Below, one piece after another: positions 1 through 64,000 of a stretch of 64,000 nucleotides of DNA. The position numbers were made by a program, and so were the translations under genes. This stretch comes from Bacteroidia bacterium. GTDB taxonomy: Bacteria; Bacteroidota; Bacteroidia; J057. The stretch spans positions 62,001-126,000 of the forward strand of contig JAWPMV010000002.1 in the NCBI GenBank assembly GCA_033391075.1, in the 5' to 3' direction. The notes beneath the pieces were generated by a model. The model was not told the origin of the DNA. It saw only the letters and a list, made by a program, of their open reading frames with translations, and ran no database searches. Position 1 is the stretch's first letter. The number at the start of each line of letters is the position of its first letter.

Positions 1-816
1 CTTCCAACCATTGAGACAAAACTGCGTCACGTGACAGTATGAGCAGAATAGAAAAATTAGAACGCCATCAATCCAGCTTAACTGCAGCCATAACAAACTA
101 AAGAGTGAAAGTATTAAACCCTTGACTGAAGTAGGCATAGTAAGTTTCGATAAGCTATTACTGCGAAAAAATACCTAAGCTGAGCCCTTTTTGTATAACG
201 TAAAATTTAAGACCCCAGATGCTAACATATTTTGGGCTGTCTTGTTTCCAAATATCTGGAGAGTTGGGGATAAATTGTTAGGTGAATCTTATCTAAGCAT
301 GGAGACTCTACAAAGTAAACAAAAAGTTTGTGTCGGGCTGTTATCGCGAATGAATCTATATTAATCTAAGACGCTGTGACCTGATTCAGTATACTTGAGA
401 GTGCTTTGTTTTCCTCCAAAGATCCCAGGACTTTTACTTTTTCAATCTTTATTTTCCCCTATTTAATGGTTTAACTTTTCTTTTTGAAAGCTAGGGAGAA
501 TCAAATCTGGAAAATTAAATCCTATAAATAGGACGAATCTTAATTCAATAATTAGGATTTGGTGGTAGCCTCAACTTTTTAGGCTAAGCACTTCATAGTA
601 GAAGGATTCGGGACATACATCGATGTCAGGTGTTTCGATCTTTGTGTTAACATAATTAGGGTTCTATTCAACATTATAAAATTTCCAACTTAAGATATTT
701 TGGGGGGGTTGTTGAATTAAAATTCTCTGAGTTTAATTAAAGGGGAGATTTTGAATATTGATCATATTTCATAACAGGATAGAGATAAGAACCGTATTAT
801 TTCATAAATTGAAGAT
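1..816. other. Gene-poor AT-rich stretch
   Basis: I see no convincing coding region, RNA gene or mobile-element end in these 816 bases. Short open frames exist but lack protein-like composition. The stretch ends just before the toxin-antitoxin pair, so its last 100 bases or so should hold that operon's promoter, which I could not place. Given the insertion-sequence debris to the right, it may be decayed sequence. Confidence 0.5.
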
Positions 817-1032
817 ATGAGGACTTTATCAATAAACATACCCGAAGAAGTGAATGAAAAAGAAGTTCGGATGACTATAGCATCAGCTTTGTTTGATAAG
901 GGAATCCTTTCTTCCGGACAAGCCGCAAAATTTGTGGGGATATCAAAACGAGAATTTCTTGAAACCGTTGGGAGATATGGTGTTTCCATATTTGGTGAGA
1001 CGGTAGAGGATTTAAAAATTCCTTTTGATTGA
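817..1032 (+). CDS. UPF0175 family antitoxin-like protein
   Basis: This 71-residue protein matches the small UPF0175 family, whose members usually sit directly upstream of a PIN-like DUF3368 gene and are regarded as antitoxins. Residues 30-55 (LSSGQAAKFVGISKREFLE) look like a helix-turn-helix, consistent with operator binding and autoregulation. The stop codon overlaps the start of the next gene in a TGATG arrangement, so the two are translationally coupled. No Shine-Dalgarno is visible, as is normal in Bacteroidota. Family assignment is by sequence character and context; the antitoxin role is inferred from family practice. Confidence 0.8.
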   Translation: MRTLSINIPEEVNEKEVRMTIASALFDKGILSSGQAAKFVGISKREFLETVGRYGVSIFGETVEDLKIPFD

Positions 1033-1490
1033 TGGATAAGGTAATAATCTCTGATACAAGTTGTTTGATTGCATTAGAAGGGATTGATCAGCTTGTACTA
1101 CTAAAACAAATTTTCCAACAAGTAATCACGACCCCAGAGGTTGAGCAAGAATTTGGCAAAGAATTGCCAGATTGGATAAGTGTTCTTTCTGTAAAAGATC
1201 TTCAATTCCAAAAAGAGCTAGAGAAAAGATTAGACTTGGGTGAAGCAAGTGCAATAGCATTGGCCCGACAGCTTGAAAATAGTATTCTGATTATAGATGA
1301 AAAGAAAGGCAGGAAAATCGCAAAAGAATACCAAATATCTATTATTGGAACACTCAAGGTATTGATATTAGGCAAAAAGAAAGGATTTATACCTACAATT
1401 AAAGATCCCTTGAAGAAGTTGCACAAAATTGGGTTTCGGTTTTCACGTGCGATCCTAGAGGAAATCTTAAGAGAAGCTGATGAAAATTAG
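1032..1490 (+). CDS. DUF3368 PIN-like toxin (putative ribonuclease)
   Basis: The protein is 152 residues from the ATG at 1032; a TTG three bases earlier is possible but less likely. It has the acidic motifs of the PIN-like DUF3368 family: an N-terminal IISDTSCLIAL with the first Asp, a central LGEASAIALA with a conserved Glu, and LIIDEKKGRKIA with the later acidic pair. PIN-domain toxins are metal-dependent endoribonucleases acting on tRNA or mRNA. The gene overlaps the preceding UPF0175 gene by one base, so the pair reads as a type II toxin-antitoxin module. All expected acidic residues are present, so the gene looks intact. The RNA target cannot be judged from sequence. Confidence 0.8.
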   Translation: MDKVIISDTSCLIALEGIDQLVLLKQIFQQVITTPEVEQEFGKELPDWISVLSVKDLQFQKELEKRLDLGEASAIALARQLENSILIIDEKKGRKIAKEYQISIIGTLKVLILGKKKGFIPTIKDPLKKLHKIGFRFSRAILEEILREADEN

Positions 1491-1667
1491 GAATAAATTC
1501 CGATAGGGTAGAATTTCCATCCGGAATAATTTCCAGGATTATAATCATAATTATGTTAACAATCGGGTGGAAACCCGGTAACATGTCATTCTCAAATATC
1601 GAATTAATCTATAATAATTACCTGTAGTAGAAAATTTACCTATTCCCTTTTAACCTCATGATAATAG

Positions 1668-2274
1668 TTACCTAACTATTAATTTCTGAAATGTAGTTTC
1701 TCCTTGGTGATTAAGTTCAAAGAAGTAATTCCCAGGAGTTAATTGTGAAACTTCCCAATCTAGTCGATTTATTCCCTGTTTAGCTAAATAAGATTTCTTC
1801 GAAATCAATTTCCCCATACTATCAAATAGTCTGATTGCTACAGGCCCTGGTATTTTTAAAGAAAAGGTAAGCTCTGTTTTATACAAGGCAGGGTTTGGAG
1901 AAATTTGCTCAAAAATATGACCCTTCGAAGCAGTCGGTTCGATGGATGTACTCATAAGTGGAAGTTCATACACCCGAACATGGCCCGCATCATTTGCAAT
2001 TCCATCATTCAAAGGAGCACCAATGGCAACTCTTTGACCATCTGCTGAAAGTGAAACGGAATAACCAGATCTATCGCCAGCAAACTCCCCATCAATATCA
2101 TCACCTAGTTGTAACCAGTTGTTTCCATCCCAATCAAAGATTCGAAGATGGCCTGCATCATTTCCGTTTCCATCATTTGTATTTGCAGTAACGGCCAATC
2201 GGTTTCCGTTATTGGAAAAAGATACTGCAAACCCAGAAGCATCTTCGGAGGCTTCCCCATCTATGTCTGAACCT
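1668..2274 (-). pseudogene. 3' fragment of a secreted FG-GAP-like protein with type IX sorting domain
   Basis: About 200 residues of coding sequence run from the inner edge of the Tn3 left end at 2275 to a stop at 1668. The first part holds two tandem repeats containing DIDGEASEDASG-type and NDGIANDAGHVRVYEL-type motifs, as in FG-GAP-like beta-propeller repeats of marine Bacteroidota. The last 85 residues or so are a type A type IX secretion sorting domain (ISPNPALYKTELTFSL, then LTPGNYFFEL, ending QKLIVR). The 5' end is missing: an open frame continues into the transposon end but encodes only transposon sequence there. The likely 5' end of the same gene is the signal-peptide fragment at 6852-6893. 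Adhesion or cell-surface display is typical of such proteins. Confidence 0.75.
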
Positions 2275-2315
2275 GGGGTAGCGGGGGCATTTCTACAGAA
2301 AGTTACGCTACGCAT
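2275..2315. repeat. Tn3 left terminal inverted repeat
   Basis: The 41-bp outer repeat begins GGGGTAGCGGGGGCATTTC and is complementary to 6020-6060 with one mismatch. It interrupts the FG-GAP-like gene whose 3' part lies immediately to the left. The five flanking bases are AACCT. Confidence 0.92.
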
Positions 2316-2357
2316 AAAGTTTTCTCTATATGAGGAGTGCTGATAATCTCTCCTCAC

Positions 2358-2921
2358 TCACCTATTTGCTTTATGAGCCCTAATGTATTTATAAAGAGTG
2401 GGTTTTGAAATCTCCATCATTTCACAAATCTCGGCAATGGTATGTTCCTTTTTATCATAGAGGTTTATAGCCACTTTTCTCTTCTTTTCACTCAGGGCAA
2501 AAGGCCTTCCCCCCAATCTTCCTCTGGCTCTTGCAGCTTTGAGTCCAGCCTGTGTTCTTTCTCTGATAAGGTTGCGTTCAAATTCAGCCAGAGCAGCAAA
2601 AATGTGAAAGATCAGTTTCCCGGTAGAGGAAGAGGTATCCATTGATTCCTGCAAAGATTTTAACTGGATCTGTTTTTCCTCCAGGGTATTTACCATTTCA
2701 ATCAAATCTTTGAGCGACCTACTGAGTCTGTCAAGCCTCCATACTACCAGGGTATCTCCCGTTCTAAGATATGCAAGTGCCTGATCCAATCCTGGTCTGG
2801 ATGCAGTAGCGCCACTTTGATGATCTTCAAAAATCTTTTCACAACCTGCTTGCCCTAATGCGTCCTTTTGCAGAGAAAGATTCTGATCATCTGTAGAAAC
2901 TCTGGCATATCCTATAAGCAT
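2358..2921 (-). CDS. tnpR: Tn3-type serine resolvase
   Basis: This 187-residue serine recombinase resolves the cointegrate formed by replicative Tn3 transposition. The N-terminal catalytic domain begins MLIGYARVSTDDQ, with Ser9 as nucleophile. The arginine motif WRLDRLSRS lies near residue 65, and the FAALAEFERNLIRERT helix leads into the dimer interface. The C-terminal 45 residues carry the DNA-binding helix-turn-helix (TIAEICEMMEISKPTLYKYI). The length matches TnpR/Gin-type resolvases. It is transcribed divergently from tnpA, and the shared intergenic segment probably holds the res site, where TnpR would also repress both genes. Confidence 0.95.
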   Translation of the reverse strand: MLIGYARVSTDDQNLSLQKDALGQAGCEKIFEDHQSGATASRPGLDQALAYLRTGDTLVVWRLDRLSRSLKDLIEMVNTLEEKQIQLKSLQESMDTSSSTGKLIFHIFAALAEFERNLIRERTQAGLKAARARGRLGGRPFALSEKKRKVAINLYDKKEHTIAEICEMMEISKPTLYKYIRAHKANR

Positions 2922-3084
2922 ATCTATTTTTTAAAAGTAAATATACTCATCATTAATGGATTTGGGTTTACTTTCATTTATTTACTGACTTTATTAACCA
3001 GCTAAAAGTGAGTTTTAGCTCTTCTGTTGGAGAGTAAATAAAACGCCCCTTTGTTTTACCAGCCTAAATTAACTCCAACTCCTT
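2922..3084. promoter_or_regulatory. Probable res site and divergent promoters of tnpR/tnpA
   Basis: This 163-bp AT-rich gap lies between the divergent resolvase and transposase genes. In Tn3 elements with this layout it holds the three-part resolvase binding site and both promoters. I could not delimit individual resolvase half-sites by eye, so the call rests on position only. Confidence 0.5.
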
Positions 3085-5997
3085 ATGTCCCAGAAAAAGT
3101 CCTCCCATGTGAGTATTCACAACTATTACCTTAAAACTGAGCAGTTCTCCGAAGAAGAAATGATTCGAGACTGGACACTCTCAGAGGTAGATAAAGCTCA
3201 ACTCATGAGCGTTCAAATGAACTATCAGCTATTTATAGCCCTTCAACTATTGGCTGTAAAACTCTATGGCCGTTTTCTGAGAGATGTTAATCACCTCTCT
3301 CCCCGCATCAGTTCTTATCTTTGTACTCAGTTGGGGCAACCGCCCTCTCTATTTGTTGAATATCCAGATAGAAAAGCCACTCTTTCGAAATACAGAAAAC
3401 AGATCCTGACTCACCTGGGCTTTCAAAAATTTACTAAAAAAGTAGAAGCGGAGCTGATAGGATGGCTCAAGCCCCTCATTCATTCAGGAGTTCTCCCAGA
3501 TCATCTGTCTGAGCAAGCCCAGCAATATTTGCTTGAGGCCCGGGTTTTACTTCCCGGAAAGACGATATTAGATCGGCTTATCCACAGCACCTTTCAGGAA
3601 ACCCAAGGTCAGCTTTTTGAAAATATCTACCACAAACTGAGTCCTGATTTAAGAAAAAGTATTGATGCTTTATTAGAAGTGGATCCAGACAAGCAGCATT
3701 CCTTTTTTCAACAGCTCAAAGAGTATCCTCCTGCTGCAGGTATCCGTTCTCTGAAGTTATATCTATCTCGTTATCAAAAACTATCCCAGATAAAGTTCAG
3801 TCCTTTTGAAAATTACGCATTAGCACCTCAATGGGTTGAACATTTTTATAAACTGGCCATTTCATATCATGCCAAGGATCTCAAACGATTTAAGAAAAGC
3901 AAAAAATACATGCTTATGCTGTGTTTTTTGCTAGAGAGGAAAAAGATGCTGACCGATTACCTCATTCAGATGCACGAGCAATATATCGCTGAGATACTCA
4001 GGCAGTCCAAGAACAGTTACCAGAGGAGCCAACGAAAACTAAGAAGAACCTATAAAAAAGCTGTAGACATGGCCCTTTTCACAACCGAGACCTTACTCGA
4101 TTGGCCAGAGGAGGAAGAAATAACCACCCTAGATCTATGGGAGAAAATTGATAAGCAAGCCTTGAGCAATTGCCGTATCCATCTCAAACTCTATAAAGAG
4201 ATGGAAGAAAAGGGTCTGGGACATATTCTCCTGCGCCGCTACCCAAGCCTGCGAAAATACTTTGCACACTATATAGATTTGCCTTTTAAAGCAGCACTAG
4301 GGAGTGAATCTATACTACTGGCTCTGGAGCTACTCAAAAAACTGGATCAAGGGGTCCTCAATCAATTACCGGATGAGACTCCCCTGGATTTTGTACCCAA
4401 AGAATTAGAAAAGCTACTTTATGATGAAAAGGGAACGATCAAACGAAATGCATGGGAGCTCTCCTTGGCCATTATCTTAAAGGATGCCCTCAGAAGCGGA
4501 GATATTTACCTGGAAGAGAGTAAAAACTATGTCTCATTCTGGAATCTGATGCTCAGTGAGCAAAGATGGAAGGAGCTTGAACCCAGTACCTACAGCTTAA
4601 TGGGACAGCCAGAGAAAAAACAGGTGCATCAGCAAACTCAAAAGCAATTTATCCAGGAGATTAAGAAGGCTCAATCGGCTTTCCCATTAGATGATTTCGC
4701 TAAAATTGAAGGGGGAAAGCTCAAGCTAAAAAAAGATGATAAAGCCCAGATCCCTGATCAAATTACTCGTTTACAGAAAACCCTGGATGCATCCTTGCCT
4801 ATCATTCGGATTGAAAAATTACTTCAAGAGGTTGATAGACATACCCGATTTACTCGTCATTTTATTCCTGAGCATCCGCATAATTCCAGGCCTAAAGATT
4901 TCTACACCCACTTAATGGCTACTCTCATATCGCAGGCCACAAATCTGGGAGTAGTTGCGATGAGTGCCAGCATGAAGCATGCTCCGGTAGATAGACTTCG
5001 CCATATCCTCAGCTATTATATCCGAGAAGAAACCCTCAAGGCAGCTAATGCTGAAATTGTCAACCATCATCACAAATTACCCTTAAGCTCTATTCATGGA
5101 TCCGGAGAAATCTCATCTTCAGATGCCCAGAGGTTTGGTATTAGGGCATCAAGCTTACTGGCTTCCTATTATCCCAGATACTATGGATACTATGAAAAGG
5201 CCATTGGAATCTACACCCATGTTTCTGATCAGTATTCGGTCTTTAACACAAAAGCTATTTCCTGTGGACCCAGAGAAGCACTTTATGTGTTGGATGGATT
5301 ATTAGAAAATAACACGATCCTCAAGCCACTAAAACATACTACAGATACCGCAGGATACACCGAAATTATATTTGCCCTCTGTCATCTACTAGGCTATTAT
5401 TTTATGCCCAGGATCAGGGATCTCAAAGACCAACAACTCTACAGAATTGATACCGATCATGAATTGGGAGTTTTCAGTCCTTTACTGAGCAAAAAGGCAA
5501 ATCCTAAACTCATAGAGGAGCAATGGTCAGAGATGATTCGAGTGGCCAGGTCTTTACAACTAAGAACAGCTCCCGCCCATGTAGTTGTACAAAGACTGAT
5601 GAATGCTTCCCCTGCTGATAATCTGGCTAAAGCATTCACCCATTTTGGCAGAATTATCAAGACCCAGTACATACTCAGATACATCTCTGATCCCAAGCTG
5701 AGGAGAAGTGTACAGTTGCAACTAAACAAAGGCGAATACAGACACAATCTCCCTCGAAAAATCTTTTTTGCCAATCAAGGGAAGTTCACCACAGGGGACT
5801 ATACCGAGATTATGAATAAAGCTTCTTGCCTTAGCCTTGTCTCAAATGCTATTCTATATTGGAATACACAAAAAATCCAGCGTATCGTTCATAAAATGAG
5901 AAAGAACGGACAGATCATAGAAGATGATGTCCTAAAGCATATCTCTTTGCTACCCTATAAACATATCATTCCCAACGGCACATACTTTATCGATTAA
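3085..5997 (+). CDS. tnpA: Tn3-family transposase
   Basis: At 970 residues this is a normal-length Tn3-family DDE transposase, catalysing replicative transposition through the 41-bp ends. The N-terminal part is the DNA-binding DUF4158-type region. The catalytic core has all three acidic residues in their family contexts: Asp584 in LLQEVDRHTRF, Asp754 in KHTTDTAGYTE, and Glu908 in TGDYTEIMNKASCLS. The stop at 5997 lies 22 bp from the right terminal repeat. The frame is intact, so the element may be functional. It shares only family-level resemblance with the second Tn3-type transposase at 25636-28677. Confidence 0.95.
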   Translation: MSQKKSSHVSIHNYYLKTEQFSEEEMIRDWTLSEVDKAQLMSVQMNYQLFIALQLLAVKLYGRFLRDVNHLSPRISSYLCTQLGQPPSLFVEYPDRKATLSKYRKQILTHLGFQKFTKKVEAELIGWLKPLIHSGVLPDHLSEQAQQYLLEARVLLPGKTILDRLIHSTFQETQGQLFENIYHKLSPDLRKSIDALLEVDPDKQHSFFQQLKEYPPAAGIRSLKLYLSRYQKLSQIKFSPFENYALAPQWVEHFYKLAISYHAKDLKRFKKSKKYMLMLCFLLERKKMLTDYLIQMHEQYIAEILRQSKNSYQRSQRKLRRTYKKAVDMALFTTETLLDWPEEEEITTLDLWEKIDKQALSNCRIHLKLYKEMEEKGLGHILLRRYPSLRKYFAHYIDLPFKAALGSESILLALELLKKLDQGVLNQLPDETPLDFVPKELEKLLYDEKGTIKRNAWELSLAIILKDALRSGDIYLEESKNYVSFWNLMLSEQRWKELEPSTYSLMGQPEKKQVHQQTQKQFIQEIKKAQSAFPLDDFAKIEGGKLKLKKDDKAQIPDQITRLQKTLDASLPIIRIEKLLQEVDRHTRFTRHFIPEHPHNSRPKDFYTHLMATLISQATNLGVVAMSASMKHAPVDRLRHILSYYIREETLKAANAEIVNHHHKLPLSSIHGSGEISSSDAQRFGIRASSLLASYYPRYYGYYEKAIGIYTHVSDQYSVFNTKAISCGPREALYVLDGLLENNTILKPLKHTTDTAGYTEIIFALCHLLGYYFMPRIRDLKDQQLYRIDTDHELGVFSPLLSKKANPKLIEEQWSEMIRVARSLQLRTAPAHVVVQRLMNASPADNLAKAFTHFGRIIKTQYILRYISDPKLRRSVQLQLNKGEYRHNLPRKIFFANQGKFTTGDYTEIMNKASCLSLVSNAILYWNTQKIQRIVHKMRKNGQIIEDDVLKHISLLPYKHIIPNGTYFID

Positions 5998-6019
5998 ACA
6001 AACATATATGAAAAACCTA

Positions 6020-6060
6020 ATGCGTAGCGTAACTTTCTGTTGAAATGCCCCCGCTACCCC
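6020..6060. repeat. Tn3 right terminal inverted repeat
   Basis: This 41-bp repeat ends CCCCCGCTACCCC and pairs with 2275-2315 with one mismatch. Immediately outside it the sequence becomes IS6 element sequence starting TACTCTCAATTTATT, which in the second IS copy begins 43 bp inside that element's end. Confidence 0.92.
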
Positions 6061-6851
6061 TACTCTCAATTTATTAAAAATAATCAAACTGTCTGTCTAT
6101 GAGAGGGATTTCACCCATGAGTTTGCTTTTCGCTCCATACATAAACAGATCAAACTGACCCTTTTTGAACATTCGCATGGTCTCAAATCCTTTGATTGTA
6201 GCATAAGCAGTCTTCATGGATTTGAATCCCAACGTTGGTTTAATCAGTCGCTTGAGTTTTCCATGATCAGCCTCAACTATATTATTCAAGTACTTGGCTT
6301 TTCGATGTTCTGTAGATGCTGACAAGCGATGCTCTTCCTTTAGCATTTTAATGGCTTTGCCATAGGTAGAATTCTGATCTGTGTTGATCACGTAGGGCTG
6401 CTCCCACTCCTTTAACCCCTTGATTGCTTTCTGTAGGAAACGTTTTGCTGCTTTTGTATTCCGGGTAGGAGACAAATAAAAATCAATGGTCCTTCCGTAT
6501 TTGTCAACAGCTCTATATAAATATTTCCAGACTCCTTTTACTTTGATATAGGTTTCATCTACTCGCCACGATCCACTGAAGGAGAACTTTTTGTACCAAC
6601 GCATTTGCTTTTCCAGTTCAGGAGCATAACGCTGTACCCACCTGTAAATGGTGGTATGGTCAACCCTAACTCCACGCTCTTCCATCATTTCTTCAAGATC
6701 CCGATAGCTGATCCCGTATTTGCAGTACCAACGGACACATTGAAGAATAATTTCTCTCTGAAAATGACGGTATTTGAAGGCACTCATGAGCTCGGATTAG
6801 TGATTGTGAGTTGACATTAAATATACGAAGCATAATCTTTGCAACAGGGTC
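6061..6851 (-). mobile_element. IS6-family insertion sequence, copy 1, one end missing
   Basis: It is nearly identical to copy 2 (8173-9006). Its end beyond the transposase start is intact and terminates with TTTGCAACAGGGTC at 6851. The other end is lost: sequence corresponding to 8173-8215 of copy 2, including the terminal GGCTCTGTTGCAAA repeat, is absent, and the Tn3 right end takes its place. The copy should therefore be unable to transpose by itself, although its transposase frame is complete. Confidence 0.88.
6074..6787 (-). CDS. IS6-family transposase (copy 1)
   Basis: This 237-residue DDE transposase is of the IS6/IS26 family. It has an N-terminal helix-turn-helix (YGISYRDLEEMMEERGV), then the catalytic residues in WRVDETYIKV, VINTDQNSTYGKA and NNIVEADHGKLKR. 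It differs from copy 2 at about three residues, for example Ala/Thr after NTK and Pro/Arg near the C-terminus, and is roughly 90 percent identical to copy 3. IS6 enzymes act replicatively and form cointegrates, with no resolvase of their own. The frame is intact, but the element has lost one terminal repeat. Confidence 0.93.
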   Translation of the reverse strand: MSAFKYRHFQREIILQCVRWYCKYGISYRDLEEMMEERGVRVDHTTIYRWVQRYAPELEKQMRWYKKFSFSGSWRVDETYIKVKGVWKYLYRAVDKYGRTIDFYLSPTRNTKAAKRFLQKAIKGLKEWEQPYVINTDQNSTYGKAIKMLKEEHRLSASTEHRKAKYLNNIVEADHGKLKRLIKPTLGFKSMKTAYATIKGFETMRMFKKGQFDLFMYGAKSKLMGEIPLIDRQFDYF

Positions 6852-6893
6852 AGAAAAAGCCATTGAAAGGAAGATAATGAATACCGTTTTCAT
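6852..6893 (-). pseudogene. 5' fragment of an exported protein (signal peptide only)
   Basis: Reading leftward from an ATG at 6893, 14 codons (MKTVFIIFLSMAFS) encode the start of a typical Sec signal peptide: a Lys, then a hydrophobic core. They are cut off exactly where the IS6 copy 1 end begins. The 3' end of an exported type IX-secreted protein, lacking its start, lies on the same strand beyond the Tn3/IS block at 1668-2274. The simplest reading is that both are ends of one ancestral gene. The fragment is short, so the link is inference. Confidence 0.5.
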
Positions 6894-7059
6894 TCTATAA
6901 ATGCATCTAATTGTCCAACTGAAATCAAAAAAACAGTATCTATCCTTTAAATTTTTTCATGAAAAAATGAAGATCTTAACCAAATAAAATAAAAGGCCAT
7001 AATCCCATTATTATTTTAAGGAGGTAATTCCTAACTGTAAACATTGGTTCAAACTTGTA

Positions 7060-7779
7060 TTACTCCCAAATTATCTCGGCTTCTCTTAATTCGACGGGTT
7101 GCGGTAGGACATAGTATCCACAAATATCAATTGTATACATTACATAAAAAAACAAGAACTTTGAAATAAATTCATTTTTATTATCGGATGTCCAATAGGT
7201 AAAATCGAATATATAATTATCATTTTCTAAAATGATTGTAAAAGTTTCATATTTCACCCCTTTATCAACACTTGCAGTATTCAAAAAATATATCTCCTCC
7301 ATTGTATTTACTGCTTTTGAAAACTCCTTAATTGTGAATTTCTTTACAGTGTCTTCCGAAACTAAATTTAAGAAATAGTCTCTATAGGTTTCTATGGTTA
7401 GCCCTATTGTTTCCTTTTTATTATGAATAAATATCTTAAAGTTATTGCCTTTTTTTTCTCCAATTTTGCAAAACAATGCTTTTGAAGAATCATCTTTTAT
7501 TTCCCAATGAGATGGAATACTAAGGTTAATCTGACCATCAGAACTTTTGATTCTTTTCATTATAATTTCTTGTTTGTCGCCAAGAAAATTTATCTCAGAA
7601 GATCCTGAAACTTTCCTTATATCCCTAATAGTAGAATTCTCTTCCTTTGTCAAATCCGAAAACTTTCCTAATTCCTCAATTCTAAAGGAATCAAAATTTG
7701 GTCGTTCTCCTCGCATAAAATATAATATCAGGACTAAAGTGAATATTATGCTAAGAAGATAAATGATATTTTTTTTCAT
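7060..7779 (-). CDS. Hypothetical membrane-anchored protein
   Basis: I do not recognise this 239-residue protein. It starts with a short Lys-rich segment and one hydrophobic helix (residues 5-22), suggesting a signal anchor. A mostly polar, beta-rich domain with a PsbP/DcrB-like flavour (LSIPSHWEIKDD) follows. The base composition is noticeably AT-rich. The gene starts 18 bp after the stop of the truncated gene at 7798-8172 on the same strand, so the two were probably co-transcribed. A small membrane protein directly after the C-terminus of a large gene is the usual place for an immunity protein, but nothing in the sequence proves that role. Confidence 0.6.
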   Translation of the reverse strand: MKKNIIYLLSIIFTLVLILYFMRGERPNFDSFRIEELGKFSDLTKEENSTIRDIRKVSGSSEINFLGDKQEIIMKRIKSSDGQINLSIPSHWEIKDDSSKALFCKIGEKKGNNFKIFIHNKKETIGLTIETYRDYFLNLVSEDTVKKFTIKEFSKAVNTMEEIYFLNTASVDKGVKYETFTIILENDNYIFDFTYWTSDNKNEFISKFLFFYVMYTIDICGYYVLPQPVELREAEIIWE

Positions 7780-7797
7780 TTTATAGTATCTTTAATC

Positions 7798-8172
7798 TTA
7801 GTTTTCACTAGACAGCCCACCCTCAATTGATCCAGAAAATGTAGTTTTTCCAACTTTTACTTTGGGAGATTGGACTTTTAGCCCTGCTTTGGCTTTTATA
7901 TTTCCATTTTCATCAATGCTATAGGAGCTAAATACACCTGCTGTATTAGTCTTATCACCAGAGAAACTTGTAATAAGAGTCATTGCATCTCCAGTCTCAA
8001 GGTTTTTACTTTGTGTTAAAGATATTGAATGAGTGGAACCTGGGACTTTAACTTTAACGTTTAGGGAGGCGTCTACAGATTCTTTTGTTTTATTTTCCAC
8101 TGTAACGATATTTTGGGTCCCTAACATTATTCCATCTTTAGCTGGTCTAAGATCTTTGATAGCACTAGGATT
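7798..8172 (-). pseudogene. 3' fragment of an unknown protein, truncated by IS6 copy 2
   Basis: About 124 residues remain, from the IS end at 8173 to a stop at 7798. The apparent first residues of the longer open frame (MIIYNVCNR) come from the insertion sequence. The remaining sequence is Ser/Thr/Lys-rich, with alternating patterns (QSPKVKVGKTTFSGSIEGG) suggesting beta structure. I cannot name a family. Its position before a small membrane protein would suit the C-terminal end of an RHS or polymorphic-toxin protein, but no RHS core motif is present in what is left. The 5' part was not found on the far side of the IS. Confidence 0.55.
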
Positions 8173-9006
8173 GGCTCTGTTGCAAACATTATAAATGATC
8201 ACAAGATTGTCAGGCTACTCTCAATTTATTAAAAATAATCAAACTGTCTGTCTATGAGACGGATTTCACCCATGAGTTTGCTTTTCGCTCCATACATAAA
8301 CAGATCAAACTGACCCTTTTTGAACATTCGCATGGTCTCAAATCCTTTGATTGTAGCATAAGCAGTCTTCATGGATTTGAATCCCAACGTTGGTTTAATC
8401 AGTCGCTTGAGTTTTCCATGATCAGCCTCAACTATATTATTCAAGTACTTGACTTTTCGATGTTCTGTAGATGCTGACAAGCGATGCTCTTCCTTTAGCA
8501 TTTTAATGGCTTTGCCATAGGTAGAATTCTGATCTGTGTTGATCACGTAGGGCTGCTCCCACTCCTTTAACCCCTTGATTGCTTTCTGTAGGAAACGTTT
8601 TGCTGTTTTTGTATTCCGGGTAGGAGACAAATAAAAATCAATGGTCCTTCCGTATTTGTCAACAGCTCTATATAAATATTTCCAGACTCCTTTTACTTTG
8701 ATATAGGTTTCATCTACTCGCCACGATCCACTGAAGGAGAACTTTTTGTACCAACGCATTTGCTTTTCCAGTTCAGGAGCATAACGCTGTACCCACCTGT
8801 AAATGGTGGTATGGTCAACCCTAACTCCACGCTCTTCCATCATTTCTTCAAGATCCCGATAGCTGATCCCGTATTTGCAGTACCAACGGACACATTGAAG
8901 AATAATTTCTCTCTGAAAATGACGGTATTTGAAGGCACTCATGAGCTCGGATTAGTGATTGTGAGTTGACATTAAATATACGAAGCATAATCTTTGCAAC
9001 AGGGTC
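8173..9006 (-). mobile_element. IS6-family insertion sequence, copy 2 (complete)
   Basis: This 834-bp element has imperfect terminal repeats: GGCTCTGTTGCAAAC at 8173 and, at the other end, the complement of GACCCTGTTGCAAAG finishing at 9006. It is in direct orientation with copy 1. The eight bases outside the two ends (CTAGGATT and GTTTTCAG) differ, so there is no target duplication, which is common for IS6 elements after recombination. It truncates the gene at 7798-8172. Confidence 0.88.
8229..8942 (-). CDS. IS6-family transposase (copy 2)
   Basis: This intact 237-residue IS6/IS26-type DDE transposase is nearly identical to copy 1, with the same WRVDETYIKV, INTDQNSTYGKA and EADHGKLKR catalytic contexts. 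Unlike copy 1 it sits in an element with both ends. Copies 1 and 2 lie in the same orientation about 1.3 kb apart, the arrangement from which IS6-family translocatable units form by recombination between copies. Confidence 0.93.
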   Translation of the reverse strand: MSAFKYRHFQREIILQCVRWYCKYGISYRDLEEMMEERGVRVDHTTIYRWVQRYAPELEKQMRWYKKFSFSGSWRVDETYIKVKGVWKYLYRAVDKYGRTIDFYLSPTRNTKTAKRFLQKAIKGLKEWEQPYVINTDQNSTYGKAIKMLKEEHRLSASTEHRKVKYLNNIVEADHGKLKRLIKPTLGFKSMKTAYATIKGFETMRMFKKGQFDLFMYGAKSKLMGEIRLIDRQFDYF

Positions 9007-9058
9007 GTTTTCAGTCCTTAGAAATTGCCTTTGTCTAGATAAATTAATAAAGTAAATC

Positions 9059-9565
9059 ATGAAAAAATTATTATTACTAGCTCTCCTGCTTCCTTTAATG
9101 ATCTCTTGTACTCCCACTGAACTAGCCCCAGGAGAAGGAATTATCAGTATTGAAAAAGATGGAAAGAAATGGAAAGGGCTTGAAATCGATGCTAGATTTA
9201 ATTCTCGAATACCAGATACCTGGATTTTAACTATTTCAAAGGAGGGAAATAGCAATCGATTGTCTGAATTACTTACATTTTCAAATATTCCTCCAAAGAA
9301 AGGGATGCATACAATTGGCCGATCCATTCCTGGAGAAGAGCCTGAGGAAATAATATTTCCGGCCTTTGGGACTCTTGATTATGATATACCTATAGACAAT
9401 TATTCACTCGAAGAAAATCCAGAAAATTCCTTTGAAATAAGTTCTTTTGATCCAAGTACGAATGAAGCAATCGGCAGTTTTAGAGTTACCCTTTTTGATG
9501 GGGAAGGAAGCGATAAGAAAACTATAACTTTCACTTCTGATGAATTTAGGGTTATTGTGAAATAA
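9059..9565 (+). CDS. Hypothetical lipoprotein
   Basis: The protein is 168 residues with a clear lipoprotein signal: MKKLLLLALLLPLMISC, cleaved before Cys17. The mature part begins with an acidic, Pro-rich linker and continues as a probable beta-sandwich (IISIEKDGKKWKGLEID), similar in style to small Bacteroidota surface lipoproteins that carry an N-terminal strand with GKxW. I cannot assign a named family or a function. It begins 52 bp past the end of IS6 copy 2, so its original promoter may have been replaced. A strong terminator follows 46 bp after the stop, so it is a single-gene transcript. Confidence 0.75.
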   Translation: MKKLLLLALLLPLMISCTPTELAPGEGIISIEKDGKKWKGLEIDARFNSRIPDTWILTISKEGNSNRLSELLTFSNIPPKKGMHTIGRSIPGEEPEEIIFPAFGTLDYDIPIDNYSLEENPENSFEISSFDPSTNEAIGSFRVTLFDGEGSDKKTITFTSDEFRVIVK

Positions 9566-9611
9566 GTTTCTTTCTAAGAATAGAATTCACCCAACCTATT
9601 GAAATATGTTG

Positions 9612-9646
9612 ATCCCCCATTCATCTGCAAAAGATAGATGGGGGAT
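9612..9646 (+). terminator. Rho-independent-like terminator hairpin
   Basis: Two 15-base arms (ATCCCCCATTCATCT and AGATAGATGGGGGAT) pair with a single mismatch around a five-base loop. The following bases are TGCTTCTT. The hairpin ends the lipoprotein transcript and could also serve leftward transcription. Confidence 0.8.
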
Positions 9647-9733
9647 TGCTTCTTCTGGGGAAAGATAAAACCTTATTTATCGAGTAGGTCAGAGAACTTC
9701 GATCCGAAGACCTTAGTTCTCTTTCCCCTCAAA

Positions 9734-9767
9734 GAACCGGGCAGATGAGTTTCCCCATACCCGGCTC
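9734..9767 (-). ncRNA. Group II intron domain V
   Basis: This 34-nt minus-strand segment starts GAGCCGGG and ends CCCGGTTC, which pair with each other. It has a GAAA tetraloop on the inner stem (ATGGG/CTCAT) and a small bulge on the 3' side. The AGC catalytic triad is in its normal place after the first G. Both length and layout are textbook for domain V. Confidence 0.85.
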
Positions 9768-9781
9768 AGGCACACATAAGG

Positions 9782-10281
9782 TCAGGGTAGTGTAGTAACC
9801 TGACCCGGCTTTTCAACACGTAACTTCTCGGCATGCACTCTTTTGTGGCACTCAGGATGCAACATCACCAGATTACGAAGGATATACTTTCCTCCCAGAT
9901 GTTTGGGGAGGATATGATGGGTTTCCCAAAAGGTATCCAAAGTAATCCTTTCCCTGCAAAGCCCGCACTTTCCTGATTGCTGTTCCCAAAGCTTTCTTAG
10001 CATTCCATTCCTAAGGGCCTCTTTCACCTTTCTTTCTGCCCGCTTCTCAAAGTATTCTTCCCAGCTTAGATCATAGGGATTTGCATCCTTTTTGATTTTC
10101 ACATATCGTTTGATGGGGATTTGGTAAGCTTGAAGTAAGGCCAGCGTTTGCTCGCCTACTTTAGCCTTTAAGGCCCAGCCTTTTGTTCCCTGTAAACGAA
10201 AATACTTTCTTCCAATCCAGTGCTTGTTTTTATTCGGATGTCGCCTGCATGCCCATTGCCAAATTCTCTCCCAGATATAGG
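9782..10281 (-). pseudogene. Group II intron-encoded protein, C-terminal fragment (maturase X + HNH)
   Basis: About 165 residues remain. The first part (WERIWQWACRRHPNKNK, WIGRKYF) is the maturase-specific X/GIIM domain. The last 60 residues are an HNH endonuclease domain with CGLC, HHILPKHLGG and LHPECHKRVH, giving the zinc ligands and catalytic His. The fingers-palm reverse-transcriptase domain is absent. The open frame runs a few codons further upstream into an insertion-sequence end, so its apparent start is not native. The intact protein would splice the intron and prime reverse transcription at a new site. Confidence 0.85.
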
Positions 10282-10282
10282 G

Positions 10283-10297
10283 GCTCTGTTGCAAAGA
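10283..10297. repeat. Insertion-sequence-type terminal repeat
   Basis: The sequence GGCTCTGTTGCAAAG is identical to the left end of IS6 copy 3 (30563) but is followed by different sequence, so it belongs to another element or to a remnant. It marks the junction between the group II intron remnant and the IS3 orfA remnant. Confidence 0.6.
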
Positions 10298-10338
10298 TGG
10301 GTTGATCCGAAGTTTCGTAACAAATAACCTTTCCTGAT

Positions 10339-10692
10339 TTACTCCAATCCCTTCAAGCTTTTTTTCAAGAGGCGATTCTTAAGCATCACTTCAGCCAAGG
10401 CTTCTTTGAGCTGAACATTCTCATCTTTGAGTGCATCAACTTCTGTGCTAGTGGCTTCTCGTTTGAGATCGCCTGTCAATCGCTTCTTTCCTGCTTCAAG
10501 AAACTCTTTGCTCCAGCGGTAATACATATTGGGATGGATCTTTTCCTTGCGACAGATCTCGGCTATACTTTCTTCCCCTCGAACTCCTTCCAGGACAATC
10601 CGGATTTTTTCCTCTGCGCTAAACTTGCGGCGAGTACGACGCTTGATCTCTGAAATGCGGGAGGATACTTTGGATTTTTTAGGCTTTGCCAT
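10339..10692 (-). CDS. IS3-family transposase OrfA (element lacks OrfB)
   Basis: This 117-residue OrfA has an N-terminal HTH_Tnp_1 domain (RRKFSAEEKIRIVLEGVRG, then IAEICRKEKIHPNMYYRW) and a C-terminal leucine-zipper-like helix (VDALKDENVQLKEALAEV). OrfA supplies DNA binding, and a -1 frameshift normally fuses it to the DDE OrfB. A slippery run of seven As then G lies near the 3' end (around 10368), as expected. However, only about 55 bp follow the stop before the insertion-sequence end at 10283, so OrfB is gone and the element is dead. Confidence 0.85.
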   Translation of the reverse strand: MAKPKKSKVSSRISEIKRRTRRKFSAEEKIRIVLEGVRGEESIAEICRKEKIHPNMYYRWSKEFLEAGKKRLTGDLKREATSTEVDALKDENVQLKEALAEVMLKNRLLKKSLKGLE

Positions 10693-10708
10693 AAGACTTT
10701 TAAGTTAA

Positions 10709-10933
10709 GTGTTTTATGAAAAAGCACACCGTAAAATTACAACTAAGCTAGTGTTTCACTTTTTGCTGACGCCATACAATTGGGACTATGAACTCACTAT
10801 TCCTTATACAAACGAGGAGGAATTAGAAAAAACAATAGAATACATTTACCAAGAAATGCAGAATTATGCTGATATGCGCAATTGCTTCATTGAGGTCCAT
10901 ATACACGATCCCATTTCAGACAGATCCTGGTAG
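10709..10933 (+). CDS. Small orphan protein of unknown function
   Basis: This 74-residue open frame has protein-like composition, with an acidic helical stretch (EEELEKTIEYIYQEMQ) and a hydrophobic C-terminus. The start is uncertain: only GTG codons at 10709 and 10751 are available, and the 5' side lies next to the IS3 remnant, so this may be the 3' end of a longer broken gene. The stop codon falls inside a 40-bp repeat shared with 25397-25437. I recognise no family. Real coding is likely but not certain. Confidence 0.45.
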   Translation: MFYEKAHRKITTKLVFHFLLTPYNWDYELTIPYTNEEELEKTIEYIYQEMQNYADMRNCFIEVHIHDPISDRSW

Positions 10934-10966
10934 ACGGCGCATTTTGCACAGTTTTCTGCCGTTCCC
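10927..10966. repeat. 40-bp repeat, possible Tn3/IS1071-like terminal repeat (copy 1)
   Basis: The first 23 bp are identical to 25397-25419, and the remainder matches 25420-25437 with a few substitutions. Read on the minus strand it runs GGGAACGGC, then TGCAAAATGCGCCG. That pattern resembles IS1071-type Tn3 ends (GGGG..., TGCAA near position 20, CGG...TAC). The same bases also translate in one frame into similar peptides at both sites, so shared coding ancestry is an alternative. Confidence 0.5.
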
Positions 10967-10984
10967 AAACTATTATCTACAATT

Positions 10985-12820
10985 TCATCGTTTAAGAATC
11001 TTCCCTTCAAACTTTTGCTTTTTCAAGACTGTTGTAAAAACTGCTCGATAATAATAAATACCTGCAGGCACTTCCTGGATAGACTCACCTCCCCATGGGA
11101 TTTCCAGAATGCCTGAACCTTCAAACGCAAATGTATGATTAAAAACACGCTGCCCAGAAGATGAAAATATTCTGACCTCAAGGTCTCCCGCAGTTGGCAT
11201 TTCGAAATGAAGAGTTGCAGATGATTCAAAAGGATTGGGATAAGCATAAACTTCCTGCTTTTGTGTAAAAACAGGAACTATAGGTATTTCGGAAGGATCT
11301 CCTGGAGTTTCCAAGATTTTTAAGGTTTGGTTAAGCGCTATATTTTTTAGCGTATCCTTTAAGCCTGAATTCCAATGAATAATTAACTCCTCTACCTGAC
11401 TTGCATTACCTAGTCCAAAATGAACAGGTTGGATGCTTTGACTGAACAAGCTAGCACCATGATAATATCGATGATACGTTTGTCCATTCGCTTTTGCTAT
11501 CAATTTTGTTCCAAATGCGTTTTTATTAGAAATGGTTCCTTCCAATTGGATTTTTAGCCAGTTAGCGGTAGAAGGGGTAGAATTCGTGATAAGTGAATTC
11601 CGGTATAAAAAAGGAGAAGTTCGCATATTGGCAACGAGGATATCTAAATCGCCATCATTATCAAAATCAAAAACCTCCAATCCTTTGGCACCGGTTGTAT
11701 CGGCAGTTCCGGATTCTGTAGACCAGTCATCAAATATGTTGCTCCCTTCCATCAACATATTTTTAAAAAAGAAATTATTGACAGATTCCTGCCCCTCTCC
11801 AAAAAGCTTATCTATCGGCCCATTGACAGCAAATAGATCTTCATCTCCATCATGGTCATAATCAAAAAATTCTGTTCCCCATCCCCATCCACTGTTTTCT
11901 ACACCCAAGGATTCTGCTTTGTCCGAGAACCTATGTTGGCCAGTATTATGATAAAGAGGATTGGGGTGATGCTCATAGATATTGGTTATATACATATCAA
12001 AATTCCCATCATTGTTGTAATCCCCTATGGCGATACCCATTCCAGCGCCTTCATCATTGACTCGATAGGCCGTTCCTGCTTCTTCAAAACGAAGCCCTCC
12101 TTTACTAATCCAAAGTTGGTTAGGCTGGGTATCATTTATATTATAAAGATCCAGAAATCCGTCATTATTTACATCTAGCGCTACACTTGTCCAGGTAATC
12201 CCAAAACCTCCCATCCCCATTTCTTCCGTAATATCCTCAAAAGTCCCATTACCCAGATTTTTGTACATAATATTCTCATCGTTTAGCATACTGACAAAGA
12301 GGTCCAAATCTCCATCACGGTCTTGGTCCCACCAAAGGCCACTACCACTGTAGCATTCAAGACATCCATCAACACCAGCATCCGAAGTAACATCTGTAAA
12401 GGTTCCATCGCCATTATTATGATAAAGCTGGTCTTTGCGGCTGTTGGTCAGAAAGATATCGGGATATCCATCATTGTCATAGTCTCCCCATGATGCCCCC
12501 ATTTTCTCTCCTCTGGCAGCTGGAACCCCGTAATTGATAAATTGCTTATCAAAACCCGCTTCTAAGGTAACATCCTGAAAACTTCCGTCACCCATATTAC
12601 GCATCAATCGTGACCATGTATTTTCATCGCTGAGCTCAAAAGAAGGTATCCCCACAAAAAATATATCCAAATCCCCATCGAGGTCATAGTCAGCTACTGA
12701 AACACCATGGTTATTTGTTACAAGATTTAGTCCCGCCTGCTGGTCTACTCTTTGAAAGGATTGAGTCATTCCAGGAATAATCAGGCTGACCAGAAATAAG
12801 CTGAGGTAAATATTTTTCAT
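10985..12820 (-). CDS. Secreted VCBS/ASPIC-UnbV repeat protein with type IX sorting domain
   Basis: The 611-residue protein has a signal peptide (MKNIYLSLFLVSLIIPGMTQ) and about seven VCBS/FG-GAP repeats with the calcium-binding pattern DxDxDGDxD (DYDLDGDLDIFFVG, DYDNDGYPDIFLTN). An ASPIC/UnbV domain follows around residues 420-510 (FGTKLIAKANGQTYHRYYHG). It ends with a type A type IX sorting domain (YAYPNPFESSATLHFE, then VPAGIYYYRA). Such proteins resemble CRTAC1 and are exported to the cell surface. It is the last gene of the fructan locus, 81 bp after SusD and behind a strong terminator. It could therefore be a surface carbohydrate- or matrix-binding component, or an independently transcribed neighbour. 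Confidence 0.85.
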   Translation of the reverse strand: MKNIYLSLFLVSLIIPGMTQSFQRVDQQAGLNLVTNNHGVSVADYDLDGDLDIFFVGIPSFELSDENTWSRLMRNMGDGSFQDVTLEAGFDKQFINYGVPAARGEKMGASWGDYDNDGYPDIFLTNSRKDQLYHNNGDGTFTDVTSDAGVDGCLECYSGSGLWWDQDRDGDLDLFVSMLNDENIMYKNLGNGTFEDITEEMGMGGFGITWTSVALDVNNDGFLDLYNINDTQPNQLWISKGGLRFEEAGTAYRVNDEGAGMGIAIGDYNNDGNFDMYITNIYEHHPNPLYHNTGQHRFSDKAESLGVENSGWGWGTEFFDYDHDGDEDLFAVNGPIDKLFGEGQESVNNFFFKNMLMEGSNIFDDWSTESGTADTTGAKGLEVFDFDNDGDLDILVANMRTSPFLYRNSLITNSTPSTANWLKIQLEGTISNKNAFGTKLIAKANGQTYHRYYHGASLFSQSIQPVHFGLGNASQVEELIIHWNSGLKDTLKNIALNQTLKILETPGDPSEIPIVPVFTQKQEVYAYPNPFESSATLHFEMPTAGDLEVRIFSSSGQRVFNHTFAFEGSGILEIPWGGESIQEVPAGIYYYRAVFTTVLKKQKFEGKILKR

Positions 12821-12855
12821 ATTTGAGGGTTTGATGAGTTCTACAATAAGAAAAG

Positions 12856-12890
12856 TAGACCCAACAGGCTCAAAAGTCCTGTTAGGTCTA
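12856..12890 (-). terminator. Terminator hairpin between SusD and the VCBS gene
   Basis: Two 13-base arms, TAGACCTAACAGG and its near-complement, pair with one mismatch around a nine-base loop. On the minus strand they are followed by CTTTTCTTATTG. The hairpin lies 11 bp past the SusD stop, so most fructan-operon transcription should stop here. Confidence 0.72.
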
Positions 12891-12901
12891 ACTAACTACT
12901 A

Positions 12902-14641
12902 TTAGTTATATCCTGGATTTTGGACATATGTACCCTGACTCACGGTGATCTGCTGTTGTGGGATGGCTAAATATTCATCCCTTCCAGCGGTAAATCTTCC
13001 GTCTTTCAAGTAATCCTTTCTGTTTTTCTCACTTTCGAAATAGGCATTCATGGTTTCCTCTGCAATGCCCCATCTTACAAGGTCAAAGAACCTTTTAGAT
13101 TCAAAAGCTAATTCCAGACGGCGTTCCCACCGCAAGATTTTCCGGGCATTTTCCTGAGAGCCCAATGTTGCGTAAGTTCCAACATTCCAGTTACCTGTAG
13201 GATTACCATCGGCATCAGCTATGCGAGAGAGACTTTCAGGTGCAATCGCTCTTTCACGAATAGCATTAATGATATTCAATGCCTCATCTAATCGATTCAA
13301 TTCAATTAGGGCTTCCGCTTTCATTAATAGTAAATCTCCGTACCTAATTTGGTCAGTATTACGCGCAATGCTAAAGAAGGCAGTATACTGGCGAAAAGCA
13401 GGTGAGGTTGGCAGTTCCTGATCCTTCATTCCCATATAGTAGCCATATACACCAGGTACTCGGCTATAGGTAGAATCATAAATCCTATTAGGGTCATATT
13501 TAAAGGGCATTCCGGGGATTCCTGCAGTATGGGCAACTCGTGGATCCATAGAATTGGCCAGCATATCTACTCCTGTTGCAATTTCAGGAGCATTGTCATA
13601 GGTATCAAACAAAGGCAATCCATTAGCATCCGTTTTAAACGCATTCACAAGGTTTTGTGAAGGTTGATTAAAGGAACAACATCCATAACCTGGGCCCAAA
13701 CTAGAAGTCAAACCTGTAGAAAGATTGCCACGGCCTTCAGGCGATCCATCATCAATAGATCTCATAATGGCCCATACGGATTCAACTCCACTTTCAAATT
13801 CCCATAGGAAATTTTTTGCATAATCATCAAATAAAGCATACTCTCCCGTGCCCTCGATGGCTTCAATAAGGCTAACAACCTCTTGAAGTTCTGATTGGGT
13901 AATACTGACTACCTGGTGACTCTCATCTTGAACATAGGCTTTATATAACAATACTTTCGCGAGATAGGCCCTTGCTGCATTTTTGGTTGGTCTTCCTTCC
14001 TCAGCCTGTGTATCTGGTAAGTCAGCAACACCAGCTCTGAATTCATCTGCAATGTATGCCCAGCCCTCCTGGTCGGTCAGCTCTCTGTTAGTAAGATTGA
14101 TTACTTCTGCCTTATCAACATCATCACTAATGAAAACCGGGAATTTGTACAATATTTTGAGAATGAATTCTAAATGCCCTCTGATAAATCGCATTTCTGC
14201 CAATCGTTCGTTTTTCAGCGGATACTCAGCTTCAGTCAATTGCTTGACCCGTCTCATCGCATCGTTTGTACGAGAAAGAGCCGCGTAGATAGTCGCCCAG
14301 TTGTGATTGCTATTAAAATTATTCGCTGTATTCAGAGAAAACAACTCCGTGGTATGGGAATCAAACTGGTCGCCAATACCCCCACCTCCTTTGTATCCAT
14401 CGTCTGCACGAACCGTTCCCCATGCCCACATGTCTCCATACTGATTCGACAAAAGGCCGTCGTTCCCTAATCCTGCATAAGCAGCAATCACCATTTTTTC
14501 TGCATTCTCAGGGGTATTGAGTTCCGCGTCAGAAATCACCCCTTTGGGTTGAAAGTCCAGAAACTCCTCTGAACAACCCAATCCCATTACCCCCAATAAA
14601 CAGAGGAAAAGGAAGGATTTAATACTTATTTTATTTTTCAT
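12902..14641 (-). CDS. susD: SusD/RagB-like glycan-binding lipoprotein
   Basis: The protein is 579 residues from the ATG at 14641. An upstream TTG at 14659 adds six residues but would place the signal too deep. It has a lipobox ending LLGVMGLGC, then the RagB/SusD pattern of helical TPR-like segments with a C-terminal block typical of the family (RKILRWERRLELAFESKRFFDLVRWG). It caps the partner SusC barrel at the outer membrane and captures oligosaccharide. It starts 24 bp after the SusC stop. Given the GH32, fructokinase-like and fructose-sensor-like neighbours, the substrate is most likely a fructan. Specificity is inferred from context. Confidence 0.93.
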   Translation of the reverse strand: MKNKISIKSFLFLCLLGVMGLGCSEEFLDFQPKGVISDAELNTPENAEKMVIAAYAGLGNDGLLSNQYGDMWAWGTVRADDGYKGGGGIGDQFDSHTTELFSLNTANNFNSNHNWATIYAALSRTNDAMRRVKQLTEAEYPLKNERLAEMRFIRGHLEFILKILYKFPVFISDDVDKAEVINLTNRELTDQEGWAYIADEFRAGVADLPDTQAEEGRPTKNAARAYLAKVLLYKAYVQDESHQVVSITQSELQEVVSLIEAIEGTGEYALFDDYAKNFLWEFESGVESVWAIMRSIDDGSPEGRGNLSTGLTSSLGPGYGCCSFNQPSQNLVNAFKTDANGLPLFDTYDNAPEIATGVDMLANSMDPRVAHTAGIPGMPFKYDPNRIYDSTYSRVPGVYGYYMGMKDQELPTSPAFRQYTAFFSIARNTDQIRYGDLLLMKAEALIELNRLDEALNIINAIRERAIAPESLSRIADADGNPTGNWNVGTYATLGSQENARKILRWERRLELAFESKRFFDLVRWGIAEETMNAYFESEKNRKDYLKDGRFTAGRDEYLAIPQQQITVSQGTYVQNPGYN

Positions 14642-14665
14642 TTTTTCTATGTTTATCAATTAGAC

Positions 14666-17600
14666 TTAGAAACCAGCTGTCAAACCCAATGAAAGTCTAA
14701 GTGGTCTAGGATACTTGATTCCTACATTGGGTTCGATAGCCCATGCTGCGTGCACAAATTGGTTGGGACCACTTTTGTCAACTATCCATCCCAGGTTTTC
14801 TCCTGTGAAATAAACACGCAGATTTGAAAATACACCTCCAGCTATGTCTTGGGGAAATGAGTATCCCAATGAAGCTTGTCTAAAAGCAAGGAAATCACCA
14901 TTTCTGACATTGTAATCGAGAGAGAATCCAAAGGGATTCAAACTATTACTTGCAGCAGGAATGTGGGTGTCTGTATTGGTAGGTGTCCATGAATCCAACT
15001 GAAATACTCCTCCATTTTCTCCATTGATCAATGATCCATTTTCCATCCGGAACACATCAGGCGTTACATCTCTTCCTAGCATACCCCATATAAATAAACT
15101 GAAGTCAAAATTTTTCCAGCTTACCTGTGCATTTACTCCATATTCCAAATCTGGTACACCATTAGCTCCACCATATTCCTGGTCAAGGGCATTGATCACA
15201 CCATCGTTATTCAAATCCACATATCTGAGGGATCCTACCCTTTTACCCGTTTGATCAGCATGGGCTGCTACTTCCTCTTCATTTTGGAAGATTCCATCTG
15301 TTCTAAACCCAAAAAGTGCATTAGGTGCTTGCCCTATGATATTTTGCTCTGCATTGCCGGGATAAGAAGTCCACAAGTCTTCAGGCAAGGAAGTTATAAT
15401 AGCATTATATGCGGAGAAATTGGTAGTAATAGAATAGAATAAATCTCCTTCTCCAGCACTATTATAAGTAATTCCCAATTCCCAACCATTGGTTTCCATA
15501 TCCGCCCCATTGGCAAACCGATTCGCTCCATCTCCAAAGGCAGCGATAGCAGTTGGTTGAATCAGGATATCCTCTGTTGTCTTTTGGAATACTTCAAAAG
15601 AACCACTAATCCTTTGTTCCCATAAACCGAAGTCAACACCTAGGTTAATCTCTGTTTGAGATTCCCATCTAAGGTTTGGATTTCCCGTTTGTGTAGCTAG
15701 GAAACCAGAAGGCAAAATACCTGAATTGTTGTTTCCAATATCGTAGGAAGTGGCAGCGTCGGGACACACCGCTTGCGCACATCCGCTTCCCCAGGGTAGA
15801 ATAGTAGATTGAGGAGCGTATACTGCACGATATAGACCAAATCGGGCATCGTTGAGAATGTCCTGGTTACCTGTTTGTCCCCATGCAGCTCTAAGTTTCA
15901 GATTGGAGAAAACATTCATGTTTTGAATGAACGCTTCTTCACTTAATCGCCACCCCAAAGATGCTGCTGGAAATACTGCGAATCGGTTGTTGATCCCGAA
16001 TCGAGAGGATCCATCGCGGCGTATGGTAAATGAAGCCAGGTATTTGTCGGCAAGTGAATAATTGATTTTCCCAAAGTAAGAGAAAAGAGAAAATCCTGTA
16101 CTACCTCCCGTAGAGGTTCTCTCCCCTGAGGCAGCATCTAGCTGAAAATAATCTACCGTTTCCAATGCAAATTCTCTTGCAGAAGCAGAAAAGTTGGTAA
16201 TGGTATTCTTTACGGCTTCAGTACCTAACAGCGCAGAAAAATTACTATTTCCAAAACTTGTATTGTAGGTTAGGGTATTATTGAATACCCAGTTGACCTG
16301 ATGTAACTGTCTCTGGGAAAGTTCTGCTATAGAGTTGCCAAGGAATCCCCGTGAATAGGTTCTGAAGATATCTTTGGAAAAGATTTGATCATAATCAACC
16401 CCTAAATTGGAACGTAAATTAAGGCCTTTAAGTATTTCAATCGAGGCGAATAAATTTCCAAACACTTTTACGTTATCAATACGGTCATCTTTATTGTCTT
16501 CAGACAAAGCAACAGGATTATCACGGTCAGAAAATCCTCCCCCAGGAGGGCCTGAGAAGCGACCATCTTCTGTTCTTACAGGAAGAATAGACTTATATCG
16601 GTAAGGACCGTTGGCAGGGTCGCCTCCAAATCCTACATCTAACCACCTCCTTTTACCGTTGCTGACGCTTACATTTTGTCCAATGCTTACTCTGCCATTC
16701 AGGAAATTATAATTAGAATTAAGGCGAAGCGAGATTCTTTCATAGTTCGTATTGATAACCACCCCCTTTTGGTCAAAGTAATTGGCAGAAAACTGCACAC
16801 CGCCTCTTTCATTTCCTTGTGAAAAAGAAAGGTCATAATTCTGTACAATACCTGTCTGTGCAACTTCATCCCAATAATTAACACCTTCTTCCAGGCTTCC
16901 TCCATAAATACTGTTGGGATGCCCAGCGGGTCTTAGCTGATCTTCCTCATCTAGCCATTCCGGATAGATAATTCGGTCCAATACGGGTACTCCTGTCCCT
17001 TGAATTCCAGATCCAAGGCTTGGATCAAGGTGCCATTCGTAGGTATATACACCTGTTGCATTCGGGTCCGTTCCATCATTTACTGCGCCTTGCCATTCGA
17101 CTATGGCTCGTTCTTCACTATTTGTTAGTTGGTCTCTCAGGTTCCAATTTTCAATGCTATATCTTGCATTAAAAGTGATCTTAGGCGTCTTGTTTTTATT
17201 GGGCTGCTTTGTGGTAATGATTACTACCCCGTTTGAAGCTCGAGATCCATAAATAGAGGCAGATGAAGCATCTTTTAGTACCTGAATAGATTCGATATCG
17301 TTAGGGTTCAACCATGAAAGATCCCAACTGGTGTTAGCAGCTCCATTCTCATTGGTTTGAAAGGGTTGTACAGGGACTCCGTCTACGATGTAAAGCGGAT
17401 CATTATTTCCTAGTGTACTGATCCCTCGAATTCTGACAGAAGTACCCTGACCGGGATCACCTCCTGTTGCGACAAAAACCCCCGGGGATCTCCCCTGGAT
17501 AGCCTGCAAGGCATTGGGGTTAGGATTACCTTCTATTGCATCGACATCAATGACCGATACAGCTCCCAGAAGGTCCTTTTTTCTTTCCGAACTATAGCCT

Positions 17601-17962
17601 GTCACAACAACTTCATCCAAGGTGGTAACATCTTCTACCATTGTGACAGTAACAGATGAACCAGCCACAGTTACCTCTTGATTTAGATATCCGATATAGG
17701 TAACCAGGAGAACAGACCCTTCGGCTGCCTGAATGGTAAAACTTCCATCAGATTCGGTAATGGCTCCGGTTGTTGTACCTTTTACAATTACAGTAGCTCC
17801 AGTTAGTCCTTCGCCCTGTTCGTTGATTACTTTTCCAGTTATGGATTGGCCTATTGTCCATATCGGTGTCGATAGGAAAATGACCACCCATAGAATCTTC
17901 TGCAAGCGATGCGAGTAGGGCTTGCCAAAGGACTCTTTGGTACCAAGTAGTCTTCGTTTCAT
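14666..17962 (-). CDS. susC: SusC/RagA TonB-linked outer-membrane transporter
   Basis: This 1098-residue TonB-dependent transporter has a signal peptide ending near TPIWTIGQ and a carboxypeptidase-regulatory-like domain (ITGKVINEQGEGLTGATV). Next come the TonB-box/plug region (LDEVVVTGYSSERKKDLLGA, then the RGIST and DPLYIVDGVPV motifs typical of SusC) and a long C-terminal beta-barrel. It imports oligosaccharides across the outer membrane using TonB energy. It lies between the GH32 gene (25 bp upstream) and SusD, within one transcription unit. The fructan substrate is inferred from the neighbours. Confidence 0.95.
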   Translation of the reverse strand: MKRRLLGTKESFGKPYSHRLQKILWVVIFLSTPIWTIGQSITGKVINEQGEGLTGATVIVKGTTTGAITESDGSFTIQAAEGSVLLVTYIGYLNQEVTVAGSSVTVTMVEDVTTLDEVVVTGYSSERKKDLLGAVSVIDVDAIEGNPNPNALQAIQGRSPGVFVATGGDPGQGTSVRIRGISTLGNNDPLYIVDGVPVQPFQTNENGAANTSWDLSWLNPNDIESIQVLKDASSASIYGSRASNGVVIITTKQPNKNKTPKITFNARYSIENWNLRDQLTNSEERAIVEWQGAVNDGTDPNATGVYTYEWHLDPSLGSGIQGTGVPVLDRIIYPEWLDEEDQLRPAGHPNSIYGGSLEEGVNYWDEVAQTGIVQNYDLSFSQGNERGGVQFSANYFDQKGVVINTNYERISLRLNSNYNFLNGRVSIGQNVSVSNGKRRWLDVGFGGDPANGPYRYKSILPVRTEDGRFSGPPGGGFSDRDNPVALSEDNKDDRIDNVKVFGNLFASIEILKGLNLRSNLGVDYDQIFSKDIFRTYSRGFLGNSIAELSQRQLHQVNWVFNNTLTYNTSFGNSNFSALLGTEAVKNTITNFSASAREFALETVDYFQLDAASGERTSTGGSTGFSLFSYFGKINYSLADKYLASFTIRRDGSSRFGINNRFAVFPAASLGWRLSEEAFIQNMNVFSNLKLRAAWGQTGNQDILNDARFGLYRAVYAPQSTILPWGSGCAQAVCPDAATSYDIGNNNSGILPSGFLATQTGNPNLRWESQTEINLGVDFGLWEQRISGSFEVFQKTTEDILIQPTAIAAFGDGANRFANGADMETNGWELGITYNSAGEGDLFYSITTNFSAYNAIITSLPEDLWTSYPGNAEQNIIGQAPNALFGFRTDGIFQNEEEVAAHADQTGKRVGSLRYVDLNNDGVINALDQEYGGANGVPDLEYGVNAQVSWKNFDFSLFIWGMLGRDVTPDVFRMENGSLINGENGGVFQLDSWTPTNTDTHIPAASNSLNPFGFSLDYNVRNGDFLAFRQASLGYSFPQDIAGGVFSNLRVYFTGENLGWIVDKSGPNQFVHAAWAIEPNVGIKYPRPLRLSLGLTAGF

Positions 17963-17987
17963 ACTAGTTAGTTATTAAGGTTAATGA

Positions 17988-19604
17988 TTAATTCCATATT
18001 TGGTTGAGTTGAAAAAGCTTTCCTCCTTTAAGAAAAACCTCTTCACCTTCAGAGAATACATTGATTTGTGAGAAGGGCTGTGATGGGAAATAGATATCTG
18101 TCATCACAACTGCTCCATCGTCAGCAAAAAGCTCTACTGATGCAAGGTCAAAAAAGAGATGAAGTCTAAGGATATTGTCAGAAATTTGCCGAGGAGCGGT
18201 GTGAATCTTCGATCCATACTTGTCTGAAAAAGACTTGTCTCCAGTTGCTGTTCGATCACTATAAAACTGATTGGTTTTTCCATCAAAACCGATCGTATAT
18301 TTATCTCCATTTACATTGGAAAGTTGAACACCCGTCTTACCTGAATATCCTTCAGGTAATTCTAGTTCTAAAATGGCTTCCATTTGATCCGGTTTTATTC
18401 CCAAACCTTGAGTCAAATTTATAGAGCTAGCTAAAACAGTTTCGGCAACTTCAAAGGACTTTTCTCGGATTACTTCCAATTCTTTTACAGGTAATGAAGA
18501 TATCCTATATCCTTTATCGGTATTTTTCAGGATCAACTCACGGGGTAAGGTCATCGCACTTCGCCATACCTCGGTAGGCACTTTTGTTGCATAATCCCAA
18601 TTAGACATCCATCCCAGAAAAAGCCTTCTTCCGTCATCCTTCGGAATATCCGACCAGCTTACACCCGCATAATTATCTCTTCCATAATCAATCCATACCG
18701 CTTGTTCGTTTTTTACATCCTCTGCAAATCTTTCATCAAGGCTGAAGGTTTTCCCATCAAATTCTCCTACGAAATACTGGGTCGCAGACCCTCCATTTGG
18801 ACCTCCGGGATTTATACTTTGTATTAGGACCCATTTCTGCTCCTGGGTCCCTTCAACCTTCATAGGAAAAATATCCGGGCATTCCCATACACCTCCATGG
18901 TTTCCCCATTCTTTCCCAAAGTCACTAAGATATTCCCAAGATTTGAGGTCCTTGGAACCCCATAATTTAGAATGATCTTGAGCAGCAAATATCATCACCC
19001 ACTGCTCTGAACCATCGTCCCAAATCACTTTAGGATCACGAAAATCTTTGATTCCAGGATTAGGGATTACAGGATTCCCTGCATATTTGGTCCAGCTCCT
19101 TCCTTTATCATTGCTATATGCGATTCCCTGGGTTTGGTAGTCATTTCTCCCTTCATTTGCTCCCTTCATGTCATGGTAGGTATATATGGCAATAAGGGGA
19201 GATTCGTCTCCTGTTTTAAAACCACTGGTATTGTTGTGATCCACTACAGCACTACCTGAAAATATATAGCCTAAAGAATCTGGGTAGAGGGCAATAGGCA
19301 AATGTTCCCAATGAACCAAATCAGTACTCACAGCATGGCCCCAATGCATAGGCCCCCACACATTGCTATCAGGATAGTGTTGGTAGAATAAATGATATTC
19401 TCCAGCATAATAAACCATCCCATTGGGATCATTCATCCATTTTTCTTCTGGAGAAAAATGAAATTGAGGCCGGTGTTGCTCTTGGTAATAATCAGATTTT
19501 ATTTCCTGGGTAACATCGCGAGAATTATCCGTGGGAACTTCCTTACAAGAGTTCGCTATGGTACTTAAGAGAACCCCAATCAAAATAAGTGCTATATATC
19601 TCAT
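17988..19604 (-). CDS. GH32 fructan hydrolase (levanase/inulinase/fructanase) lipoprotein
   Basis: The protein is 538 residues with a lipoprotein signal (LLSTIANSC, Cys20). The five-bladed GH32 propeller carries all three catalytic motifs: the nucleophile Asp59 in WMNDPNG, the stabiliser in FRDPKV near residue 190, and the acid/base Glu in WECPDIF near residue 240. The C-terminal 150 residues are the GH32 beta-sandwich. The enzyme hydrolyses beta-fructosidic bonds and releases fructose, at the surface or in the periplasm. It is followed 25 bp later by SusC. Exo- versus endo-action and levan versus inulin preference cannot be told from sequence. Confidence 0.93.
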   Translation of the reverse strand: MRYIALILIGVLLSTIANSCKEVPTDNSRDVTQEIKSDYYQEQHRPQFHFSPEEKWMNDPNGMVYYAGEYHLFYQHYPDSNVWGPMHWGHAVSTDLVHWEHLPIALYPDSLGYIFSGSAVVDHNNTSGFKTGDESPLIAIYTYHDMKGANEGRNDYQTQGIAYSNDKGRSWTKYAGNPVIPNPGIKDFRDPKVIWDDGSEQWVMIFAAQDHSKLWGSKDLKSWEYLSDFGKEWGNHGGVWECPDIFPMKVEGTQEQKWVLIQSINPGGPNGGSATQYFVGEFDGKTFSLDERFAEDVKNEQAVWIDYGRDNYAGVSWSDIPKDDGRRLFLGWMSNWDYATKVPTEVWRSAMTLPRELILKNTDKGYRISSLPVKELEVIREKSFEVAETVLASSINLTQGLGIKPDQMEAILELELPEGYSGKTGVQLSNVNGDKYTIGFDGKTNQFYSDRTATGDKSFSDKYGSKIHTAPRQISDNILRLHLFFDLASVELFADDGAVVMTDIYFPSQPFSQINVFSEGEEVFLKGGKLFQLNQIWN

Positions 19605-19614
19605 AATTAATTTG

Positions 19615-20517
19615 TTATTGATTGTTTATCATTTCTGAATGGATTAAGCCTTCTAACTCCTGCTCTGAGATTTTAGCGGTTCCTCCTTTTTTGGAAGCTA
19701 CTAATGCTCCCATTGCACAGGCATATTTGAGGCAATCATCCTTGCCAGCGCCTTTTATAAATTTTGAAATATAACCCGCCAGGAAAGCATCTCCACTTCC
19801 AATCGTATCCTCGACGGTGATAGGAAATCCGGGATGAGCTACTATTCCAGACTCATCTATACACTTAGCTCCGTCTTTCCCTTTTGTTAAAAGAATAATA
19901 TCTACCCCATAAATCTTCCTAATTTGAGTCAAAACAACCTCTTCCTCTCCCGATAAACTCTGCCATTCAGCTATTTTCAGGAGTTCTTCCTCACTCATCT
20001 TTATCACATCAGACTTATAGAGAAGTTCTTCGATTAGCGCTTGTGTGTAGAAGGGCGATCTTAGGTTCACATCAAATACCCTTATTTTAGATAAGTTTAT
20101 AATTTTCAGGAGTATTTCTTTATTGCTTTCAGATCGACAGGATAAGCTGCCAAAAATCAATACTTCTGCAGCTCCAATGTAATCCTTTGACCTGCTATCT
20201 AGATCAATATGATCCCAAGCTACAGGACCTATTATTTTATATTCGGGGGAATGTTCGTCTTGAAAAGAAACTATGACCCTACCTGTTGGGAAGTTTTTGT
20301 CTACTTGAATTAGCTCAGTAGTAAGATCCTTATTCTTTAAAAAGGAAAGGATTCCGGCACCTAGATCGTCATCTCCTACTTTACTTATAATAGCCACATC
20401 CACGCCCAGTTGATTGATTTGAAATGCCACATTAAGAGGAGCTCCACCCACAACTTTTTCAGTTGGAAGGATATCCCATAAAACTTCACCAAAACAGATA
20501 ACTGAGTGCTCAGACAT
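19615..20517 (-). CDS. PfkB-family carbohydrate kinase (probable fructokinase)
   Basis: The protein is 300 residues from the ATG at 20517 (MSEHSVICFGEVLWDILPTE), which matches the family's usual start; an ATG 39 bp upstream is less likely. It has the N-terminal substrate motif GGAPLNVAF and the C-terminal PfkB signature DTIGSGDAFLAGY with the catalytic Asp. It would phosphorylate fructose using ATP in the cytoplasm. The stop lies 10 bp before the GH32 start, and the MFS gene precedes it, so uptake, phosphorylation and release of fructose are encoded together. Confidence 0.9.
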   Translation of the reverse strand: MSEHSVICFGEVLWDILPTEKVVGGAPLNVAFQINQLGVDVAIISKVGDDDLGAGILSFLKNKDLTTELIQVDKNFPTGRVIVSFQDEHSPEYKIIGPVAWDHIDLDSRSKDYIGAAEVLIFGSLSCRSESNKEILLKIINLSKIRVFDVNLRSPFYTQALIEELLYKSDVIKMSEEELLKIAEWQSLSGEEEVVLTQIRKIYGVDIILLTKGKDGAKCIDESGIVAHPGFPITVEDTIGSGDAFLAGYISKFIKGAGKDDCLKYACAMGALVASKKGGTAKISEQELEGLIHSEMINNQ

Positions 20518-20607
20518 ATTTTTTATTTTTGAACCTAAAATCCTATCTATTTTCATTTATATGGCAATCCGAAAAGACCTAAGAGGGCTTTTGGTCGGTT
20601 GCATTCT

Positions 20608-21936
20608 TTAGGTATTTTTGATTAGCTTTTTTTCCAGCTCTTCAAGAGGAACTCCTTTGGTCTCTGGCATAAGCTTCCAGACGAAAATCAGTTGAAAAAC
20701 CATCATACCCGCGAAGAATAAAAAAACGGGTGCAGCACCTATTTGTGTAAATAATATGGGCACAGCTGAAGGAATTATTGCCGCCAAAATCCAATGGACC
20801 GAACTGCCAAAAGCTTGGCCATTTGCCCTCAAATGATTTGGAAAAATCTCAGAAATAAAAACCCAGATCACAGTCCCTTGTCCTATTGCATGTGCAGCGA
20901 TAAACATGAATAGAAAAATAGGAACTGCCATGCCTTTCCACTCATATAAAAAGGCCATAGCAACTAGGATTAATGAAATTATATACCCTATAGATCCTAT
21001 ATACATCAACTGACGACGTCCAAATCGATCAATTAGGGATAGGCCAAGTAAGGTGAAGACCATATTGGTTACTCCAATACCAATACTACTTAACAAAGCA
21101 GAGCTTTTTGCCAGTCCAGCTATTTCGAAAATCCTCGGGGCATAATACAAGAATGCGTTAATACCTGAGAACTGATTAAAGAATGCAATCAAGAAAGCAA
21201 GCATTAGGGGGAACCTGTATCTTGAATTGAAAATACTTTTACTCTCTTTAGATGTATCCTGGTCTTTTAGGATTTGCTCAATTGCATCCCCTACATCAAT
21301 AGTTGGATCAATTAGCTTCAAGGTTTCCGCTGCACCTGCTTTATCATTTTTCTTAATCAGTTGCCACCGGGGACTTTTGGGCACAGTCAAAACCATGAAA
21401 GTATACATAAGGGCAGGAATTGCCTCGACTCCTATCATCCATCGCCAGGAATTCTCCCCAAGGCCGCTTAATAAGTAGTTAGAAAGGAAAGCTACCAGGA
21501 TTCCAAAAACTATGTTAAACTGGTATAGGGCTACCAACTTCCCTCGATTATTTGCGGGTGCTATTTCAGAAACATATGCCGGAGCAGCAATAGTGGATGC
21601 TCCTACCCCAAGACCTCCAAGAAATCGAAAAAAGGAAAATACCCAGGGATCCGTAGCTAGAGATGAGCCCACGGCTGAAACAAAATAAAATATACCAATC
21701 CAAAAGAGGGTTTTCTTTCGCCCCAATTTATCTGTAGGAATACCACCAAAGAGTGCTCCAATAACTGTACCCCATAGAGCGGAGGCCATTATGACAAATC
21801 CGTGGAATAACTCCCCGTATGGCCAGAGGTCTTGCAGAGCCAAATCAGCCCCTGAGATTACGACAGTATCGAATCCAAATAAAAATCCGGCGAGGGCTAC
21901 TGTTATCGACCAATATAATATTTTTCGATGATTCAC
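20608..21936 (-). CDS. MFS sugar porter (probable fructose transporter)
   Basis: This 442-residue member of the sugar-porter branch of the major facilitator superfamily has twelve predicted transmembrane helices. Family motifs are GGIPTDKLGRKKTL between helices 2 and 3, VPKSPRWQLIKK before the central loop, and PETKGVPLEELE at the C-terminus. It would import free fructose across the inner membrane. The start is a GTG at 21936, as no ATG lies close by. It is the first gene downstream of the hybrid sensor and probably heads the operon. Confidence 0.92.
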   Translation of the reverse strand: MNHRKILYWSITVALAGFLFGFDTVVISGADLALQDLWPYGELFHGFVIMASALWGTVIGALFGGIPTDKLGRKKTLFWIGIFYFVSAVGSSLATDPWVFSFFRFLGGLGVGASTIAAPAYVSEIAPANNRGKLVALYQFNIVFGILVAFLSNYLLSGLGENSWRWMIGVEAIPALMYTFMVLTVPKSPRWQLIKKNDKAGAAETLKLIDPTIDVGDAIEQILKDQDTSKESKSIFNSRYRFPLMLAFLIAFFNQFSGINAFLYYAPRIFEIAGLAKSSALLSSIGIGVTNMVFTLLGLSLIDRFGRRQLMYIGSIGYIISLILVAMAFLYEWKGMAVPIFLFMFIAAHAIGQGTVIWVFISEIFPNHLRANGQAFGSSVHWILAAIIPSAVPILFTQIGAAPVFLFFAGMMVFQLIFVWKLMPETKGVPLEELEKKLIKNT

Positions 21937-21965
21937 GAGTATAGCTTTAGTAGTCTAATTCAATA

Positions 21966-21973
21966 CAAAGCTA
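21966..21973 (-). promoter_or_regulatory. Candidate -7 element of the fructan operon promoter
   Basis: The minus strand reads TAGCTTTG, which fits the Bacteroidota -7 consensus TAnnTTTG, 30 bases before the GTG start of the transporter gene. No clear -33 TTTG at 19-21 bp spacing is visible. Upstream, within 22040-22130, there are AGTATCT-type repeats that could be regulator sites. Confidence 0.35.
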
Positions 21974-22141
21974 ATCTGACTATTTGCGAATCGTCTTCAA
22001 TATATTTTCAAATTCCTTGTGAATTTGTCTCATCTAAATAAAAGTATAAAATGCTTATATTCAGATACTTAACAAAATTCAGTTGCCTATTAGCAATTAG
22101 ATACTTTAAATTTTGTTGTATCTACTTGAGAAAATGTTGCA

Positions 22142-24904
22142 TTAATGGTTCTTGCGAAATGCACTAGGCGAGGTTCCATACTTTGAGCGGAATACTGTCG
22201 AGAAGTAATCTGGAGAGGAATATCCGACGGTATAGGCAATATCAGATACAGATAGCTTGCCTTCTATCAATAACTCTTCTGCTTTGCTAAGCCTAACTCT
22301 TTGTATATAATCACTAATTCCCTCACCAATCAAAGCTTTCACCTTACGATAAAGTTGGGATCTTGATAGGTTTAGTTCCTCGCAGAGGTCGGTTACCTGA
22401 AATTCTTGTCGCGTATAGTTTTGATAAATATAGCTATTGAATTTCTGCAGAAATTCAAGATCAATAGGAGAAATATCTTCTTGTAAATCTAGCACCCCAA
22501 ATTCTATCTCATGGGATTTAATATGGTTTCCAAAGCTTTCTTTGAGCACTTGTCTATTTAACAGTAAGGATTTAATCTTTGCAAATAAGAACTGGACGTT
22601 AAATGGTTTGGTAATGTAAGCATCTGCTCCTGTATTCATCCCTTCGATTTGGTGATCTATGGAACTACGAGCCGATAACAATATAATAGGTATATGAGAA
22701 GTCCTTAGATCAGTCTTTAAGGCACGAGTGATTTCTAGTCCATCCATAGACGGCAACATAATATCACTTATTACTAAATCCGGAATCAGTTCTTTAGCCT
22801 TATCAAGTCCGTCTTTCCCATCATAAGCTTGAACTAATTGAAAACTATTGCTGAGTTTATTTTTCAGAAATTCTTGTATGTCTTTATTGTCTTCAATAAG
22901 TAGAATTTGTTGTCCTGCATTACCATTTTCAATTTCATCTTCTTTGGTTTCAAAGGCCCAAGTATTCTCTGTATACATTTCTCCACTTGCTACTTGTTTT
23001 GAATCAGAGATAATTTGTGTTTGGTCCAAGTGTTTTTTCCCAAAAGGTAATGAGACAATGAACCTACTTCCCTTTCCCGAAGAACTTTGTACTGATATTT
23101 CACCCGCATGCATTTCAACTAGTGATTTGGAGAGAGAAAGCCCTAATCCTGTCCCAAGCATTTGTTGATTTTCCCCTTGAAAGAAGGGTTCAAAAATTCG
23201 AGATGCATCAGTTTTACTCAAACCTGTACCACTGTCCTCGACTATGACCGTAACCTTATCATCAAATTTGTCTTCTGAAATGCTGATATGAATTTTCCCA
23301 CCATCGGGAGTAAATTTGAAAGCATTGGAGAGTAAATTGAACAATACTTTGTCCATCATCCCTATATCGAACCAAAGATCCAACTGATCAAATCGGGTCA
23401 GTAGTACAAAATCTATTCCCCGCCTTTCTGCAGCACTTGAAAATGACTCCATCACATTTTTTATAAATGAAATCAGGTCATTTTCACTGGCTCTCAAGGT
23501 CATTTGATTACTTTCAACCTTACGAAAATCCATCAGTTGATTTACTAGCCTAAGTAATCGATGCGCATTTTGGTGAATAAGTTTTAAGCTCTGCTGAATC
23601 CCTTTATTTATTACTTTAGACGGAAGTATGTCATCAGTAAAACCAAGAATCAAGGTTAATGGAGTTCGAAACTCATGGCTAACATTTGTAAAAAAATCTA
23701 TTTTCGCCTGTGTCGCGGACTTCACCTTTTCAGACATCTTTATCAAGCGACTCTCACTTTTGGTTATTTCCTGATTTTTAAACTCAAGGTCTCTAAGAGC
23801 CGCCTTATTTATTAATAATGATTTTCTAAGAGACAAACCCAGTATCACTGCCAAAATTAAACTTGAAACAAGGACGAAAATAAATATCCTTTGCATACGA
23901 GAATCAAGTTTGTAAGTGTTTAATACTTGTAATTGCTCATCTATATTTTCCTGAAGGCTAAAGACTTTCTTCATTTGATTGTGCAAAATGCGAGCATTTG
24001 CTTCATCAATAACGATTGTCTCAAGTGTATTTTCCTTCTCATAGGGAAGGTTATTTAATATACTAATGGCTAAGCGGATAGCTTCTCCCCCACCCGTTGG
24101 ATAGAGCATCGAAGCATCCAGAATCCCATCTTCAACTGCCTGAATACCTCTGCCCGTTCCTGGAATCCCGTCAATTCCAACAAATAATAAACTATCTGCA
24201 CGGCCATATTTCCTGGCTATTTTATGAGCCCTTTCTGCCAATAAATCGGTATGGGCAAAAATAATATTAGCATCAGGATACTTATTGAGTGTATCAGGAA
24301 AGGACTTATCGAAATAGTCAAGATCCCAGGTTATTTCAAAACTGTTTAGAATCTTTAGTTTGGGATATTTGGACAGAGCATCTATAAAACCTCTATGCCT
24401 TTCAATGGCAGGGGATATGCTCATAACTAGTTGAATCTCAATTATTTGCGCATTTTCTTTGAAGGTAGTTCCAATATAATCAGCAGCCATTCTCCCAATT
24501 TCGTAATTATTAGCTCCTATATAAGCCGTATACAATTCAGATTCCGTTTTCCGATCAATTAATACTACAGGAATACCAGATTGATATACCTCTTCAATGA
24601 TTGGCGTTAAGGGCTCTGCCTCATTTGGTGCTACCATTAATAAGTCAATTCCATTTTCTATCAGTTCATTAATATGCCGAATTTGCTCTCTACTGTCCCC
24701 ATCAGATTTTCTAAACTGAAAATCAATTTCAGGATGAAAGGAAAGTTCACGTTGCATTTCGCTATTCATTACATCTCGCCATGCATCATTGCAGCATTGG
24801 GCAAATCCTATGACGAATTTTTTTTCTTCCTTTATTTCAGAACAACTATTGAGGAGAATAAGGAGAAGACTGATAAATACTATCTTATAATCAGATTTTA
24901 GCAT
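22142..24904 (-). CDS. Hybrid two-component system sensor/regulator with periplasmic sugar-binding domain
   Basis: All two-component modules are fused in this 920-residue protein. A signal (LILLNSC) leads to a Peripla_BP_4 ribose/fructose-type binding domain at about residues 30-320, then a transmembrane helix near 340-365. The histidine kinase has His410 in FFTNVSHEFRTP and ATPase motifs around 520-640. The receiver domain has Asp714 in ISDIMLPSMDG, and the C-terminal 100 residues are an AraC-type DNA-binding domain (ISDYIQRVRLSKAEELL). In Bacteroides thetaiotaomicron the regulator of the fructan locus (BT1754) has this architecture and binds fructose directly. By analogy this protein senses fructose and activates the genes downstream. 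Confidence 0.93.
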   Translation of the reverse strand: MLKSDYKIVFISLLLILLNSCSEIKEEKKFVIGFAQCCNDAWRDVMNSEMQRELSFHPEIDFQFRKSDGDSREQIRHINELIENGIDLLMVAPNEAEPLTPIIEEVYQSGIPVVLIDRKTESELYTAYIGANNYEIGRMAADYIGTTFKENAQIIEIQLVMSISPAIERHRGFIDALSKYPKLKILNSFEITWDLDYFDKSFPDTLNKYPDANIIFAHTDLLAERAHKIARKYGRADSLLFVGIDGIPGTGRGIQAVEDGILDASMLYPTGGGEAIRLAISILNNLPYEKENTLETIVIDEANARILHNQMKKVFSLQENIDEQLQVLNTYKLDSRMQRIFIFVLVSSLILAVILGLSLRKSLLINKAALRDLEFKNQEITKSESRLIKMSEKVKSATQAKIDFFTNVSHEFRTPLTLILGFTDDILPSKVINKGIQQSLKLIHQNAHRLLRLVNQLMDFRKVESNQMTLRASENDLISFIKNVMESFSSAAERRGIDFVLLTRFDQLDLWFDIGMMDKVLFNLLSNAFKFTPDGGKIHISISEDKFDDKVTVIVEDSGTGLSKTDASRIFEPFFQGENQQMLGTGLGLSLSKSLVEMHAGEISVQSSSGKGSRFIVSLPFGKKHLDQTQIISDSKQVASGEMYTENTWAFETKEDEIENGNAGQQILLIEDNKDIQEFLKNKLSNSFQLVQAYDGKDGLDKAKELIPDLVISDIMLPSMDGLEITRALKTDLRTSHIPIILLSARSSIDHQIEGMNTGADAYITKPFNVQFLFAKIKSLLLNRQVLKESFGNHIKSHEIEFGVLDLQEDISPIDLEFLQKFNSYIYQNYTRQEFQVTDLCEELNLSRSQLYRKVKALIGEGISDYIQRVRLSKAEELLIEGKLSVSDIAYTVGYSSPDYFSTVFRSKYGTSPSAFRKNH

Positions 24905-25357
24905 TAAAAGGAAAACCGTCTTATATTTAATTGCTTAAAATATGAATATTCTTGTATATGTATGCAGACTATTCGATTTCCATCCAATTATTAATCACTC
25001 ATAGTCTAAATTTTATTCAGGCTCTTTCTCCCCCAATTATCGAAGCGGTATGTTACTTAACAAGTAATACTGGCCAATCTTCAAGCAATAATCATGGAAA
25101 AAAGAATTATCAAGCTTCGGATTTAAGCTATTTACTCTAATTTAATTTCTTTGGATTAAGTCTGGGTTGGGTAGACTGCATCATAGGGATTTCTATCATT
25201 TACTCAAATCAAAGATCTATTCTTGAAAAAATTGACATAATAAGTCTGAAGAAATTATGTACCTGAGAGTTAAGATGTCCTGATAGATAGACAGATCAAT
25301 TAGATTATATCTGGGTTTTTATTGACATGGCGAAAAGTCCAACGTTAAGGATTGGGG
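24905..25357. other. Intergenic stretch without recognisable gene
   Basis: These 453 bases separate the fructan locus from the second mobile-element zone. I see no supported gene or RNA. The part next to 24904 should carry the sensor gene's promoter. Short open frames here lack protein-like composition. Confidence 0.5.
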
Positions 25358-25559
25358 TCAAGTCGGTTTCTGAGCTTTATTAGCCCTTTTCTCTGTCTGG
25401 TAGACGGCGCATTTTGCACGGTTGTCGGCCGTACCCCAACGAGCGAAGTCAAAGCGGAGATGAGCTGTCTTGTCTAATTCCCTTTCTTTGTAAATGCCAA
25501 TAGAGGTCCGGCCACGGAATGAACCAAATCCGCCGCTTACGTGGTCATGGCTGCTCAAA
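25358..25559 (-). pseudogene. 3' fragment of an unknown gene cut by the second Tn3-type element
   Basis: About 67 codons run from the candidate Tn3-type left end at 25560 to a stop at 25358. The peptide (for example FGSFRGRTSIGIYKERELDK and AHLRFDFARWGTADN) has coding-like composition, but I cannot name the family. The apparent first codons come from the transposon end. Rejoining the flanks across the element gives an in-frame stop about six codons further upstream, so the gene was broken already. It contains the 41-bp repeat described at 25397-25437. Confidence 0.4.
25397..25437. repeat. Possible Tn3/IS1071-like terminal repeat (copy 2)
   Basis: The first 23 bp are identical to 10927-10949. 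Read on the minus strand it starts GGGGTACGGCCGACAACC and continues TGCAAAATGCGCCG. The GGGG terminus points right, so a transposon interior would lie to the left, which is the wrong way round to be an end of the transposase gene at 25636-28677. It may be the stranded end of a third element, or conserved coding sequence. Confidence 0.5.
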
Positions 25560-28500
25560 GGGGAGAAAATGCCCACGAAAAATTCTATAACTTACTGATT
25601 TTCAGTAGCTAGAGGCATGTTTCATCTTCCCAAAATCAGGCAAAACCCAGCTCGTAATTTTGGGAATGGATCAAATTGAATGAATCGGCAAGATTTTCAT
25701 TAGAAAAATCATAGGTACCATTGAAATAAAGATGCTTCCAAGCATTAGCAGTAGTCTCTTTAGCGGCCTCTATGAGATGCTCCGGATTGTGAGCCCGTTG
25801 AATTTTACGGGTCAGATACAAATAATTCCAGCAGATGATAGAGTTTTTGATTAGCCTTTTACAGGCTTCTGCAATTTGCTGTTCAGGTCTTGTTAAAAAG
25901 ATCATTTCTCCTCCGTTAGCAAAGAAAACAGCAGAAGAAAGGCGGTTACTCGATTCGATTGCATTTGCACTCTTCCTCCCCTCCTGTCTCATCTCTAGGT
26001 CATCAGTGAATCTGAGCACATGGAGGGTCTTAACCATTCTTCCGTATTCCTTGAGGGCAGCATAAAGGGGATGTTGTTTGGAATAAGAATTGAGTCGTTT
26101 GAATACCTGGGAAGCTGTACAGTATTTGAGTTTTAGCGATACTAGTACCCGTAATATTTCATTCCAGTTATCCCGAATAAGCTTTTCATTAATATAGGCC
26201 TTAGGTAAAAGAGGATACCCCTTTTGGGCGTATTGTGCTATTTTTTGCTCTTTGAAGGTATATAGGGTCTGGTCATATAGCTTGGCAATATTGGGAGAGA
26301 AGCCAAATCCTAATAGATCCATCACGCCAAAAAGTGCCTCTGTAAAGCCATGGGTATCTGTAACATGAATTGTTGACTTGATGGCATCATTATGCAGCAA
26401 ACCGTCCAGTACATAGGTAGCTTCCCGAATAGTGGCATCGATAATAACAGAATAAAAAGGGATATAGCGCTCATCTACAAAGGAATAAGCAGAGACTCCT
26501 TTTCCTTTATTAAAATACTTGGTGGAATAGGTGGCATAAATGGTGTCTTCGGAAATGACTTTAATTTTCTGTCCGTCAGAAGAGGTTCTCAGTTTCCCCT
26601 TTTCTTTTACATGCAGATTGGCCAGAGGAAGCTTTGCGGTGAAGTTGCTAATGGCTGTATTAGCCTGATTGAGGTTTTTGAGATTGAAGTACCAATTAGC
26701 GGTATTTTCTAATTGAGCGGCTGAAAGAGGTAAGGCTGCTTTTGCCATGGCTTGTATACCCAGGTTACATCCAAAGGCAGTAATACCCGCAAAGAACACA
26801 CTTTTATCAGGTCTTTGCTTTCGATACATAGGCTGGAGGTGTCTGAATTTACTGAGGAAGTTTGTGAGCTGATCAACCGTGGCCAAGACTTCACTCAGGG
26901 GGACAAAAGCTTGTGAGGGGAATAGAGATGTATCGCTAGTTTCCTCCTTTTCAGATTTGGGTGTTCTAATATGGTAATTTCCTCGTTTGCTCTTTCGAAA
27001 ATGACTATTTCCCCCCTTTAGAATGCGCGTATTGGTGCGGGTAAAATGATGAGCAATCATTTTCTTATAGTCGTTAAATCTGTTTTCAACATCCTTTAAA
27101 TGGGATAAATTGGCCTTTTCTAGCAGTTTATCTTCATCCTTATCCCATATATCTTGAGGGATTAGATAATCATCAACTGCTTTGTATTTGTAGGAATACT
27201 TTAGATTAAGGCTTCCTCGATTGATAGCCTCAATCGTTTCCTGGAAGAGTAGCATTTTGTAGAGGGATACCTTAAACCTGCCCTCTTTATTCAAAAGAGC
27301 CTTTTTATCTTCAGAGCTTAAAAACTCCGTAGGAGCTGATTTACTTATCACCCCATCTTTATCCCTGAAATATTTGATAGCTGCGAGTAGATCCTTATCA
27401 GAATTCTTATCATTAAAACTCAGATTTTTGATAATGGGTGAGGCTCGTTGTTGCAAAGCCTGGGACTGCTCTGCCAAATATTCATAATAGGGATCATCAT
27501 AACCCCGAGTTTGGTTTTGAGTAATCTGCTCGAGCTCATCGTGATCCTCCATTTGGTCTTGAGGTAATAAGGCTTGTAAACGTTTTTCCTTTTCTTTGGG
27601 AGATATCTCCAACCACGCTAAATCTCTTATCTGAATCAGCAGATTAGACTTACTATGAGCAATTGTGGCGAGTTTCACAAAAGCCTTTCGCTGCTGTTTT
27701 CTTTCTTGAAAGAGCCGGTCTTTTTCTTTTCTGGAGGCTTTGTTAAGGGCCGATTTGCAAACCATTAAGAGGGTTCTTCCCATCCAATCCTCAAAAATGC
27801 TTCTTTGATACATGCAAAAAGCTGCTAGATATAGATACCTCTCTATAGGGTCTCGCCGATTAATGTTTGAGGATTTGGAACAGGAAACAAACTCACCTAA
27901 ATAACGAATGGCATTGTCTGTAAAACTCATCGCTTCCATCAGGGGCTTAATCGAATCGAAAACGGTTTGTATAATTTGTAGTTTCTCAAGGTTTTTCTTG
28001 ATTTGCTTTGGAGTATCTGAGGGACTGAGGCTATGAAGAGATGTAAGCAAATACACCTCCTTTCCTTCTTCTCCCTGTTTTTTAAGTAGCTTATCGAGCT
28101 GCTCTTTGTGCTTGGGCTGGAGGAGTTTGTCAAATTTCTCTCTGGTCTTCTTATTGCGATCTCTGATGGCACGAGTGAGAATAGTTTGAAAGCTGTGGTA
28201 ACTGGGACGTTCTATCCGTCTGAATTCCAACCATTCTAGCATGAACTCAAAAATAAGAGCATGATCTTCCCAGGAATAAATCTGAGCTTCAACGGCTTGG
28301 GATAATAGCTTGCCATGGGTAGAGGTCTCAAAAGGCTTGAAAGCAAAGTATTCCAGAATCATGGCCTTATGACGAGTATAGGTACTCTTTCGATAACTCT
28401 TTGCATCAAAGCCAAAGGACATCAGCCCCAAACGTTTGCAAAGAAAGCTTATATCTTTTTCCCGGAACTGATCTGGAGAATAGAACCGTTTTTGAGCTAG

Positions 28501-28769
28501 AAAATACCCAAACATCAGTTGGAAGCCCCCTTGGTTGCTAGATGAAGGGAAAGAATTGACTTTTGCTCCAATAGAAGCAGGCATAGTCAGAAAATACTTA
28601 CGCTGTTGGGCAGAGAAAACAGGAGGCTCTTCATAGTCTTTGATCTTCTTTTTAGGAAGAATATTGATTAGCGGCATAAGGAGGCAGATTGTATGGATTG
28701 AACAAGAGGAGAAAGGGTTAGAAGTGTATCAAAAAAAGTCCTCCCAATTTTATGGGCATTTCACCTTGG
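25560..28769 (-). mobile_element. Transposase-only Tn3-type element with degenerate right end
   Basis: The left boundary GGGGAGAAAATGCCCACGAA at 25560 starts with GGGG as Tn3 ends do. On the right, the complement of 28745-28769 shares AAATGCCCA and AAAATT at nearly the same offsets but lacks the terminal Gs. TCAAA flanks both sides (25555-25559 and 28770-28774), consistent with the 5-bp duplication of Tn3 elements. Only the transposase lies inside, with 76 and 92 bp to the ends and no resolvase. The transposase is certain; the exact ends are moderately supported. Confidence 0.5.
25636..28677 (-). CDS. tnpA: Tn3-family transposase (second, divergent)
   Basis: This 1013-residue Tn3-family DDE transposase is intact in frame. 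The catalytic contexts are LSEVLATVDQLTNFLSKF (first Asp), IHVTDTHGFTEALFGVMD (second Asp) and QQIAEACKRLIKNSIICWN (Glu). The N-terminus (FSAQQRKYFLTMP) matches the DUF4158-type start of the family. It is clearly a different lineage from the 970-residue transposase at 3085-5997. No resolvase gene accompanies it, so cointegrate resolution would rely on another enzyme or on homologous recombination. Confidence 0.93.
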   Translation of the reverse strand: MPLINILPKKKIKDYEEPPVFSAQQRKYFLTMPASIGAKVNSFPSSSNQGGFQLMFGYFLAQKRFYSPDQFREKDISFLCKRLGLMSFGFDAKSYRKSTYTRHKAMILEYFAFKPFETSTHGKLLSQAVEAQIYSWEDHALIFEFMLEWLEFRRIERPSYHSFQTILTRAIRDRNKKTREKFDKLLQPKHKEQLDKLLKKQGEEGKEVYLLTSLHSLSPSDTPKQIKKNLEKLQIIQTVFDSIKPLMEAMSFTDNAIRYLGEFVSCSKSSNINRRDPIERYLYLAAFCMYQRSIFEDWMGRTLLMVCKSALNKASRKEKDRLFQERKQQRKAFVKLATIAHSKSNLLIQIRDLAWLEISPKEKEKRLQALLPQDQMEDHDELEQITQNQTRGYDDPYYEYLAEQSQALQQRASPIIKNLSFNDKNSDKDLLAAIKYFRDKDGVISKSAPTEFLSSEDKKALLNKEGRFKVSLYKMLLFQETIEAINRGSLNLKYSYKYKAVDDYLIPQDIWDKDEDKLLEKANLSHLKDVENRFNDYKKMIAHHFTRTNTRILKGGNSHFRKSKRGNYHIRTPKSEKEETSDTSLFPSQAFVPLSEVLATVDQLTNFLSKFRHLQPMYRKQRPDKSVFFAGITAFGCNLGIQAMAKAALPLSAAQLENTANWYFNLKNLNQANTAISNFTAKLPLANLHVKEKGKLRTSSDGQKIKVISEDTIYATYSTKYFNKGKGVSAYSFVDERYIPFYSVIIDATIREATYVLDGLLHNDAIKSTIHVTDTHGFTEALFGVMDLLGFGFSPNIAKLYDQTLYTFKEQKIAQYAQKGYPLLPKAYINEKLIRDNWNEILRVLVSLKLKYCTASQVFKRLNSYSKQHPLYAALKEYGRMVKTLHVLRFTDDLEMRQEGRKSANAIESSNRLSSAVFFANGGEMIFLTRPEQQIAEACKRLIKNSIICWNYLYLTRKIQRAHNPEHLIEAAKETTANAWKHLYFNGTYDFSNENLADSFNLIHSQNYELGFA

Positions 28770-28911
28770 TCAAATCCCAGAAGAAGAGCGATTAGCAAGA
28801 TTGAGACTTGTATCAAAGTATATGATCATTTATTTAGATACTTAGTTCTCGGCTTTCAGATGCATGGCTACACCTTAAGATAAAAGGCTAGGGAACCTAT
28901 AAAATGCCTAA

Positions 28912-28943
28912 ATTTACAACTGGTTATCCGCTACTTTGTAGCG
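28912..28943. repeat. attC-like motif upstream of the propeller gene
   Basis: The sequence ATTTACAACTGGTTATCCG is followed by a perfect hairpin CGCTAC-TTT-GTAGCG at 28929-28943. A closely similar string (ATTTACAACTGACATCCGG, then CTAC) occurs at 30258-30280, just past the propeller gene. Paired imperfect-palindrome sites in direct orientation on either side of one gene recall integron cassettes. This is a resemblance only, as the canonical attC core triplets are not clear. Confidence 0.4.
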
Positions 28944-29026
28944 TGTCCATAGATGTTTAATTGCAAGATTCGTTTGCGCTCAACCTGCCCTTACTAACTA
29001 AACGTTCTTAATAATAAGAAGAAAAG

Positions 29027-30028
29027 ATGATGAAATACGCACAGACTTACACGCTGTTCTTAATGTTTGTTTCTCACACTTTGTGTCAAGGTCAAAATCC
29101 AACAGATCTACTCAAGGATACTATCCATTCCATACCTACAGAGATCATCACCTCCCATGGGCCAAGCACAATGGTTCGTAACATCACTCAAGATAGAAAA
29201 GGTAACATTTGGCTTGCATCAAACGAAGGTATTATTCGGTACGATGGAAAGTCGTTTACCAATATCACAAGTAAACTTAGTTCAGACCGCTTCTTTTCTG
29301 TTTTAGAAGATAGAAAAGGAAATTTTTGGTTCGGTACTCGTGGCTCAGGTGTTTATTATTACGATGGGAAATCCTTTCAACATTTTACAACAGAAGAGGG
29401 TCTTGTCAGTGATCTGATTTTTACTAGTTATGAAGATAAAGCTGGCAATATTTGGTTCGGTGCTGATGGAGGAGTAAGCCGATACGATGGAAAATCTTTT
29501 CGAAATTTTACAACTAAAGAGGGACTTCCGCATAATGGTGTTAATGCTATTATTGAAGACAACACAGGAAAATTTTGGTTTGGCACAAGGGGCAATGCCT
29601 TCATTTATGACGGGAAAACCTTTACCGTTTTCAGAGATAAAGATGGTAAAGCCTTTAACAACGTATGGTCGATAATTGAAGATAAAAAAGGCAATATTTG
29701 GCTTGGTGCAGTTGGTGGCCTTTGGCGCTATGATGGTAATTCATTTACCAAGTTCACCGAGAATACTGTTCTTTATGTCTCCGAAGATAAAAAAGGCAAC
29801 ATTTGGACTAGTAGTCTTAATGACAGGAGAATATTTGTATTATCCTGTTATGATGAAAAGTCATTATCTAATAAAAAACCAACTGTAACTGAAATAACAC
29901 AATCAGTACATCTTTGGGCGATTTTTGAAGCTAATGATGGAAGTATTTGGTTTGGCGCATTTGATGGAGTGTATCGTTATGATGGAAATACCATTACCGA
30001 TTTTAAAAATAAAGAGGCTCAGGAATGA
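29027..30028 (+). CDS. Stand-alone ligand-binding beta-propeller (two-component regulator propeller) protein
   Basis: The protein is 333 residues. After a signal peptide (MMKYAQTYTLFLMFVSHTLC), six to seven repeats of about 40 residues follow, each with a DxKGNIWxG core and a YDGKSFxxFT tail. These are the Reg_prop repeats that normally form the periplasmic sensor of hybrid kinases. Here no kinase, receiver or DNA-binding domain follows, and the protein ends after the repeats. It is flanked by two similar attC-like motifs and sits between mobile elements. It may be a mobile cassette gene or a sensor domain cut loose from its kinase. The fold assignment is confident, the role unknown. Confidence 0.82.
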   Translation: MMKYAQTYTLFLMFVSHTLCQGQNPTDLLKDTIHSIPTEIITSHGPSTMVRNITQDRKGNIWLASNEGIIRYDGKSFTNITSKLSSDRFFSVLEDRKGNFWFGTRGSGVYYYDGKSFQHFTTEEGLVSDLIFTSYEDKAGNIWFGADGGVSRYDGKSFRNFTTKEGLPHNGVNAIIEDNTGKFWFGTRGNAFIYDGKTFTVFRDKDGKAFNNVWSIIEDKKGNIWLGAVGGLWRYDGNSFTKFTENTVLYVSEDKKGNIWTSSLNDRRIFVLSCYDEKSLSNKKPTVTEITQSVHLWAIFEANDGSIWFGAFDGVYRYDGNTITDFKNKEAQE

Positions 30029-30399
30029 TGGGTATGCGGGGACGTTATCTTAGAAACTTGTTGAATTCGTGCAAGCCATACAGCAACTATCTAGGCTAAA
30101 TTTAGGTGATTTGAAGGTCTAACTCAAAGCATTCGAGAAAATCGGCAAGAAGGGGCTTATTCAATTCAAGAAATTTCGTGGGCAATATCATCCGTTTGAG
30201 CAGGTAAGACCATTAAATCCCCATAGACTAACGCCATAGGCCACTTTGTTCAACTTGATTTACAACTGACATCCGGCTACACCATACGACTGTTGTAAAT
30301 CATAATCTTGTAGCCAAAGCCAATTAGAAAAAACACAGGCTAAAATGTTTTTTACCAAATGACAAATCCTAAAAAGACAATTTGAATTACATTGGACGA
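30029..30399. other. Intergenic stretch with decayed coding-like sequence and an inverted repeat
   Basis: No intact gene is present. On the plus strand, 30061-30180 translates into a protein-like string broken by one stop (QAIQQLSRLNLGDLKV, stop, LKAFEKIGKKGLIQFKKF), which suggests a gene remnant of unknown family. The attC-like motif and inverted repeat at 30257-30301 follow. The final 95 bases lead into the Crp/Fnr fragment. Confidence 0.4.
30257..30301. repeat. attC-like inverted repeat downstream of the propeller gene
   Basis: Ten-base arms GATTTACAAC and GTTGTAAATC pair across 25 bases. GGCTAC (30275) and GTAGCC (30310) form a second, overlapping pair. The left half matches the motif at 28912. 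The imperfect nested pairing resembles the structure of integron recombination sites. Confidence 0.42.
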
Positions 30400-30562
30400 A
30401 TGGAACAATTGATAGAATACATTTTGCAGTTTGGTGATATAAACCAACAACAAATAAATTTAATCTCAAAAAAAGCAACCGAATTACAACTTCAGAAGGG
30501 TGATTACTTTTCAGAAGCAGGAAAAATTCCAAAACGAGTTGGTTTCATTTTGGAAGGTGTAC
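30400..30562 (+). pseudogene. Crp/Fnr-family regulator, 5' fragment cut by IS6 copy 3
   Basis: The first 54 codons (MEQLIEYILQFGDINQQQIN, then LQLQKGDYFSEAGKIPKRVG) match the N-terminal cyclic-nucleotide-binding-like domain of Bacteroidota Crp/Fnr regulators. The frame is cut at 30563 by the IS end, and the remaining apparent codons belong to the IS. The effector domain is incomplete and the helix-turn-helix is missing. The 3' part is not on the other side of the IS, so a deletion occurred. The start at ATG 30400 fits the family. Confidence 0.75.
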
Positions 30563-31395
30563 GGCTCTGTTGCAAAGTTGAGGTTTTGTATATTTAGTGT
30601 TAGATCACTTATAACAATCCAGACTCATGAACGCCTTCAAATACCGTCATTTCCAAAGAGAAATCATTTTACAATGTGTTCGCTGGTATTGTAAGTACGG
30701 AATCAGCTATCGAGACCTGGAGGAAATGATGGAAGAGCGCGGGGTTAAAGTCGATCACACCACCATTTATAGATGGGTTCAGCGATATGCACCTGAATTA
30801 GAAAAGCAAATGCGTTGGTATAAGAAATTTTCTCAAGGAGCCTCGTGGAGAGTAGATGAGACCTATATAAAAGTAAAAGGAATATGGAAATATCTGTACA
30901 GAGCGGTTGACAAACGGGGAAGAACCATCGACTTTTATCTTTCTCACACTCGGAATACAAAAGCTGCAAAACGCTTTCTACAGAAAGCAATCAAGGGTTT
31001 AAAGGACTGGCAACAACCTTATGTGATTAATACGGATCAAAATCCTAGCTATGGAGCAGCCATAAAAATGTTGAAAGAAGAAAACCGCCTGGCAGAATTT
31101 AGTGAGCAACGAAAAGTCAAATATTTAAACAATATTATTGAGGCCGACCATGGGAAACTCAAGCGCCTGATTAAACCAACGTTAGGATTCAAATCCATGA
31201 AAACAGCCTATGCTACAATCAAGGGATTTGAGACCATGCGTATGTTCAAAAAGGGTCAGTTTGATCTGTTTATGTATGGAGCGAAAAGCAAGCTCATGGG
31301 GGAAATCCGCCTAGTCGACAGGCAGTTCGATTACTTCTAAAAAATGACCACGGGATAACAATCCTTTGATTAATCTTGGTATTTGCAACAGAGCC
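30563..31395 (+). mobile_element. IS6-family insertion sequence, copy 3 (complete)
   Basis: This 833-bp element is bounded by GGCTCTGTTGCAAA at 30563 and its exact complement ending at 31395. It is opposite in orientation to copies 1 and 2 and somewhat diverged from them. The flanking octamers (AGGTGTAC and CCCTTGAC) differ, so there is no target duplication. On the left it cuts a Crp/Fnr gene on the plus strand; on the right it cuts a different gene on the minus strand. Confidence 0.9.
30627..31340 (+). CDS. IS6-family transposase (copy 3)
   Basis: This intact 237-residue IS6/IS26-type DDE transposase has the WRVDETYIKV, VINTDQNPSYGAA and NNIIEADHGKLKR catalytic contexts. It is about 90 percent identical to copies 1 and 2, with clustered changes around residues 70-75 and 155-160, so it represents an older or separately acquired lineage. 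Both terminal repeats are present, so the element may be active. Confidence 0.93.
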   Translation: MNAFKYRHFQREIILQCVRWYCKYGISYRDLEEMMEERGVKVDHTTIYRWVQRYAPELEKQMRWYKKFSQGASWRVDETYIKVKGIWKYLYRAVDKRGRTIDFYLSHTRNTKAAKRFLQKAIKGLKDWQQPYVINTDQNPSYGAAIKMLKEENRLAEFSEQRKVKYLNNIIEADHGKLKRLIKPTLGFKSMKTAYATIKGFETMRMFKKGQFDLFMYGAKSKLMGEIRLVDRQFDYF

Positions 31396-31580
31396 CCCTT
31401 GACATAAGCAGCGTATTTAAACTTTCCGTGATGGTAGAGTTTCTCCGCCAGGTGGTTGGCCACATCCCAGGGCAGTTTTTTAGCTACTTCTTTACCAGTT
31501 CCGGATTTTTGGGTTTTTGCCAAGGTCGATGATGTTTTTGAAACTTTTGTATAAGTTATTGAACCTTTTTGATTTAGCCA
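31396..31580 (-). pseudogene. Possible tyrosine recombinase, N-terminal fragment cut by IS6 copy 3
   Basis: On the minus strand an open stretch ends at the IS boundary with AKKLPWDVANHLAEKLYHHG and KFKYAAYVKG. This resembles the segment just before the catalytic domain of Bacteroidota site-specific integrases, where GLR(L/I)SDLL would come next. The catalytic Arg-His-Tyr residues would lie in the lost part. No convincing start codon is visible. A 24-bp palindrome at 31611-31634 lies just upstream. The family call is tentative. Confidence 0.35.
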
Positions 31581-31610
31581 AAGAAAAAGGTTATTTCTGG
31601 CCAAAAAAAG

Positions 31611-31634
31611 GTTCACAAAGTGTACTTTGTGAAC
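31611..31634. repeat. 24-bp near-perfect palindrome
   Basis: Eleven-base arms GTTCACAAAGT and ACTTTGTGAAC flank a GT spacer. A second inverted repeat (ATTTGCGCA at 31650 and TGCGCAAAT at 31687) lies just to the right. Such a site could be an operator or a recombinase core site for the adjacent integrase-like remnant. Confidence 0.6.
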
Positions 31635-31910
31635 TTTAAACGATCGGAGATTTGCGCAGAACAACTTCTTGGTATAGCTCTTCTTATGCGCAAATGTCAG
31701 CGCCTTCCAAAGAAGGAAGTTTCCCATCCCTGCATGCTGTGCGCCAAGTGGCAACCACTCCAGAGACAGAAAAAGCTGGCGGCCTACAAGTAAGTCTATT
31801 TCAGTTCTTTACGAACTGGCTTGGGGATTCGTTTTTGAAATGACAAAATTTAGTTGGTGCGGTAAATTACGTCCGTTTATTGAGGAAACACCTAATACCC
31901 CATTCGTAAA

Positions 31911-32573
31911 TGGCTGATCATAATACCGCTTACCCGTTGCCTGTTATAAGGCATTCCCTAAGGCCCCAAAAACAGGTGGAAATGAAGGATCACCTAAACC
32001 TGTTGGATCAATTTCGTTCTACACGAAGTGAACTTCAATTTTCTTTGGAGCCTCTCCCATACGAATCATGCGATATTGATGAAAGTTATTTTTCCCGGCA
32101 CCCCTTCATTAAAGGTCAATTCACCAAAAAGGGCATTGCCAATCCCATCTACAATGGCTCCTCCTGACAAATTCGACGCAGCATCGGGATTTACAACTAT
32201 GCCAAAATCAACCGCACAGCAGACGTTTTGTATCACAGGTTTACCCTCTTTAATAACCAAATCAACCACTTGCGCTGCATAGGAATTATGACAGAAGTAA
32301 GCAGAAACACCCCGATGAACACCGGACGCCTGATTATTCCCCCATCCTGATTTTTCTTTCAGCAATTTGAGAACACCCGTATAGCGCGTAGCTTCATAAG
32401 CATTCCTTTCTCCAACAGGGTTTTTGCCAGCACGTTCAAGGAATTCCAGTCGAAATTCGATGGGGTCTTGTCTTTACCCGCCATTTCTGGAACTTCATCC
32501 CCAAAAGACTATTCGGCTGCTGCGCTAAAGTTAGACTTGGGCACCTGAAAGGAGCCAATGTATTTTTCATCTA
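31911..32573 (-). pseudogene. Decayed second copy of the molybdenum hydroxylase large subunit
   Basis: This region matches the C-terminal third of the intact gene immediately to its right, at roughly 70 percent identity where legible (HRGVSAYFCHNSYAA, VVNPDAASNLSGG). It carries at least two frameshifts and several in-frame stops, including one replacing Gln in FVQNEIDPTG, and lacks about 480 N-terminal residues. The catalytic-site motif GLGEPPFPP is changed to GLGDPSFPP, so the essential Glu is also lost. It begins directly after the stop of the intact gene, as in a tandem pair. Confidence 0.82.
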
Positions 32574-34844
32574 CTAGCCCTTGATCAAATTTCTCTTTTC
32601 TTGGAGGAAAGGTTGCTGATAATGTCGCTCACCAGTTGCCTTATACATCGCATTTGCTACAGCACCAAAGATGGGTGGAAACGGTGGCTCGCCGAGTCCT
32701 GTTGGATCAATTTCGTTCTGTACAAAATGTACCTCTATATCTTTAGGAGCTTCGTTCATCCGTATCATGCGATACTGGTGGAAATTATTCTTTTGAGGAA
32801 CTCCTTTGATAAAGGTCATTTCTCCAAAAAAAGCATTTCCTATACCATCTGTAATGCCTCCTTCTGCCATATTGGTGGCAGCATCTGGATTCACCACGAT
32901 CCCACAATCAATGGCACAGGTAACCTTCTGCACAATGGGTTTTCCGTCTTCCATTTTTAAATCCAGCACATGTGCTGCGTAGGAATTATGGCAGAAATAG
33001 GCAGAAACTCCTCTATGAAGATTTGCATCATTTTTACCCCAGGCAGACTTATCTCTGACCAATGTTAATACTCCTGCGTAGCGTTCCGGGTCGTAGTCAT
33101 TTCTTTCGCCGACTGGGTTTTCTTTCGCACGTTTCAACAATTCCAGGCGAAATGCTATAGGATCTTTTCCCATTACATCTGCAATTTCATCCAAAAACGA
33201 TTGTTCTGCTCCTGCCATAAAATTCGAGCGTGGAGCCCTAAAGGCACCTGTGGTGATATTTGATTCTATGGAAAATTCTTCTGCAAGATAATTATCAATA
33301 GACCCTGCGGGGAAACGATTGGCGAATAAGGGACTTTCAGGAACACCTCCTGCTTTTATATGCAAGGCAAGCAATTGCTGATTTTCATCAAAAGCAGCTC
33401 TATAAGTTGCCTGATAAGTCGGACGATAAATGCCATTTGTCATATCATCCTCGCGAGTGTACATCAGCTTAACGGGTGCTTTCACCAGTTGAGAAATAAC
33501 GGCAGCCTCTACCAGGTGAGCTGAATATGCACGACGGCCAAAACCACCTCCCATTCGGGTCATTTCAATTTCGATATTTTCTTCAGCTATGCCGAGTCGG
33601 TCAGCCAGTGCAGGCTCGATAAGTCCCGGGCCTTGCAATGGACCGGCCACATGGGCACGATCTTCTTTCACATCTGCAAAGAAATTCATGGGTTCCATGC
33701 AATTGTGGGCAAGATAAGGGGCAGAATAGGTCCGTTCGATAACCTTAGCAGCCTTTTTAAAAGCCTCTTCCGGCTTGCCATCTTTGCGTACTACCCTGCC
33801 AGGTTTTGCCATTAAGGCTTCCATTTGTGAATAGTGTTCGACAGTGTTTTCCAGTCCGCCAGGTATATGCACCTCTCTGTCTCTCCCAAAAGCGCTCATG
33901 GTTATTGTAGAATCAGTCGTGGGTTTCCAGTTTACCTGTAAGGCTTTTTTCGCATTCATTACCTCCCAGGTCGAATTTCCGACTATGGCGATCAATTCGG
34001 GAAAAGCATTGGTATCAAATCCGCCTCTTTTGAAATCCTCATTATAGGTAGTAAAGGAAAAGACCTCTTTTATACCCGACATGGCCTTGACCTCCTCCGC
34101 ATTCGCTATGGACTTCAGGGTCATCCCAAATGCAGGTGGATGCTCTATCATGGCTATCAGCATGCCTTCTTTCTGATAATCTACGCCAAACAAAGGCTTG
34201 CCTGTAACGATTTTCTTACCGACTACATTCTTTTTAGAATGGCCTATGATTTTAAAGTCTTTTGGGTCCTTCAATGGCAATTCTTCTGGCACAGGGATTT
34301 GGGCAGCTCCTGCAGCCATTTCTCCATATCCTGCTGATTTCCCACTTGCTTTATGATGCAAAACACCATCTATTGTAGTTATTTCAGCCGATGGAACCTG
34401 CCAGGCCTTTGCCGCCGCTTCTTTTAGCATGTATTTGGCACTTGCCCCTGCCATGCGTAGCGGTTTCCATTTGGACATAATGCCTCGACTACCTCCTGTA
34501 AACTGGCCAAAGGGCGCACGCGGATATTTTTCCGGACTATAAGGCGCTTGTTCTACCAGGACATTTTTCCAATCCACATCCAATTCTTCCGCCACGATCA
34601 TAGGCATGGAGGTGATCACATTTTGCCCAAATTCAGGATTGGGGGAGAAAATGGTAACAACCCCATTGTCCCCGATTTTCAAATAACTGTTGAAGTCAAA
34701 CCATTCTTTGGGCATTTCCAAAGTTTCTTCAGCTGGAGAAACACAAGCAGCCAGATAACTAAAACTGATCATCAGTCCTCCTCCTGCCAAGGCAGAGGTT
34801 TTTAAAAAGGATCGTCGGTTATGGGAAGTTCTTATAAGAGACAT
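32574..34844 (-). CDS. Molybdopterin-binding large subunit of a xanthine dehydrogenase-family hydroxylase (IorB-like)
   Basis: The protein is 756 residues from the ATG at 34844, chosen because it puts the twin-arginine motif (NRRSFLKTSAL) near the N-terminus; a start at 34889 adds 15 residues. A Tat-type signal followed by LAAC suggests export and possible lipidation. The body matches the isoquinoline 1-oxidoreductase/aldehyde oxidase beta subunit, with molybdopterin motifs (GGGFGRRAYSAH, GAFRAPRSNF) and the catalytic Glu in TGLGEPPFPP. It pairs with the 2Fe-2S subunit encoded 53 bp upstream and would hydroxylate an aldehyde or N-heterocycle in the periplasm. The substrate is unknown. Confidence 0.9.
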   Translation of the reverse strand: MSLIRTSHNRRSFLKTSALAGGGLMISFSYLAACVSPAEETLEMPKEWFDFNSYLKIGDNGVVTIFSPNPEFGQNVITSMPMIVAEELDVDWKNVLVEQAPYSPEKYPRAPFGQFTGGSRGIMSKWKPLRMAGASAKYMLKEAAAKAWQVPSAEITTIDGVLHHKASGKSAGYGEMAAGAAQIPVPEELPLKDPKDFKIIGHSKKNVVGKKIVTGKPLFGVDYQKEGMLIAMIEHPPAFGMTLKSIANAEEVKAMSGIKEVFSFTTYNEDFKRGGFDTNAFPELIAIVGNSTWEVMNAKKALQVNWKPTTDSTITMSAFGRDREVHIPGGLENTVEHYSQMEALMAKPGRVVRKDGKPEEAFKKAAKVIERTYSAPYLAHNCMEPMNFFADVKEDRAHVAGPLQGPGLIEPALADRLGIAEENIEIEMTRMGGGFGRRAYSAHLVEAAVISQLVKAPVKLMYTREDDMTNGIYRPTYQATYRAAFDENQQLLALHIKAGGVPESPLFANRFPAGSIDNYLAEEFSIESNITTGAFRAPRSNFMAGAEQSFLDEIADVMGKDPIAFRLELLKRAKENPVGERNDYDPERYAGVLTLVRDKSAWGKNDANLHRGVSAYFCHNSYAAHVLDLKMEDGKPIVQKVTCAIDCGIVVNPDAATNMAEGGITDGIGNAFFGEMTFIKGVPQKNNFHQYRMIRMNEAPKDIEVHFVQNEIDPTGLGEPPFPPIFGAVANAMYKATGERHYQQPFLQEKRNLIKG

Positions 34845-34897
34845 GTTATTTTTTGCTTTGGGAAAGTAATGTTTGTAAGAGATCATCAACCTATCAT

Positions 34898-35353
34898 TTA
34901 AGAATTAGCAGCCGTTTTGATTGCGGCTTTGATTCTCAAATAGGTTCCACACCGGCAGATATTGCCGCTCATGCTAGCATCAATTTCCGCATCGCTGGGA
35001 TTGGGATTGTCTTTCAATAAGGATGCTGCACTCATGATCTGTCCTGCCTGGCAGTATCCGCATTGAGGAACATCATGTTCCAGCCAGGCTTTTTGGAGGG
35101 GATGATCTCCATTTTCAGATAATCCTTCTATGGTGGTGATTGCCTTATCGCTTACTGCCGAAATGGGCATCTGACAAGAGCGTATCGCTGCCCCGTCAAG
35201 ATGAATCGTGCAAGCACCACATTGAGCTATACCACAACCGTATTTGGTGCCTACCAGGTTGAGGTGATCTCTTAGCACCCAGAGCATGGGGGTTGCAGGA
35301 TCTGCATCTACTTCCTGGGTTTTGCCGTTTATATTTAGGTTGAATATTGCCAT
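34898..35353 (-). CDS. 2Fe-2S small subunit of the molybdenum hydroxylase (IorA-like)
   Basis: This 151-residue protein has both [2Fe-2S] motifs: a plant-ferredoxin type near residues 38-60 ([15 protein letters not shown]) and the C-terminal helical type ([12 protein letters not shown], then [11 protein letters not shown]). It passes electrons from the molybdenum centre of the partner subunit to an acceptor. No FAD subunit or c-type cytochrome gene is adjacent, as expected for the two-subunit Ior type. It has no signal peptide of its own, so it is likely exported together with the Tat-targeted large subunit. Confidence 0.93.
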
Positions 35354-35422
35354 GATGAAGATTATTGGAATTGATAAAGTCTTGGTTCGCTTGTAAAAGA
35401 TACTAATTATCGAGGGAGTCTG

Positions 35423-35875
35423 CTAATGTTCAATCTTATGAGTATCTCGCACACTGCTAAAGGTCAGGTCCAGTAATTTCCAATCATCCCCTTGTTTTTG
35501 ATAGATTTCGGTAACGGTAAATTCGTTAGAAACATCATTTCCTCTCACGTGTGCCATTAAGGTGATGCGATTCCAGAGGACAGCGGTGTTGCCAAAAATT
35601 TCTACCGCTACATCGTGGACATCGGCTTTTTTGTACCAGATACTGCCTGATTCAATGATTTCCAGTTCCCTGTCCTTTTTCCAGGATCCGCTCATGTGGA
35701 CAAATTTTGATCTGTCGTCAAAGAGTTCGGCGAGTTTATCCACATCTTTGTCAGCCATCCATTGCCATTTGGCTTTGCAGAGATCTTTGATTTCCTGTTC
35801 CAGGCTAGCATCTTGCGCAAAGGAAAATTGTGCACTGATTAAAACTAAAAACAGTCCGATAATTGATATTTTCAT
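35423..35875 (-). CDS. Exported SnoaL/DUF4440-like (NTF2-fold) protein
   Basis: The protein is 150 residues with a Sec signal peptide (MKISIIGLFLVLISAQFSFAQ). The mature domain has the NTF2-like pattern: a helix with LCKAKWQWMADKDVDKLAEL, then FVHMSGSWKKDRE and a series of strands ending FTVTEIYQKQGDDWKLLDL. Members act as small isomerases, cyclases or ligand-binding proteins. It lies 69 bp upstream of the molybdenum hydroxylase genes on the same strand and divergent from an AraC regulator, so it is probably the first gene of that operon. Confidence 0.8.
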   Translation of the reverse strand: MKISIIGLFLVLISAQFSFAQDASLEQEIKDLCKAKWQWMADKDVDKLAELFDDRSKFVHMSGSWKKDRELEIIESGSIWYKKADVHDVAVEIFGNTAVLWNRITLMAHVRGNDVSNEFTVTEIYQKQGDDWKLLDLTFSSVRDTHKIEH

Positions 35876-36049
35876 AAAAGGTATTATTTCAGGTTATATC
35901 CATCCCATTTATTCTGTTGTAAATTGATCTATGAAAATATAAATCACTCCCATCTTTAGACCTACCCGAATTACGGGTATGCTTACCATTTTTACGGATT
36001 GCTAACTTATTATATAAGTTCGATGATATTATATTACTATTTTCGATCA

Positions 36050-36967
36050 ATGAAATTCGATATGAAAGAAATAAAGGATTTGGAAACGATCAATGATTAT
36101 TGCGCAGGCCTTAATCTAACTGTATTGCATCCACTAGTTGCTGTCTTGGATCTCTCCGAGGGCAGCCTCAGTATCCAAGAAAAAATCGAAGCAGTCCGAT
36201 ATCATTTTTATGCAGTATTTCTAAAGCAGGAGAAGAATTGTATTTTGAAATATGGCCGTCAGAATTACGATTTTCAGGATGGAACCCTGGTATTTATTGG
36301 CCCTGAGCAAGTCGTAAATATAACACAGATCGGTTCAGATTTTAAGCCCTCTGGACATGCCCTATTATTTCATCCGGACCTGCTTCTGGGCTCGAATCTG
36401 GGAAAAAACATAGAGAATTACTCATTTTTCTCCTATGGATTGCGCGAGGCGCTTCACCTCTCCCAACGCGAGAGGCAAATTGTATTGGACTGCCTTGACA
36501 AAATTCATTATGAGTTATCTCAGGGTATAGACAAACACAGCAAGCAGCTTATTTTGTCCAACATCGAACTCTTCCTAAATTATTGCACCCGTTTTTACGA
36601 CCGTCAATTTATCACTCGTGATACAGTAAACCTGGGGGTCGTTGCGAAGTTCGAATCTTCCTTGCAGGCCTACTTTAAAACAGAAAAAACCATAGAATTG
36701 GGAATGCCAACGGTAAGTTACTTTGCTGAAGAACAACATCTGTCTTCGAACTATTTTGGCGATTTGGTTAAAAAGGAAACGGGAAAAAGTGCCCTTGAAC
36801 ACATCCATGCAAAAATTATTGACCTGGCAAAGCAAAAGGTTTTCGATTCTCATAAATCCATTAGCGAAATAGCCTATGAACTCGGATTTAAGTATCCGCA
36901 GCATTTTACAAGGCTATTTAAACAACGGGTTGGGCAAACACCCAATGTATACAGAACCTTGAATTGA
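36050..36967 (+). CDS. AraC-family transcriptional regulator
   Basis: The protein is 305 residues from the ATG at 36050; a TTG at 35999 would add 17 residues. The N-terminal 180 residues are a cupin-like effector domain. The C-terminal 100 residues are an AraC helix-turn-helix pair (LSSNYFGDLVKKETGKSA, then ISEIAYELGFKYPQHFTRLF). It is divergent from the SnoaL-like gene and the molybdenum hydroxylase operon, with about 170 bp between the start codons, so it most likely controls that operon. Confidence 0.9.
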   Translation: MKFDMKEIKDLETINDYCAGLNLTVLHPLVAVLDLSEGSLSIQEKIEAVRYHFYAVFLKQEKNCILKYGRQNYDFQDGTLVFIGPEQVVNITQIGSDFKPSGHALLFHPDLLLGSNLGKNIENYSFFSYGLREALHLSQRERQIVLDCLDKIHYELSQGIDKHSKQLILSNIELFLNYCTRFYDRQFITRDTVNLGVVAKFESSLQAYFKTEKTIELGMPTVSYFAEEQHLSSNYFGDLVKKETGKSALEHIHAKIIDLAKQKVFDSHKSISEIAYELGFKYPQHFTRLFKQRVGQTPNVYRTLN

Positions 36968-37048
36968 TATTAAGCTAAAGCGCGTACAATGATTTTTTTT
37001 CAATCCACTCACCTACTCCCTGGCATCTGGATATCACGTTCCATGTTC

Positions 37049-37771
37049 TTAGCTCGCATCCTCCAAATACTTCACAAAAAATGATTCTTTAAAGGTTCTG
37101 CCGATAGGCAATATACCCTCTCCAACATACACCTGATTTCCAGAAACTTTATCAATATGCTGAACATTGACCAGATAGGATTTGTGAATCTGAGAAAACC
37201 ATTTGGCATCTAATTTCTCCAGCCAATACCTTAAAGGATGTGAAACGAGATATTTCTTTTCCTTCGTAAAAATCCGGGTATAATCGCCATCGGCTTTGAT
37301 AAGCTGTATAGAGCTAATAGCTAATTTTTGATATTCAGAACCTGTTTTCACAAATATGAAATTTTCTCGCTTTTCTGCCCCTTCTTCGGGAGCAGAGACC
37401 TGCTGAGAAGGGGTTTTATCAGCTGTATAAATTACCTTCGATACAGCTTGAACGAAGCGCTCAAAAGAAAAAGGTTTAAGCAGATAATCTACCACATCTA
37501 GTTCATAGCTTTGAATTGCATAATCCGAGAATGCAGTAGTAAGGATAATTTTAGGCCTTGGCGAGACAATTTTCAAAAAATCAATACCGGATATTTTGGG
37601 CAAATGAATATCGAGAAATATTAACTCAACGGAATGGTTTTTCAGGAACTCTAGTGCGCTGAGGGCATCTGCAAAAGTGCCAATGAGCTCTAGATGGCCC
37701 ATATCCTCAATGTACCTCTTTAAGACTTTTTGTGCCAGGGGCTGGTCTTCTATAATGATACAAGAGAGCAT
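37049..37771 (-). CDS. LytTR-family response regulator
   Basis: The protein is 240 residues. An N-terminal receiver domain has the phosphoacceptor Asp in LIFLDIHLPKISG and Lys in LLKPFSFERF. A C-terminal LytTR DNA-binding domain covers about residues 140-235 (FVKTGSEYQKLAISSIQLIK, then WFSQIHKSYLVNVQHI). The ATG follows the stop codon of the sensor kinase gene with no gap, so the two form a coupled pair. The target may be the divergent outer-membrane gene set starting at 39072. Confidence 0.93.
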   Translation of the reverse strand: MLSCIIIEDQPLAQKVLKRYIEDMGHLELIGTFADALSALEFLKNHSVELIFLDIHLPKISGIDFLKIVSPRPKIILTTAFSDYAIQSYELDVVDYLLKPFSFERFVQAVSKVIYTADKTPSQQVSAPEEGAEKRENFIFVKTGSEYQKLAISSIQLIKADGDYTRIFTKEKKYLVSHPLRYWLEKLDAKWFSQIHKSYLVNVQHIDKVSGNQVYVGEGILPIGRTFKESFFVKYLEDAS

Positions 37772-38788
37772 TTATTGTATTTCTTTAAGTCTTAATTCAA
37801 GATACACTTGGAAAACATTTTCATCGCTGCTTATTTTCAAAATATGTGCGTCAGGATACAGCAATTCCAATCTCGATTTCACGTTTTCCAATCCTATACC
37901 CTTAGATAGTTTTTCGGTGTTAGTATTTGGTGAAAAAGTGTTATTGCATTGCATGATTAGCTTTCCATCCATGATGTTCAAGTCTATCTGAATAAAAATT
38001 CCATCTGACAGGCTCGAAGTGCTATGCTTAAAGCAATTTTCTGCAAAAACGATCAATAATAAGGGAGCAATTACCTGTGATCCTGCCTTCCCTGTAACCG
38101 AAAATTCAATGTTTCCTCTATCGCCTATCTGTAAGGTTTGGAGCCGCACAAAATCGTCCAGACATTTTATTTCCTTATCAACGGCTACAAAATCTTCCTG
38201 GCTATCATAGAGCATATAGCGTAGCAAGGAGGATAATTCCAAAATAATGCCTGAAGTTTTAGGAGAATTTTCTAAGGAAAGGGAATATAAATTATTGAGG
38301 TTATTAAATAAAAAGTGAGGATTAATCTGTGATTTTAAAAACTGCAAACGACTTTCTGCCACAATGGTATTAAGTTTTTCCAATTCACTTTGCTTTCTCT
38401 GGGCATCCCAGCCAAATTTAAATCCTACCAGGATTAAAATGATGGGCAGGACTTCAAATAGTGTCGGCAAAACCCCTGGAAAGAAACTACCTCTGGAGTC
38501 GGGATAGAATATTTTTTCAAGTACAAATTCCTCTATGATTACCACTACAATTAAAATAGCAATAACTCCAAGAGCAAAATATCTATATTCCTTTTTATAA
38601 AAAAATCGGGGAAGGAGAATGTAACCAATTGCCAATGCAGCAAGAACATAATTGAAAAAGAAAAGAGAATCAGAAAGGTTGATCTCCGGATTTTTTTTAT
38701 TAAAAACAACGCTCACATAGAGGATCCCAATCAGTATGACCTGAAAGAGTGCCTCTTTAGAAATGCTATGAAGAAACTTCTGCATCAT
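37772..38788 (-). CDS. LytS/YehU-type sensor histidine kinase
   Basis: The protein is 338 residues, with four predicted transmembrane helices in the first 130 and no large periplasmic sensor. A His_kinase domain with the phosphoacceptor in LKSQINPHFLFNNLNNLYSL follows. The ATP-binding part (VIAPLLLIVFAENCFKHS, then GIGLENVKSRLELLYPD) completes it. This is the usual partner of LytTR regulators. It is divergent from the outer-membrane protein gene at 39072, with about 280 bp between. Confidence 0.92.
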   Translation of the reverse strand: MMQKFLHSISKEALFQVILIGILYVSVVFNKKNPEINLSDSLFFFNYVLAALAIGYILLPRFFYKKEYRYFALGVIAILIVVVIIEEFVLEKIFYPDSRGSFFPGVLPTLFEVLPIILILVGFKFGWDAQRKQSELEKLNTIVAESRLQFLKSQINPHFLFNNLNNLYSLSLENSPKTSGIILELSSLLRYMLYDSQEDFVAVDKEIKCLDDFVRLQTLQIGDRGNIEFSVTGKAGSQVIAPLLLIVFAENCFKHSTSSLSDGIFIQIDLNIMDGKLIMQCNNTFSPNTNTEKLSKGIGLENVKSRLELLYPDAHILKISSDENVFQVYLELRLKEIQ

Positions 38789-39071
38789 AGATTTTGCCTG
38801 TTTTAGTTTTCAAATCTAAGGGCTTTGACTATTTATAATGAATAGATTCGTTCAACTACTCTTTTTCCGGGTCAAACAACCGCTTTCGAAAGTTAAGAGG
38901 AAATTATACAGTTCCCCTAATAAAATGGGCGTTCAACGAATTTTTTAGGTGATGTTAATAAGCTGAGATAAGTTTGATTTCGAGGGTTGATAGTAGATTT
39001 TCAACCTCAAAATCTTCATGAAATTTTAAATCAGATTTCAGTAAAAAAGTGTATCTCAAACATTGCCAAAA

Positions 39072-41696
39072 ATGAAAAATGTGTTTCTAATCATCACAAA
39101 TCTCTTTCTATGCCTTAGCACCTATGCCCAATTACCGGGCACAGCGTCTGCTACACCTACAGGAAATTCTATAAAAGGAAAAGGGAAAATTATGGGTGCT
39201 GTTCTGGAAGCAGAAGAAGGCATCACTTTGGAATTTGCGACACTTACGCTTTTTCACCAACAAAGTGAAAAACTAATTGATGGAACGATTACAGACAATA
39301 AGGGGAAATTTAGCTTGGCAGGATTGGCAGATGGAACTTACAAACTAGAAATATCCCACCTGAGCTATGAGAAAAAGATAATTTCAGAGCTGCTTATTGA
39401 AAAAGGAAATACCCTGGATCTGGGAGATATTACCCTTAATGGGGCCGCCTTAACCTTGGATGAAGTAACCATCTCAGGCCAAACTTCCTTGATTGAGGAA
39501 AAAGTAGATAGATTGGTCTATAATGCAGAAAAAGACATACTTGCCAAAGGCGGAGACGCTACTGATGTCATGCGGAAGGTTCCCTTGTTGCAGGTAGATC
39601 TGGAGGGAAATCTTTCCCTCAGAGGAAGTTCAAATATTCGGGTGCTCATTAATAACAAGCCTTCAACCATTATGGCGGCCAGCGTTGCAGATGCATTGAA
39701 AATGATTCCCGCTGATATGATCAAGAAAGTAGAAGTTATTACTTCTCCCTCTGCAAAATACGATGCAGAAGGGTCAGCCGGGATTATCAATATCATCACC
39801 AAGAAAAACAACCTGGAGGGATATTATTTAAATCTCAACACAGGCATAGGCCTAAGAGGATCTAACCTCGGCTTAAATGGAAGCTATCGAAAAGGGAAAT
39901 TTGGCCTTAGCCTTGGAGGCCATGGTCGGGCTTTTTATAACAAAGCTGAGACTGAAATGACACAAATGACTACTTTCAATGGGATAAGAAATCTAAGCCA
40001 TCAACAGGCTGATGCTACTGATAATGGTATTTTTGGTCGATACAGCCTGGGTTTTGACTATGATATAGATAAAACCCAGTTTATATCAGGAAATGTGCGA
40101 TATGGAATACGGAGGTTTTCAAGAGATCAACTTCAAAGTACAGAAGTATTTGTCAATGAGGTATTGCAAAATTCAAGCTTAAGGGACATTAGCAGTACCC
40201 GATATTCTGGTTCTGTAGATGTCAACCTGGATTATCTCAAGGTTTTTAAACCCCAACAAGAATGGAGCATTTCGACCTTATATAGTCGAGATGATATGAA
40301 TAATAACTTCGTTTCTGACAACCTGAGTGATAACAACGAGGTTTTGAATAGTCTAAAAAACCGGGACAATAGCTTAAACCAGGAAGTTACCGTCCAAACA
40401 GATTTTATTACCCCAATAGGAGATAAACAAATCTTTGAGGTAGGAGCAAAGGGAATTTTCCGCATGGTAAATAGTGATTATTCCTACCTGGTTGCTACAG
40501 CTTCTGAAGACTTTAGCCTGGACATAAGCCGTCCTGCTGGTACCCTTGACTATGGACAAAATGTCACAGCTGCCTATACTTCCTATACCCTTTCAGTAGC
40601 AGGTGATTATACTTTCAAAGGAGGTGTGCGATGGGAAAGAACCTATATAGATGCTACACAGGACGAGTCAGAAATCGAAATCCCTGATTACAGCAATATT
40701 GTTCCAAGCTTGAATATTTCTAAAAAATTGGGACCAAAGACTACCCTGAAATTAGGCTATAACCGCCGGATTCAAAGGCCATGGTTACGTCAACTAAACC
40801 CCAATGTAGATGTACAAAACAGTCAAGATATACAGGTGGGAAATCCTAAGCTCACACCTGAATTGACCGATAACATTGAGTTGGGCGTAAGTACCAATTT
40901 GAAGAAAACCTATTTGAATGTGTCAGTTTTTGGTAGGCTAACTGAAAACGCCATTAACCGGGTGCGGTATCCGCTCGATTCCATCAGCGGTGCTATCTTG
41001 ACTACTTATGAGAACATTGGAAAAGAAAAGGCTTTGGGAACTAATGTTTTTGCAAATGTCTACCTGACACCTACCTGGACCATTAATGGAGGATTTGACA
41101 TATATTATGCAACAATTGAAGGACAGGTGCAGAGCATAAATGGTACAAGCGAAACAGCCAAAAATTCTGGCTACAACTTTGGGGGTAGACTCATGTCCCA
41201 GGTCTCGTTCAATAGTGGATGGAGTATTCAGGCTTTTAGTTTTATGCGTGGAAGGCGAGTAGAGTTGCAAGGTAGCCGCGGAGGTTTTGGGATGTATGGC
41301 CTGGGAATGAATAAAGACTTTAACAACAAAAAAGGCAGTTTGGGGATAGCCGCGGAGAACTTCGCAGGCAAAGGTTGGAATGTAAGATCAGAATTGAATT
41401 CCCCTATCTTTAGCCAGAGCAATAGTATGCTTTTGTTTAACAGAAATATAAAAGTCAATTTCACTTATAAGTTTGGAACCCTAGAAATGAAAGATGCACG
41501 GCGAAAGACAAGATCTGTTCGAAATGATGACCTTATGCAGGGAGGCAACGATTCTATGGGTGGGGGAAATTCTGGAGCCAGTGTAGGACGGCAAGGCCAG
41601 GGAAGAAGGGCTGGAAAAGTTGTTAAAAAGGCTGCGAAAGATAAAAAGAAAGCGCTTAAAAAAAGAGTCAAAAAACAAGAGAAAGAGCATAGATAA
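39072..41696 (+). CDS. Outer-membrane beta-barrel (TonB-receptor-like) protein with basic C-terminal tail
   Basis: The protein is 874 residues from the ATG at 39072; a TTG at 39063 is also in frame. After the signal peptide (MKNVFLIITNLFLCLSTYAQ) come a carboxypeptidase-regulatory-like domain (LEFATLTLFHQQ, DGTYKLEISHLSYEKK) and a plug-like region (DVMRKVPLLQVDLEGNLSLR, then SPSAKYDAEGSAGIINIIT). A long outer-membrane barrel of the OMP_b-brl_3 type follows. The last 70 residues are Gly-rich, then strongly Lys/Arg-rich. This family is close to TonB receptors but usually lacks a SusD partner. It heads the 39-44.7 kb gene set. Confidence 0.88.
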   Translation: MKNVFLIITNLFLCLSTYAQLPGTASATPTGNSIKGKGKIMGAVLEAEEGITLEFATLTLFHQQSEKLIDGTITDNKGKFSLAGLADGTYKLEISHLSYEKKIISELLIEKGNTLDLGDITLNGAALTLDEVTISGQTSLIEEKVDRLVYNAEKDILAKGGDATDVMRKVPLLQVDLEGNLSLRGSSNIRVLINNKPSTIMAASVADALKMIPADMIKKVEVITSPSAKYDAEGSAGIINIITKKNNLEGYYLNLNTGIGLRGSNLGLNGSYRKGKFGLSLGGHGRAFYNKAETEMTQMTTFNGIRNLSHQQADATDNGIFGRYSLGFDYDIDKTQFISGNVRYGIRRFSRDQLQSTEVFVNEVLQNSSLRDISSTRYSGSVDVNLDYLKVFKPQQEWSISTLYSRDDMNNNFVSDNLSDNNEVLNSLKNRDNSLNQEVTVQTDFITPIGDKQIFEVGAKGIFRMVNSDYSYLVATASEDFSLDISRPAGTLDYGQNVTAAYTSYTLSVAGDYTFKGGVRWERTYIDATQDESEIEIPDYSNIVPSLNISKKLGPKTTLKLGYNRRIQRPWLRQLNPNVDVQNSQDIQVGNPKLTPELTDNIELGVSTNLKKTYLNVSVFGRLTENAINRVRYPLDSISGAILTTYENIGKEKALGTNVFANVYLTPTWTINGGFDIYYATIEGQVQSINGTSETAKNSGYNFGGRLMSQVSFNSGWSIQAFSFMRGRRVELQGSRGGFGMYGLGMNKDFNNKKGSLGIAAENFAGKGWNVRSELNSPIFSQSNSMLLFNRNIKVNFTYKFGTLEMKDARRKTRSVRNDDLMQGGNDSMGGGNSGASVGRQGQGRRAGKVVKKAAKDKKKALKKRVKKQEKEHR

Positions 41697-41881
41697 GGGA
41701 AACATATAAAAACTAAAGCGGCTATCGTGGCGGAATTTTTTTGACCAGTAGGAGAAAAAATATCCGCCAACTTTTGTCAACTTAGCAGGAATGACAGGGT
41801 AGTTTTTTACATATAGATCTTGATTTTTTGCCCAGGTCTTTAACATAAAACTATCTAATTTTGCTTAACAAATTTCTCAAA

Positions 41882-42952
41882 ATGAAAAATTTAATTGTCT
41901 TATCTCTGGTTTTGCTACTAGGTGGGACAGGCATATATAAGGCCCTGGAATCACCTGCAAAAACAGACGAGCTATCTAGTCTAGAGAAGATAAAGGGCGT
42001 TTGCTGGGAGGCGACACGTGACACTACCCAAGCAGATCACATTCAAAGCCTCTCAAAGCATCATGTGAACTGGATATCGCAGACTCCTTTCGGCTGGCAA
42101 GCTGGACATGACAGCCCCGAAATTGCCTTTCATAGCAATCGAGGCATGTGGGGCGAGCGGGATGCAGGTCTGGCACATACAGCCAAGCTGGCTAGAGAAA
42201 AAGGCATCAAAACCTTACTCAAGCCCCATATCTGGCTGACCCGAGCTAATGGGAAGTGGCGCTCGGATATAGAAATGAATAGTCCTCAGGAATGGCAGCA
42301 ATGGTTTGATCAGTATGAGGCCTTTATCTTACATCATGCAAGGCTCGCAGAAACCCATGGTTTTGAAGGGCTTTGCATAGGCACAGAACTTTATATTGCA
42401 TCTTCACAGCATGAGAATGAATGGAGGCAGATTATAGCCAACATCCGAAAAGTGTATTCCGGAAAGCTCACCTATGCAGCCAATTTTTACAAGGAATATG
42501 AAGAAATTAAGTTTTGGGATGCCCTGGACTTTATTGGTTTGCAGGCCTACTTTCCTCTTACAAATAAGGAAAATCCTTCTTTAAAAGAACTGAAAAAGGG
42601 CTGGACGCCTCATTATCGCAGCCTCAAACAATTGCATACCAAGTGGCAAAAACCCATAGTATTTACAGAAATTGGATACCGGAGTAGCAAAGATGCTGCA
42701 ATAAAGCCCTGGGAGTGGGAAAAACGTGGCGAAGTAGCTGAAACAGAAATTTCTACGGAGACACAAGCAAAATGCTACCAAGCTATGTTTGAAAGTTTCT
42801 GGAAGGAAGAGTGGCTGGCTGGTGTCTTTCTGTGGAAATGGACGCCTGAAAACTATGCAACTCAAACAGGACGAGAGAGAAGATCTTCCCCCCTTAGTTT
42901 TACACCCAAGGCAGAGGGTCTGAAAGTCATTGAAAGTTGGTATGGTAGATGA
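41882..42952 (+). CDS. GH113-like glycoside hydrolase (GTA TIM-barrel type)
   Basis: The protein is 356 residues from the ATG at 41882, with an N-terminal membrane anchor or signal (NLIVLSLVLLLGGTGIY). The TIM barrel carries both expected glutamates: acid/base in GLCIGTELYIASS near residue 165 and nucleophile in KPIVFTEIGYRSS near residue 260. This fits GH113, whose characterised members are beta-mannanases, although related barrels of unknown specificity exist. The stop overlaps the next start (ATGA), so the genes are co-translated. Confidence 0.78.
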   Translation: MKNLIVLSLVLLLGGTGIYKALESPAKTDELSSLEKIKGVCWEATRDTTQADHIQSLSKHHVNWISQTPFGWQAGHDSPEIAFHSNRGMWGERDAGLAHTAKLAREKGIKTLLKPHIWLTRANGKWRSDIEMNSPQEWQQWFDQYEAFILHHARLAETHGFEGLCIGTELYIASSQHENEWRQIIANIRKVYSGKLTYAANFYKEYEEIKFWDALDFIGLQAYFPLTNKENPSLKELKKGWTPHYRSLKQLHTKWQKPIVFTEIGYRSSKDAAIKPWEWEKRGEVAETEISTETQAKCYQAMFESFWKEEWLAGVFLWKWTPENYATQTGRERRSSPLSFTPKAEGLKVIESWYGR

Positions 42953-43386
42953 ATTTGAAAATTGTCATGCATAAATATTTACTTGCCATATTTCTGTTTA
43001 GCCTTTTCGGTTCAGTTGCCGAATTATTTCTGCTGGAACATACAGAAGGATTCTGGCAGCAAGTCCCCATCATACTTATGCCCGTAAGCCTTGTTGTGCT
43101 TGTTTGGTATTACCTTGATGACCGTAAGCTAAGTCGAAGATCATTCCAATTAGTCATGGGGCTATTTATTATTTCTGGCTTTGCAGGAATAGGCTTGCAT
43201 TACAATGGAAATCTTGAATTTGAACTCGAAATGTATCCTTCTATGGAAGGTTGGGAACTCATCTGGAAAACCCTGAAAGGAGCAACACCCGTTCTCGCAC
43301 CGGGGATGATGACTGCCCTGGGTTTATTAGGATTGCTGTACACCTTAAAAGATCATGATATAGAAATTAACCCTAATCCAAATTAA
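42949..43386 (+). CDS. Small four-helix membrane protein, unknown function
   Basis: The protein is 145 residues with four hydrophobic segments, at about 10-28 (LLAIFLFSLFGSVAELFLL), 38-56, 65-84 and 112-132. The C-terminus is polar. I recognise no family. The start overlaps the stop of the GH113-like gene by four bases, and the helix-hairpin-helix gene begins 2 bp after its stop, so it sits tightly inside an operon. An integral inner-membrane location is clear from composition. Confidence 0.75.
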   Translation: MNLKIVMHKYLLAIFLFSLFGSVAELFLLEHTEGFWQQVPIILMPVSLVVLVWYYLDDRKLSRRSFQLVMGLFIISGFAGIGLHYNGNLEFELEMYPSMEGWELIWKTLKGATPVLAPGMMTALGLLGLLYTLKDHDIEINPNPN

Positions 43387-43388
43387 AT

Positions 43389-44030
43389 ATGAAGAAATTT
43401 GTTCAAACAAAAATAGCCGGTATTCTGGCATGCATTTTAATATTTTCTATGCATACGCATGCACAAGTTGGAAAAAATAATGGCGTATTAAACCCCAATC
43501 GTGCAAGTGAAAAAGAACTGCTCGCCTTGCCACATATGAATCAAGAAATTGTGGATGGAATCATAGATAAAAGACCTTTTTTGAGTATTTCAGCACTCAA
43601 TAGCTACCTAAGTCCCTACTTTTCTGAAGCCCAACGAAAAGAGTTTTATGTAACATGTTTTGTTCCGATAAATTTGAATACGGCCACCAGAGAAGAGATT
43701 CTCCTGGTACCCGGTATGGGCAACAGAATGGCCCACGAATTTGAAGAATACAGACCCTATGTGAAACTGGCTCAGTTCCGCCGTGAGATCGGCAAATATG
43801 TAGATGATGATGAAGTTGCCCGCTTCGAGCAATTTATTTTTGTTCCCATTGACCTCAATACGGCCAGCAAGGAAGATATTTTGAGTATTCCAGGCGTAGG
43901 TGAGCGTATGTTACATGAATTTGAAGAATATCGCCCCTATAAAAACATGGATCACTGGAGACGCGAGATTGGCAAATATGTAGATGATGACGAATTAAAT
44001 AGGTTAGAGCGATACGTTAAATTGGATTAA
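43389..44030 (+). CDS. Exported helix-hairpin-helix repeat protein (ComEA-like)
   Basis: The protein is 213 residues with a signal peptide ending SMHTHAQ. Three helix-hairpin-helix units follow: LNPNRASEKELLALPHM, INLNTATREEILLVPGMG and IDLNTASKEDILSIPGVG. The last two are near-duplicates, each with a FEEYRPY and REIGKYVDDDE tail. ComEA-type proteins bind DNA in the periplasm during uptake, but here no competence gene is nearby, and the repeated EYRPY/GKYVDDDE tails are unlike ComEA. The helix-hairpin-helix fold is confident, the ligand unknown. Confidence 0.82.
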   Translation: MKKFVQTKIAGILACILIFSMHTHAQVGKNNGVLNPNRASEKELLALPHMNQEIVDGIIDKRPFLSISALNSYLSPYFSEAQRKEFYVTCFVPINLNTATREEILLVPGMGNRMAHEFEEYRPYVKLAQFRREIGKYVDDDEVARFEQFIFVPIDLNTASKEDILSIPGVGERMLHEFEEYRPYKNMDHWRREIGKYVDDDELNRLERYVKLD

Positions 44031-44066
44031 CTAAATCCTAATGTTTTATTTATAAAATTTCTAAAC

Positions 44067-44660
44067 ATGACAAAATTGAAAAATGTAGCCTTACTTATAG
44101 TATTTGCATTAAGTAGCCTACAACTATTGCCAGCCCAAACTAAATGGACAGTGGACAAAAGTCACACAGATATCCGCTTTACTGCGGTACATTATCTAAT
44201 CAGCGAAGTCGATGGGGAGTTCAAAGAATTTGAAGGATCTGTAACTACGAATTCAGAGGATTTTACCGGTGCCGAGGTTGAATTTGTTGCAAATGTCGCT
44301 TCAATAAATACCGATAATGAAAGGAGAGATAATCACCTCAAATCCGATGATTTTTTTAATGCGGAAAAATATCCGGAACTAAAATTCAAAGGAAAAATTC
44401 AAAAGGAAGGGGATAAATACCACCTGGTTGGAGATTTTACTATGCGAGATGTCACCAAGCCTATCAAGTTTGATGTAAAGTATAACGGATCCGTTGATCT
44501 TGGAGAAAGAGGTAAAAAGGCCGGATTTAAAATTACAGGAGTCGTTGATAGGTTCGAATACGGAATACAGTTTAACAGAGCCTTAGAAACTGGCGGTCTT
44601 GTAGTAAGTCAGGAGATTCAGATTACTTGTAATGTAGAGATGAATCTGTCGAAAGGATAG
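44067..44660 (+). CDS. YceI-family periplasmic protein
   Basis: The protein is 197 residues with a signal peptide ending near LLPAQ. The body follows the YceI lipocalin-like pattern: WTVDKSHTDIRFTAVHYLIS, an internal DNERRDNHLKSDDFFNAEKYP, and late GDFTMRDVTKPIKFDV. YceI proteins bind long polyisoprenoid or similar lipophilic ligands. It is the last gene before a clear terminator hairpin, so it closes the transcription unit that begins with the outer-membrane protein. Confidence 0.93.
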   Translation: MTKLKNVALLIVFALSSLQLLPAQTKWTVDKSHTDIRFTAVHYLISEVDGEFKEFEGSVTTNSEDFTGAEVEFVANVASINTDNERRDNHLKSDDFFNAEKYPELKFKGKIQKEGDKYHLVGDFTMRDVTKPIKFDVKYNGSVDLGERGKKAGFKITGVVDRFEYGIQFNRALETGGLVVSQEIQITCNVEMNLSKG

Positions 44661-44677
44661 AATCTCCAGAGAGTAAC

Positions 44678-44716
44678 TGGCGTACTGAAAGGTCACTAAG
44701 ATTTCTCAGTACGCCA
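44678..44716 (+). terminator. Rho-independent terminator after the YceI gene
   Basis: Eleven-base perfect arms (TGGCGTACTGA and TCAGTACGCCA) enclose a 17-base loop, followed by CTTTTG. The hairpin lies 17 bp past the YceI stop and marks the end of the 39-44.7 kb operon. Confidence 0.75.
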
Positions 44717-44781
44717 CTTTTGCACATAATTGGGATTGATTCGTAAAGAGCAGAATCGATAAATATTTAGAGAATTTAAGC

Positions 44782-46101
44782 ATGAAGAAAATAATATGTA
44801 CTACCTGGATCGCCATGATATTGTGTATGATCCATCCTCTATTCACCTATGCTACCAATGATCTAATCATTACCGAAAATGGAGGAACCTATACTGCTGT
44901 AATTGAAGGTTTTGACTGGGGACCAGCGGTCAATAAAGTCATCCTTTCTCTGGATGAGCCAGTAAATTCTGTGGATTGGAAGGATTTTACAGTTTTTGCA
45001 GAGCGGAAAACCGATTGTGTCACACTACCTACTGATCAGGCATCTGGCAATCGCAGGGTCATACATGCCTATGTATCGGATGCAAAGGGAACCAAGGCAA
45101 TTGAAGATAAATATATAAGCCTCGTACTGGCAGTAGCTCCTAATATGCCCCTAAGCTCTCCTATTCAGTATGCTCGAAATGAAAAGTGCAGTGGTAATAA
45201 CTGGATCGATTACAAAATGACCATTTCAGCAAAATCCAGCGGGAAGGTTTGGAATAAGGAAAGAGATCGAATAATTCCCCTGATCGATCGCTTTGATCTA
45301 AGTGGCAAATACAAACATAAGGAAACCCAATCCTTGTCCTATGCATCCTATGTCCCAGATTCACCTAAAGAAAAAATGCCGTTGATTATCTGGTTACATG
45401 GCGGTGGCGAGGGAGGAACCGATCCCTCTATTCCATTGATCGCCAATCGCGCAGCCAACTACGCTTCGGACGAAATACAAGTACTTTTGGGAGGTGCTTA
45501 TGTATTGGTGCCTCAAAGCCCCACCTACTGGATGGATAATGGTATTGGAGGAATGACTACGGGCAAAGAGAATGACATGTACAATGAAGCTTTAATGGCG
45601 CTCATCAGGGATTATATGATTAAAAACCCGAATATTGACCAAAATCGAATCTATCTCGGTGGTTGCTCCAACGGAGGATATATGACATTAAAACTCCTTC
45701 TGCTTTATCCGGATTTCTTTGCAGCAGCTTTCCCAAGTGCCCTGGCCTATCAGTCTGAATATATCTCTGACAAACAAATTGAAAGCATCAAACATGTACC
45801 CATTTGGTTTGTGCATGCCAAAGATGATTCCGTAACAGTTGCCAAAAACTCAGTAGTTCCTCTTTACAAACGCCTGATAGCTGCTGGGGCAAAAAATGTA
45901 CATTTTTCCTTTTATGACCATGTGGTAGACATCACTGGCTTTTTCGGAGGAGAAAATTTTCATTACAATGGCCACTGGTCATGGATATACTCACATGCCA
46001 ATAAGTGCCAACGGGATTATAATGGTATGCCCGTGAAGTTGAACGGAAGGCCCGTTACAATTATGGAGTGGATAGCGGCCCAACGTTTATCGAAAAATTA
46101 A
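44782..46101 (+). CDS. Secreted alpha/beta hydrolase (prolyl oligopeptidase/PHB depolymerase-like)
   Basis: The protein is 439 residues with a signal peptide ending HPLFTYA. An N-terminal beta-sandwich of about 140 residues precedes an alpha/beta hydrolase core. The oxyanion segment is IIWLHGGGEGG, the nucleophile Ser lies in YLGGCSNGGYM, and the acid is in FVHAKDDSVTV. The His is probably in HYNGHWSWIY near residue 400. The elbow GCSNGG resembles feruloyl-esterase and PHB-depolymerase types. It has its own promoter region after a terminator. Esterase activity is inferred. Confidence 0.83.
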   Translation: MKKIICTTWIAMILCMIHPLFTYATNDLIITENGGTYTAVIEGFDWGPAVNKVILSLDEPVNSVDWKDFTVFAERKTDCVTLPTDQASGNRRVIHAYVSDAKGTKAIEDKYISLVLAVAPNMPLSSPIQYARNEKCSGNNWIDYKMTISAKSSGKVWNKERDRIIPLIDRFDLSGKYKHKETQSLSYASYVPDSPKEKMPLIIWLHGGGEGGTDPSIPLIANRAANYASDEIQVLLGGAYVLVPQSPTYWMDNGIGGMTTGKENDMYNEALMALIRDYMIKNPNIDQNRIYLGGCSNGGYMTLKLLLLYPDFFAAAFPSALAYQSEYISDKQIESIKHVPIWFVHAKDDSVTVAKNSVVPLYKRLIAAGAKNVHFSFYDHVVDITGFFGGENFHYNGHWSWIYSHANKCQRDYNGMPVKLNGRPVTIMEWIAAQRLSKN

Positions 46102-46171
46102 CTCAACTTTTGGTCTCGAAATCTACAACAAAATAAATATGAAATTATGCGAACGCTTAGATAACTCTTTT

Positions 46172-48508
46172 TCAATTCAACACCTTATTTTCAAGGAATT
46201 TCTCTGTCCTATCATCCTTAATGACCCCCTTCCAGTTCAATCCAAAGCCAAAATCATACACATTCCCTTCTGAATCCTGATAAAGGTCCAGATCAAACGG
46301 TACATCCTCAGCCTGTTTTTCGACGCTTGCCATATTTGCGGGCATTTGCATGGGTAACAAAGCGGAGGGTTCTGCTTTGCCGGAAATGATATCAAACAGT
46401 GCCTGGTCCTGAACCCCGAAGTTGACCAGAATGGCTGCTGCATATTTTTCAATTTCGGAAAAAACCATAGGATTGCCGGTGTTGACAGATACAATGACAG
46501 GTTTGCCCTTCATGAGGGCCTTGGTTTGGGCTACCAGTTCCGCATCCGTTTTATTGGCCGTTTGGGTGCTTTTGTTTTTGTAGGAACGGTTGGTGAAATC
46601 CTCAAGTGGGTCGCCACCGGCTATACTCACGGCTCTGGCTTCTGTAGCCCTATAATCCCCATATTGCAAGCTAATGGGAATATACCCATTCCCGCCTTTT
46701 GCCAGCTCAGCTTTGTCATAGCCAATAGTAGCGTCTGGATTTTCAATGAAAACCAATGCCACATCCGCCTCTCCGGGCTTATCCGTTACATGATAATATT
46801 TTTTAACCAAATCCAGATTTACCGGATAATCGCTGGAAGCAGGCGTCTCCATACCCAAAAAATTTCGGCTCGCAGGTACGTATCTTTTCGGTACATAGAC
46901 CGTCATTTTCTTTGCAAGGGGCAAAACCTCTCCCTGATTTTTGAGCAAGACTATAGATTTAAGTTGAGCCTCATATCCAGCCTTCATAAATTCTGGATTG
47001 CCAACTGTGGCTTTGGTTTCCGGTATGTCGAGGTAAGGATTTTCAAAGACCCCCACCCTAAATATGTTTTTGAGCAAACGGACTGCAGATTGTTCCATAC
47101 GCGCCCGCATCTGATCTTCTCCCATTTCGGCTACCCCTTTTTCATAGGCATCGATGATCGGTTGGGCCTCGTTGTTTCCTCCAAACTGGTCAACTCCAGC
47201 CATAAGGAGTTTGTAGTGCCTGTCGACGACTGAAAGGGTTTCAGCTCCCCAGCTATGTCCATCAATGAAAACATCCATAGCATTATGGTCGCTGGTAACG
47301 CCCCAATCGGTACAAACTACACCCTCATATCCATATTTCTCACGTAACAAATCGGTGATTAAGTATTTGTTATAGGCATTGCCTACATTCTCACCATACT
47401 TTTTGTCCTGATTCCATGAAATGGTGTAGTAGGGCATGATAGCGGAAGCAATTTTTGTTTTTCCCTTCAATTTGAAAGCTCCTTCTGTAAAAGGGATCAG
47501 GTGTGTATCAAAATTATTGCCGGGATAAACCGCATATTTTCCAGAGCCGTAATGGGCATCCCTTCCGCCTTCTCCCGAGCCACCACCCGGCCAGTGTTTG
47601 ACCATGGCATTTACGCTATGGAATCCCCAGCCACTGGCAAGTTCCTGGCTTCCTTCAGAAGTCTGAAACCCGTCGCAATAGGCTTGTGCCATCGCAGCAG
47701 ACAAGTTTGGGCTCTCGCCAAATGTACCGCTGAAGCGCATCCATCGGGGCTCAGTTGCGATGTCTATCTGAGGCGAAAGGGCAGTCGTGATACCCAATCC
47801 ACGGTATTCTTTGGAGGCGATATCTCCAAATTTTTCTACCAGATCGGGATCAAAGGTCGCCGCCATGCCCAAAGTACTGGGCCACATGGATATTTCACCT
47901 CCTGCGGCAGCATCGTATTCTGCTCGTGCCTGTGTGCCATGTCGAGGGTCAGAGCTATTGTTGGCAGGGATGCCTTTACCCAGACTTTCGCAAAAACTTT
48001 GTAGCTTATTGTTCCATTTAGCAGCTATCTCCGGACTTTTGACTGTCGTGAGCAAGACATGACGCAGATGATCTTCTTCTAAAAACTTTTTTTGCTGATC
48101 GGTCAAATTGCTAGGGTCTGTCTCTCCTTCTGTATAGGGTTTTCCGTCATAGGTTCCGGCAAAATAACCTCTCGATCGGGCAGGAATGGATTGATGGGAA
48201 GAGTAGAGCATCAGACCCGCTATTTCTTCTATGCTTAATTGAGAGGCGAGATTTTGAGCACGCTCCTCAAATGTCAAGCGCCAATCTTCGTAGGGATCAA
48301 GTTGGTCGTTTTTATTCAAATCCTTGAAAGCCAGACGGTCAACGATTAAGAGGCTTACCCCTGATGTGGGCTTATATCCCAGGGTGGGGCCGCCTTCATT
48401 TTTAACCAAATGAAAACCTTCTTTTTCTGTCTCAGTCCATTTAGGTCCGCAAGACGATAAGGCCATGAGCATGCAAAATAAACTTAGAATAGGGGCTGAG
48501 GCTTTCAT
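46172..48508 (-). CDS. GH3-family glycoside hydrolase lipoprotein (beta-glucosidase-like)
   Basis: The protein is 778 residues with a lipobox (LMALSSC). The N-terminal TIM barrel covers about residues 80-480 and has the substrate motif HWPGGGSGEGGRDAHYGSG. The nucleophile Asp lies in GVVCTDWGVTSD. The C-terminal alpha/beta sandwich starts near 520 (SIVLLKNQGEVLPL), and the chain ends with a fibronectin-like segment. Members remove terminal beta-linked glucose, xylose or related sugars. It lies 160 bp downstream of the GH106-like gene on the same strand, so the two may act in sequence on a rhamnosyl-glucoside substrate. Confidence 0.93.
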   Translation of the reverse strand: MKASAPILSLFCMLMALSSCGPKWTETEKEGFHLVKNEGGPTLGYKPTSGVSLLIVDRLAFKDLNKNDQLDPYEDWRLTFEERAQNLASQLSIEEIAGLMLYSSHQSIPARSRGYFAGTYDGKPYTEGETDPSNLTDQQKKFLEEDHLRHVLLTTVKSPEIAAKWNNKLQSFCESLGKGIPANNSSDPRHGTQARAEYDAAAGGEISMWPSTLGMAATFDPDLVEKFGDIASKEYRGLGITTALSPQIDIATEPRWMRFSGTFGESPNLSAAMAQAYCDGFQTSEGSQELASGWGFHSVNAMVKHWPGGGSGEGGRDAHYGSGKYAVYPGNNFDTHLIPFTEGAFKLKGKTKIASAIMPYYTISWNQDKKYGENVGNAYNKYLITDLLREKYGYEGVVCTDWGVTSDHNAMDVFIDGHSWGAETLSVVDRHYKLLMAGVDQFGGNNEAQPIIDAYEKGVAEMGEDQMRARMEQSAVRLLKNIFRVGVFENPYLDIPETKATVGNPEFMKAGYEAQLKSIVLLKNQGEVLPLAKKMTVYVPKRYVPASRNFLGMETPASSDYPVNLDLVKKYYHVTDKPGEADVALVFIENPDATIGYDKAELAKGGNGYIPISLQYGDYRATEARAVSIAGGDPLEDFTNRSYKNKSTQTANKTDAELVAQTKALMKGKPVIVSVNTGNPMVFSEIEKYAAAILVNFGVQDQALFDIISGKAEPSALLPMQMPANMASVEKQAEDVPFDLDLYQDSEGNVYDFGFGLNWKGVIKDDRTEKFLENKVLN

Positions 48509-48667
48509 TGAAAATTATAATTAATGTGAAAGTTCTTATTGCGCGAAATTAATTAGTCATTGAGTAAATCAAGAAATTGTTCTTTCAACGTCAGGATTTT
48601 TAGGGTGAACTACGGCAGTAATTGAAATTCTGTCTTTTGATAGGGCACAATCCTAAGCTTCTAAATC

Positions 48668-51600
48668 TTAGCGTCTTTCCACTATCTGTATTTCTCCCAA
48701 CAGACCCGAGGGTTGCAATTGTCCATCTGCCTGATAAAAAGGCATAGTCGTAAAAGTAATCTTCTCTTTCACATCAGGTTGTGCATCTCCAATCAGGCGA
48801 TTAACCCATGAGTTAGTAACTTGAATTTCAAGGGTGTTTTGTCCTTTTTTTAAGGTGTTTTTTAAATCAATGCTGTATGGTGTTTTCCAAAGAATTCCCA
48901 AGGATTGCTCATTGACAATGACTTCAGCTATATTTTTGACTTCCCCTAAGTCCAACTCATATTGAGCATTTTCTGAAATCTCGACTATATCAAAAGTGTT
49001 GGAATATATAGCTGTTCCTGAAAAATATTTGATCCCCTTATTTTCGTGGTCAGACCACGATTGTAAGGTTTCAAAAGTAGCTTGTTCAGGTGCCCCTCTT
49101 CCTTTCTGAAATTTGACTGACCAGGGGCCAGTAATTGTTAGAAATTCGACTTGTTCTTTTGTGGGAATAAACAGCTCGTTTTGAGTCGCCTTTTCCGCAA
49201 AAATTATAAAGAAGGCATCCCAGGATTCAAATTCCAGCGGAATGATGGTGCGATTATTTTCGATTTTGTAAGAAACTGCCTTGGTTTCACCAGTTTGCGG
49301 TTGCCATAGTTGTGGCACTTTTCCAGTAATTCTAAAACTAACATCTATGGAACTTGTATTTTCGCTTCGATTATTTAACCAAAATAGATCTATATCTGCT
49401 GTTTGACGATGACGAAAAAGAATCTTATGGCTGGTATTTTTTACATCAACATCTTTGGAAATATGTAATGACTGTAAAGCTGACTCTATTGAACCTTTCC
49501 ATACATTAGGGCTATTCCAAAGCTGGTTGAGGATCCGCTGAAATTCATTTGCATCATCAGAAAGACTGGGCGTTCTCTCAGGTTTTGTTCCTGTTAGTTT
49601 TGCTCCGGCTTGTACCAATGCATTCAGTTTTTTCAGAATAGGTAGCGTCATCTGTTTCGCACTTTCATCCAGTACAATCAATTGATAAGTATTTCCACTT
49701 TTTGCGGTCAATTGGCCATTTTTCATTTCTATAGCTTCTAGCAGGGCAGTTGCATTGACATAATCAAATTCATAACCTGCTGGAATTGGAGGCAAAGATT
49801 CACGGGAAATCCAGGTGATATTGGTATTTTCACCATAGTAATAAAGTATGTCTGCAATATTTTTGCCCTGTTGTAATAAATAGCTACTTCTTGACAGATA
49901 GTCTATCCAGGGCCTCGCTTGTTTTGCCCAAGTTTCCTGCCTGCCAAAATATTGACCAAATGGCCCCAACGAAAAACCAGGCATTTTATCATCCAGCGGT
50001 TGGTGAACGGAGGTGTGAATCACAAAACGATTTAATCCAGAAGCCAATTCCAAATCAGCTGTGCGTTTTAGTCGGGCAGGATGCTCCTGAAAGGGCTTGC
50101 CCACAGAAGTCATAGACTCAGCCGCTACAAAAGCTTTGTTATAAATATTGGCAACAGAAGCGGCCTCCCGAATATCTGCCTCACTCCGAACCTCTTCATC
50201 GGTTCCTCCTGCCAAACTACCAGGAGTCCACATGGCAGACATGGGGACTTCTGCATTGCGTTTGACATCCATTCCATCGGCAAGGAAAATTCGTTTATTT
50301 TCATGAGATTCCGTGTAACGTCCCATCCCGCGTTTATTCAGTTCTTCGCCTATGATATCATAATGATTTTCGACGATCATTTCTCCAATTGTATTTCTAA
50401 AATCCCAGAGAAATTTTTCACTTTTTTCAACACTTTCAACCACTCTACCCGTCAGAACAGGAAGCCAGGGTCTGATATCGTAGCCTTTTCTTTTTTGAAA
50501 TTCTTCTGGAAAATCGTGTGTCCAGGTCATGTGCCCCGCTTCGTAACTATCTAAAATAATAGAGCCCAAGCCTTTTTCGCCTATTTTACCACCCGTTGCA
50601 TCTTCGTATAAATCCAGATAATGATTTATGTATCTTCTGACAGCTTCTTCATCCAGTTTATCTACTTCCAAACCCGTTGCTTCGGGTGATGCTGGATGAT
50701 TTTGTCGCCCTGTGAGAGAATAGCCAAATCTTACGATTACCCAATGGCCCTCAGGAATATCCCAATTCAGACTCCCGTCTGCCTGCATTTTTTCTGTCAA
50801 GTCAATTATTTTATCCTGCTCAATAGCTATTACTTCTTTTGGCAGATAAGTAGGTGAATCTTCTTGCCAGGGGCTAAATCCTGCCTTATCTTCAAACTGG
50901 TTAATACGGTCGGTGGTGTACAAAACAAATTCGGCTACATTTACCCCTTCTGGTTTTGGTTCTCCCACAGGCAATCCAGCCATCGCTAAAAACGGATTGA
51001 ATGCAGGTGGCAAAGTTTCCCAGTTCATACGCCAATATTTAGCGGTGGCAGGCTCAATACTGATTGTAACTTGCGGAACGATTGACCCAGGAACTTTGGT
51101 TATATCTCTATAATTTACTCCGTCGTCGCTGACCTGCAACGCTCTGTTTTCAGGATTACCATTAAATTCAGCTAAAGGAACAGTGGTTATACCTGTTACA
51201 GAAAAAGCCTTAAAAGTATGAGGCGTAGTAAATTCATATTGGATCCATGCATTTTTACCGACCTCTACTGGCGGCAAATATTCGGAATGATGCAGGTCTC
51301 CATCGGTCAATTTTTTCAGGTTAAAATCACCACCACTGGAACTGACTTTTGGGTTTAAATCCTTTAATGTTTTTTCACCATCAGACATCCTGTAGGCAAA
51401 TACCTGAGCATCCTGATAATATTTGGGTTGCTCGCCGACAAAACCACCAAGAACCCCTCCTTCTTCAGTAGTAATATTTTGAAAATGACCGATATTATCT
51501 GCTGGTTGGGGCAATTTGCCTGAATAAGTTTTTCCTCCTTGTACGATCGTTTCCGTCCATACATATTTTTTCATACCATCTTTGGGCTCTACCCAGGGGC

Positions 51601-52000
51601 CGCCTGTTTCGCTCCAGCCTGGAGAGCCTGCAATGGTCATTTCCATGCCTTTTTCAATGGCCAGATCTGTAGTAAAGCGGAAAGCTTCTTTCCATTCCGG
51701 CGTCATGAAGACCAGTTTTTTCTCCGTTACCAGTGGCGTGAAAAGGTTAGCATCGAAATTGTGAAATCCACCAATTCCTGTTCTTTCCATCCAGTCCAGA
51801 TCTTTTTGGATACCTTCTTTGGTGATATTGCCGTTCATCCAATGCCACCATACTCGGGGACGGGCTTCATTGGGAGGATTCTGAAAACCAGAGAGAAGCT
51901 CCTCCCTTGACATGCCAGGGGTAGAGCTTTTGGGGGAACAACTCCAATGGGAGAAGGATAGGATTCCTAAAAACAAAGAAGTTAGTAGTAGATTTTTCAT
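48668..52000 (-). CDS. GH106-like alpha-L-rhamnosidase lipoprotein
   Basis: The protein is 1110 residues with a signal containing a cysteine in FSHWSCSPKS. The start of the mature domain (PPNEARPRVWWHWMNGNIT, then GIQKDLDWMERTGIGG) is characteristic of GH106 and related large glycosyl hydrolases. Further blocks include SPGWSETGGPW, IILDSYEAGHMTW and a C-terminal beta-sandwich (WSVKFQKGRGAPEQATFE, then YSIDLKNTLKKGQNTLEIQV). GH106 enzymes remove terminal alpha-L-rhamnose from pectins, other glycans and flavonoid glycosides. It is followed by the GH3 gene and preceded 23 bp upstream by esterase genes. Confidence 0.87.
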   Translation of the reverse strand: MKNLLLTSLFLGILSFSHWSCSPKSSTPGMSREELLSGFQNPPNEARPRVWWHWMNGNITKEGIQKDLDWMERTGIGGFHNFDANLFTPLVTEKKLVFMTPEWKEAFRFTTDLAIEKGMEMTIAGSPGWSETGGPWVEPKDGMKKYVWTETIVQGGKTYSGKLPQPADNIGHFQNITTEEGGVLGGFVGEQPKYYQDAQVFAYRMSDGEKTLKDLNPKVSSSGGDFNLKKLTDGDLHHSEYLPPVEVGKNAWIQYEFTTPHTFKAFSVTGITTVPLAEFNGNPENRALQVSDDGVNYRDITKVPGSIVPQVTISIEPATAKYWRMNWETLPPAFNPFLAMAGLPVGEPKPEGVNVAEFVLYTTDRINQFEDKAGFSPWQEDSPTYLPKEVIAIEQDKIIDLTEKMQADGSLNWDIPEGHWVIVRFGYSLTGRQNHPASPEATGLEVDKLDEEAVRRYINHYLDLYEDATGGKIGEKGLGSIILDSYEAGHMTWTHDFPEEFQKRKGYDIRPWLPVLTGRVVESVEKSEKFLWDFRNTIGEMIVENHYDIIGEELNKRGMGRYTESHENKRIFLADGMDVKRNAEVPMSAMWTPGSLAGGTDEEVRSEADIREAASVANIYNKAFVAAESMTSVGKPFQEHPARLKRTADLELASGLNRFVIHTSVHQPLDDKMPGFSLGPFGQYFGRQETWAKQARPWIDYLSRSSYLLQQGKNIADILYYYGENTNITWISRESLPPIPAGYEFDYVNATALLEAIEMKNGQLTAKSGNTYQLIVLDESAKQMTLPILKKLNALVQAGAKLTGTKPERTPSLSDDANEFQRILNQLWNSPNVWKGSIESALQSLHISKDVDVKNTSHKILFRHRQTADIDLFWLNNRSENTSSIDVSFRITGKVPQLWQPQTGETKAVSYKIENNRTIIPLEFESWDAFFIIFAEKATQNELFIPTKEQVEFLTITGPWSVKFQKGRGAPEQATFETLQSWSDHENKGIKYFSGTAIYSNTFDIVEISENAQYELDLGEVKNIAEVIVNEQSLGILWKTPYSIDLKNTLKKGQNTLEIQVTNSWVNRLIGDAQPDVKEKITFTTMPFYQADGQLQPSGLLGEIQIVERR

Positions 52001-52023
52001 GACTTAGGTTTTGTCCAAAAATT

Positions 52024-53583
52024 TCATTTTCGATCTTCATTTTGCAGGACCTTCTTCTCTAAAAAGTCCAGGGCTTCTTTCAATAAGGCTTTCTGCGATT
52101 TGGTCTCATTTTCCAGGGTCAAGATAGTTCCTGATTCTTTTTCATATATCTCCCAGACTGGCAAGCCCGCTCCATTGGGATTGCCAGTCTTGGTAAAGTT
52201 GACCCAATAGGAAGACATCACCTCCTCCAACTTTCTATCCAAAGGCTTCCAGGGACGCTTCCAGGTATGCAGAGTATGCAGCGCATAGGGCACTTCAGAC
52301 GTATGAAAGGCACCATAGTTAGGGAAATCGGGTTTGTCTGGAGGTACATGACCGAACTGGTACAAATAAGTGGGTTTGGTATTAAATCCTGCTAATAAGT
52401 GAGAAGGCAGACCCGCAAAATTCAGCATAGCTAATTTACTATTAGCAACTTTGACTTCTTCATTCGTAGTAGCAGAAAAAATATGCAAAAAAGCATCAGC
52501 ATTTTCCCCATATGTCTTTTGAGCTTGCTCCCGATAGGCTGCCACCGACATTTCCGTTCTGCCCAAAAAATCTCCGTCTCCTGTTACCCAACCCGCCATA
52601 ATAGGTACCTGTTGGTGCAAGCTTTTCTCAAAATGGCTCAATAAATTTTTGGGTAAAACATAGCCATCCAGGGTAACACCAAATCGCCCAATTTCTCTGT
52701 CATTGCTGATTTTCTGCAATTTATCGGCAGGCAGTTTCCGCAAATCTTCGAGAGAATTCGCCTCTGCCTTTTTCATAAAACGCATACCCATTTGTTCAAC
52801 CTCTGTCAACCCCTGCTTCAGCCTGCTAGATAATAAACCCCCACTTTGGAGGATGGCTTTGTGAAATAGGCCTTTCGCTAAAGGAGAGGCAATCAAGGCA
52901 TTCACACTAAAAGCACCTGCCGATTGCCCGGCTATGGTAACATTATCCGGATCTCCTCCGAAAGCTGAGATATTTTCTTGTATCCACCTCAGAGCAGCCA
53001 TTTGATCCAGGAAGCCATAGTTCCCAGATGCCTGGTACACGGATTCTTTGCTCAATTCGGGATGTGCCATAAAACCCAATACCCCTACCCGGTAATTGAG
53101 GCTGACAAAGATAACTCCTTTCTTCGCCATTTCTTCACCATCATAAATGTCGCAATTGGCAGAGCCGCTATTTAGCCCGCCCCCATAAATCCAGACAAAA
53201 ACGGCCTGCTTCTCTTTGTTTGATTTTGCACTTGTCCATACATTAAGGTACAGGCAATCTTCGCTTAAGGGTTCTGGTTGAGCGATAAATTCTTCTGACC
53301 AACAATAGAAAGGTTTGGGCTCATTCTGGATGGGGCTGGGAGAAAAATCCGTACAGGCTAAAATTCCCTCCCATTCATCAACAGCTTGAGGGGCTTTCCA
53401 CCTTAAGTTTCCGAGGGGTGGAGCGGCGAAAGGAATGCCTTTGAAAATGCGCACCTTACTCTGAGCATTAAATTTACCTTGGATTTTGCCTTTATCGGTT
53501 TGAATGACTGTTTGTTGCGCCTGTAGCAAAATGGGGAAACATATAAAAAGAATGCTTATGTAGTATTTATATTTGAAAGACAT
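52024..53583 (-). CDS. Type-B carboxylesterase (first of three)
   Basis: The protein is 519 residues from the ATG at 53583, which gives a normal signal peptide (YYISILFICFPILLQAQQ); upstream in-frame starts overlap the previous gene. It has the carboxylesterase family pattern FKGIPFAAPPLGNLRWKAPQ, EDCLYLNVW, the oxyanion WIYGGGLNSG, the nucleophile Ser in VTIAGQSAGAFSV, and a C-terminal His in NYGAFHTSEVPYA. The elbow is GQSAG rather than the more common GESAG. It would hydrolyse acyl or aryl esters in the periplasm. It begins 16 bp after the next esterase's stop. Confidence 0.9.
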   Translation of the reverse strand: MSFKYKYYISILFICFPILLQAQQTVIQTDKGKIQGKFNAQSKVRIFKGIPFAAPPLGNLRWKAPQAVDEWEGILACTDFSPSPIQNEPKPFYCWSEEFIAQPEPLSEDCLYLNVWTSAKSNKEKQAVFVWIYGGGLNSGSANCDIYDGEEMAKKGVIFVSLNYRVGVLGFMAHPELSKESVYQASGNYGFLDQMAALRWIQENISAFGGDPDNVTIAGQSAGAFSVNALIASPLAKGLFHKAILQSGGLLSSRLKQGLTEVEQMGMRFMKKAEANSLEDLRKLPADKLQKISNDREIGRFGVTLDGYVLPKNLLSHFEKSLHQQVPIMAGWVTGDGDFLGRTEMSVAAYREQAQKTYGENADAFLHIFSATTNEEVKVANSKLAMLNFAGLPSHLLAGFNTKPTYLYQFGHVPPDKPDFPNYGAFHTSEVPYALHTLHTWKRPWKPLDRKLEEVMSSYWVNFTKTGNPNGAGLPVWEIYEKESGTILTLENETKSQKALLKEALDFLEKKVLQNEDRK

Positions 53584-53599
53584 AAGGGTATTTTTGGTG

Positions 53600-55237
53600 T
53601 TAATTTTTATTACCATAAGCCTTATCCAAAAACTCATAACGAGTATCATGCTTGGCTTTTATCCCTTTACTTTCAGTATCCAAAATCATCACCGGCGGTA
53701 TAGGATCGTTGGCTTCTGCTGGTAGCCACTCTGCCAGATCTTTCGCATTGGGGTTACCTGTTTTAATAAAATTGGCAAAATATTCCTGCATAGTAGCTGA
53801 GACTTTATAATCATCGGGGGTCCAGGCATAATCTTCAACTAAATGCAAATTTCCCATACAATATTCGATTTCGCAAGCATGAGGTGCACCAACGGATTTG
53901 GGAGGTTCTGGGGCATTGGGATCTCTTTCTACAGTTCCTCCCGCCAGGCCTGACATTAAATTTTTGTCTGTCAAAGGGGGGCGCAGTTTGCTGTACAAAT
54001 AGCGATAAACGGGTTGCTGGCTATTTTTTCTGTGTAAGTCAAACCATTTCCAGGTACTGTAAGCGATAAATCGATCAGAGGCCAAATCAGTCGCGGAATG
54101 TTCAATTTCTATTATAGAACCATGTGGATACAGTTTTAACACCTCTCCATGTTTTTCAGGATAAGCAGCCTTTACTTTTGCCATATAATTTTCTTCGGTA
54201 TAAGGTTGACCTTGCATAAATGCCATACCAGGAATTTCTGCTGAGTTCCACCCCAGTAAGAGTGGAATTTGAGCTTGTTGTTTAGCCTCAAAAATTTCTG
54301 GTAAGGATTTATGTAAAAAATGTCCATCAATCACCACAGGAAACCCAAACCTTCCAGACTCATTATAAAGTTCATAGATATCTCTAGTTGGTAATTTTCT
54401 TAGTTCGGCCAGGGTGGGATAGCCAGCTTTCGTAGCAAATTCCAGACCCGTTTTTTCTGCTTCTTCCAGAGATACTGGCGCTAGCGTAGGGTGTATACCT
54501 GCACCACTTTCCCCAATTGCACCGGCAATTAGATCCTTAGACATAGGAGATGCCATTTGATAACTAACGGAAATAGAACCTGCGGATTCCCCTGCAATCG
54601 TTACTTTATTAGGGTCTCCCCCAAAAGCTGAAATGTTTTTTTGCACCCAGGCCAACGCAGCCTGTTGGTCAAGCAAACCGTAATTGCCCGATGCATTGTA
54701 AGGAGCCTCAGCGCTTAAATCAGGATGCGCTAAAAAGCCAAAAATATTCAAACGATAATTGACAGTAACAGCCACTATCCCTTTTTTTGCCATACTTTCC
54801 CCATCATATCGATATTCAGAAGCATCCCCAGCAACAAATCCGCCTCCATAAAAATAGACTAAAACGGGTAAATTTTTCAGCTTTCTAGTAGTTGGTGTCC
54901 AGATATTCAAATACAAACAATCTTCACTGACCCCATCGGAGCGTGATTTCATATCGCCAAAAACCAGGGTTTGCATGGGGCGGGGGCCAAATTTTTTGGT
55001 CGCTTTTACTCCTTCCCAATTATCTAAAGGTTGAGGAGCTTTCCACCTCAAATCTCCAACTGGAGGCTTGGCAAAAGGCACCCCAAAATAGGATTGAATA
55101 CCATTTCGAGTATCGTAATTGCCTTCGATACGTCCATTTTCAATTTGAACCTGTACGGGAAAAGCATCTTTGTTTTGAGCTATTCCTAGTTGGGGTAAAA
55201 AGATAGCCAGCATAGCTATTAAAATATTTTTGGTCAT
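53600..55237 (-). CDS. Type-B carboxylesterase (second of three)
   Basis: The protein is 545 residues from the ATG at 55237 (MTKNILIAMLAIFLPQLGIAQ), chosen for its clean signal peptide. Family motifs are YFGVPFAKPPVGDLRWKAPQ, EDCLYLNIW, FYGGGFVAG, the nucleophile Ser in VTIAGESAGSISV, and the late His in VGAPHACEIEYCMG. It is a paralogue of the esterases on either side, but the three are well diverged, suggesting different acyl substrates on one target. It probably heads a short operon that includes the next esterase and perhaps the GH106 gene. Confidence 0.9.
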   Translation of the reverse strand: MTKNILIAMLAIFLPQLGIAQNKDAFPVQVQIENGRIEGNYDTRNGIQSYFGVPFAKPPVGDLRWKAPQPLDNWEGVKATKKFGPRPMQTLVFGDMKSRSDGVSEDCLYLNIWTPTTRKLKNLPVLVYFYGGGFVAGDASEYRYDGESMAKKGIVAVTVNYRLNIFGFLAHPDLSAEAPYNASGNYGLLDQQAALAWVQKNISAFGGDPNKVTIAGESAGSISVSYQMASPMSKDLIAGAIGESGAGIHPTLAPVSLEEAEKTGLEFATKAGYPTLAELRKLPTRDIYELYNESGRFGFPVVIDGHFLHKSLPEIFEAKQQAQIPLLLGWNSAEIPGMAFMQGQPYTEENYMAKVKAAYPEKHGEVLKLYPHGSIIEIEHSATDLASDRFIAYSTWKWFDLHRKNSQQPVYRYLYSKLRPPLTDKNLMSGLAGGTVERDPNAPEPPKSVGAPHACEIEYCMGNLHLVEDYAWTPDDYKVSATMQEYFANFIKTGNPNAKDLAEWLPAEANDPIPPVMILDTESKGIKAKHDTRYEFLDKAYGNKN

Positions 55238-55339
55238 AATTCTATGGTTTATATTCAAATTTTGAATTTGTGGATTTAGTAACACATGAGGCTAGTTAAA
55301 ACCTATTGAAGTTCCGTTTTCTGGTGATAAAAATCGCTT

Positions 55340-55492
55340 TTAGTTTATCCTTACCCCAATCGCATCAAACATATCCATCATTTTTCCTTTTAAGGTGCTG
55401 TTATCTTCCTTTGCCAGTTTTACCTTTACATTAAACCCTTGTGCTGCAAAGGAAAACTCAATACTATTTGTAGTTTCCTGAATATCTGCCAT
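55340..55492 (-). CDS. Small hypothetical protein (50 residues)
   Basis: An ATG at 55492 opens a 50-codon frame beginning MADIQETTNSIEFSFAAQGF and ending MDMFDAIGVRIN. It has a strand-then-helix pattern and protein-like composition, unlike random intergenic sequence. It lies on the same strand as, and between, the pirin-like gene and the second esterase gene. It could be a small independent gene or the 3' remnant of a longer one. I recognise no family. Confidence 0.45.
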   Translation of the reverse strand: MADIQETTNSIEFSFAAQGFNVKVKLAKEDNSTLKGKMMDMFDAIGVRIN

Positions 55493-55560
55493 AGTAATAG
55501 GTGGGCTCCTTATTAGTATAGGTTTAAGAAATAGCTTTGTTTTTGTTAAGAGAACACTAG

Positions 55561-56250
55561 TTATCCTTCCATCGAAATTTCCAACAAAAGTACAATAGCC
55601 TCTGTGCTAAGAGCTTCAAATTCAACTTTACCAAAACCATGTAAAGATAATGCATCTCCCTCATGTAATAAGCGGTCCTCAAGTTCCATAACTCCTTGGA
55701 TTAGATAAGCAAACAAGGCCTTGTCCGCCTGCTGTATAACATAAACCCCTTTCATTCTCCCTTCAAATTTACCCAGGCAAATATAAATTGGAGGACTTTT
55801 ATATAAAGGAACTAAGTCATTAATATGTTCATCTATATTGAACGGAAGCAGTTTGGGGCCAAAGTTGAGGCTCTGCAACTTTTCTGAAATATGGAATTGG
55901 AGATAATTTACCGCATCTTTCTCATAAGGATTATTGATTACCAAATTGAGGCCTAATTTCACAGGATAGTAAAGACATTGTCCGACTTCCAACTCTTGCT
56001 GTTGGGGTTCAATTCTTATAGTTCCAACAAGAGGCAGAATAAACATGTGAGAATCTTCTGAGCATACTTCACTCCAAAAGGAAGCAGCATTCAAGGTGTT
56101 GTTATCAAAACGGCTCAAACGCCCAAAATTTGGACGTACATTTTCTTCAGACTGCTCAGAATCGAAAATTTTAAGACTCCTGTAGTAGTCTGTTTGATAA
56201 GAAGATCTCTGCTGAGACAAATAGATGATCACCTTGGGCTTATCAGGCAT
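55561..56250 (-). CDS. Pirin/cupin-like protein
   Basis: The protein is 229 residues. The second half (GKFEGRMKGVYVIQQADKAL, LIQGVMELEDRLLHEGDALS) matches the C-terminal cupin of pirin/YhaK-type proteins. The first half is cupin-like (FILPLVGTIRIEPQQQELEV), but I do not see the HxH metal ligands (PHPHRG-type motif) of active pirins with quercetin dioxygenase activity. No signal peptide is present. The start overlaps the dioxygenase stop by 8 bp, so the genes are coupled. A sensor or binding role is as likely as catalysis. Confidence 0.7.
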   Translation of the reverse strand: MPDKPKVIIYLSQQRSSYQTDYYRSLKIFDSEQSEENVRPNFGRLSRFDNNTLNAASFWSEVCSEDSHMFILPLVGTIRIEPQQQELEVGQCLYYPVKLGLNLVINNPYEKDAVNYLQFHISEKLQSLNFGPKLLPFNIDEHINDLVPLYKSPPIYICLGKFEGRMKGVYVIQQADKALFAYLIQGVMELEDRLLHEGDALSLHGFGKVEFEALSTEAIVLLLEISMEG

Positions 56251-56935
56251 CTACATTGATGGTATGTGTGAGGGTATAGCCTGCTGAAATATTTCCTGCC
56301 AATTCCCCCATTTCCGCCTCGAGGGAACTGCCAAAGACACCGTCACGATTGTTAGGAGTATCTTGTAAGCCTCTTGTATAGAACTCACTCTTAGTGTAAA
56401 CGGTATTACATTCCTTTTCAGGAAAGGCAATTTGGGTTACCAATAAGGAATTTCCTTTGGCGTCAAAGATATGCACATGAATATGAGGTGCTCTACCTGG
56501 GTACCAACCTGGAAATATGGAACGAAACCCTACCTTCCCTTTGTTATCACTAATCTGTCGGCCACGTAGGAAATGAGCCGCACTGAAATCCTGTCGTTGC
56601 ATACGCATACCTCCATATTCTGAATAATATCCGTCTTTATCGCAGAGCCATATATCGACAATTGCATCAGGAAGAGGTGCACATTTATTATTTAGGTTTT
56701 GCACGTGGATAGCAATTTCCAGATCAACCCCTTTTCGATCAGATCTTATGTCAGCTATTTGAAATGCAGCTGGGTTCTTAGTTGGGAAAGGGCCAGCTGT
56801 TTCAGAAGGGGTAAGATCACAGTCGCCAACTTGATTTGAAAGAGTACTGTTTTGGGTTGCAGCCAGCACAATAGGTACAACCGTTAGCACTCCAAGTGCT
56901 TTTATCCCTGTTTTTAGAAACTTTTCTCTTTTCAT
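56243..56935 (-). CDS. Exported intradiol ring-cleavage dioxygenase
   Basis: The protein is 230 residues from the ATG at 56935, with an export signal (KREKFLKTGIKALG, then VVPIVLAATQ). The dioxygenase C domain follows: SETAGPFPTKNPA, IVDIWLCDKDGYYSEYG with the first Fe-ligand Tyr, and FPGWYPGRAPHIHVHIF with the second Tyr and both His ligands. All four iron ligands are thus present. The family cleaves catechol, protocatechuate or hydroxyquinol between the hydroxyls. An exported form is less usual and is found in Bacteroidota. It is coupled to the pirin-like gene. Confidence 0.88.
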   Translation of the reverse strand: MKREKFLKTGIKALGVLTVVPIVLAATQNSTLSNQVGDCDLTPSETAGPFPTKNPAAFQIADIRSDRKGVDLEIAIHVQNLNNKCAPLPDAIVDIWLCDKDGYYSEYGGMRMQRQDFSAAHFLRGRQISDNKGKVGFRSIFPGWYPGRAPHIHVHIFDAKGNSLLVTQIAFPEKECNTVYTKSEFYTRGLQDTPNNRDGVFGSSLEAEMGELAGNISAGYTLTHTINVDA

Positions 56936-57194
56936 GTACAAATTTTATTAGGACTTCCTTGCAACTGAAAATCTGATAGCAGCTCTTATAATGCAAACTT
57001 AAAGTAATCCAAAAGCATCACCTAAAAAATTCTTTAAACGACCGTTTTGTTAGGGGGAACTGCTTGCTACTCATAGAGTAGAAAAATAAATATACCAATT
57101 TAATATTGGGCATTATTTCGAATACAGGTCATGTTGTTTTTCTGGAAAATTTTGACACAATTTGAGCGAGTATTGTGCCGTTTTGGGGGATGCC

Positions 57195-57812
57195 CTAAGG
57201 AAGGATTCCAATGTCTGACAGCCATTGTTTCACCTCCTTTTTGGCTTCTTCCTTTTTAGAACCTTTGATGGCTAAATATACCCCATCACGTTCGATACCT
57301 CCTTGAATAGAAAAGCCTTTGAGAATTTTACTATTTGGACAAAGATCCTTTACAGTTCTAAAGCTGCTTCCTACACCATATCCTGCATTTGTATTAAAGG
57401 GAATGACCGTTTTGCCACTCAAATCATGATGGGTCAAAAAACTTTTAAAGGGAGGAGGCAAGCGCATGCCCCAAGTCGGAAAGCCCAAAAAAATCTTATC
57501 GTATTTCGTCAGGTCAATTCTGGTTTTTAAGGGAGGTAAAAACCCTGTTTCGTTTTCTCGCTGAACCTGCTGCACAATGGCCTTATAATCTTCGGGATAG
57601 GGGGTTTCCAATTCCAAGGCCACCAAATCGCCCCCTATTTCCTGGTGGATAATTTCAGCTATGGCTTTGGTGTTGTTGGTACGGGATAAATAGACGATTA
57701 CGCCTTTATCGGAATCAAAAGTGGCAGCCTTATTGACTGGCTGAGTTTGGAAATTAGCCTGGCCGAGTATGACCAAAAAGGAAAGAATACAGAGAAGGCC
57801 GATTTTTTTCAT
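57195..57812 (-). CDS. Exported flavodoxin-family protein
   Basis: The protein is 205 residues from the ATG at 57812, which begins a signal peptide (MKKIGLLCILSFLVILGQA); an upstream start at 57860 would disrupt it. The flavodoxin_4 fold shows the FMN phosphate loop IVYLSRTNNTKAIAEII, the second FMN loop FLGFPTWGMRLPPP, and the late loop PFNTNAGYGVGSS. It would carry electrons by FMN outside the cytoplasm. It lies 56 bp after the ABM-type monooxygenase gene and just before the dioxygenase gene, hinting at a redox role in the aromatic part of the cluster. Confidence 0.88.
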   Translation of the reverse strand: MKKIGLLCILSFLVILGQANFQTQPVNKAATFDSDKGVIVYLSRTNNTKAIAEIIHQEIGGDLVALELETPYPEDYKAIVQQVQRENETGFLPPLKTRIDLTKYDKIFLGFPTWGMRLPPPFKSFLTHHDLSGKTVIPFNTNAGYGVGSSFRTVKDLCPNSKILKGFSIQGGIERDGVYLAIKGSKKEEAKKEVKQWLSDIGILP

Positions 57813-57868
57813 AGAAATATAGCTTTTTGCACCCCAAGGCTTCTGAGAAACCTTGGACAAGAATTTGC

Positions 57869-58294
57869 CTAGGGTAATTTTCTGAAAATTTGGGTCATCG
57901 TTTCCTGATCTAAGGCTTTCATATCAATCAGATTCAATGATTTGACCATTTCGAGCGTCGAAGACTTATATTTTTTGAAATGGGGTGTTAGGAGATGTGC
58001 TTCGTAAGCATCTTTGTTAACGTAGATTTCCAGGAGCCTGATTTCTGTTGGATTTTCTTTTTCAAACATGGGGTAAATGCAGATCACTCCGGGTTCTAAT
58101 CTGACCGATGCTTCTGCTTCCTCTTTTAAGATAGCTAGGTAATTATCAAGGGAGCTAGCATCTATTTCCAATTCTGCAATCCGGATCATCATATTGCTGG
58201 TGTCGAACGTCTGAGTATTAGGTTTCTGCGTGTTACAAGCACTTCCGATTAAGGTCAGGGAGAGAGCAAGGAAGACTATTTTTGGGAAATTCAT
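57869..58294 (-). CDS. ABM-family putative quinol monooxygenase lipoprotein
   Basis: The protein is 141 residues with a lipobox (LTLIGSAC). The mature part fits the antibiotic-biosynthesis-monooxygenase dimeric ferredoxin-like fold: MIRIAELEIDASSLDNYLAI, EPGVICIYPMFEKENP, and EIYVNKDAYEAHLLTPHFKK with the usual His. Relatives such as YgiN oxidise quinols or reactive aromatic intermediates without a cofactor. Next to an exported flavodoxin and an exported ring-cleavage dioxygenase, it may handle quinone intermediates. Confidence 0.85.
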   Translation of the reverse strand: MNFPKIVFLALSLTLIGSACNTQKPNTQTFDTSNMMIRIAELEIDASSLDNYLAILKEEAEASVRLEPGVICIYPMFEKENPTEIRLLEIYVNKDAYEAHLLTPHFKKYKSSTLEMVKSLNLIDMKALDQETMTQIFRKLP

Positions 58295-58486
58295 ATTGGG
58301 TTTTCTTTTTGTTGATTCATTTTACTCTCACTAATTTTTTGCTGAAATTGGTATTTAACACCAGGATGGCTTGTCCTTTGGAGTGGTTTTTCAAATTATG
58401 CGCAAAAATATCTACTCCTGAGCAAGGGTTCTTACATTGAAAGCCTGGGTGTCCAATATAGACTGATTTTTGAAAAGGCAACAATT

Positions 58487-60001
58487 CTACAAACAAGTAA
58501 TAATAGCCCTCTGATAACGGGTCATAGGATATGATCCACTGTCCGTTACTTCTAAAATCAAGTGAATGGTTTCACCTTTTTGAATATCATTTGGCATAGT
58601 AAAAGTTAGCCCAATTTGATTAGAGACATTGAGATTGACTTTCCCATCATAGGTATCTACTTCTTCATACTGCCACCATTGGTACTTCAATTCATCGCCA
58701 TCCGGGTCATTAGCTTTCGCCATCAATTCAATTTTTTCACCGGCCTTAGCCGTAAGGGTTTTTTGTTCAAGCAATACTTGCGGAGGATGATTGGCATTTT
58801 CATAATCCTTTATGCACCAATCGGCTCGCGCTGCAAAGTCATTTTGTAAGGTTTTTACCCAACGAGTTTGAGGGTAAGTAGTATCTAAGGTATCGGTAAA
58901 GGGGTTATAATCACTTGCCCCTTTCCCGTCTTCCCACCGATTCGGATCTTGTTCAGATTGCACTAAACGCCCTCCCCAGCCTCCATAGTGAGGATTATCC
59001 AAATTATCCAGTCCGGTATCGATCAAGTGAAAAAAAGCAGGAGAGTCACCTTCTGAAATAAAGTCGAACTTTTTAAAACTTCCCCATTGGGCATTTTTCA
59101 ACTGGGTAGAATCACCATGTATATGTTCATCATCACCTTCCTGCTTTTTTCCATCCCCATAGCTGTAATACATCTGGGTAAGGTCCCCATGATTGAGAAT
59201 GATGTTTTGTCCCATAAATTCTCCTTCCAGATACCTATGCCAGGCTTTGGGTACAGCGCTTTTCCACGGATAAGCAAAACACCAAAATTGGTTAGCATTG
59301 TAATAAATGCTAATGTCCTGCCAATTTTTTGAAATGTACTTTCTGTATGTGGCATCCTGGTCCAGAATCGTATAAATAATGGCTTTATCACATACTTTTT
59401 TATAAATCCCTTCCCACTTATCAGAACCTTTGAATTCCTCTTCTATAGATTTTAAGGCTCTTGCAATGGTATTTGTGCCTCCCCAAACTTGAAGATATAT
59501 CGGCTCTTCAGTATCATCCAGTAATTTCTTTTTTATATAATCTGAGCCTTCAGTGTCTTTTTCCATTTCTCCCTCGAAATCAATATTCCCTACCCGAATT
59601 AGGCTTCGGAGATAGTCAGGAGCCGGATAAGTTGCTGCATGTTTAATAAGGTTAGGAAATACTTTTTCATAAGCGGCAATTAAATCCTCCATCCAGGTCT
59701 CACCCGGCCAACGCAAATCTGTTTGCTCCCCGTACATATTTTTGGTCATTTCCATTTCAGAAATGAAGGTTGTCCCCTTACCATCACCTTTGTAATGCCA
59801 CATGGAACTACTGTAAATCAGTCCTTCAATGTGAAACTCATTGGCATATAACAACAATCTGATAAAAGAATCGATATCGTCAATTTCACCATCAGTAGTG
59901 ACTATAGTTCGTGGTTTATTAGGTTCCCGGTTCTCATTCTTTGGTGATTGACAGGAAAAGGCAAAGACCAAAAACAAGAAAGTTAAAAATGGAGCTTTCA
60001 T
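58487..60001 (-). CDS. DUF1593 nucleoside hydrolase-like protein, lipoprotein
   Basis: The protein is 504 residues from the ATG at 60001, with a lipobox (FLVFAFSCQS). A TTG at 60016 abuts the upstream stop but is less likely. The N-terminal DUF1593 domain has VTTDGEIDDIDSFIRLLLYA, like the Asp-rich calcium site of nucleoside hydrolases, and IYLQVWGGTNTIARAL. The C-terminal 100 residues form an immunoglobulin-like domain (GEKIELMAKANDPDGDELKY). The family is common in polysaccharide loci and is thought to hydrolyse a glycosidic bond, but its substrate is not settled. Confidence 0.88.
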   Translation of the reverse strand: MKAPFLTFLFLVFAFSCQSPKNENREPNKPRTIVTTDGEIDDIDSFIRLLLYANEFHIEGLIYSSSMWHYKGDGKGTTFISEMEMTKNMYGEQTDLRWPGETWMEDLIAAYEKVFPNLIKHAATYPAPDYLRSLIRVGNIDFEGEMEKDTEGSDYIKKKLLDDTEEPIYLQVWGGTNTIARALKSIEEEFKGSDKWEGIYKKVCDKAIIYTILDQDATYRKYISKNWQDISIYYNANQFWCFAYPWKSAVPKAWHRYLEGEFMGQNIILNHGDLTQMYYSYGDGKKQEGDDEHIHGDSTQLKNAQWGSFKKFDFISEGDSPAFFHLIDTGLDNLDNPHYGGWGGRLVQSEQDPNRWEDGKGASDYNPFTDTLDTTYPQTRWVKTLQNDFAARADWCIKDYENANHPPQVLLEQKTLTAKAGEKIELMAKANDPDGDELKYQWWQYEEVDTYDGKVNLNVSNQIGLTFTMPNDIQKGETIHLILEVTDSGSYPMTRYQRAIITCL

Positions 60002-60016
60002 ATCACGAATATACAA

Positions 60017-62170
60017 TTAAGGTAAGGCAAACACCCTAATCGAACCCGCAGGATTTTCTGCTGTGCCACCAACCGAAAGAGCCAAGTATTGCTTTCCTTC
60101 TACAGCATAGGAACAAACATTCGCATTATTTGCAGCAGGCAAGCTTGTTTCCCAAATCAAATCGCCTGTCATTTTATCAAAAGCCCACAATTTTTTGTCG
60201 GCTGCTCCACTTATGAACACCAAACCACCTGCAGTTACCATAGGACCTGAGCGTCCTAAAAGACCTGTTGGGGGAGCGCCTGCTTCCTGTAATGTTTCAT
60301 CATTGCCAAGCGGTATTTGCCACTCATATTCGCCGGTGGATAGATTTAAGGCATTCAGGGTCGCCCAGGGAGGCTGCAAAGCAGGATTGCCGCTAGGATC
60401 ACTCCAGGTTCTATAAGGGGTGATATTCATATACCTCTCTGGTTCTTCTTCACTATTTGTGACTTGCGGCACTTCTATTTTAGCGTTTTTCTTATCGTAT
60501 AAAAAAGCCATGATAGCACTTTCTTCGCTTGCCGTCAATACCCCTTTGTAGCCGGGCATTTGTCCGCCTCCCTGTCGTATTTTTTCCAGGGTTTCCGATT
60601 CAGAAACTCTTTCCGTTAGATCTGCTATAGAAGGAAAGCTTGGTGGCAATCCTTTCTTTTCCGCGCCATGGCAGGCCACACAATGTTTTTCATAGGTAAC
60701 ACGACCTTGATCAAAAAGCGTATTACTCTGGGCAGCAAAATGCTCATTGGCATCAACGATCGTCTGTATTTCGGGTAAATTATTCCCCCTGATGTAGAGA
60801 TAAGTTGTATTGGGGTCAAACGCTGCCCCGCCCCAGTTGGCGCCGCCTCGTGTTGCGGGTATCGAGAGGGTTCCTTTCAAATCGGGAGGAGTGAACAAAC
60901 CTTCAAAGCGTACAGATCTAAAGGTTTTCAGAATTGCCTCATGGTCTGCATCAGAATAATGAGTTAGGTCTTCTTCGGACATGGATTGTCTCACAAAAGG
61001 CTTGGGTTTCACAGGAAAAGGCTGTGTCTCATAAGCTACTTCTCCCGGAAGATGGGAGGCTGGCACTTTCCGTTCTTCTACTGGGAAAATGGGTTCGCCA
61101 GTTTCGCGATCCAGCACAAATATAAATCCGTGTTTGGTCACCTGGGCCACTACTTCTATCTCTTTTCCCTCCTGTTTGATCGTTACTAAATTGGGGGGAG
61201 AAGGCAGATCATAATCCCAAATGTCGTGGTGCACAGTCTGAAAATGCCATTTATACTGACCCGTGGCAGCGTCTAAAGCCAATACGCAGTTGCCATAAAG
61301 ATTAGCACCGACTCTATCTGCTCCATAAAAATCATAACTGGGAGAACCCAATGCCAGGAAGACCATTCCTCTATCTGTATCTATACTCATCCCTGCCCAA
61401 CAGTTTACGCCTCCAGCGGTTTTATAGGCATCGGGAGGCCATGTTTCATAACCAGGTTCACCTGGATGCGGTATGGTGTGAAAGGTCCATACCAATTTCC
61501 CCGTTTCACAATGATAGGCACGTATGTAACCGGGAGGCGAACCGTAAAAATCGGGCAAGCGTGAACCAATGATGATAAGGTCCTTAAAAATTCTACCTGG
61601 AGTTGTCAGGGTAACCGAAATTTTTTCATAATCATCTCTCACTCCTACATTTAGATTCACTTTTCCATTTTCACCGAAAGAGGGAATCAATTTGCCCGTT
61701 TTGGCATCTATTGCCATCAAATAATTGCCAGCAGAATATAAAATCCGTTTATCGCTTCCCTTTGCCCAATAGGCAACACCCCTGCTGGCAGCACTGGGTT
61801 CGCCTTCATCCAAAGCTTTAAAAGACCAAATCTTTTCACCTGTTTGGGCATTGAGGGCAAAGACTGTTTGTTTGGCAGAATTGGCGTATAGTACACCATC
61901 TACAATGATGGGATTGCTTTGACTCGATACAGGGGGATCGCCTTGTGGGACATCGTCTATTTGGAAAGTCCAGACATTTTGTAGCTGGTCCACGTTTGAG
62001 ACATTGATTTGGTCCAAAGGGGAGTAACTGCTGCTTTTTTCATCGGCTTTATAGGCGGTCCAGGTATTTGTGTTTTTATCAAGATGCTCATTACAACTGG
62101 GAAAAAGTGAGGCGAGGAGAATCCCTATCATGATTATTTTGAGGAGGAATGGCCTATTTTGTTTTTCCAT
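60017..62170 (-). CDS. PQQ-dependent dehydrogenase with cytochrome c domain, lipoprotein
   Basis: The protein is 717 residues from the ATG at 62170, with a lipobox (LLASLFPSC). The eight-bladed quinoprotein propeller has repeats such as VFALNAQTGEKIWSFKALDE and VLALDAATGQYKWHFQTVHH (the latter before DIWDYDLP, a quinoprotein hallmark). An inserted cytochrome c domain contains the CVACHG haem motif near residue 500. It would oxidise an alcohol or sugar (glucose- or quinate-dehydrogenase type) in the periplasm and pass electrons to the chain. No PQQ biosynthesis genes are visible in this window. It lies 15 bp upstream of the DUF1593 gene. Confidence 0.92.
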   Translation of the reverse strand: MEKQNRPFLLKIIMIGILLASLFPSCNEHLDKNTNTWTAYKADEKSSSYSPLDQINVSNVDQLQNVWTFQIDDVPQGDPPVSSQSNPIIVDGVLYANSAKQTVFALNAQTGEKIWSFKALDEGEPSAASRGVAYWAKGSDKRILYSAGNYLMAIDAKTGKLIPSFGENGKVNLNVGVRDDYEKISVTLTTPGRIFKDLIIIGSRLPDFYGSPPGYIRAYHCETGKLVWTFHTIPHPGEPGYETWPPDAYKTAGGVNCWAGMSIDTDRGMVFLALGSPSYDFYGADRVGANLYGNCVLALDAATGQYKWHFQTVHHDIWDYDLPSPPNLVTIKQEGKEIEVVAQVTKHGFIFVLDRETGEPIFPVEERKVPASHLPGEVAYETQPFPVKPKPFVRQSMSEEDLTHYSDADHEAILKTFRSVRFEGLFTPPDLKGTLSIPATRGGANWGGAAFDPNTTYLYIRGNNLPEIQTIVDANEHFAAQSNTLFDQGRVTYEKHCVACHGAEKKGLPPSFPSIADLTERVSESETLEKIRQGGGQMPGYKGVLTASEESAIMAFLYDKKNAKIEVPQVTNSEEEPERYMNITPYRTWSDPSGNPALQPPWATLNALNLSTGEYEWQIPLGNDETLQEAGAPPTGLLGRSGPMVTAGGLVFISGAADKKLWAFDKMTGDLIWETSLPAANNANVCSYAVEGKQYLALSVGGTAENPAGSIRVFALP

Positions 62171-62199
62171 ATGATTTTCATTCTGCTTCAATTTCTCCC

Positions 62200-63816
62200 T
62201 TAAATCCCCCTTGATTGAAGTTGCTCTCTCAATTTAAACGCTTTTTCAATCACATCCAGTCTCGGTTTTCGCGGATCAGGCTTGCCTACTGCTTTGCCAT
62301 CAGCCTGAATATCGAGTATCTCGTTCTTTTTGAGCGTATAAACGGGCCATTTCGGTAGTCCCTTTCCATTCGGATCACCGGTCTTGGCGAAATTTGTCCA
62401 ATAGGTATTCATTATTTGCGCGACCTGTTGATCTTCAGGTGTTGTCTCAGGGGCTCCCCAGCGGGCATCAAGCGTGTTAAAAACATAGGCAATTTCAGAA
62501 CCGTGTCCAGCTCCAAACCGCATGCGCTCCTGCATGGGGGCGGGAACATAACCGAAATGGTAGATGTATGCGGGTGATTTTTGGGCTACAAAAGACTTGG
62601 CGGTTAAGCGGCCGGGCTCAGCCCATACCCAATCTGTGTTAAACTTTGTGATTACTTCAGCAAATTCTTTGGTACCTTCCGGATCATAAGCAGTTTTAGC
62701 CTCCTCTGCGAGTTCTCCGAAAAGGGAGAACAATTCTTCCTTTGTGCTGCTGGTATTCACAAAACTTCCCCCGATTTCTGCGCTATTCGACCCAATCATC
62801 AGGGGGATCTTTGCCTGCCTTCCTGCCTTATATGCGCTTTCGGCAGATTCTACTACAAATTTCCCATCGAGTATTGGTCCTGAATAGGTACGCGGACCTC
62901 CCTGTCCATCAGATTCCTGACCTCCGTCTACAATCTCTTCTACGCTCAGGGCGCGCAACTTAGCCAGGGCGGCTGCATCTGTACCTTCTATCCCATGTTT
63001 GCGGGCAAAATTTATTCCGATGGTTTCTGCTGAAACCTTGTAGAAGGGATCAGCATTTTCTGTACGTATCGGCCTCCCGGTAAGTACGCCGTCCCTGCCG
63101 CCGCCGGATTGACTAATGGCTTTGTGAAAAAGCCCTTTCGCATCCGGGATAGTCATCAGGGAATGTACAGAGACGCCACCTGCAGAGAAACCGAAAATCG
63201 TGACATTATCAGGATCGCCTCCAAATACAGCAATATTTTCCTGTATCCACTGAAGCGCAGCAATCTGGTCCATGTAGGCATAACTTCCCTTGGGTTCGTC
63301 GGGATGCTCCGCGCTCAGAGCAGGGAAGGCAAAATGACCCAGCCGTCCCAGACGGTAGTTGATGGTGATCAAAATGATCCCTTGTTTGGCAAATGTATGA
63401 CCTGCCGTACCGGGACCTGAACCACTTCCACCCACGAAGCCTCCGCCATGTATCCACACCATGACTGGCAATTTTGCATTCGCTTTAGCCTCTGCAGGTT
63501 TCCAAACATTCAGGTACAGGCAATCTTCGGATGAGCCCTCACTAATCGTACCGGGAGCAGCCCCCCAACCGGACTGCGCGCAATTGGGACCAAAAGTATT
63601 TGCATCACGCACGCCTTCCCATGCGGATACGGGCTGCGGCGGTCGCCAGCGAAATTCGCCAACAGGCGGAGCCGCATAGGGAATCCCCTTGAAGATAGAG
63701 ACCTCAGCTTCTGTGACACCTTGTAGCATGCCAGAGGCGGTGCGAACTGTGGGGGATTGCGCATGTAAAGAACATGCAATCACAGAAAACAAAAATATGT
63801 TAATCAATTTTTTCAT
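62200..63816 (-). CDS. Type-B carboxylesterase (third)
   Basis: The protein is 538 residues with a signal peptide (MKKLINIFLFSVIACSLHAQ). Family motifs are FKGIPYAAPPVGEFRWRPPQ, EDCLYLNVW, WIHGGGFVGGSGSG, the nucleophile Ser in VTIFGFSAGGVSV, and the late His in FGAGHGSEIAYV. The elbow GFSAG differs from the other two esterases (GQSAG, GESAG). It is the first gene of the block with the PQQ dehydrogenase (30 bp downstream) and DUF1593 genes. About 180 bp of non-coding sequence lies upstream to the window end. Confidence 0.9.
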   Translation of the reverse strand: MKKLINIFLFSVIACSLHAQSPTVRTASGMLQGVTEAEVSIFKGIPYAAPPVGEFRWRPPQPVSAWEGVRDANTFGPNCAQSGWGAAPGTISEGSSEDCLYLNVWKPAEAKANAKLPVMVWIHGGGFVGGSGSGPGTAGHTFAKQGIILITINYRLGRLGHFAFPALSAEHPDEPKGSYAYMDQIAALQWIQENIAVFGGDPDNVTIFGFSAGGVSVHSLMTIPDAKGLFHKAISQSGGGRDGVLTGRPIRTENADPFYKVSAETIGINFARKHGIEGTDAAALAKLRALSVEEIVDGGQESDGQGGPRTYSGPILDGKFVVESAESAYKAGRQAKIPLMIGSNSAEIGGSFVNTSSTKEELFSLFGELAEEAKTAYDPEGTKEFAEVITKFNTDWVWAEPGRLTAKSFVAQKSPAYIYHFGYVPAPMQERMRFGAGHGSEIAYVFNTLDARWGAPETTPEDQQVAQIMNTYWTNFAKTGDPNGKGLPKWPVYTLKKNEILDIQADGKAVGKPDPRKPRLDVIEKAFKLREQLQSRGI

Positions 63817-64000
63817 GGGAATTCAGGTTAATGGATGCTCGACTATTTGCCGAATCAACAAAGGTGTCTATATATGACAGATGAGCAAGTATACAAATCA
63901 CTGCTTTCCCTACCATTTTTACTGATATGATTCAAAATCAGTACGTTAATGAGTTATATTATTATATACTTTGGTTTTGGTAAAGCAGAAAAAATATGAA

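Follow-up and report, generated by a model that had tools for sequence, protein, structure and literature searches.

A probable three-module mosaic of exported glycosidase, esterase and oxidase genes on a probable conjugative plasmid of a Bacteroidia bacterium

Do the glycosidase, esterase and oxidase genes that stand together on the minus strand between positions 46172 and 63816 of the window, that is, the whole stretch of 64,000 nucleotides analysed here, encode a single pathway? A sequence-only reading had named ten of them and proposed that they remove rhamnose and then glucose from an aromatic glycoside, followed by cleavage of esters and of the aromatic ring. All ten genes are real and lie on that strand; however, an eleventh one, resembling Sde182 and nucleoside hydrolases, had been overlooked. 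The conservation of the block, which that reading had suggested as a check, was examined in several hundred Bacteroidota genomes, and three separately conserved modules (A, B and C) were found instead of one unit. We consider it reasonably probable that the block is a three-module mosaic, the product of assembly, rearrangement and partial decay on a plasmid that is probably conjugative. Its genes and gene remnants, with locus (L) and genome (G) numbers referring to the genomes compared, are as follows.

46172..48508, minus strand: GH3 glycosidase lipoprotein, module B; GH3 glycosidases as PDB relatives, orthologues of up to 75% in 60 of 170 genomes
48668..52000, minus strand: predicted GH106 alpha-L-rhamnosidase, exported, module B; PF17132, catalytic motifs, best PDB relative 6q2f (E 1.8e-265)
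52024..53649 (likely start 53580), minus strand: Esterase C (EstC), secreted carboxylesterase, module B; PF00135, adjoins EstB or GH3 in many genomes
53600..55285 (likely start 55237), minus strand: Esterase B (EstB), secreted carboxylesterase, module B; PF00135, 72-73% orthologues adjoin GH106 (L195, L196) or EstC (L183-L185)
55346..55573, minus strand: remnant encoding the C-terminal half of a small exported protein that neighbours GH106 and GH3 in other genomes; matches L188:9687-10067 at 33% over 76 aa (E 1.6e-8)
55561..56250, minus strand: pirin-fold bicupin lacking metal ligands, module C; its gene overlaps that of the dioxygenase; YhhW fold match, accompanies the dioxygenase in about 68 of 80 loci
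56243..56941 (likely start 56935), minus strand: intradiol ring-cleavage dioxygenase, exported, module C; PF00775, ligand residues, PDB relatives 6bdj/5vg2
57195..57860 (likely start 57812), minus strand: flavodoxin_4, exported, module A; PF12682, 60% orthologue straight after the PQQ dehydrogenase in G363 (L214)
57869..58294, minus strand: ABM-domain lipoprotein; PF03992
58347..58466, minus strand: remnant of a gene for a GH79-type glycosidase (3' end); matches L172:9393-10916 (PF03662) at 52.5% over 40 aa (E 4.6e-7)
58487..60016, minus strand: Sde182/nucleoside-hydrolase-like lipoprotein, module B; PF07632 and PF21027 (Sde182_NH-like and Sde0182_C), 60-66% orthologues beside EstC/EstB in L182 and L207
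60017..62191 (likely start 62170), minus strand: PQQ-dependent dehydrogenase (PQQ-DH), lipoprotein-like, with an inserted cytochrome c domain, module A; PF01011 and PF13442, 72-74% orthologues
62200..63816, minus strand: Esterase A (EstA), secreted carboxylesterase, module A; PF00135 (E 2.7e-117), 61-67% orthologues beside PQQ-DH in pEMTOL01, G363 and G317
63996..64000, plus strand: first bases of a divergent AraC-family regulator running on beyond the window (contig C2:125996-126907, L009:497-1408); PF12833

The 176-kb contig that includes the window also carries conjugation and partition genes, and the window is therefore probably part of a plasmid, which is probably conjugative. The few sampled members of its own family gave no strong match to GH106, PQQ-DH, GH3 or EstC, which fits acquisition. 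Intergenic gaps of 192, 253, 275 and 159 bp divide the block, so that its spacing does not suggest one transcription unit, and a search of the gaps for the Bacteroidota -7 box revealed no convincing promoter. Two of these gaps contain gene remnants, from which we conclude that the block has been rearranged and has partly decayed. On spacing, remnants and the separate conservation of its parts, the reading as a single operon was rejected. On inspection of the N-termini by eye, without a predictor, a signal peptide or lipobox was recognised in every block protein except the pirin-fold one, which looks cytoplasmic; the earlier statement that most of the proteins carry export or lipoprotein signals is thus borne out. 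The reported lack of a SusCD system holds within the block, where no adjacent SusC/SusD pair of the kind that marks a polysaccharide utilisation locus was found, but not for the window, where a separate SusC/SusD-like pair was identified by eye with GH32-like, kinase-like and transporter-like genes at 10985-24904. A TonB-type outer-membrane protein is encoded at 39063-41696.

Module B comprises GH106, GH3, EstB, EstC and the Sde182-like gene. The rhamnosidase, formerly described as GH106-like, matches PF17132 over the full model (1-743/743, 1102 bits) and retains the catalytic and metal motifs DSYE (DSxE) at residue 484 and AAES at residue 626 when aligned to 6q2f and 5mqm/5mwk; the catalytic base of BT_0986 is E593 (PMC6828813). 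By its sequence it belongs to the GH106 family, including the catalytic and calcium-binding acidic residues, and is a predicted alpha-L-rhamnosidase. Its nearest solved structure is 6q2f, which we take to be RHA-P and with which it shares full length, motifs and export, well ahead of the RG-II enzyme BT0986. RHA-P is active on flavonoid glycosides (PMC10653915); the GH106 of the window is about 40% identical to sphingomonad GH106 enzymes. The GH3 protein has the nucleophile motif CTDWG, with 9ul7 and SN243 as its closest solved relatives, and Ser-(Glu/Asp)-His motifs are present in each of the three PF00135 carboxylesterases (EstA, EstB and EstC).

GH106, GH3 and carboxylesterases are found together elsewhere, often with GH78 rhamnosidases and feruloyl/acetyl-type esterases, and within one Cytophagales-like family the genes of module B recur in shifting pairs with GH78 and other esterases. 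In the GH3-esterase-GH78 trios and GH3-esterase-GH78-GH106 runs, GH78 represents an additional or substitute rhamnosidase that is non-homologous; in L182, EstB, Sde182 and EstC are side by side. GH3 lies within 20 kb of GH106 in 6 of the 42 genomes having both (binomial P ~2e-7, not corrected for genome relatedness) and of EstC in 7 of 50 (P ~3e-8, likewise uncorrected), whereas GH106 and EstC are never that close (0/63 genomes), making even module B a loose association. Since such neighbourhoods recur, the proposed removal of rhamnose, a second sugar and esters fits, and the comparisons support, as the predicted role of module B, the removal of sugars and acyl groups from a rhamnosylated plant metabolite. 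Its exported enzymes would strip these groups from a small rhamnosylated, acylated compound such as a flavonoid glycoside or a saponin. L-rhamnose isomerase RhaA is absent from the genome, in a search whose controls worked. Fumarylacetoacetase-family, SMP-30 and SDR genes, neighbours in G354 and G335, were set aside as signs of aromatic degradation, as non-phosphorylating L-rhamnose catabolism explains them at least equally well, and a PhiG/phloretin-hydrolase-like gene suspected by eye in G414 (L179:6160-6795) had no Pfam match.

The claim that oxidases and ring cleavage belong to the same pathway was not supported. EstA, PQQ-DH and flavodoxin are members of a different, AraC-linked operon, the remainder of which lies 20 kb away in the same window. 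These detached genes, and one further gene probably associated with the block, are listed below.

32075..32559, minus strand: remnant of a second Mo-hydroxylase copy; 57-58% to the pEMTOL01 Mo gene L106:27780-30032
32574..35875, minus strand: genes for an NTF2-like protein, a 2Fe-2S subunit and a Mo-hydroxylase subunit, belonging to module A but detached from it; PF14534, PF01799 and PF02738; 63%, 76% and 60% to pEMTOL01
35999..36967, plus strand: another AraC regulator, likewise detached from module A; 52-57% to the group of AraC proteins that includes the one at 63996
37049..38788, minus strand: two-component pair of a LytTR response regulator and a histidine kinase, probably also detached from module A; PF04397 and PF06580, resembling weakly (31-34%) the HK/RR that adjoin PQQ-DH in L106/L214
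44782..46101, plus strand: EstA-Ig-like esterase, probable associated gene; PF18435, 54-57% orthologue between AraC and GH106 in G414

Module A is contiguous in other genomes. A near-complete AraC-esterase-AKR-NTF2-PQQ-HK-RR-Mo cluster occurs on the Emticicia oligotrophica plasmid pEMTOL01 (NC_018742), typed conjugative, with 63-76% identity for EstA, PQQ-DH, AraC, 2Fe-2S and NTF2 and 60% for the Mo subunit, and G363 has AraC, EstA, AKR, NTF2, PQQ, flavodoxin, HK, RR, 2Fe-2S and Mo genes all together. In contrast, the window has the module in two parts, at 32.6-38.8 kb and at 57.2-64 kb. One of the Mo copies survives as a remnant, no AKR was recognised in the block, and the Sde182 and ABM genes separate PQQ-DH from flavodoxin. 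AraC proteins 64-66% identical to the one at 63996 stand beside EstA/PQQ or Mo/NTF2 genes in pEMTOL01, G317, G363 and G414. Parts of modules A and B lie within 33 kb in G414; the link between them through AraC is nevertheless weak, because redox genes of various kinds have AraC regulators of this group nearby. The PQQ dehydrogenase, confirmed as a propeller with an inserted cytochrome c domain, reaches 451 bits against its nearest NCBIfam model, TIGR03074 (glucose/quinate type; cut-off 833), and by this classification falls outside the curated subfamilies of PQQ propeller proteins; a pqqC search gave no match and the control genomes were equally silent. Presumably regulated by AraC and co-expressed, module A would act in the periplasm, de-esterifying its substrate and oxidising an alcohol, an aldehyde or a sugar, with cytochrome c as electron acceptor.

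As described earlier, the exported dioxygenase of module C has all its iron ligands, namely the tyrosines of YYSEY and GWYPGR and the two histidines of HIH (aligned with 6bdj/5vg2, spider-mite secreted dioxygenases with the same motifs). The partner described as pirin-like barely passes Pirin_C_2, yet its model (pLDDT 93.6) matches the bicupin fold of the YhhW pirin (6uts, 1tq5; TM 0.83 to 6uts in Foldseek). The fold thus stands, but not the metal site: a pirin quercetinase has three His and one Glu as metal ligands, and no conserved histidine column was found in this family (41-67 sequences), so a quercetinase metal centre is lacking and this role was rejected. Across 80 loci the widespread dioxygenase-pirin pair is conserved either by itself or alongside a LytTR two-component system, and in none of them does any of the nine remaining block genes lie within 10 kb of the dioxygenase. 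We know of no role assigned to the HK-RR-dioxygenase-X-pirin module, widespread in Bacteroidota, of which the window has the same pirin-fold partner, without adjacent two-component genes and X; a fold search with protein X gave no match. Module C probably joined the block independently, and would cleave catechol-type rings outside the cytoplasm, most likely in detoxification.

Against this background, one dedicated periplasmic pathway that deglycosylates, de-esterifies and finally ring-cleaves a rutinoside-type flavonoid is improbable. The enzyme classes are correct, GH106 is nearest to a flavonoid-active enzyme, among the relatives of the dioxygenase, those from spider mites cleave eriodictyol and catechin (PMC9167512), and one Bacteroidota locus (L148) has an exported dioxygenase adjoining GH3; against these stand the 80 dioxygenase loci, the pirin without a metal site, the gaps and remnants interrupting the block, and the origin of EstA, PQQ-DH and flavodoxin in another operon. 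For module B itself, saponins or rhamnose-rich glycans suit about as well as flavonoids. Action on rhamnosylated saponins, with PQQ-DH oxidising the aglycone or a released sugar, is a tentative alternative suggested by tomato-root Sphingobium, whose GH3, GH39, GH78 and GH106 enzymes act on steroidal saponins (PMC10653915). On a Sphingobium plasmid, pTomTYG65a, GH106 adjoins PQQ-DH, a beta-glucosidase, a steroid-dehydrogenase-like protein and TonB receptors. The Sphingobium homologues are, however, just 37-40% identical and no gene for steroid degradation was recognised in the window; the RC1 loci, from a different phylum, share the combination of rhamnosidase and GH3 but include GH39, which the window lacks, while the window has carboxylesterases and a dioxygenase.

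Scavenging of side chains from rhamnogalacturonan, from other rhamnose-rich glycans of plants or algae, or from polysaccharides of bacteria is conceivable, if unlikely, for module B: GH106, GH3, GH78, SASA and SusCD-type genes are neighbours in G414, DUF5597/GH35-like and TonB genes in G354/G335, and on a Hymenobacter plasmid GH106 is accompanied by genes for arabinofuranosidase, GH43 and sialate O-acetylesterase. Yet the block contains neither SusCD nor an endo-acting enzyme, and its GH106 is far nearer to 6q2f than to the RG-II enzyme. Flavodoxin, ABM, AKR, NTF2, AraC, dioxygenase and pirin-fold proteins are typical of redox and aromatic stress, and the whole set could be read as a detoxification island against phenolic or quinone stress and not a nutrient pathway. 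Related secreted dioxygenases do detoxify plant phenolics (PMC9167512), but this rather doubtful explanation does not account for GH106, GH3 and repeated esterases with sugar-catabolic neighbours. It is also unlikely that recombination on the plasmid joined rhamnoside deglycosylation, PQQ/Mo oxidation and the secreted dioxygenase into a new, functional route; if so, breakdown of acylated, rhamnosylated phenolics would start wholly outside the cytoplasm, without a SusCD importer.

Research on Bacteroidota has mostly addressed polysaccharide loci, and no account of this gene set in the phylum turned up in our literature searches. The recurrent rhamnosidase-GH3-carboxylesterase sets and the plasmid-borne AraC-PQQ-Mo operon suggest a less explored attack on plant specialised metabolites, and that this capacity may move on plasmids. 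Related Sphingobium plasmids, too, have GH106 beside or near PQQ-DH. The ABM gene was not found with other block genes in the Bacteroidota loci searched; in Sphingobium RAC03 an ABM gene is part of a PQQ-DH operon.

The host genome amounts to 9.49 Mb, with a largest contig of 8.16 Mb, and the contig carrying the window (at its positions 62001-126000), C2, is 176,398 bp long. The genes named for the block by the sequence-only reading are present on the minus strand, although a Sde182-like gene had been overlooked.

Block, 63816 down to 46172, minus strand, in order:
esterase A
PQQ dehydrogenase
Sde182-like
ABM
flavodoxin
intradiol dioxygenase
pirin-fold protein
esterase B (EstB)
esterase C (EstC)
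GH106
GH3

GH106, GH3, all three esterases and the dioxygenase retain intact catalytic motifs. The nearest solved relative of GH106 is 6q2f (RHA-P), over the full length, with BT0986 far behind; those of GH3 are 9ul7 and SN243, those of EstC are fumonisin esterase and para-nitrobenzyl-esterase-like proteins, and those of the dioxygenase are secreted spider-mite enzymes. Past the GH3 end, on the opposite strand, a GH113-type glycosidase (41861-42952) adjoins a TonB-type outer-membrane protein.

The block is a new combination of parts that are themselves of known kinds. Deglycosylation and deacylation, one half of the single pathway proposed earlier, is backed by recurrent gene neighbourhoods; its extension via oxidases to ring cleavage is unsupported, because the oxidase and dioxygenase genes belong to separately conserved modules.

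When GH3, GH106 and EstC orthologues were mapped in 170 genomes of one family (that of genome G255), GH3 lay within 20 kb of GH106 in 6 of 42 genomes having both and of EstC in 7 of 50, against chance expectations below 1% in each case, related genomes not being independent; GH106 and EstC were that close in none of 63. Among the fetched loci, EstB directly precedes GH106 (L195, L196), is paired with EstC (L183-L185), or stands with Sde182, EstC and further esterases (L182), and GH3-esterase pairs also occur. G245 and G218, which come from another family, hold a trio of GH3, esterase and GH78 rhamnosidase (the L142 copy Pfam-checked); therefore an unrelated rhamnosidase family occupies the place of GH106. 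In G354 and G335, GH3 is followed by TonB, DUF5597, MFS, esterase, GH78-like and GH106 genes (partly by eye), and in G255 the equivalent region upstream of GH3 carries SMP-30, SDR and fumarylacetoacetase-family genes, which fit L-rhamnose catabolism. In two genomes, a citrate-type transporter adjoining an AtuA-family protein (acyclic terpene utilisation) lies beside EstB/EstC orthologues, at L182:17124-19807 (Pfam) and L154:6725-9323 (by eye), a hint that the released acyl group is an organic or terpenoid acid.

The second module (A) is an AraC-linked operon which, to judge by its protein families, presumably serves to remove ester groups and then to oxidise an alcohol, sugar or aldehyde in the periplasm. 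The divergent AraC gene starts at 63996 and extends past the window edge. The Emticicia oligotrophica plasmid pEMTOL01, typed conjugative, carries AraC (65% identical to the window's), esterase (63%), aldo-keto reductase, NTF2 (63%), PQQ dehydrogenase (74%), kinase, regulator, hydrolase, Mo enzyme, 2Fe-2S (76%) and Mo enzyme, in that order; for Mo the identity is 60%. In G363 (L214) a flavodoxin, 60% identical to the window's, lies directly 3' of the PQQ dehydrogenase within such an operon. Genes contiguous in these two are split in the window between two sites.

57.2-63.8 kb: esterase A, PQQ dehydrogenase, flavodoxin
32.6-38.8 kb: Mo, 2Fe-2S, NTF2, second AraC, LytTR pair
32075-32559: second Mo gene, fragment

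G414 links this module with the glycosidase-esterase module (B): a 33-kb stretch there has GH3, GH1, GH78, GH106, Mo genes, NTF2, AraC and a gene orthologous to window 44782-46101. On Sphingobium plasmids a PQQ dehydrogenase lies beside or near GH106, with a transposon between them in RAC03, a hint, independent of the window, that rhamnosidase and PQQ oxidation belong together. Plasmid pTomTYG65a of Sphingobium sp. TomTYG65 (404830-436147) holds GH106, PQQ dehydrogenase, beta-glucosidase, 3-alpha-hydroxysteroid-dehydrogenase-like and 7-alpha-dehydratase-like proteins and TonB receptors, possibly a saponin catabolic locus.

The protein termed pirin-like does have the YhhW pirin fold, but lacks the metal site, since no histidine is conserved across the family. 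Its gene adjoins or is near the dioxygenase in about 68 of 80 named Bacteroidota loci; a LytS-type kinase and LytTR regulator are close by in 46, with both dioxygenase and pirin in 43, and protein X (170 residues) occurs in 40. Across these loci (L026-L105), kinase, regulator, exported dioxygenase, protein X and metal-less pirin form a conserved co-directional set. Protein X has a confident predicted model (pLDDT 91), with no match to Pfam families or PDB folds. The other nine block proteins have no match within 10 kb of the dioxygenase in the 80 loci, and a second host dioxygenase (contig C4, 48% identical) has no block genes adjacent; therefore ring cleavage is not normally tied to the block glycosidases. 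An exception of a kind is G162 (L148), where an exported dioxygenase, 32% identical, adjoins GH3.

A flavonoid is a plausible substrate by analogy, because RHA-P is active on flavonoid glycosides (PMC10653915), thermophile GH106 enzymes, of low activity in the cases measured, strip naringin of its rhamnose (PMC6828813), and the spider-mite enzymes related to the dioxygenase cleave flavonoids, eriodictyol and catechin among them (PMC9167512). Saponins or glycans may be the substrate instead: steroidal saponins are substrates of GH106, GH3 and GH78 enzymes from tomato-root Sphingobium (PMC10653915), and RG-II is one of BT_0986 (PMC6828813). L-rhamnose isomerase is absent from the host genome.

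On the simplest reading, the block would have been acquired on a plasmid and later rearranged. C2 encodes a VirD4-type coupling protein, a ParA and a TraG/VirB4-type ATPase; the best matches of the ATPase among plasmids are Spirosoma, Fibrella and Hymenobacter records (41-44% identity). Modules A and B match best (65-75%) in a family other than the window's own, of which the few sampled members gave no strong match. Two gaps hold gene remnants. The one between the pirin-fold and EstB genes retains the C-terminal half of a protein, small and exported, that is elsewhere a companion of GH106 or GH3 (E 1.6e-8); in the Sde182-ABM gap a GH79-type gene has left its 3' end (E 4.6e-7). By eye, 2358-9327 and 30627-31340 contain resolvase and Tn3-type transposase genes, along with three nearly identical copies of a transposase that share one N-terminus (6074, 8229, 30627); such genes are likely agents of the rearrangement. 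By eye, 10985-24904 carries SusC/SusD-like, GH32-like, sugar kinase-like, transporter-like and hybrid-regulator-like genes, probably a separate fructan utilisation locus on C2.
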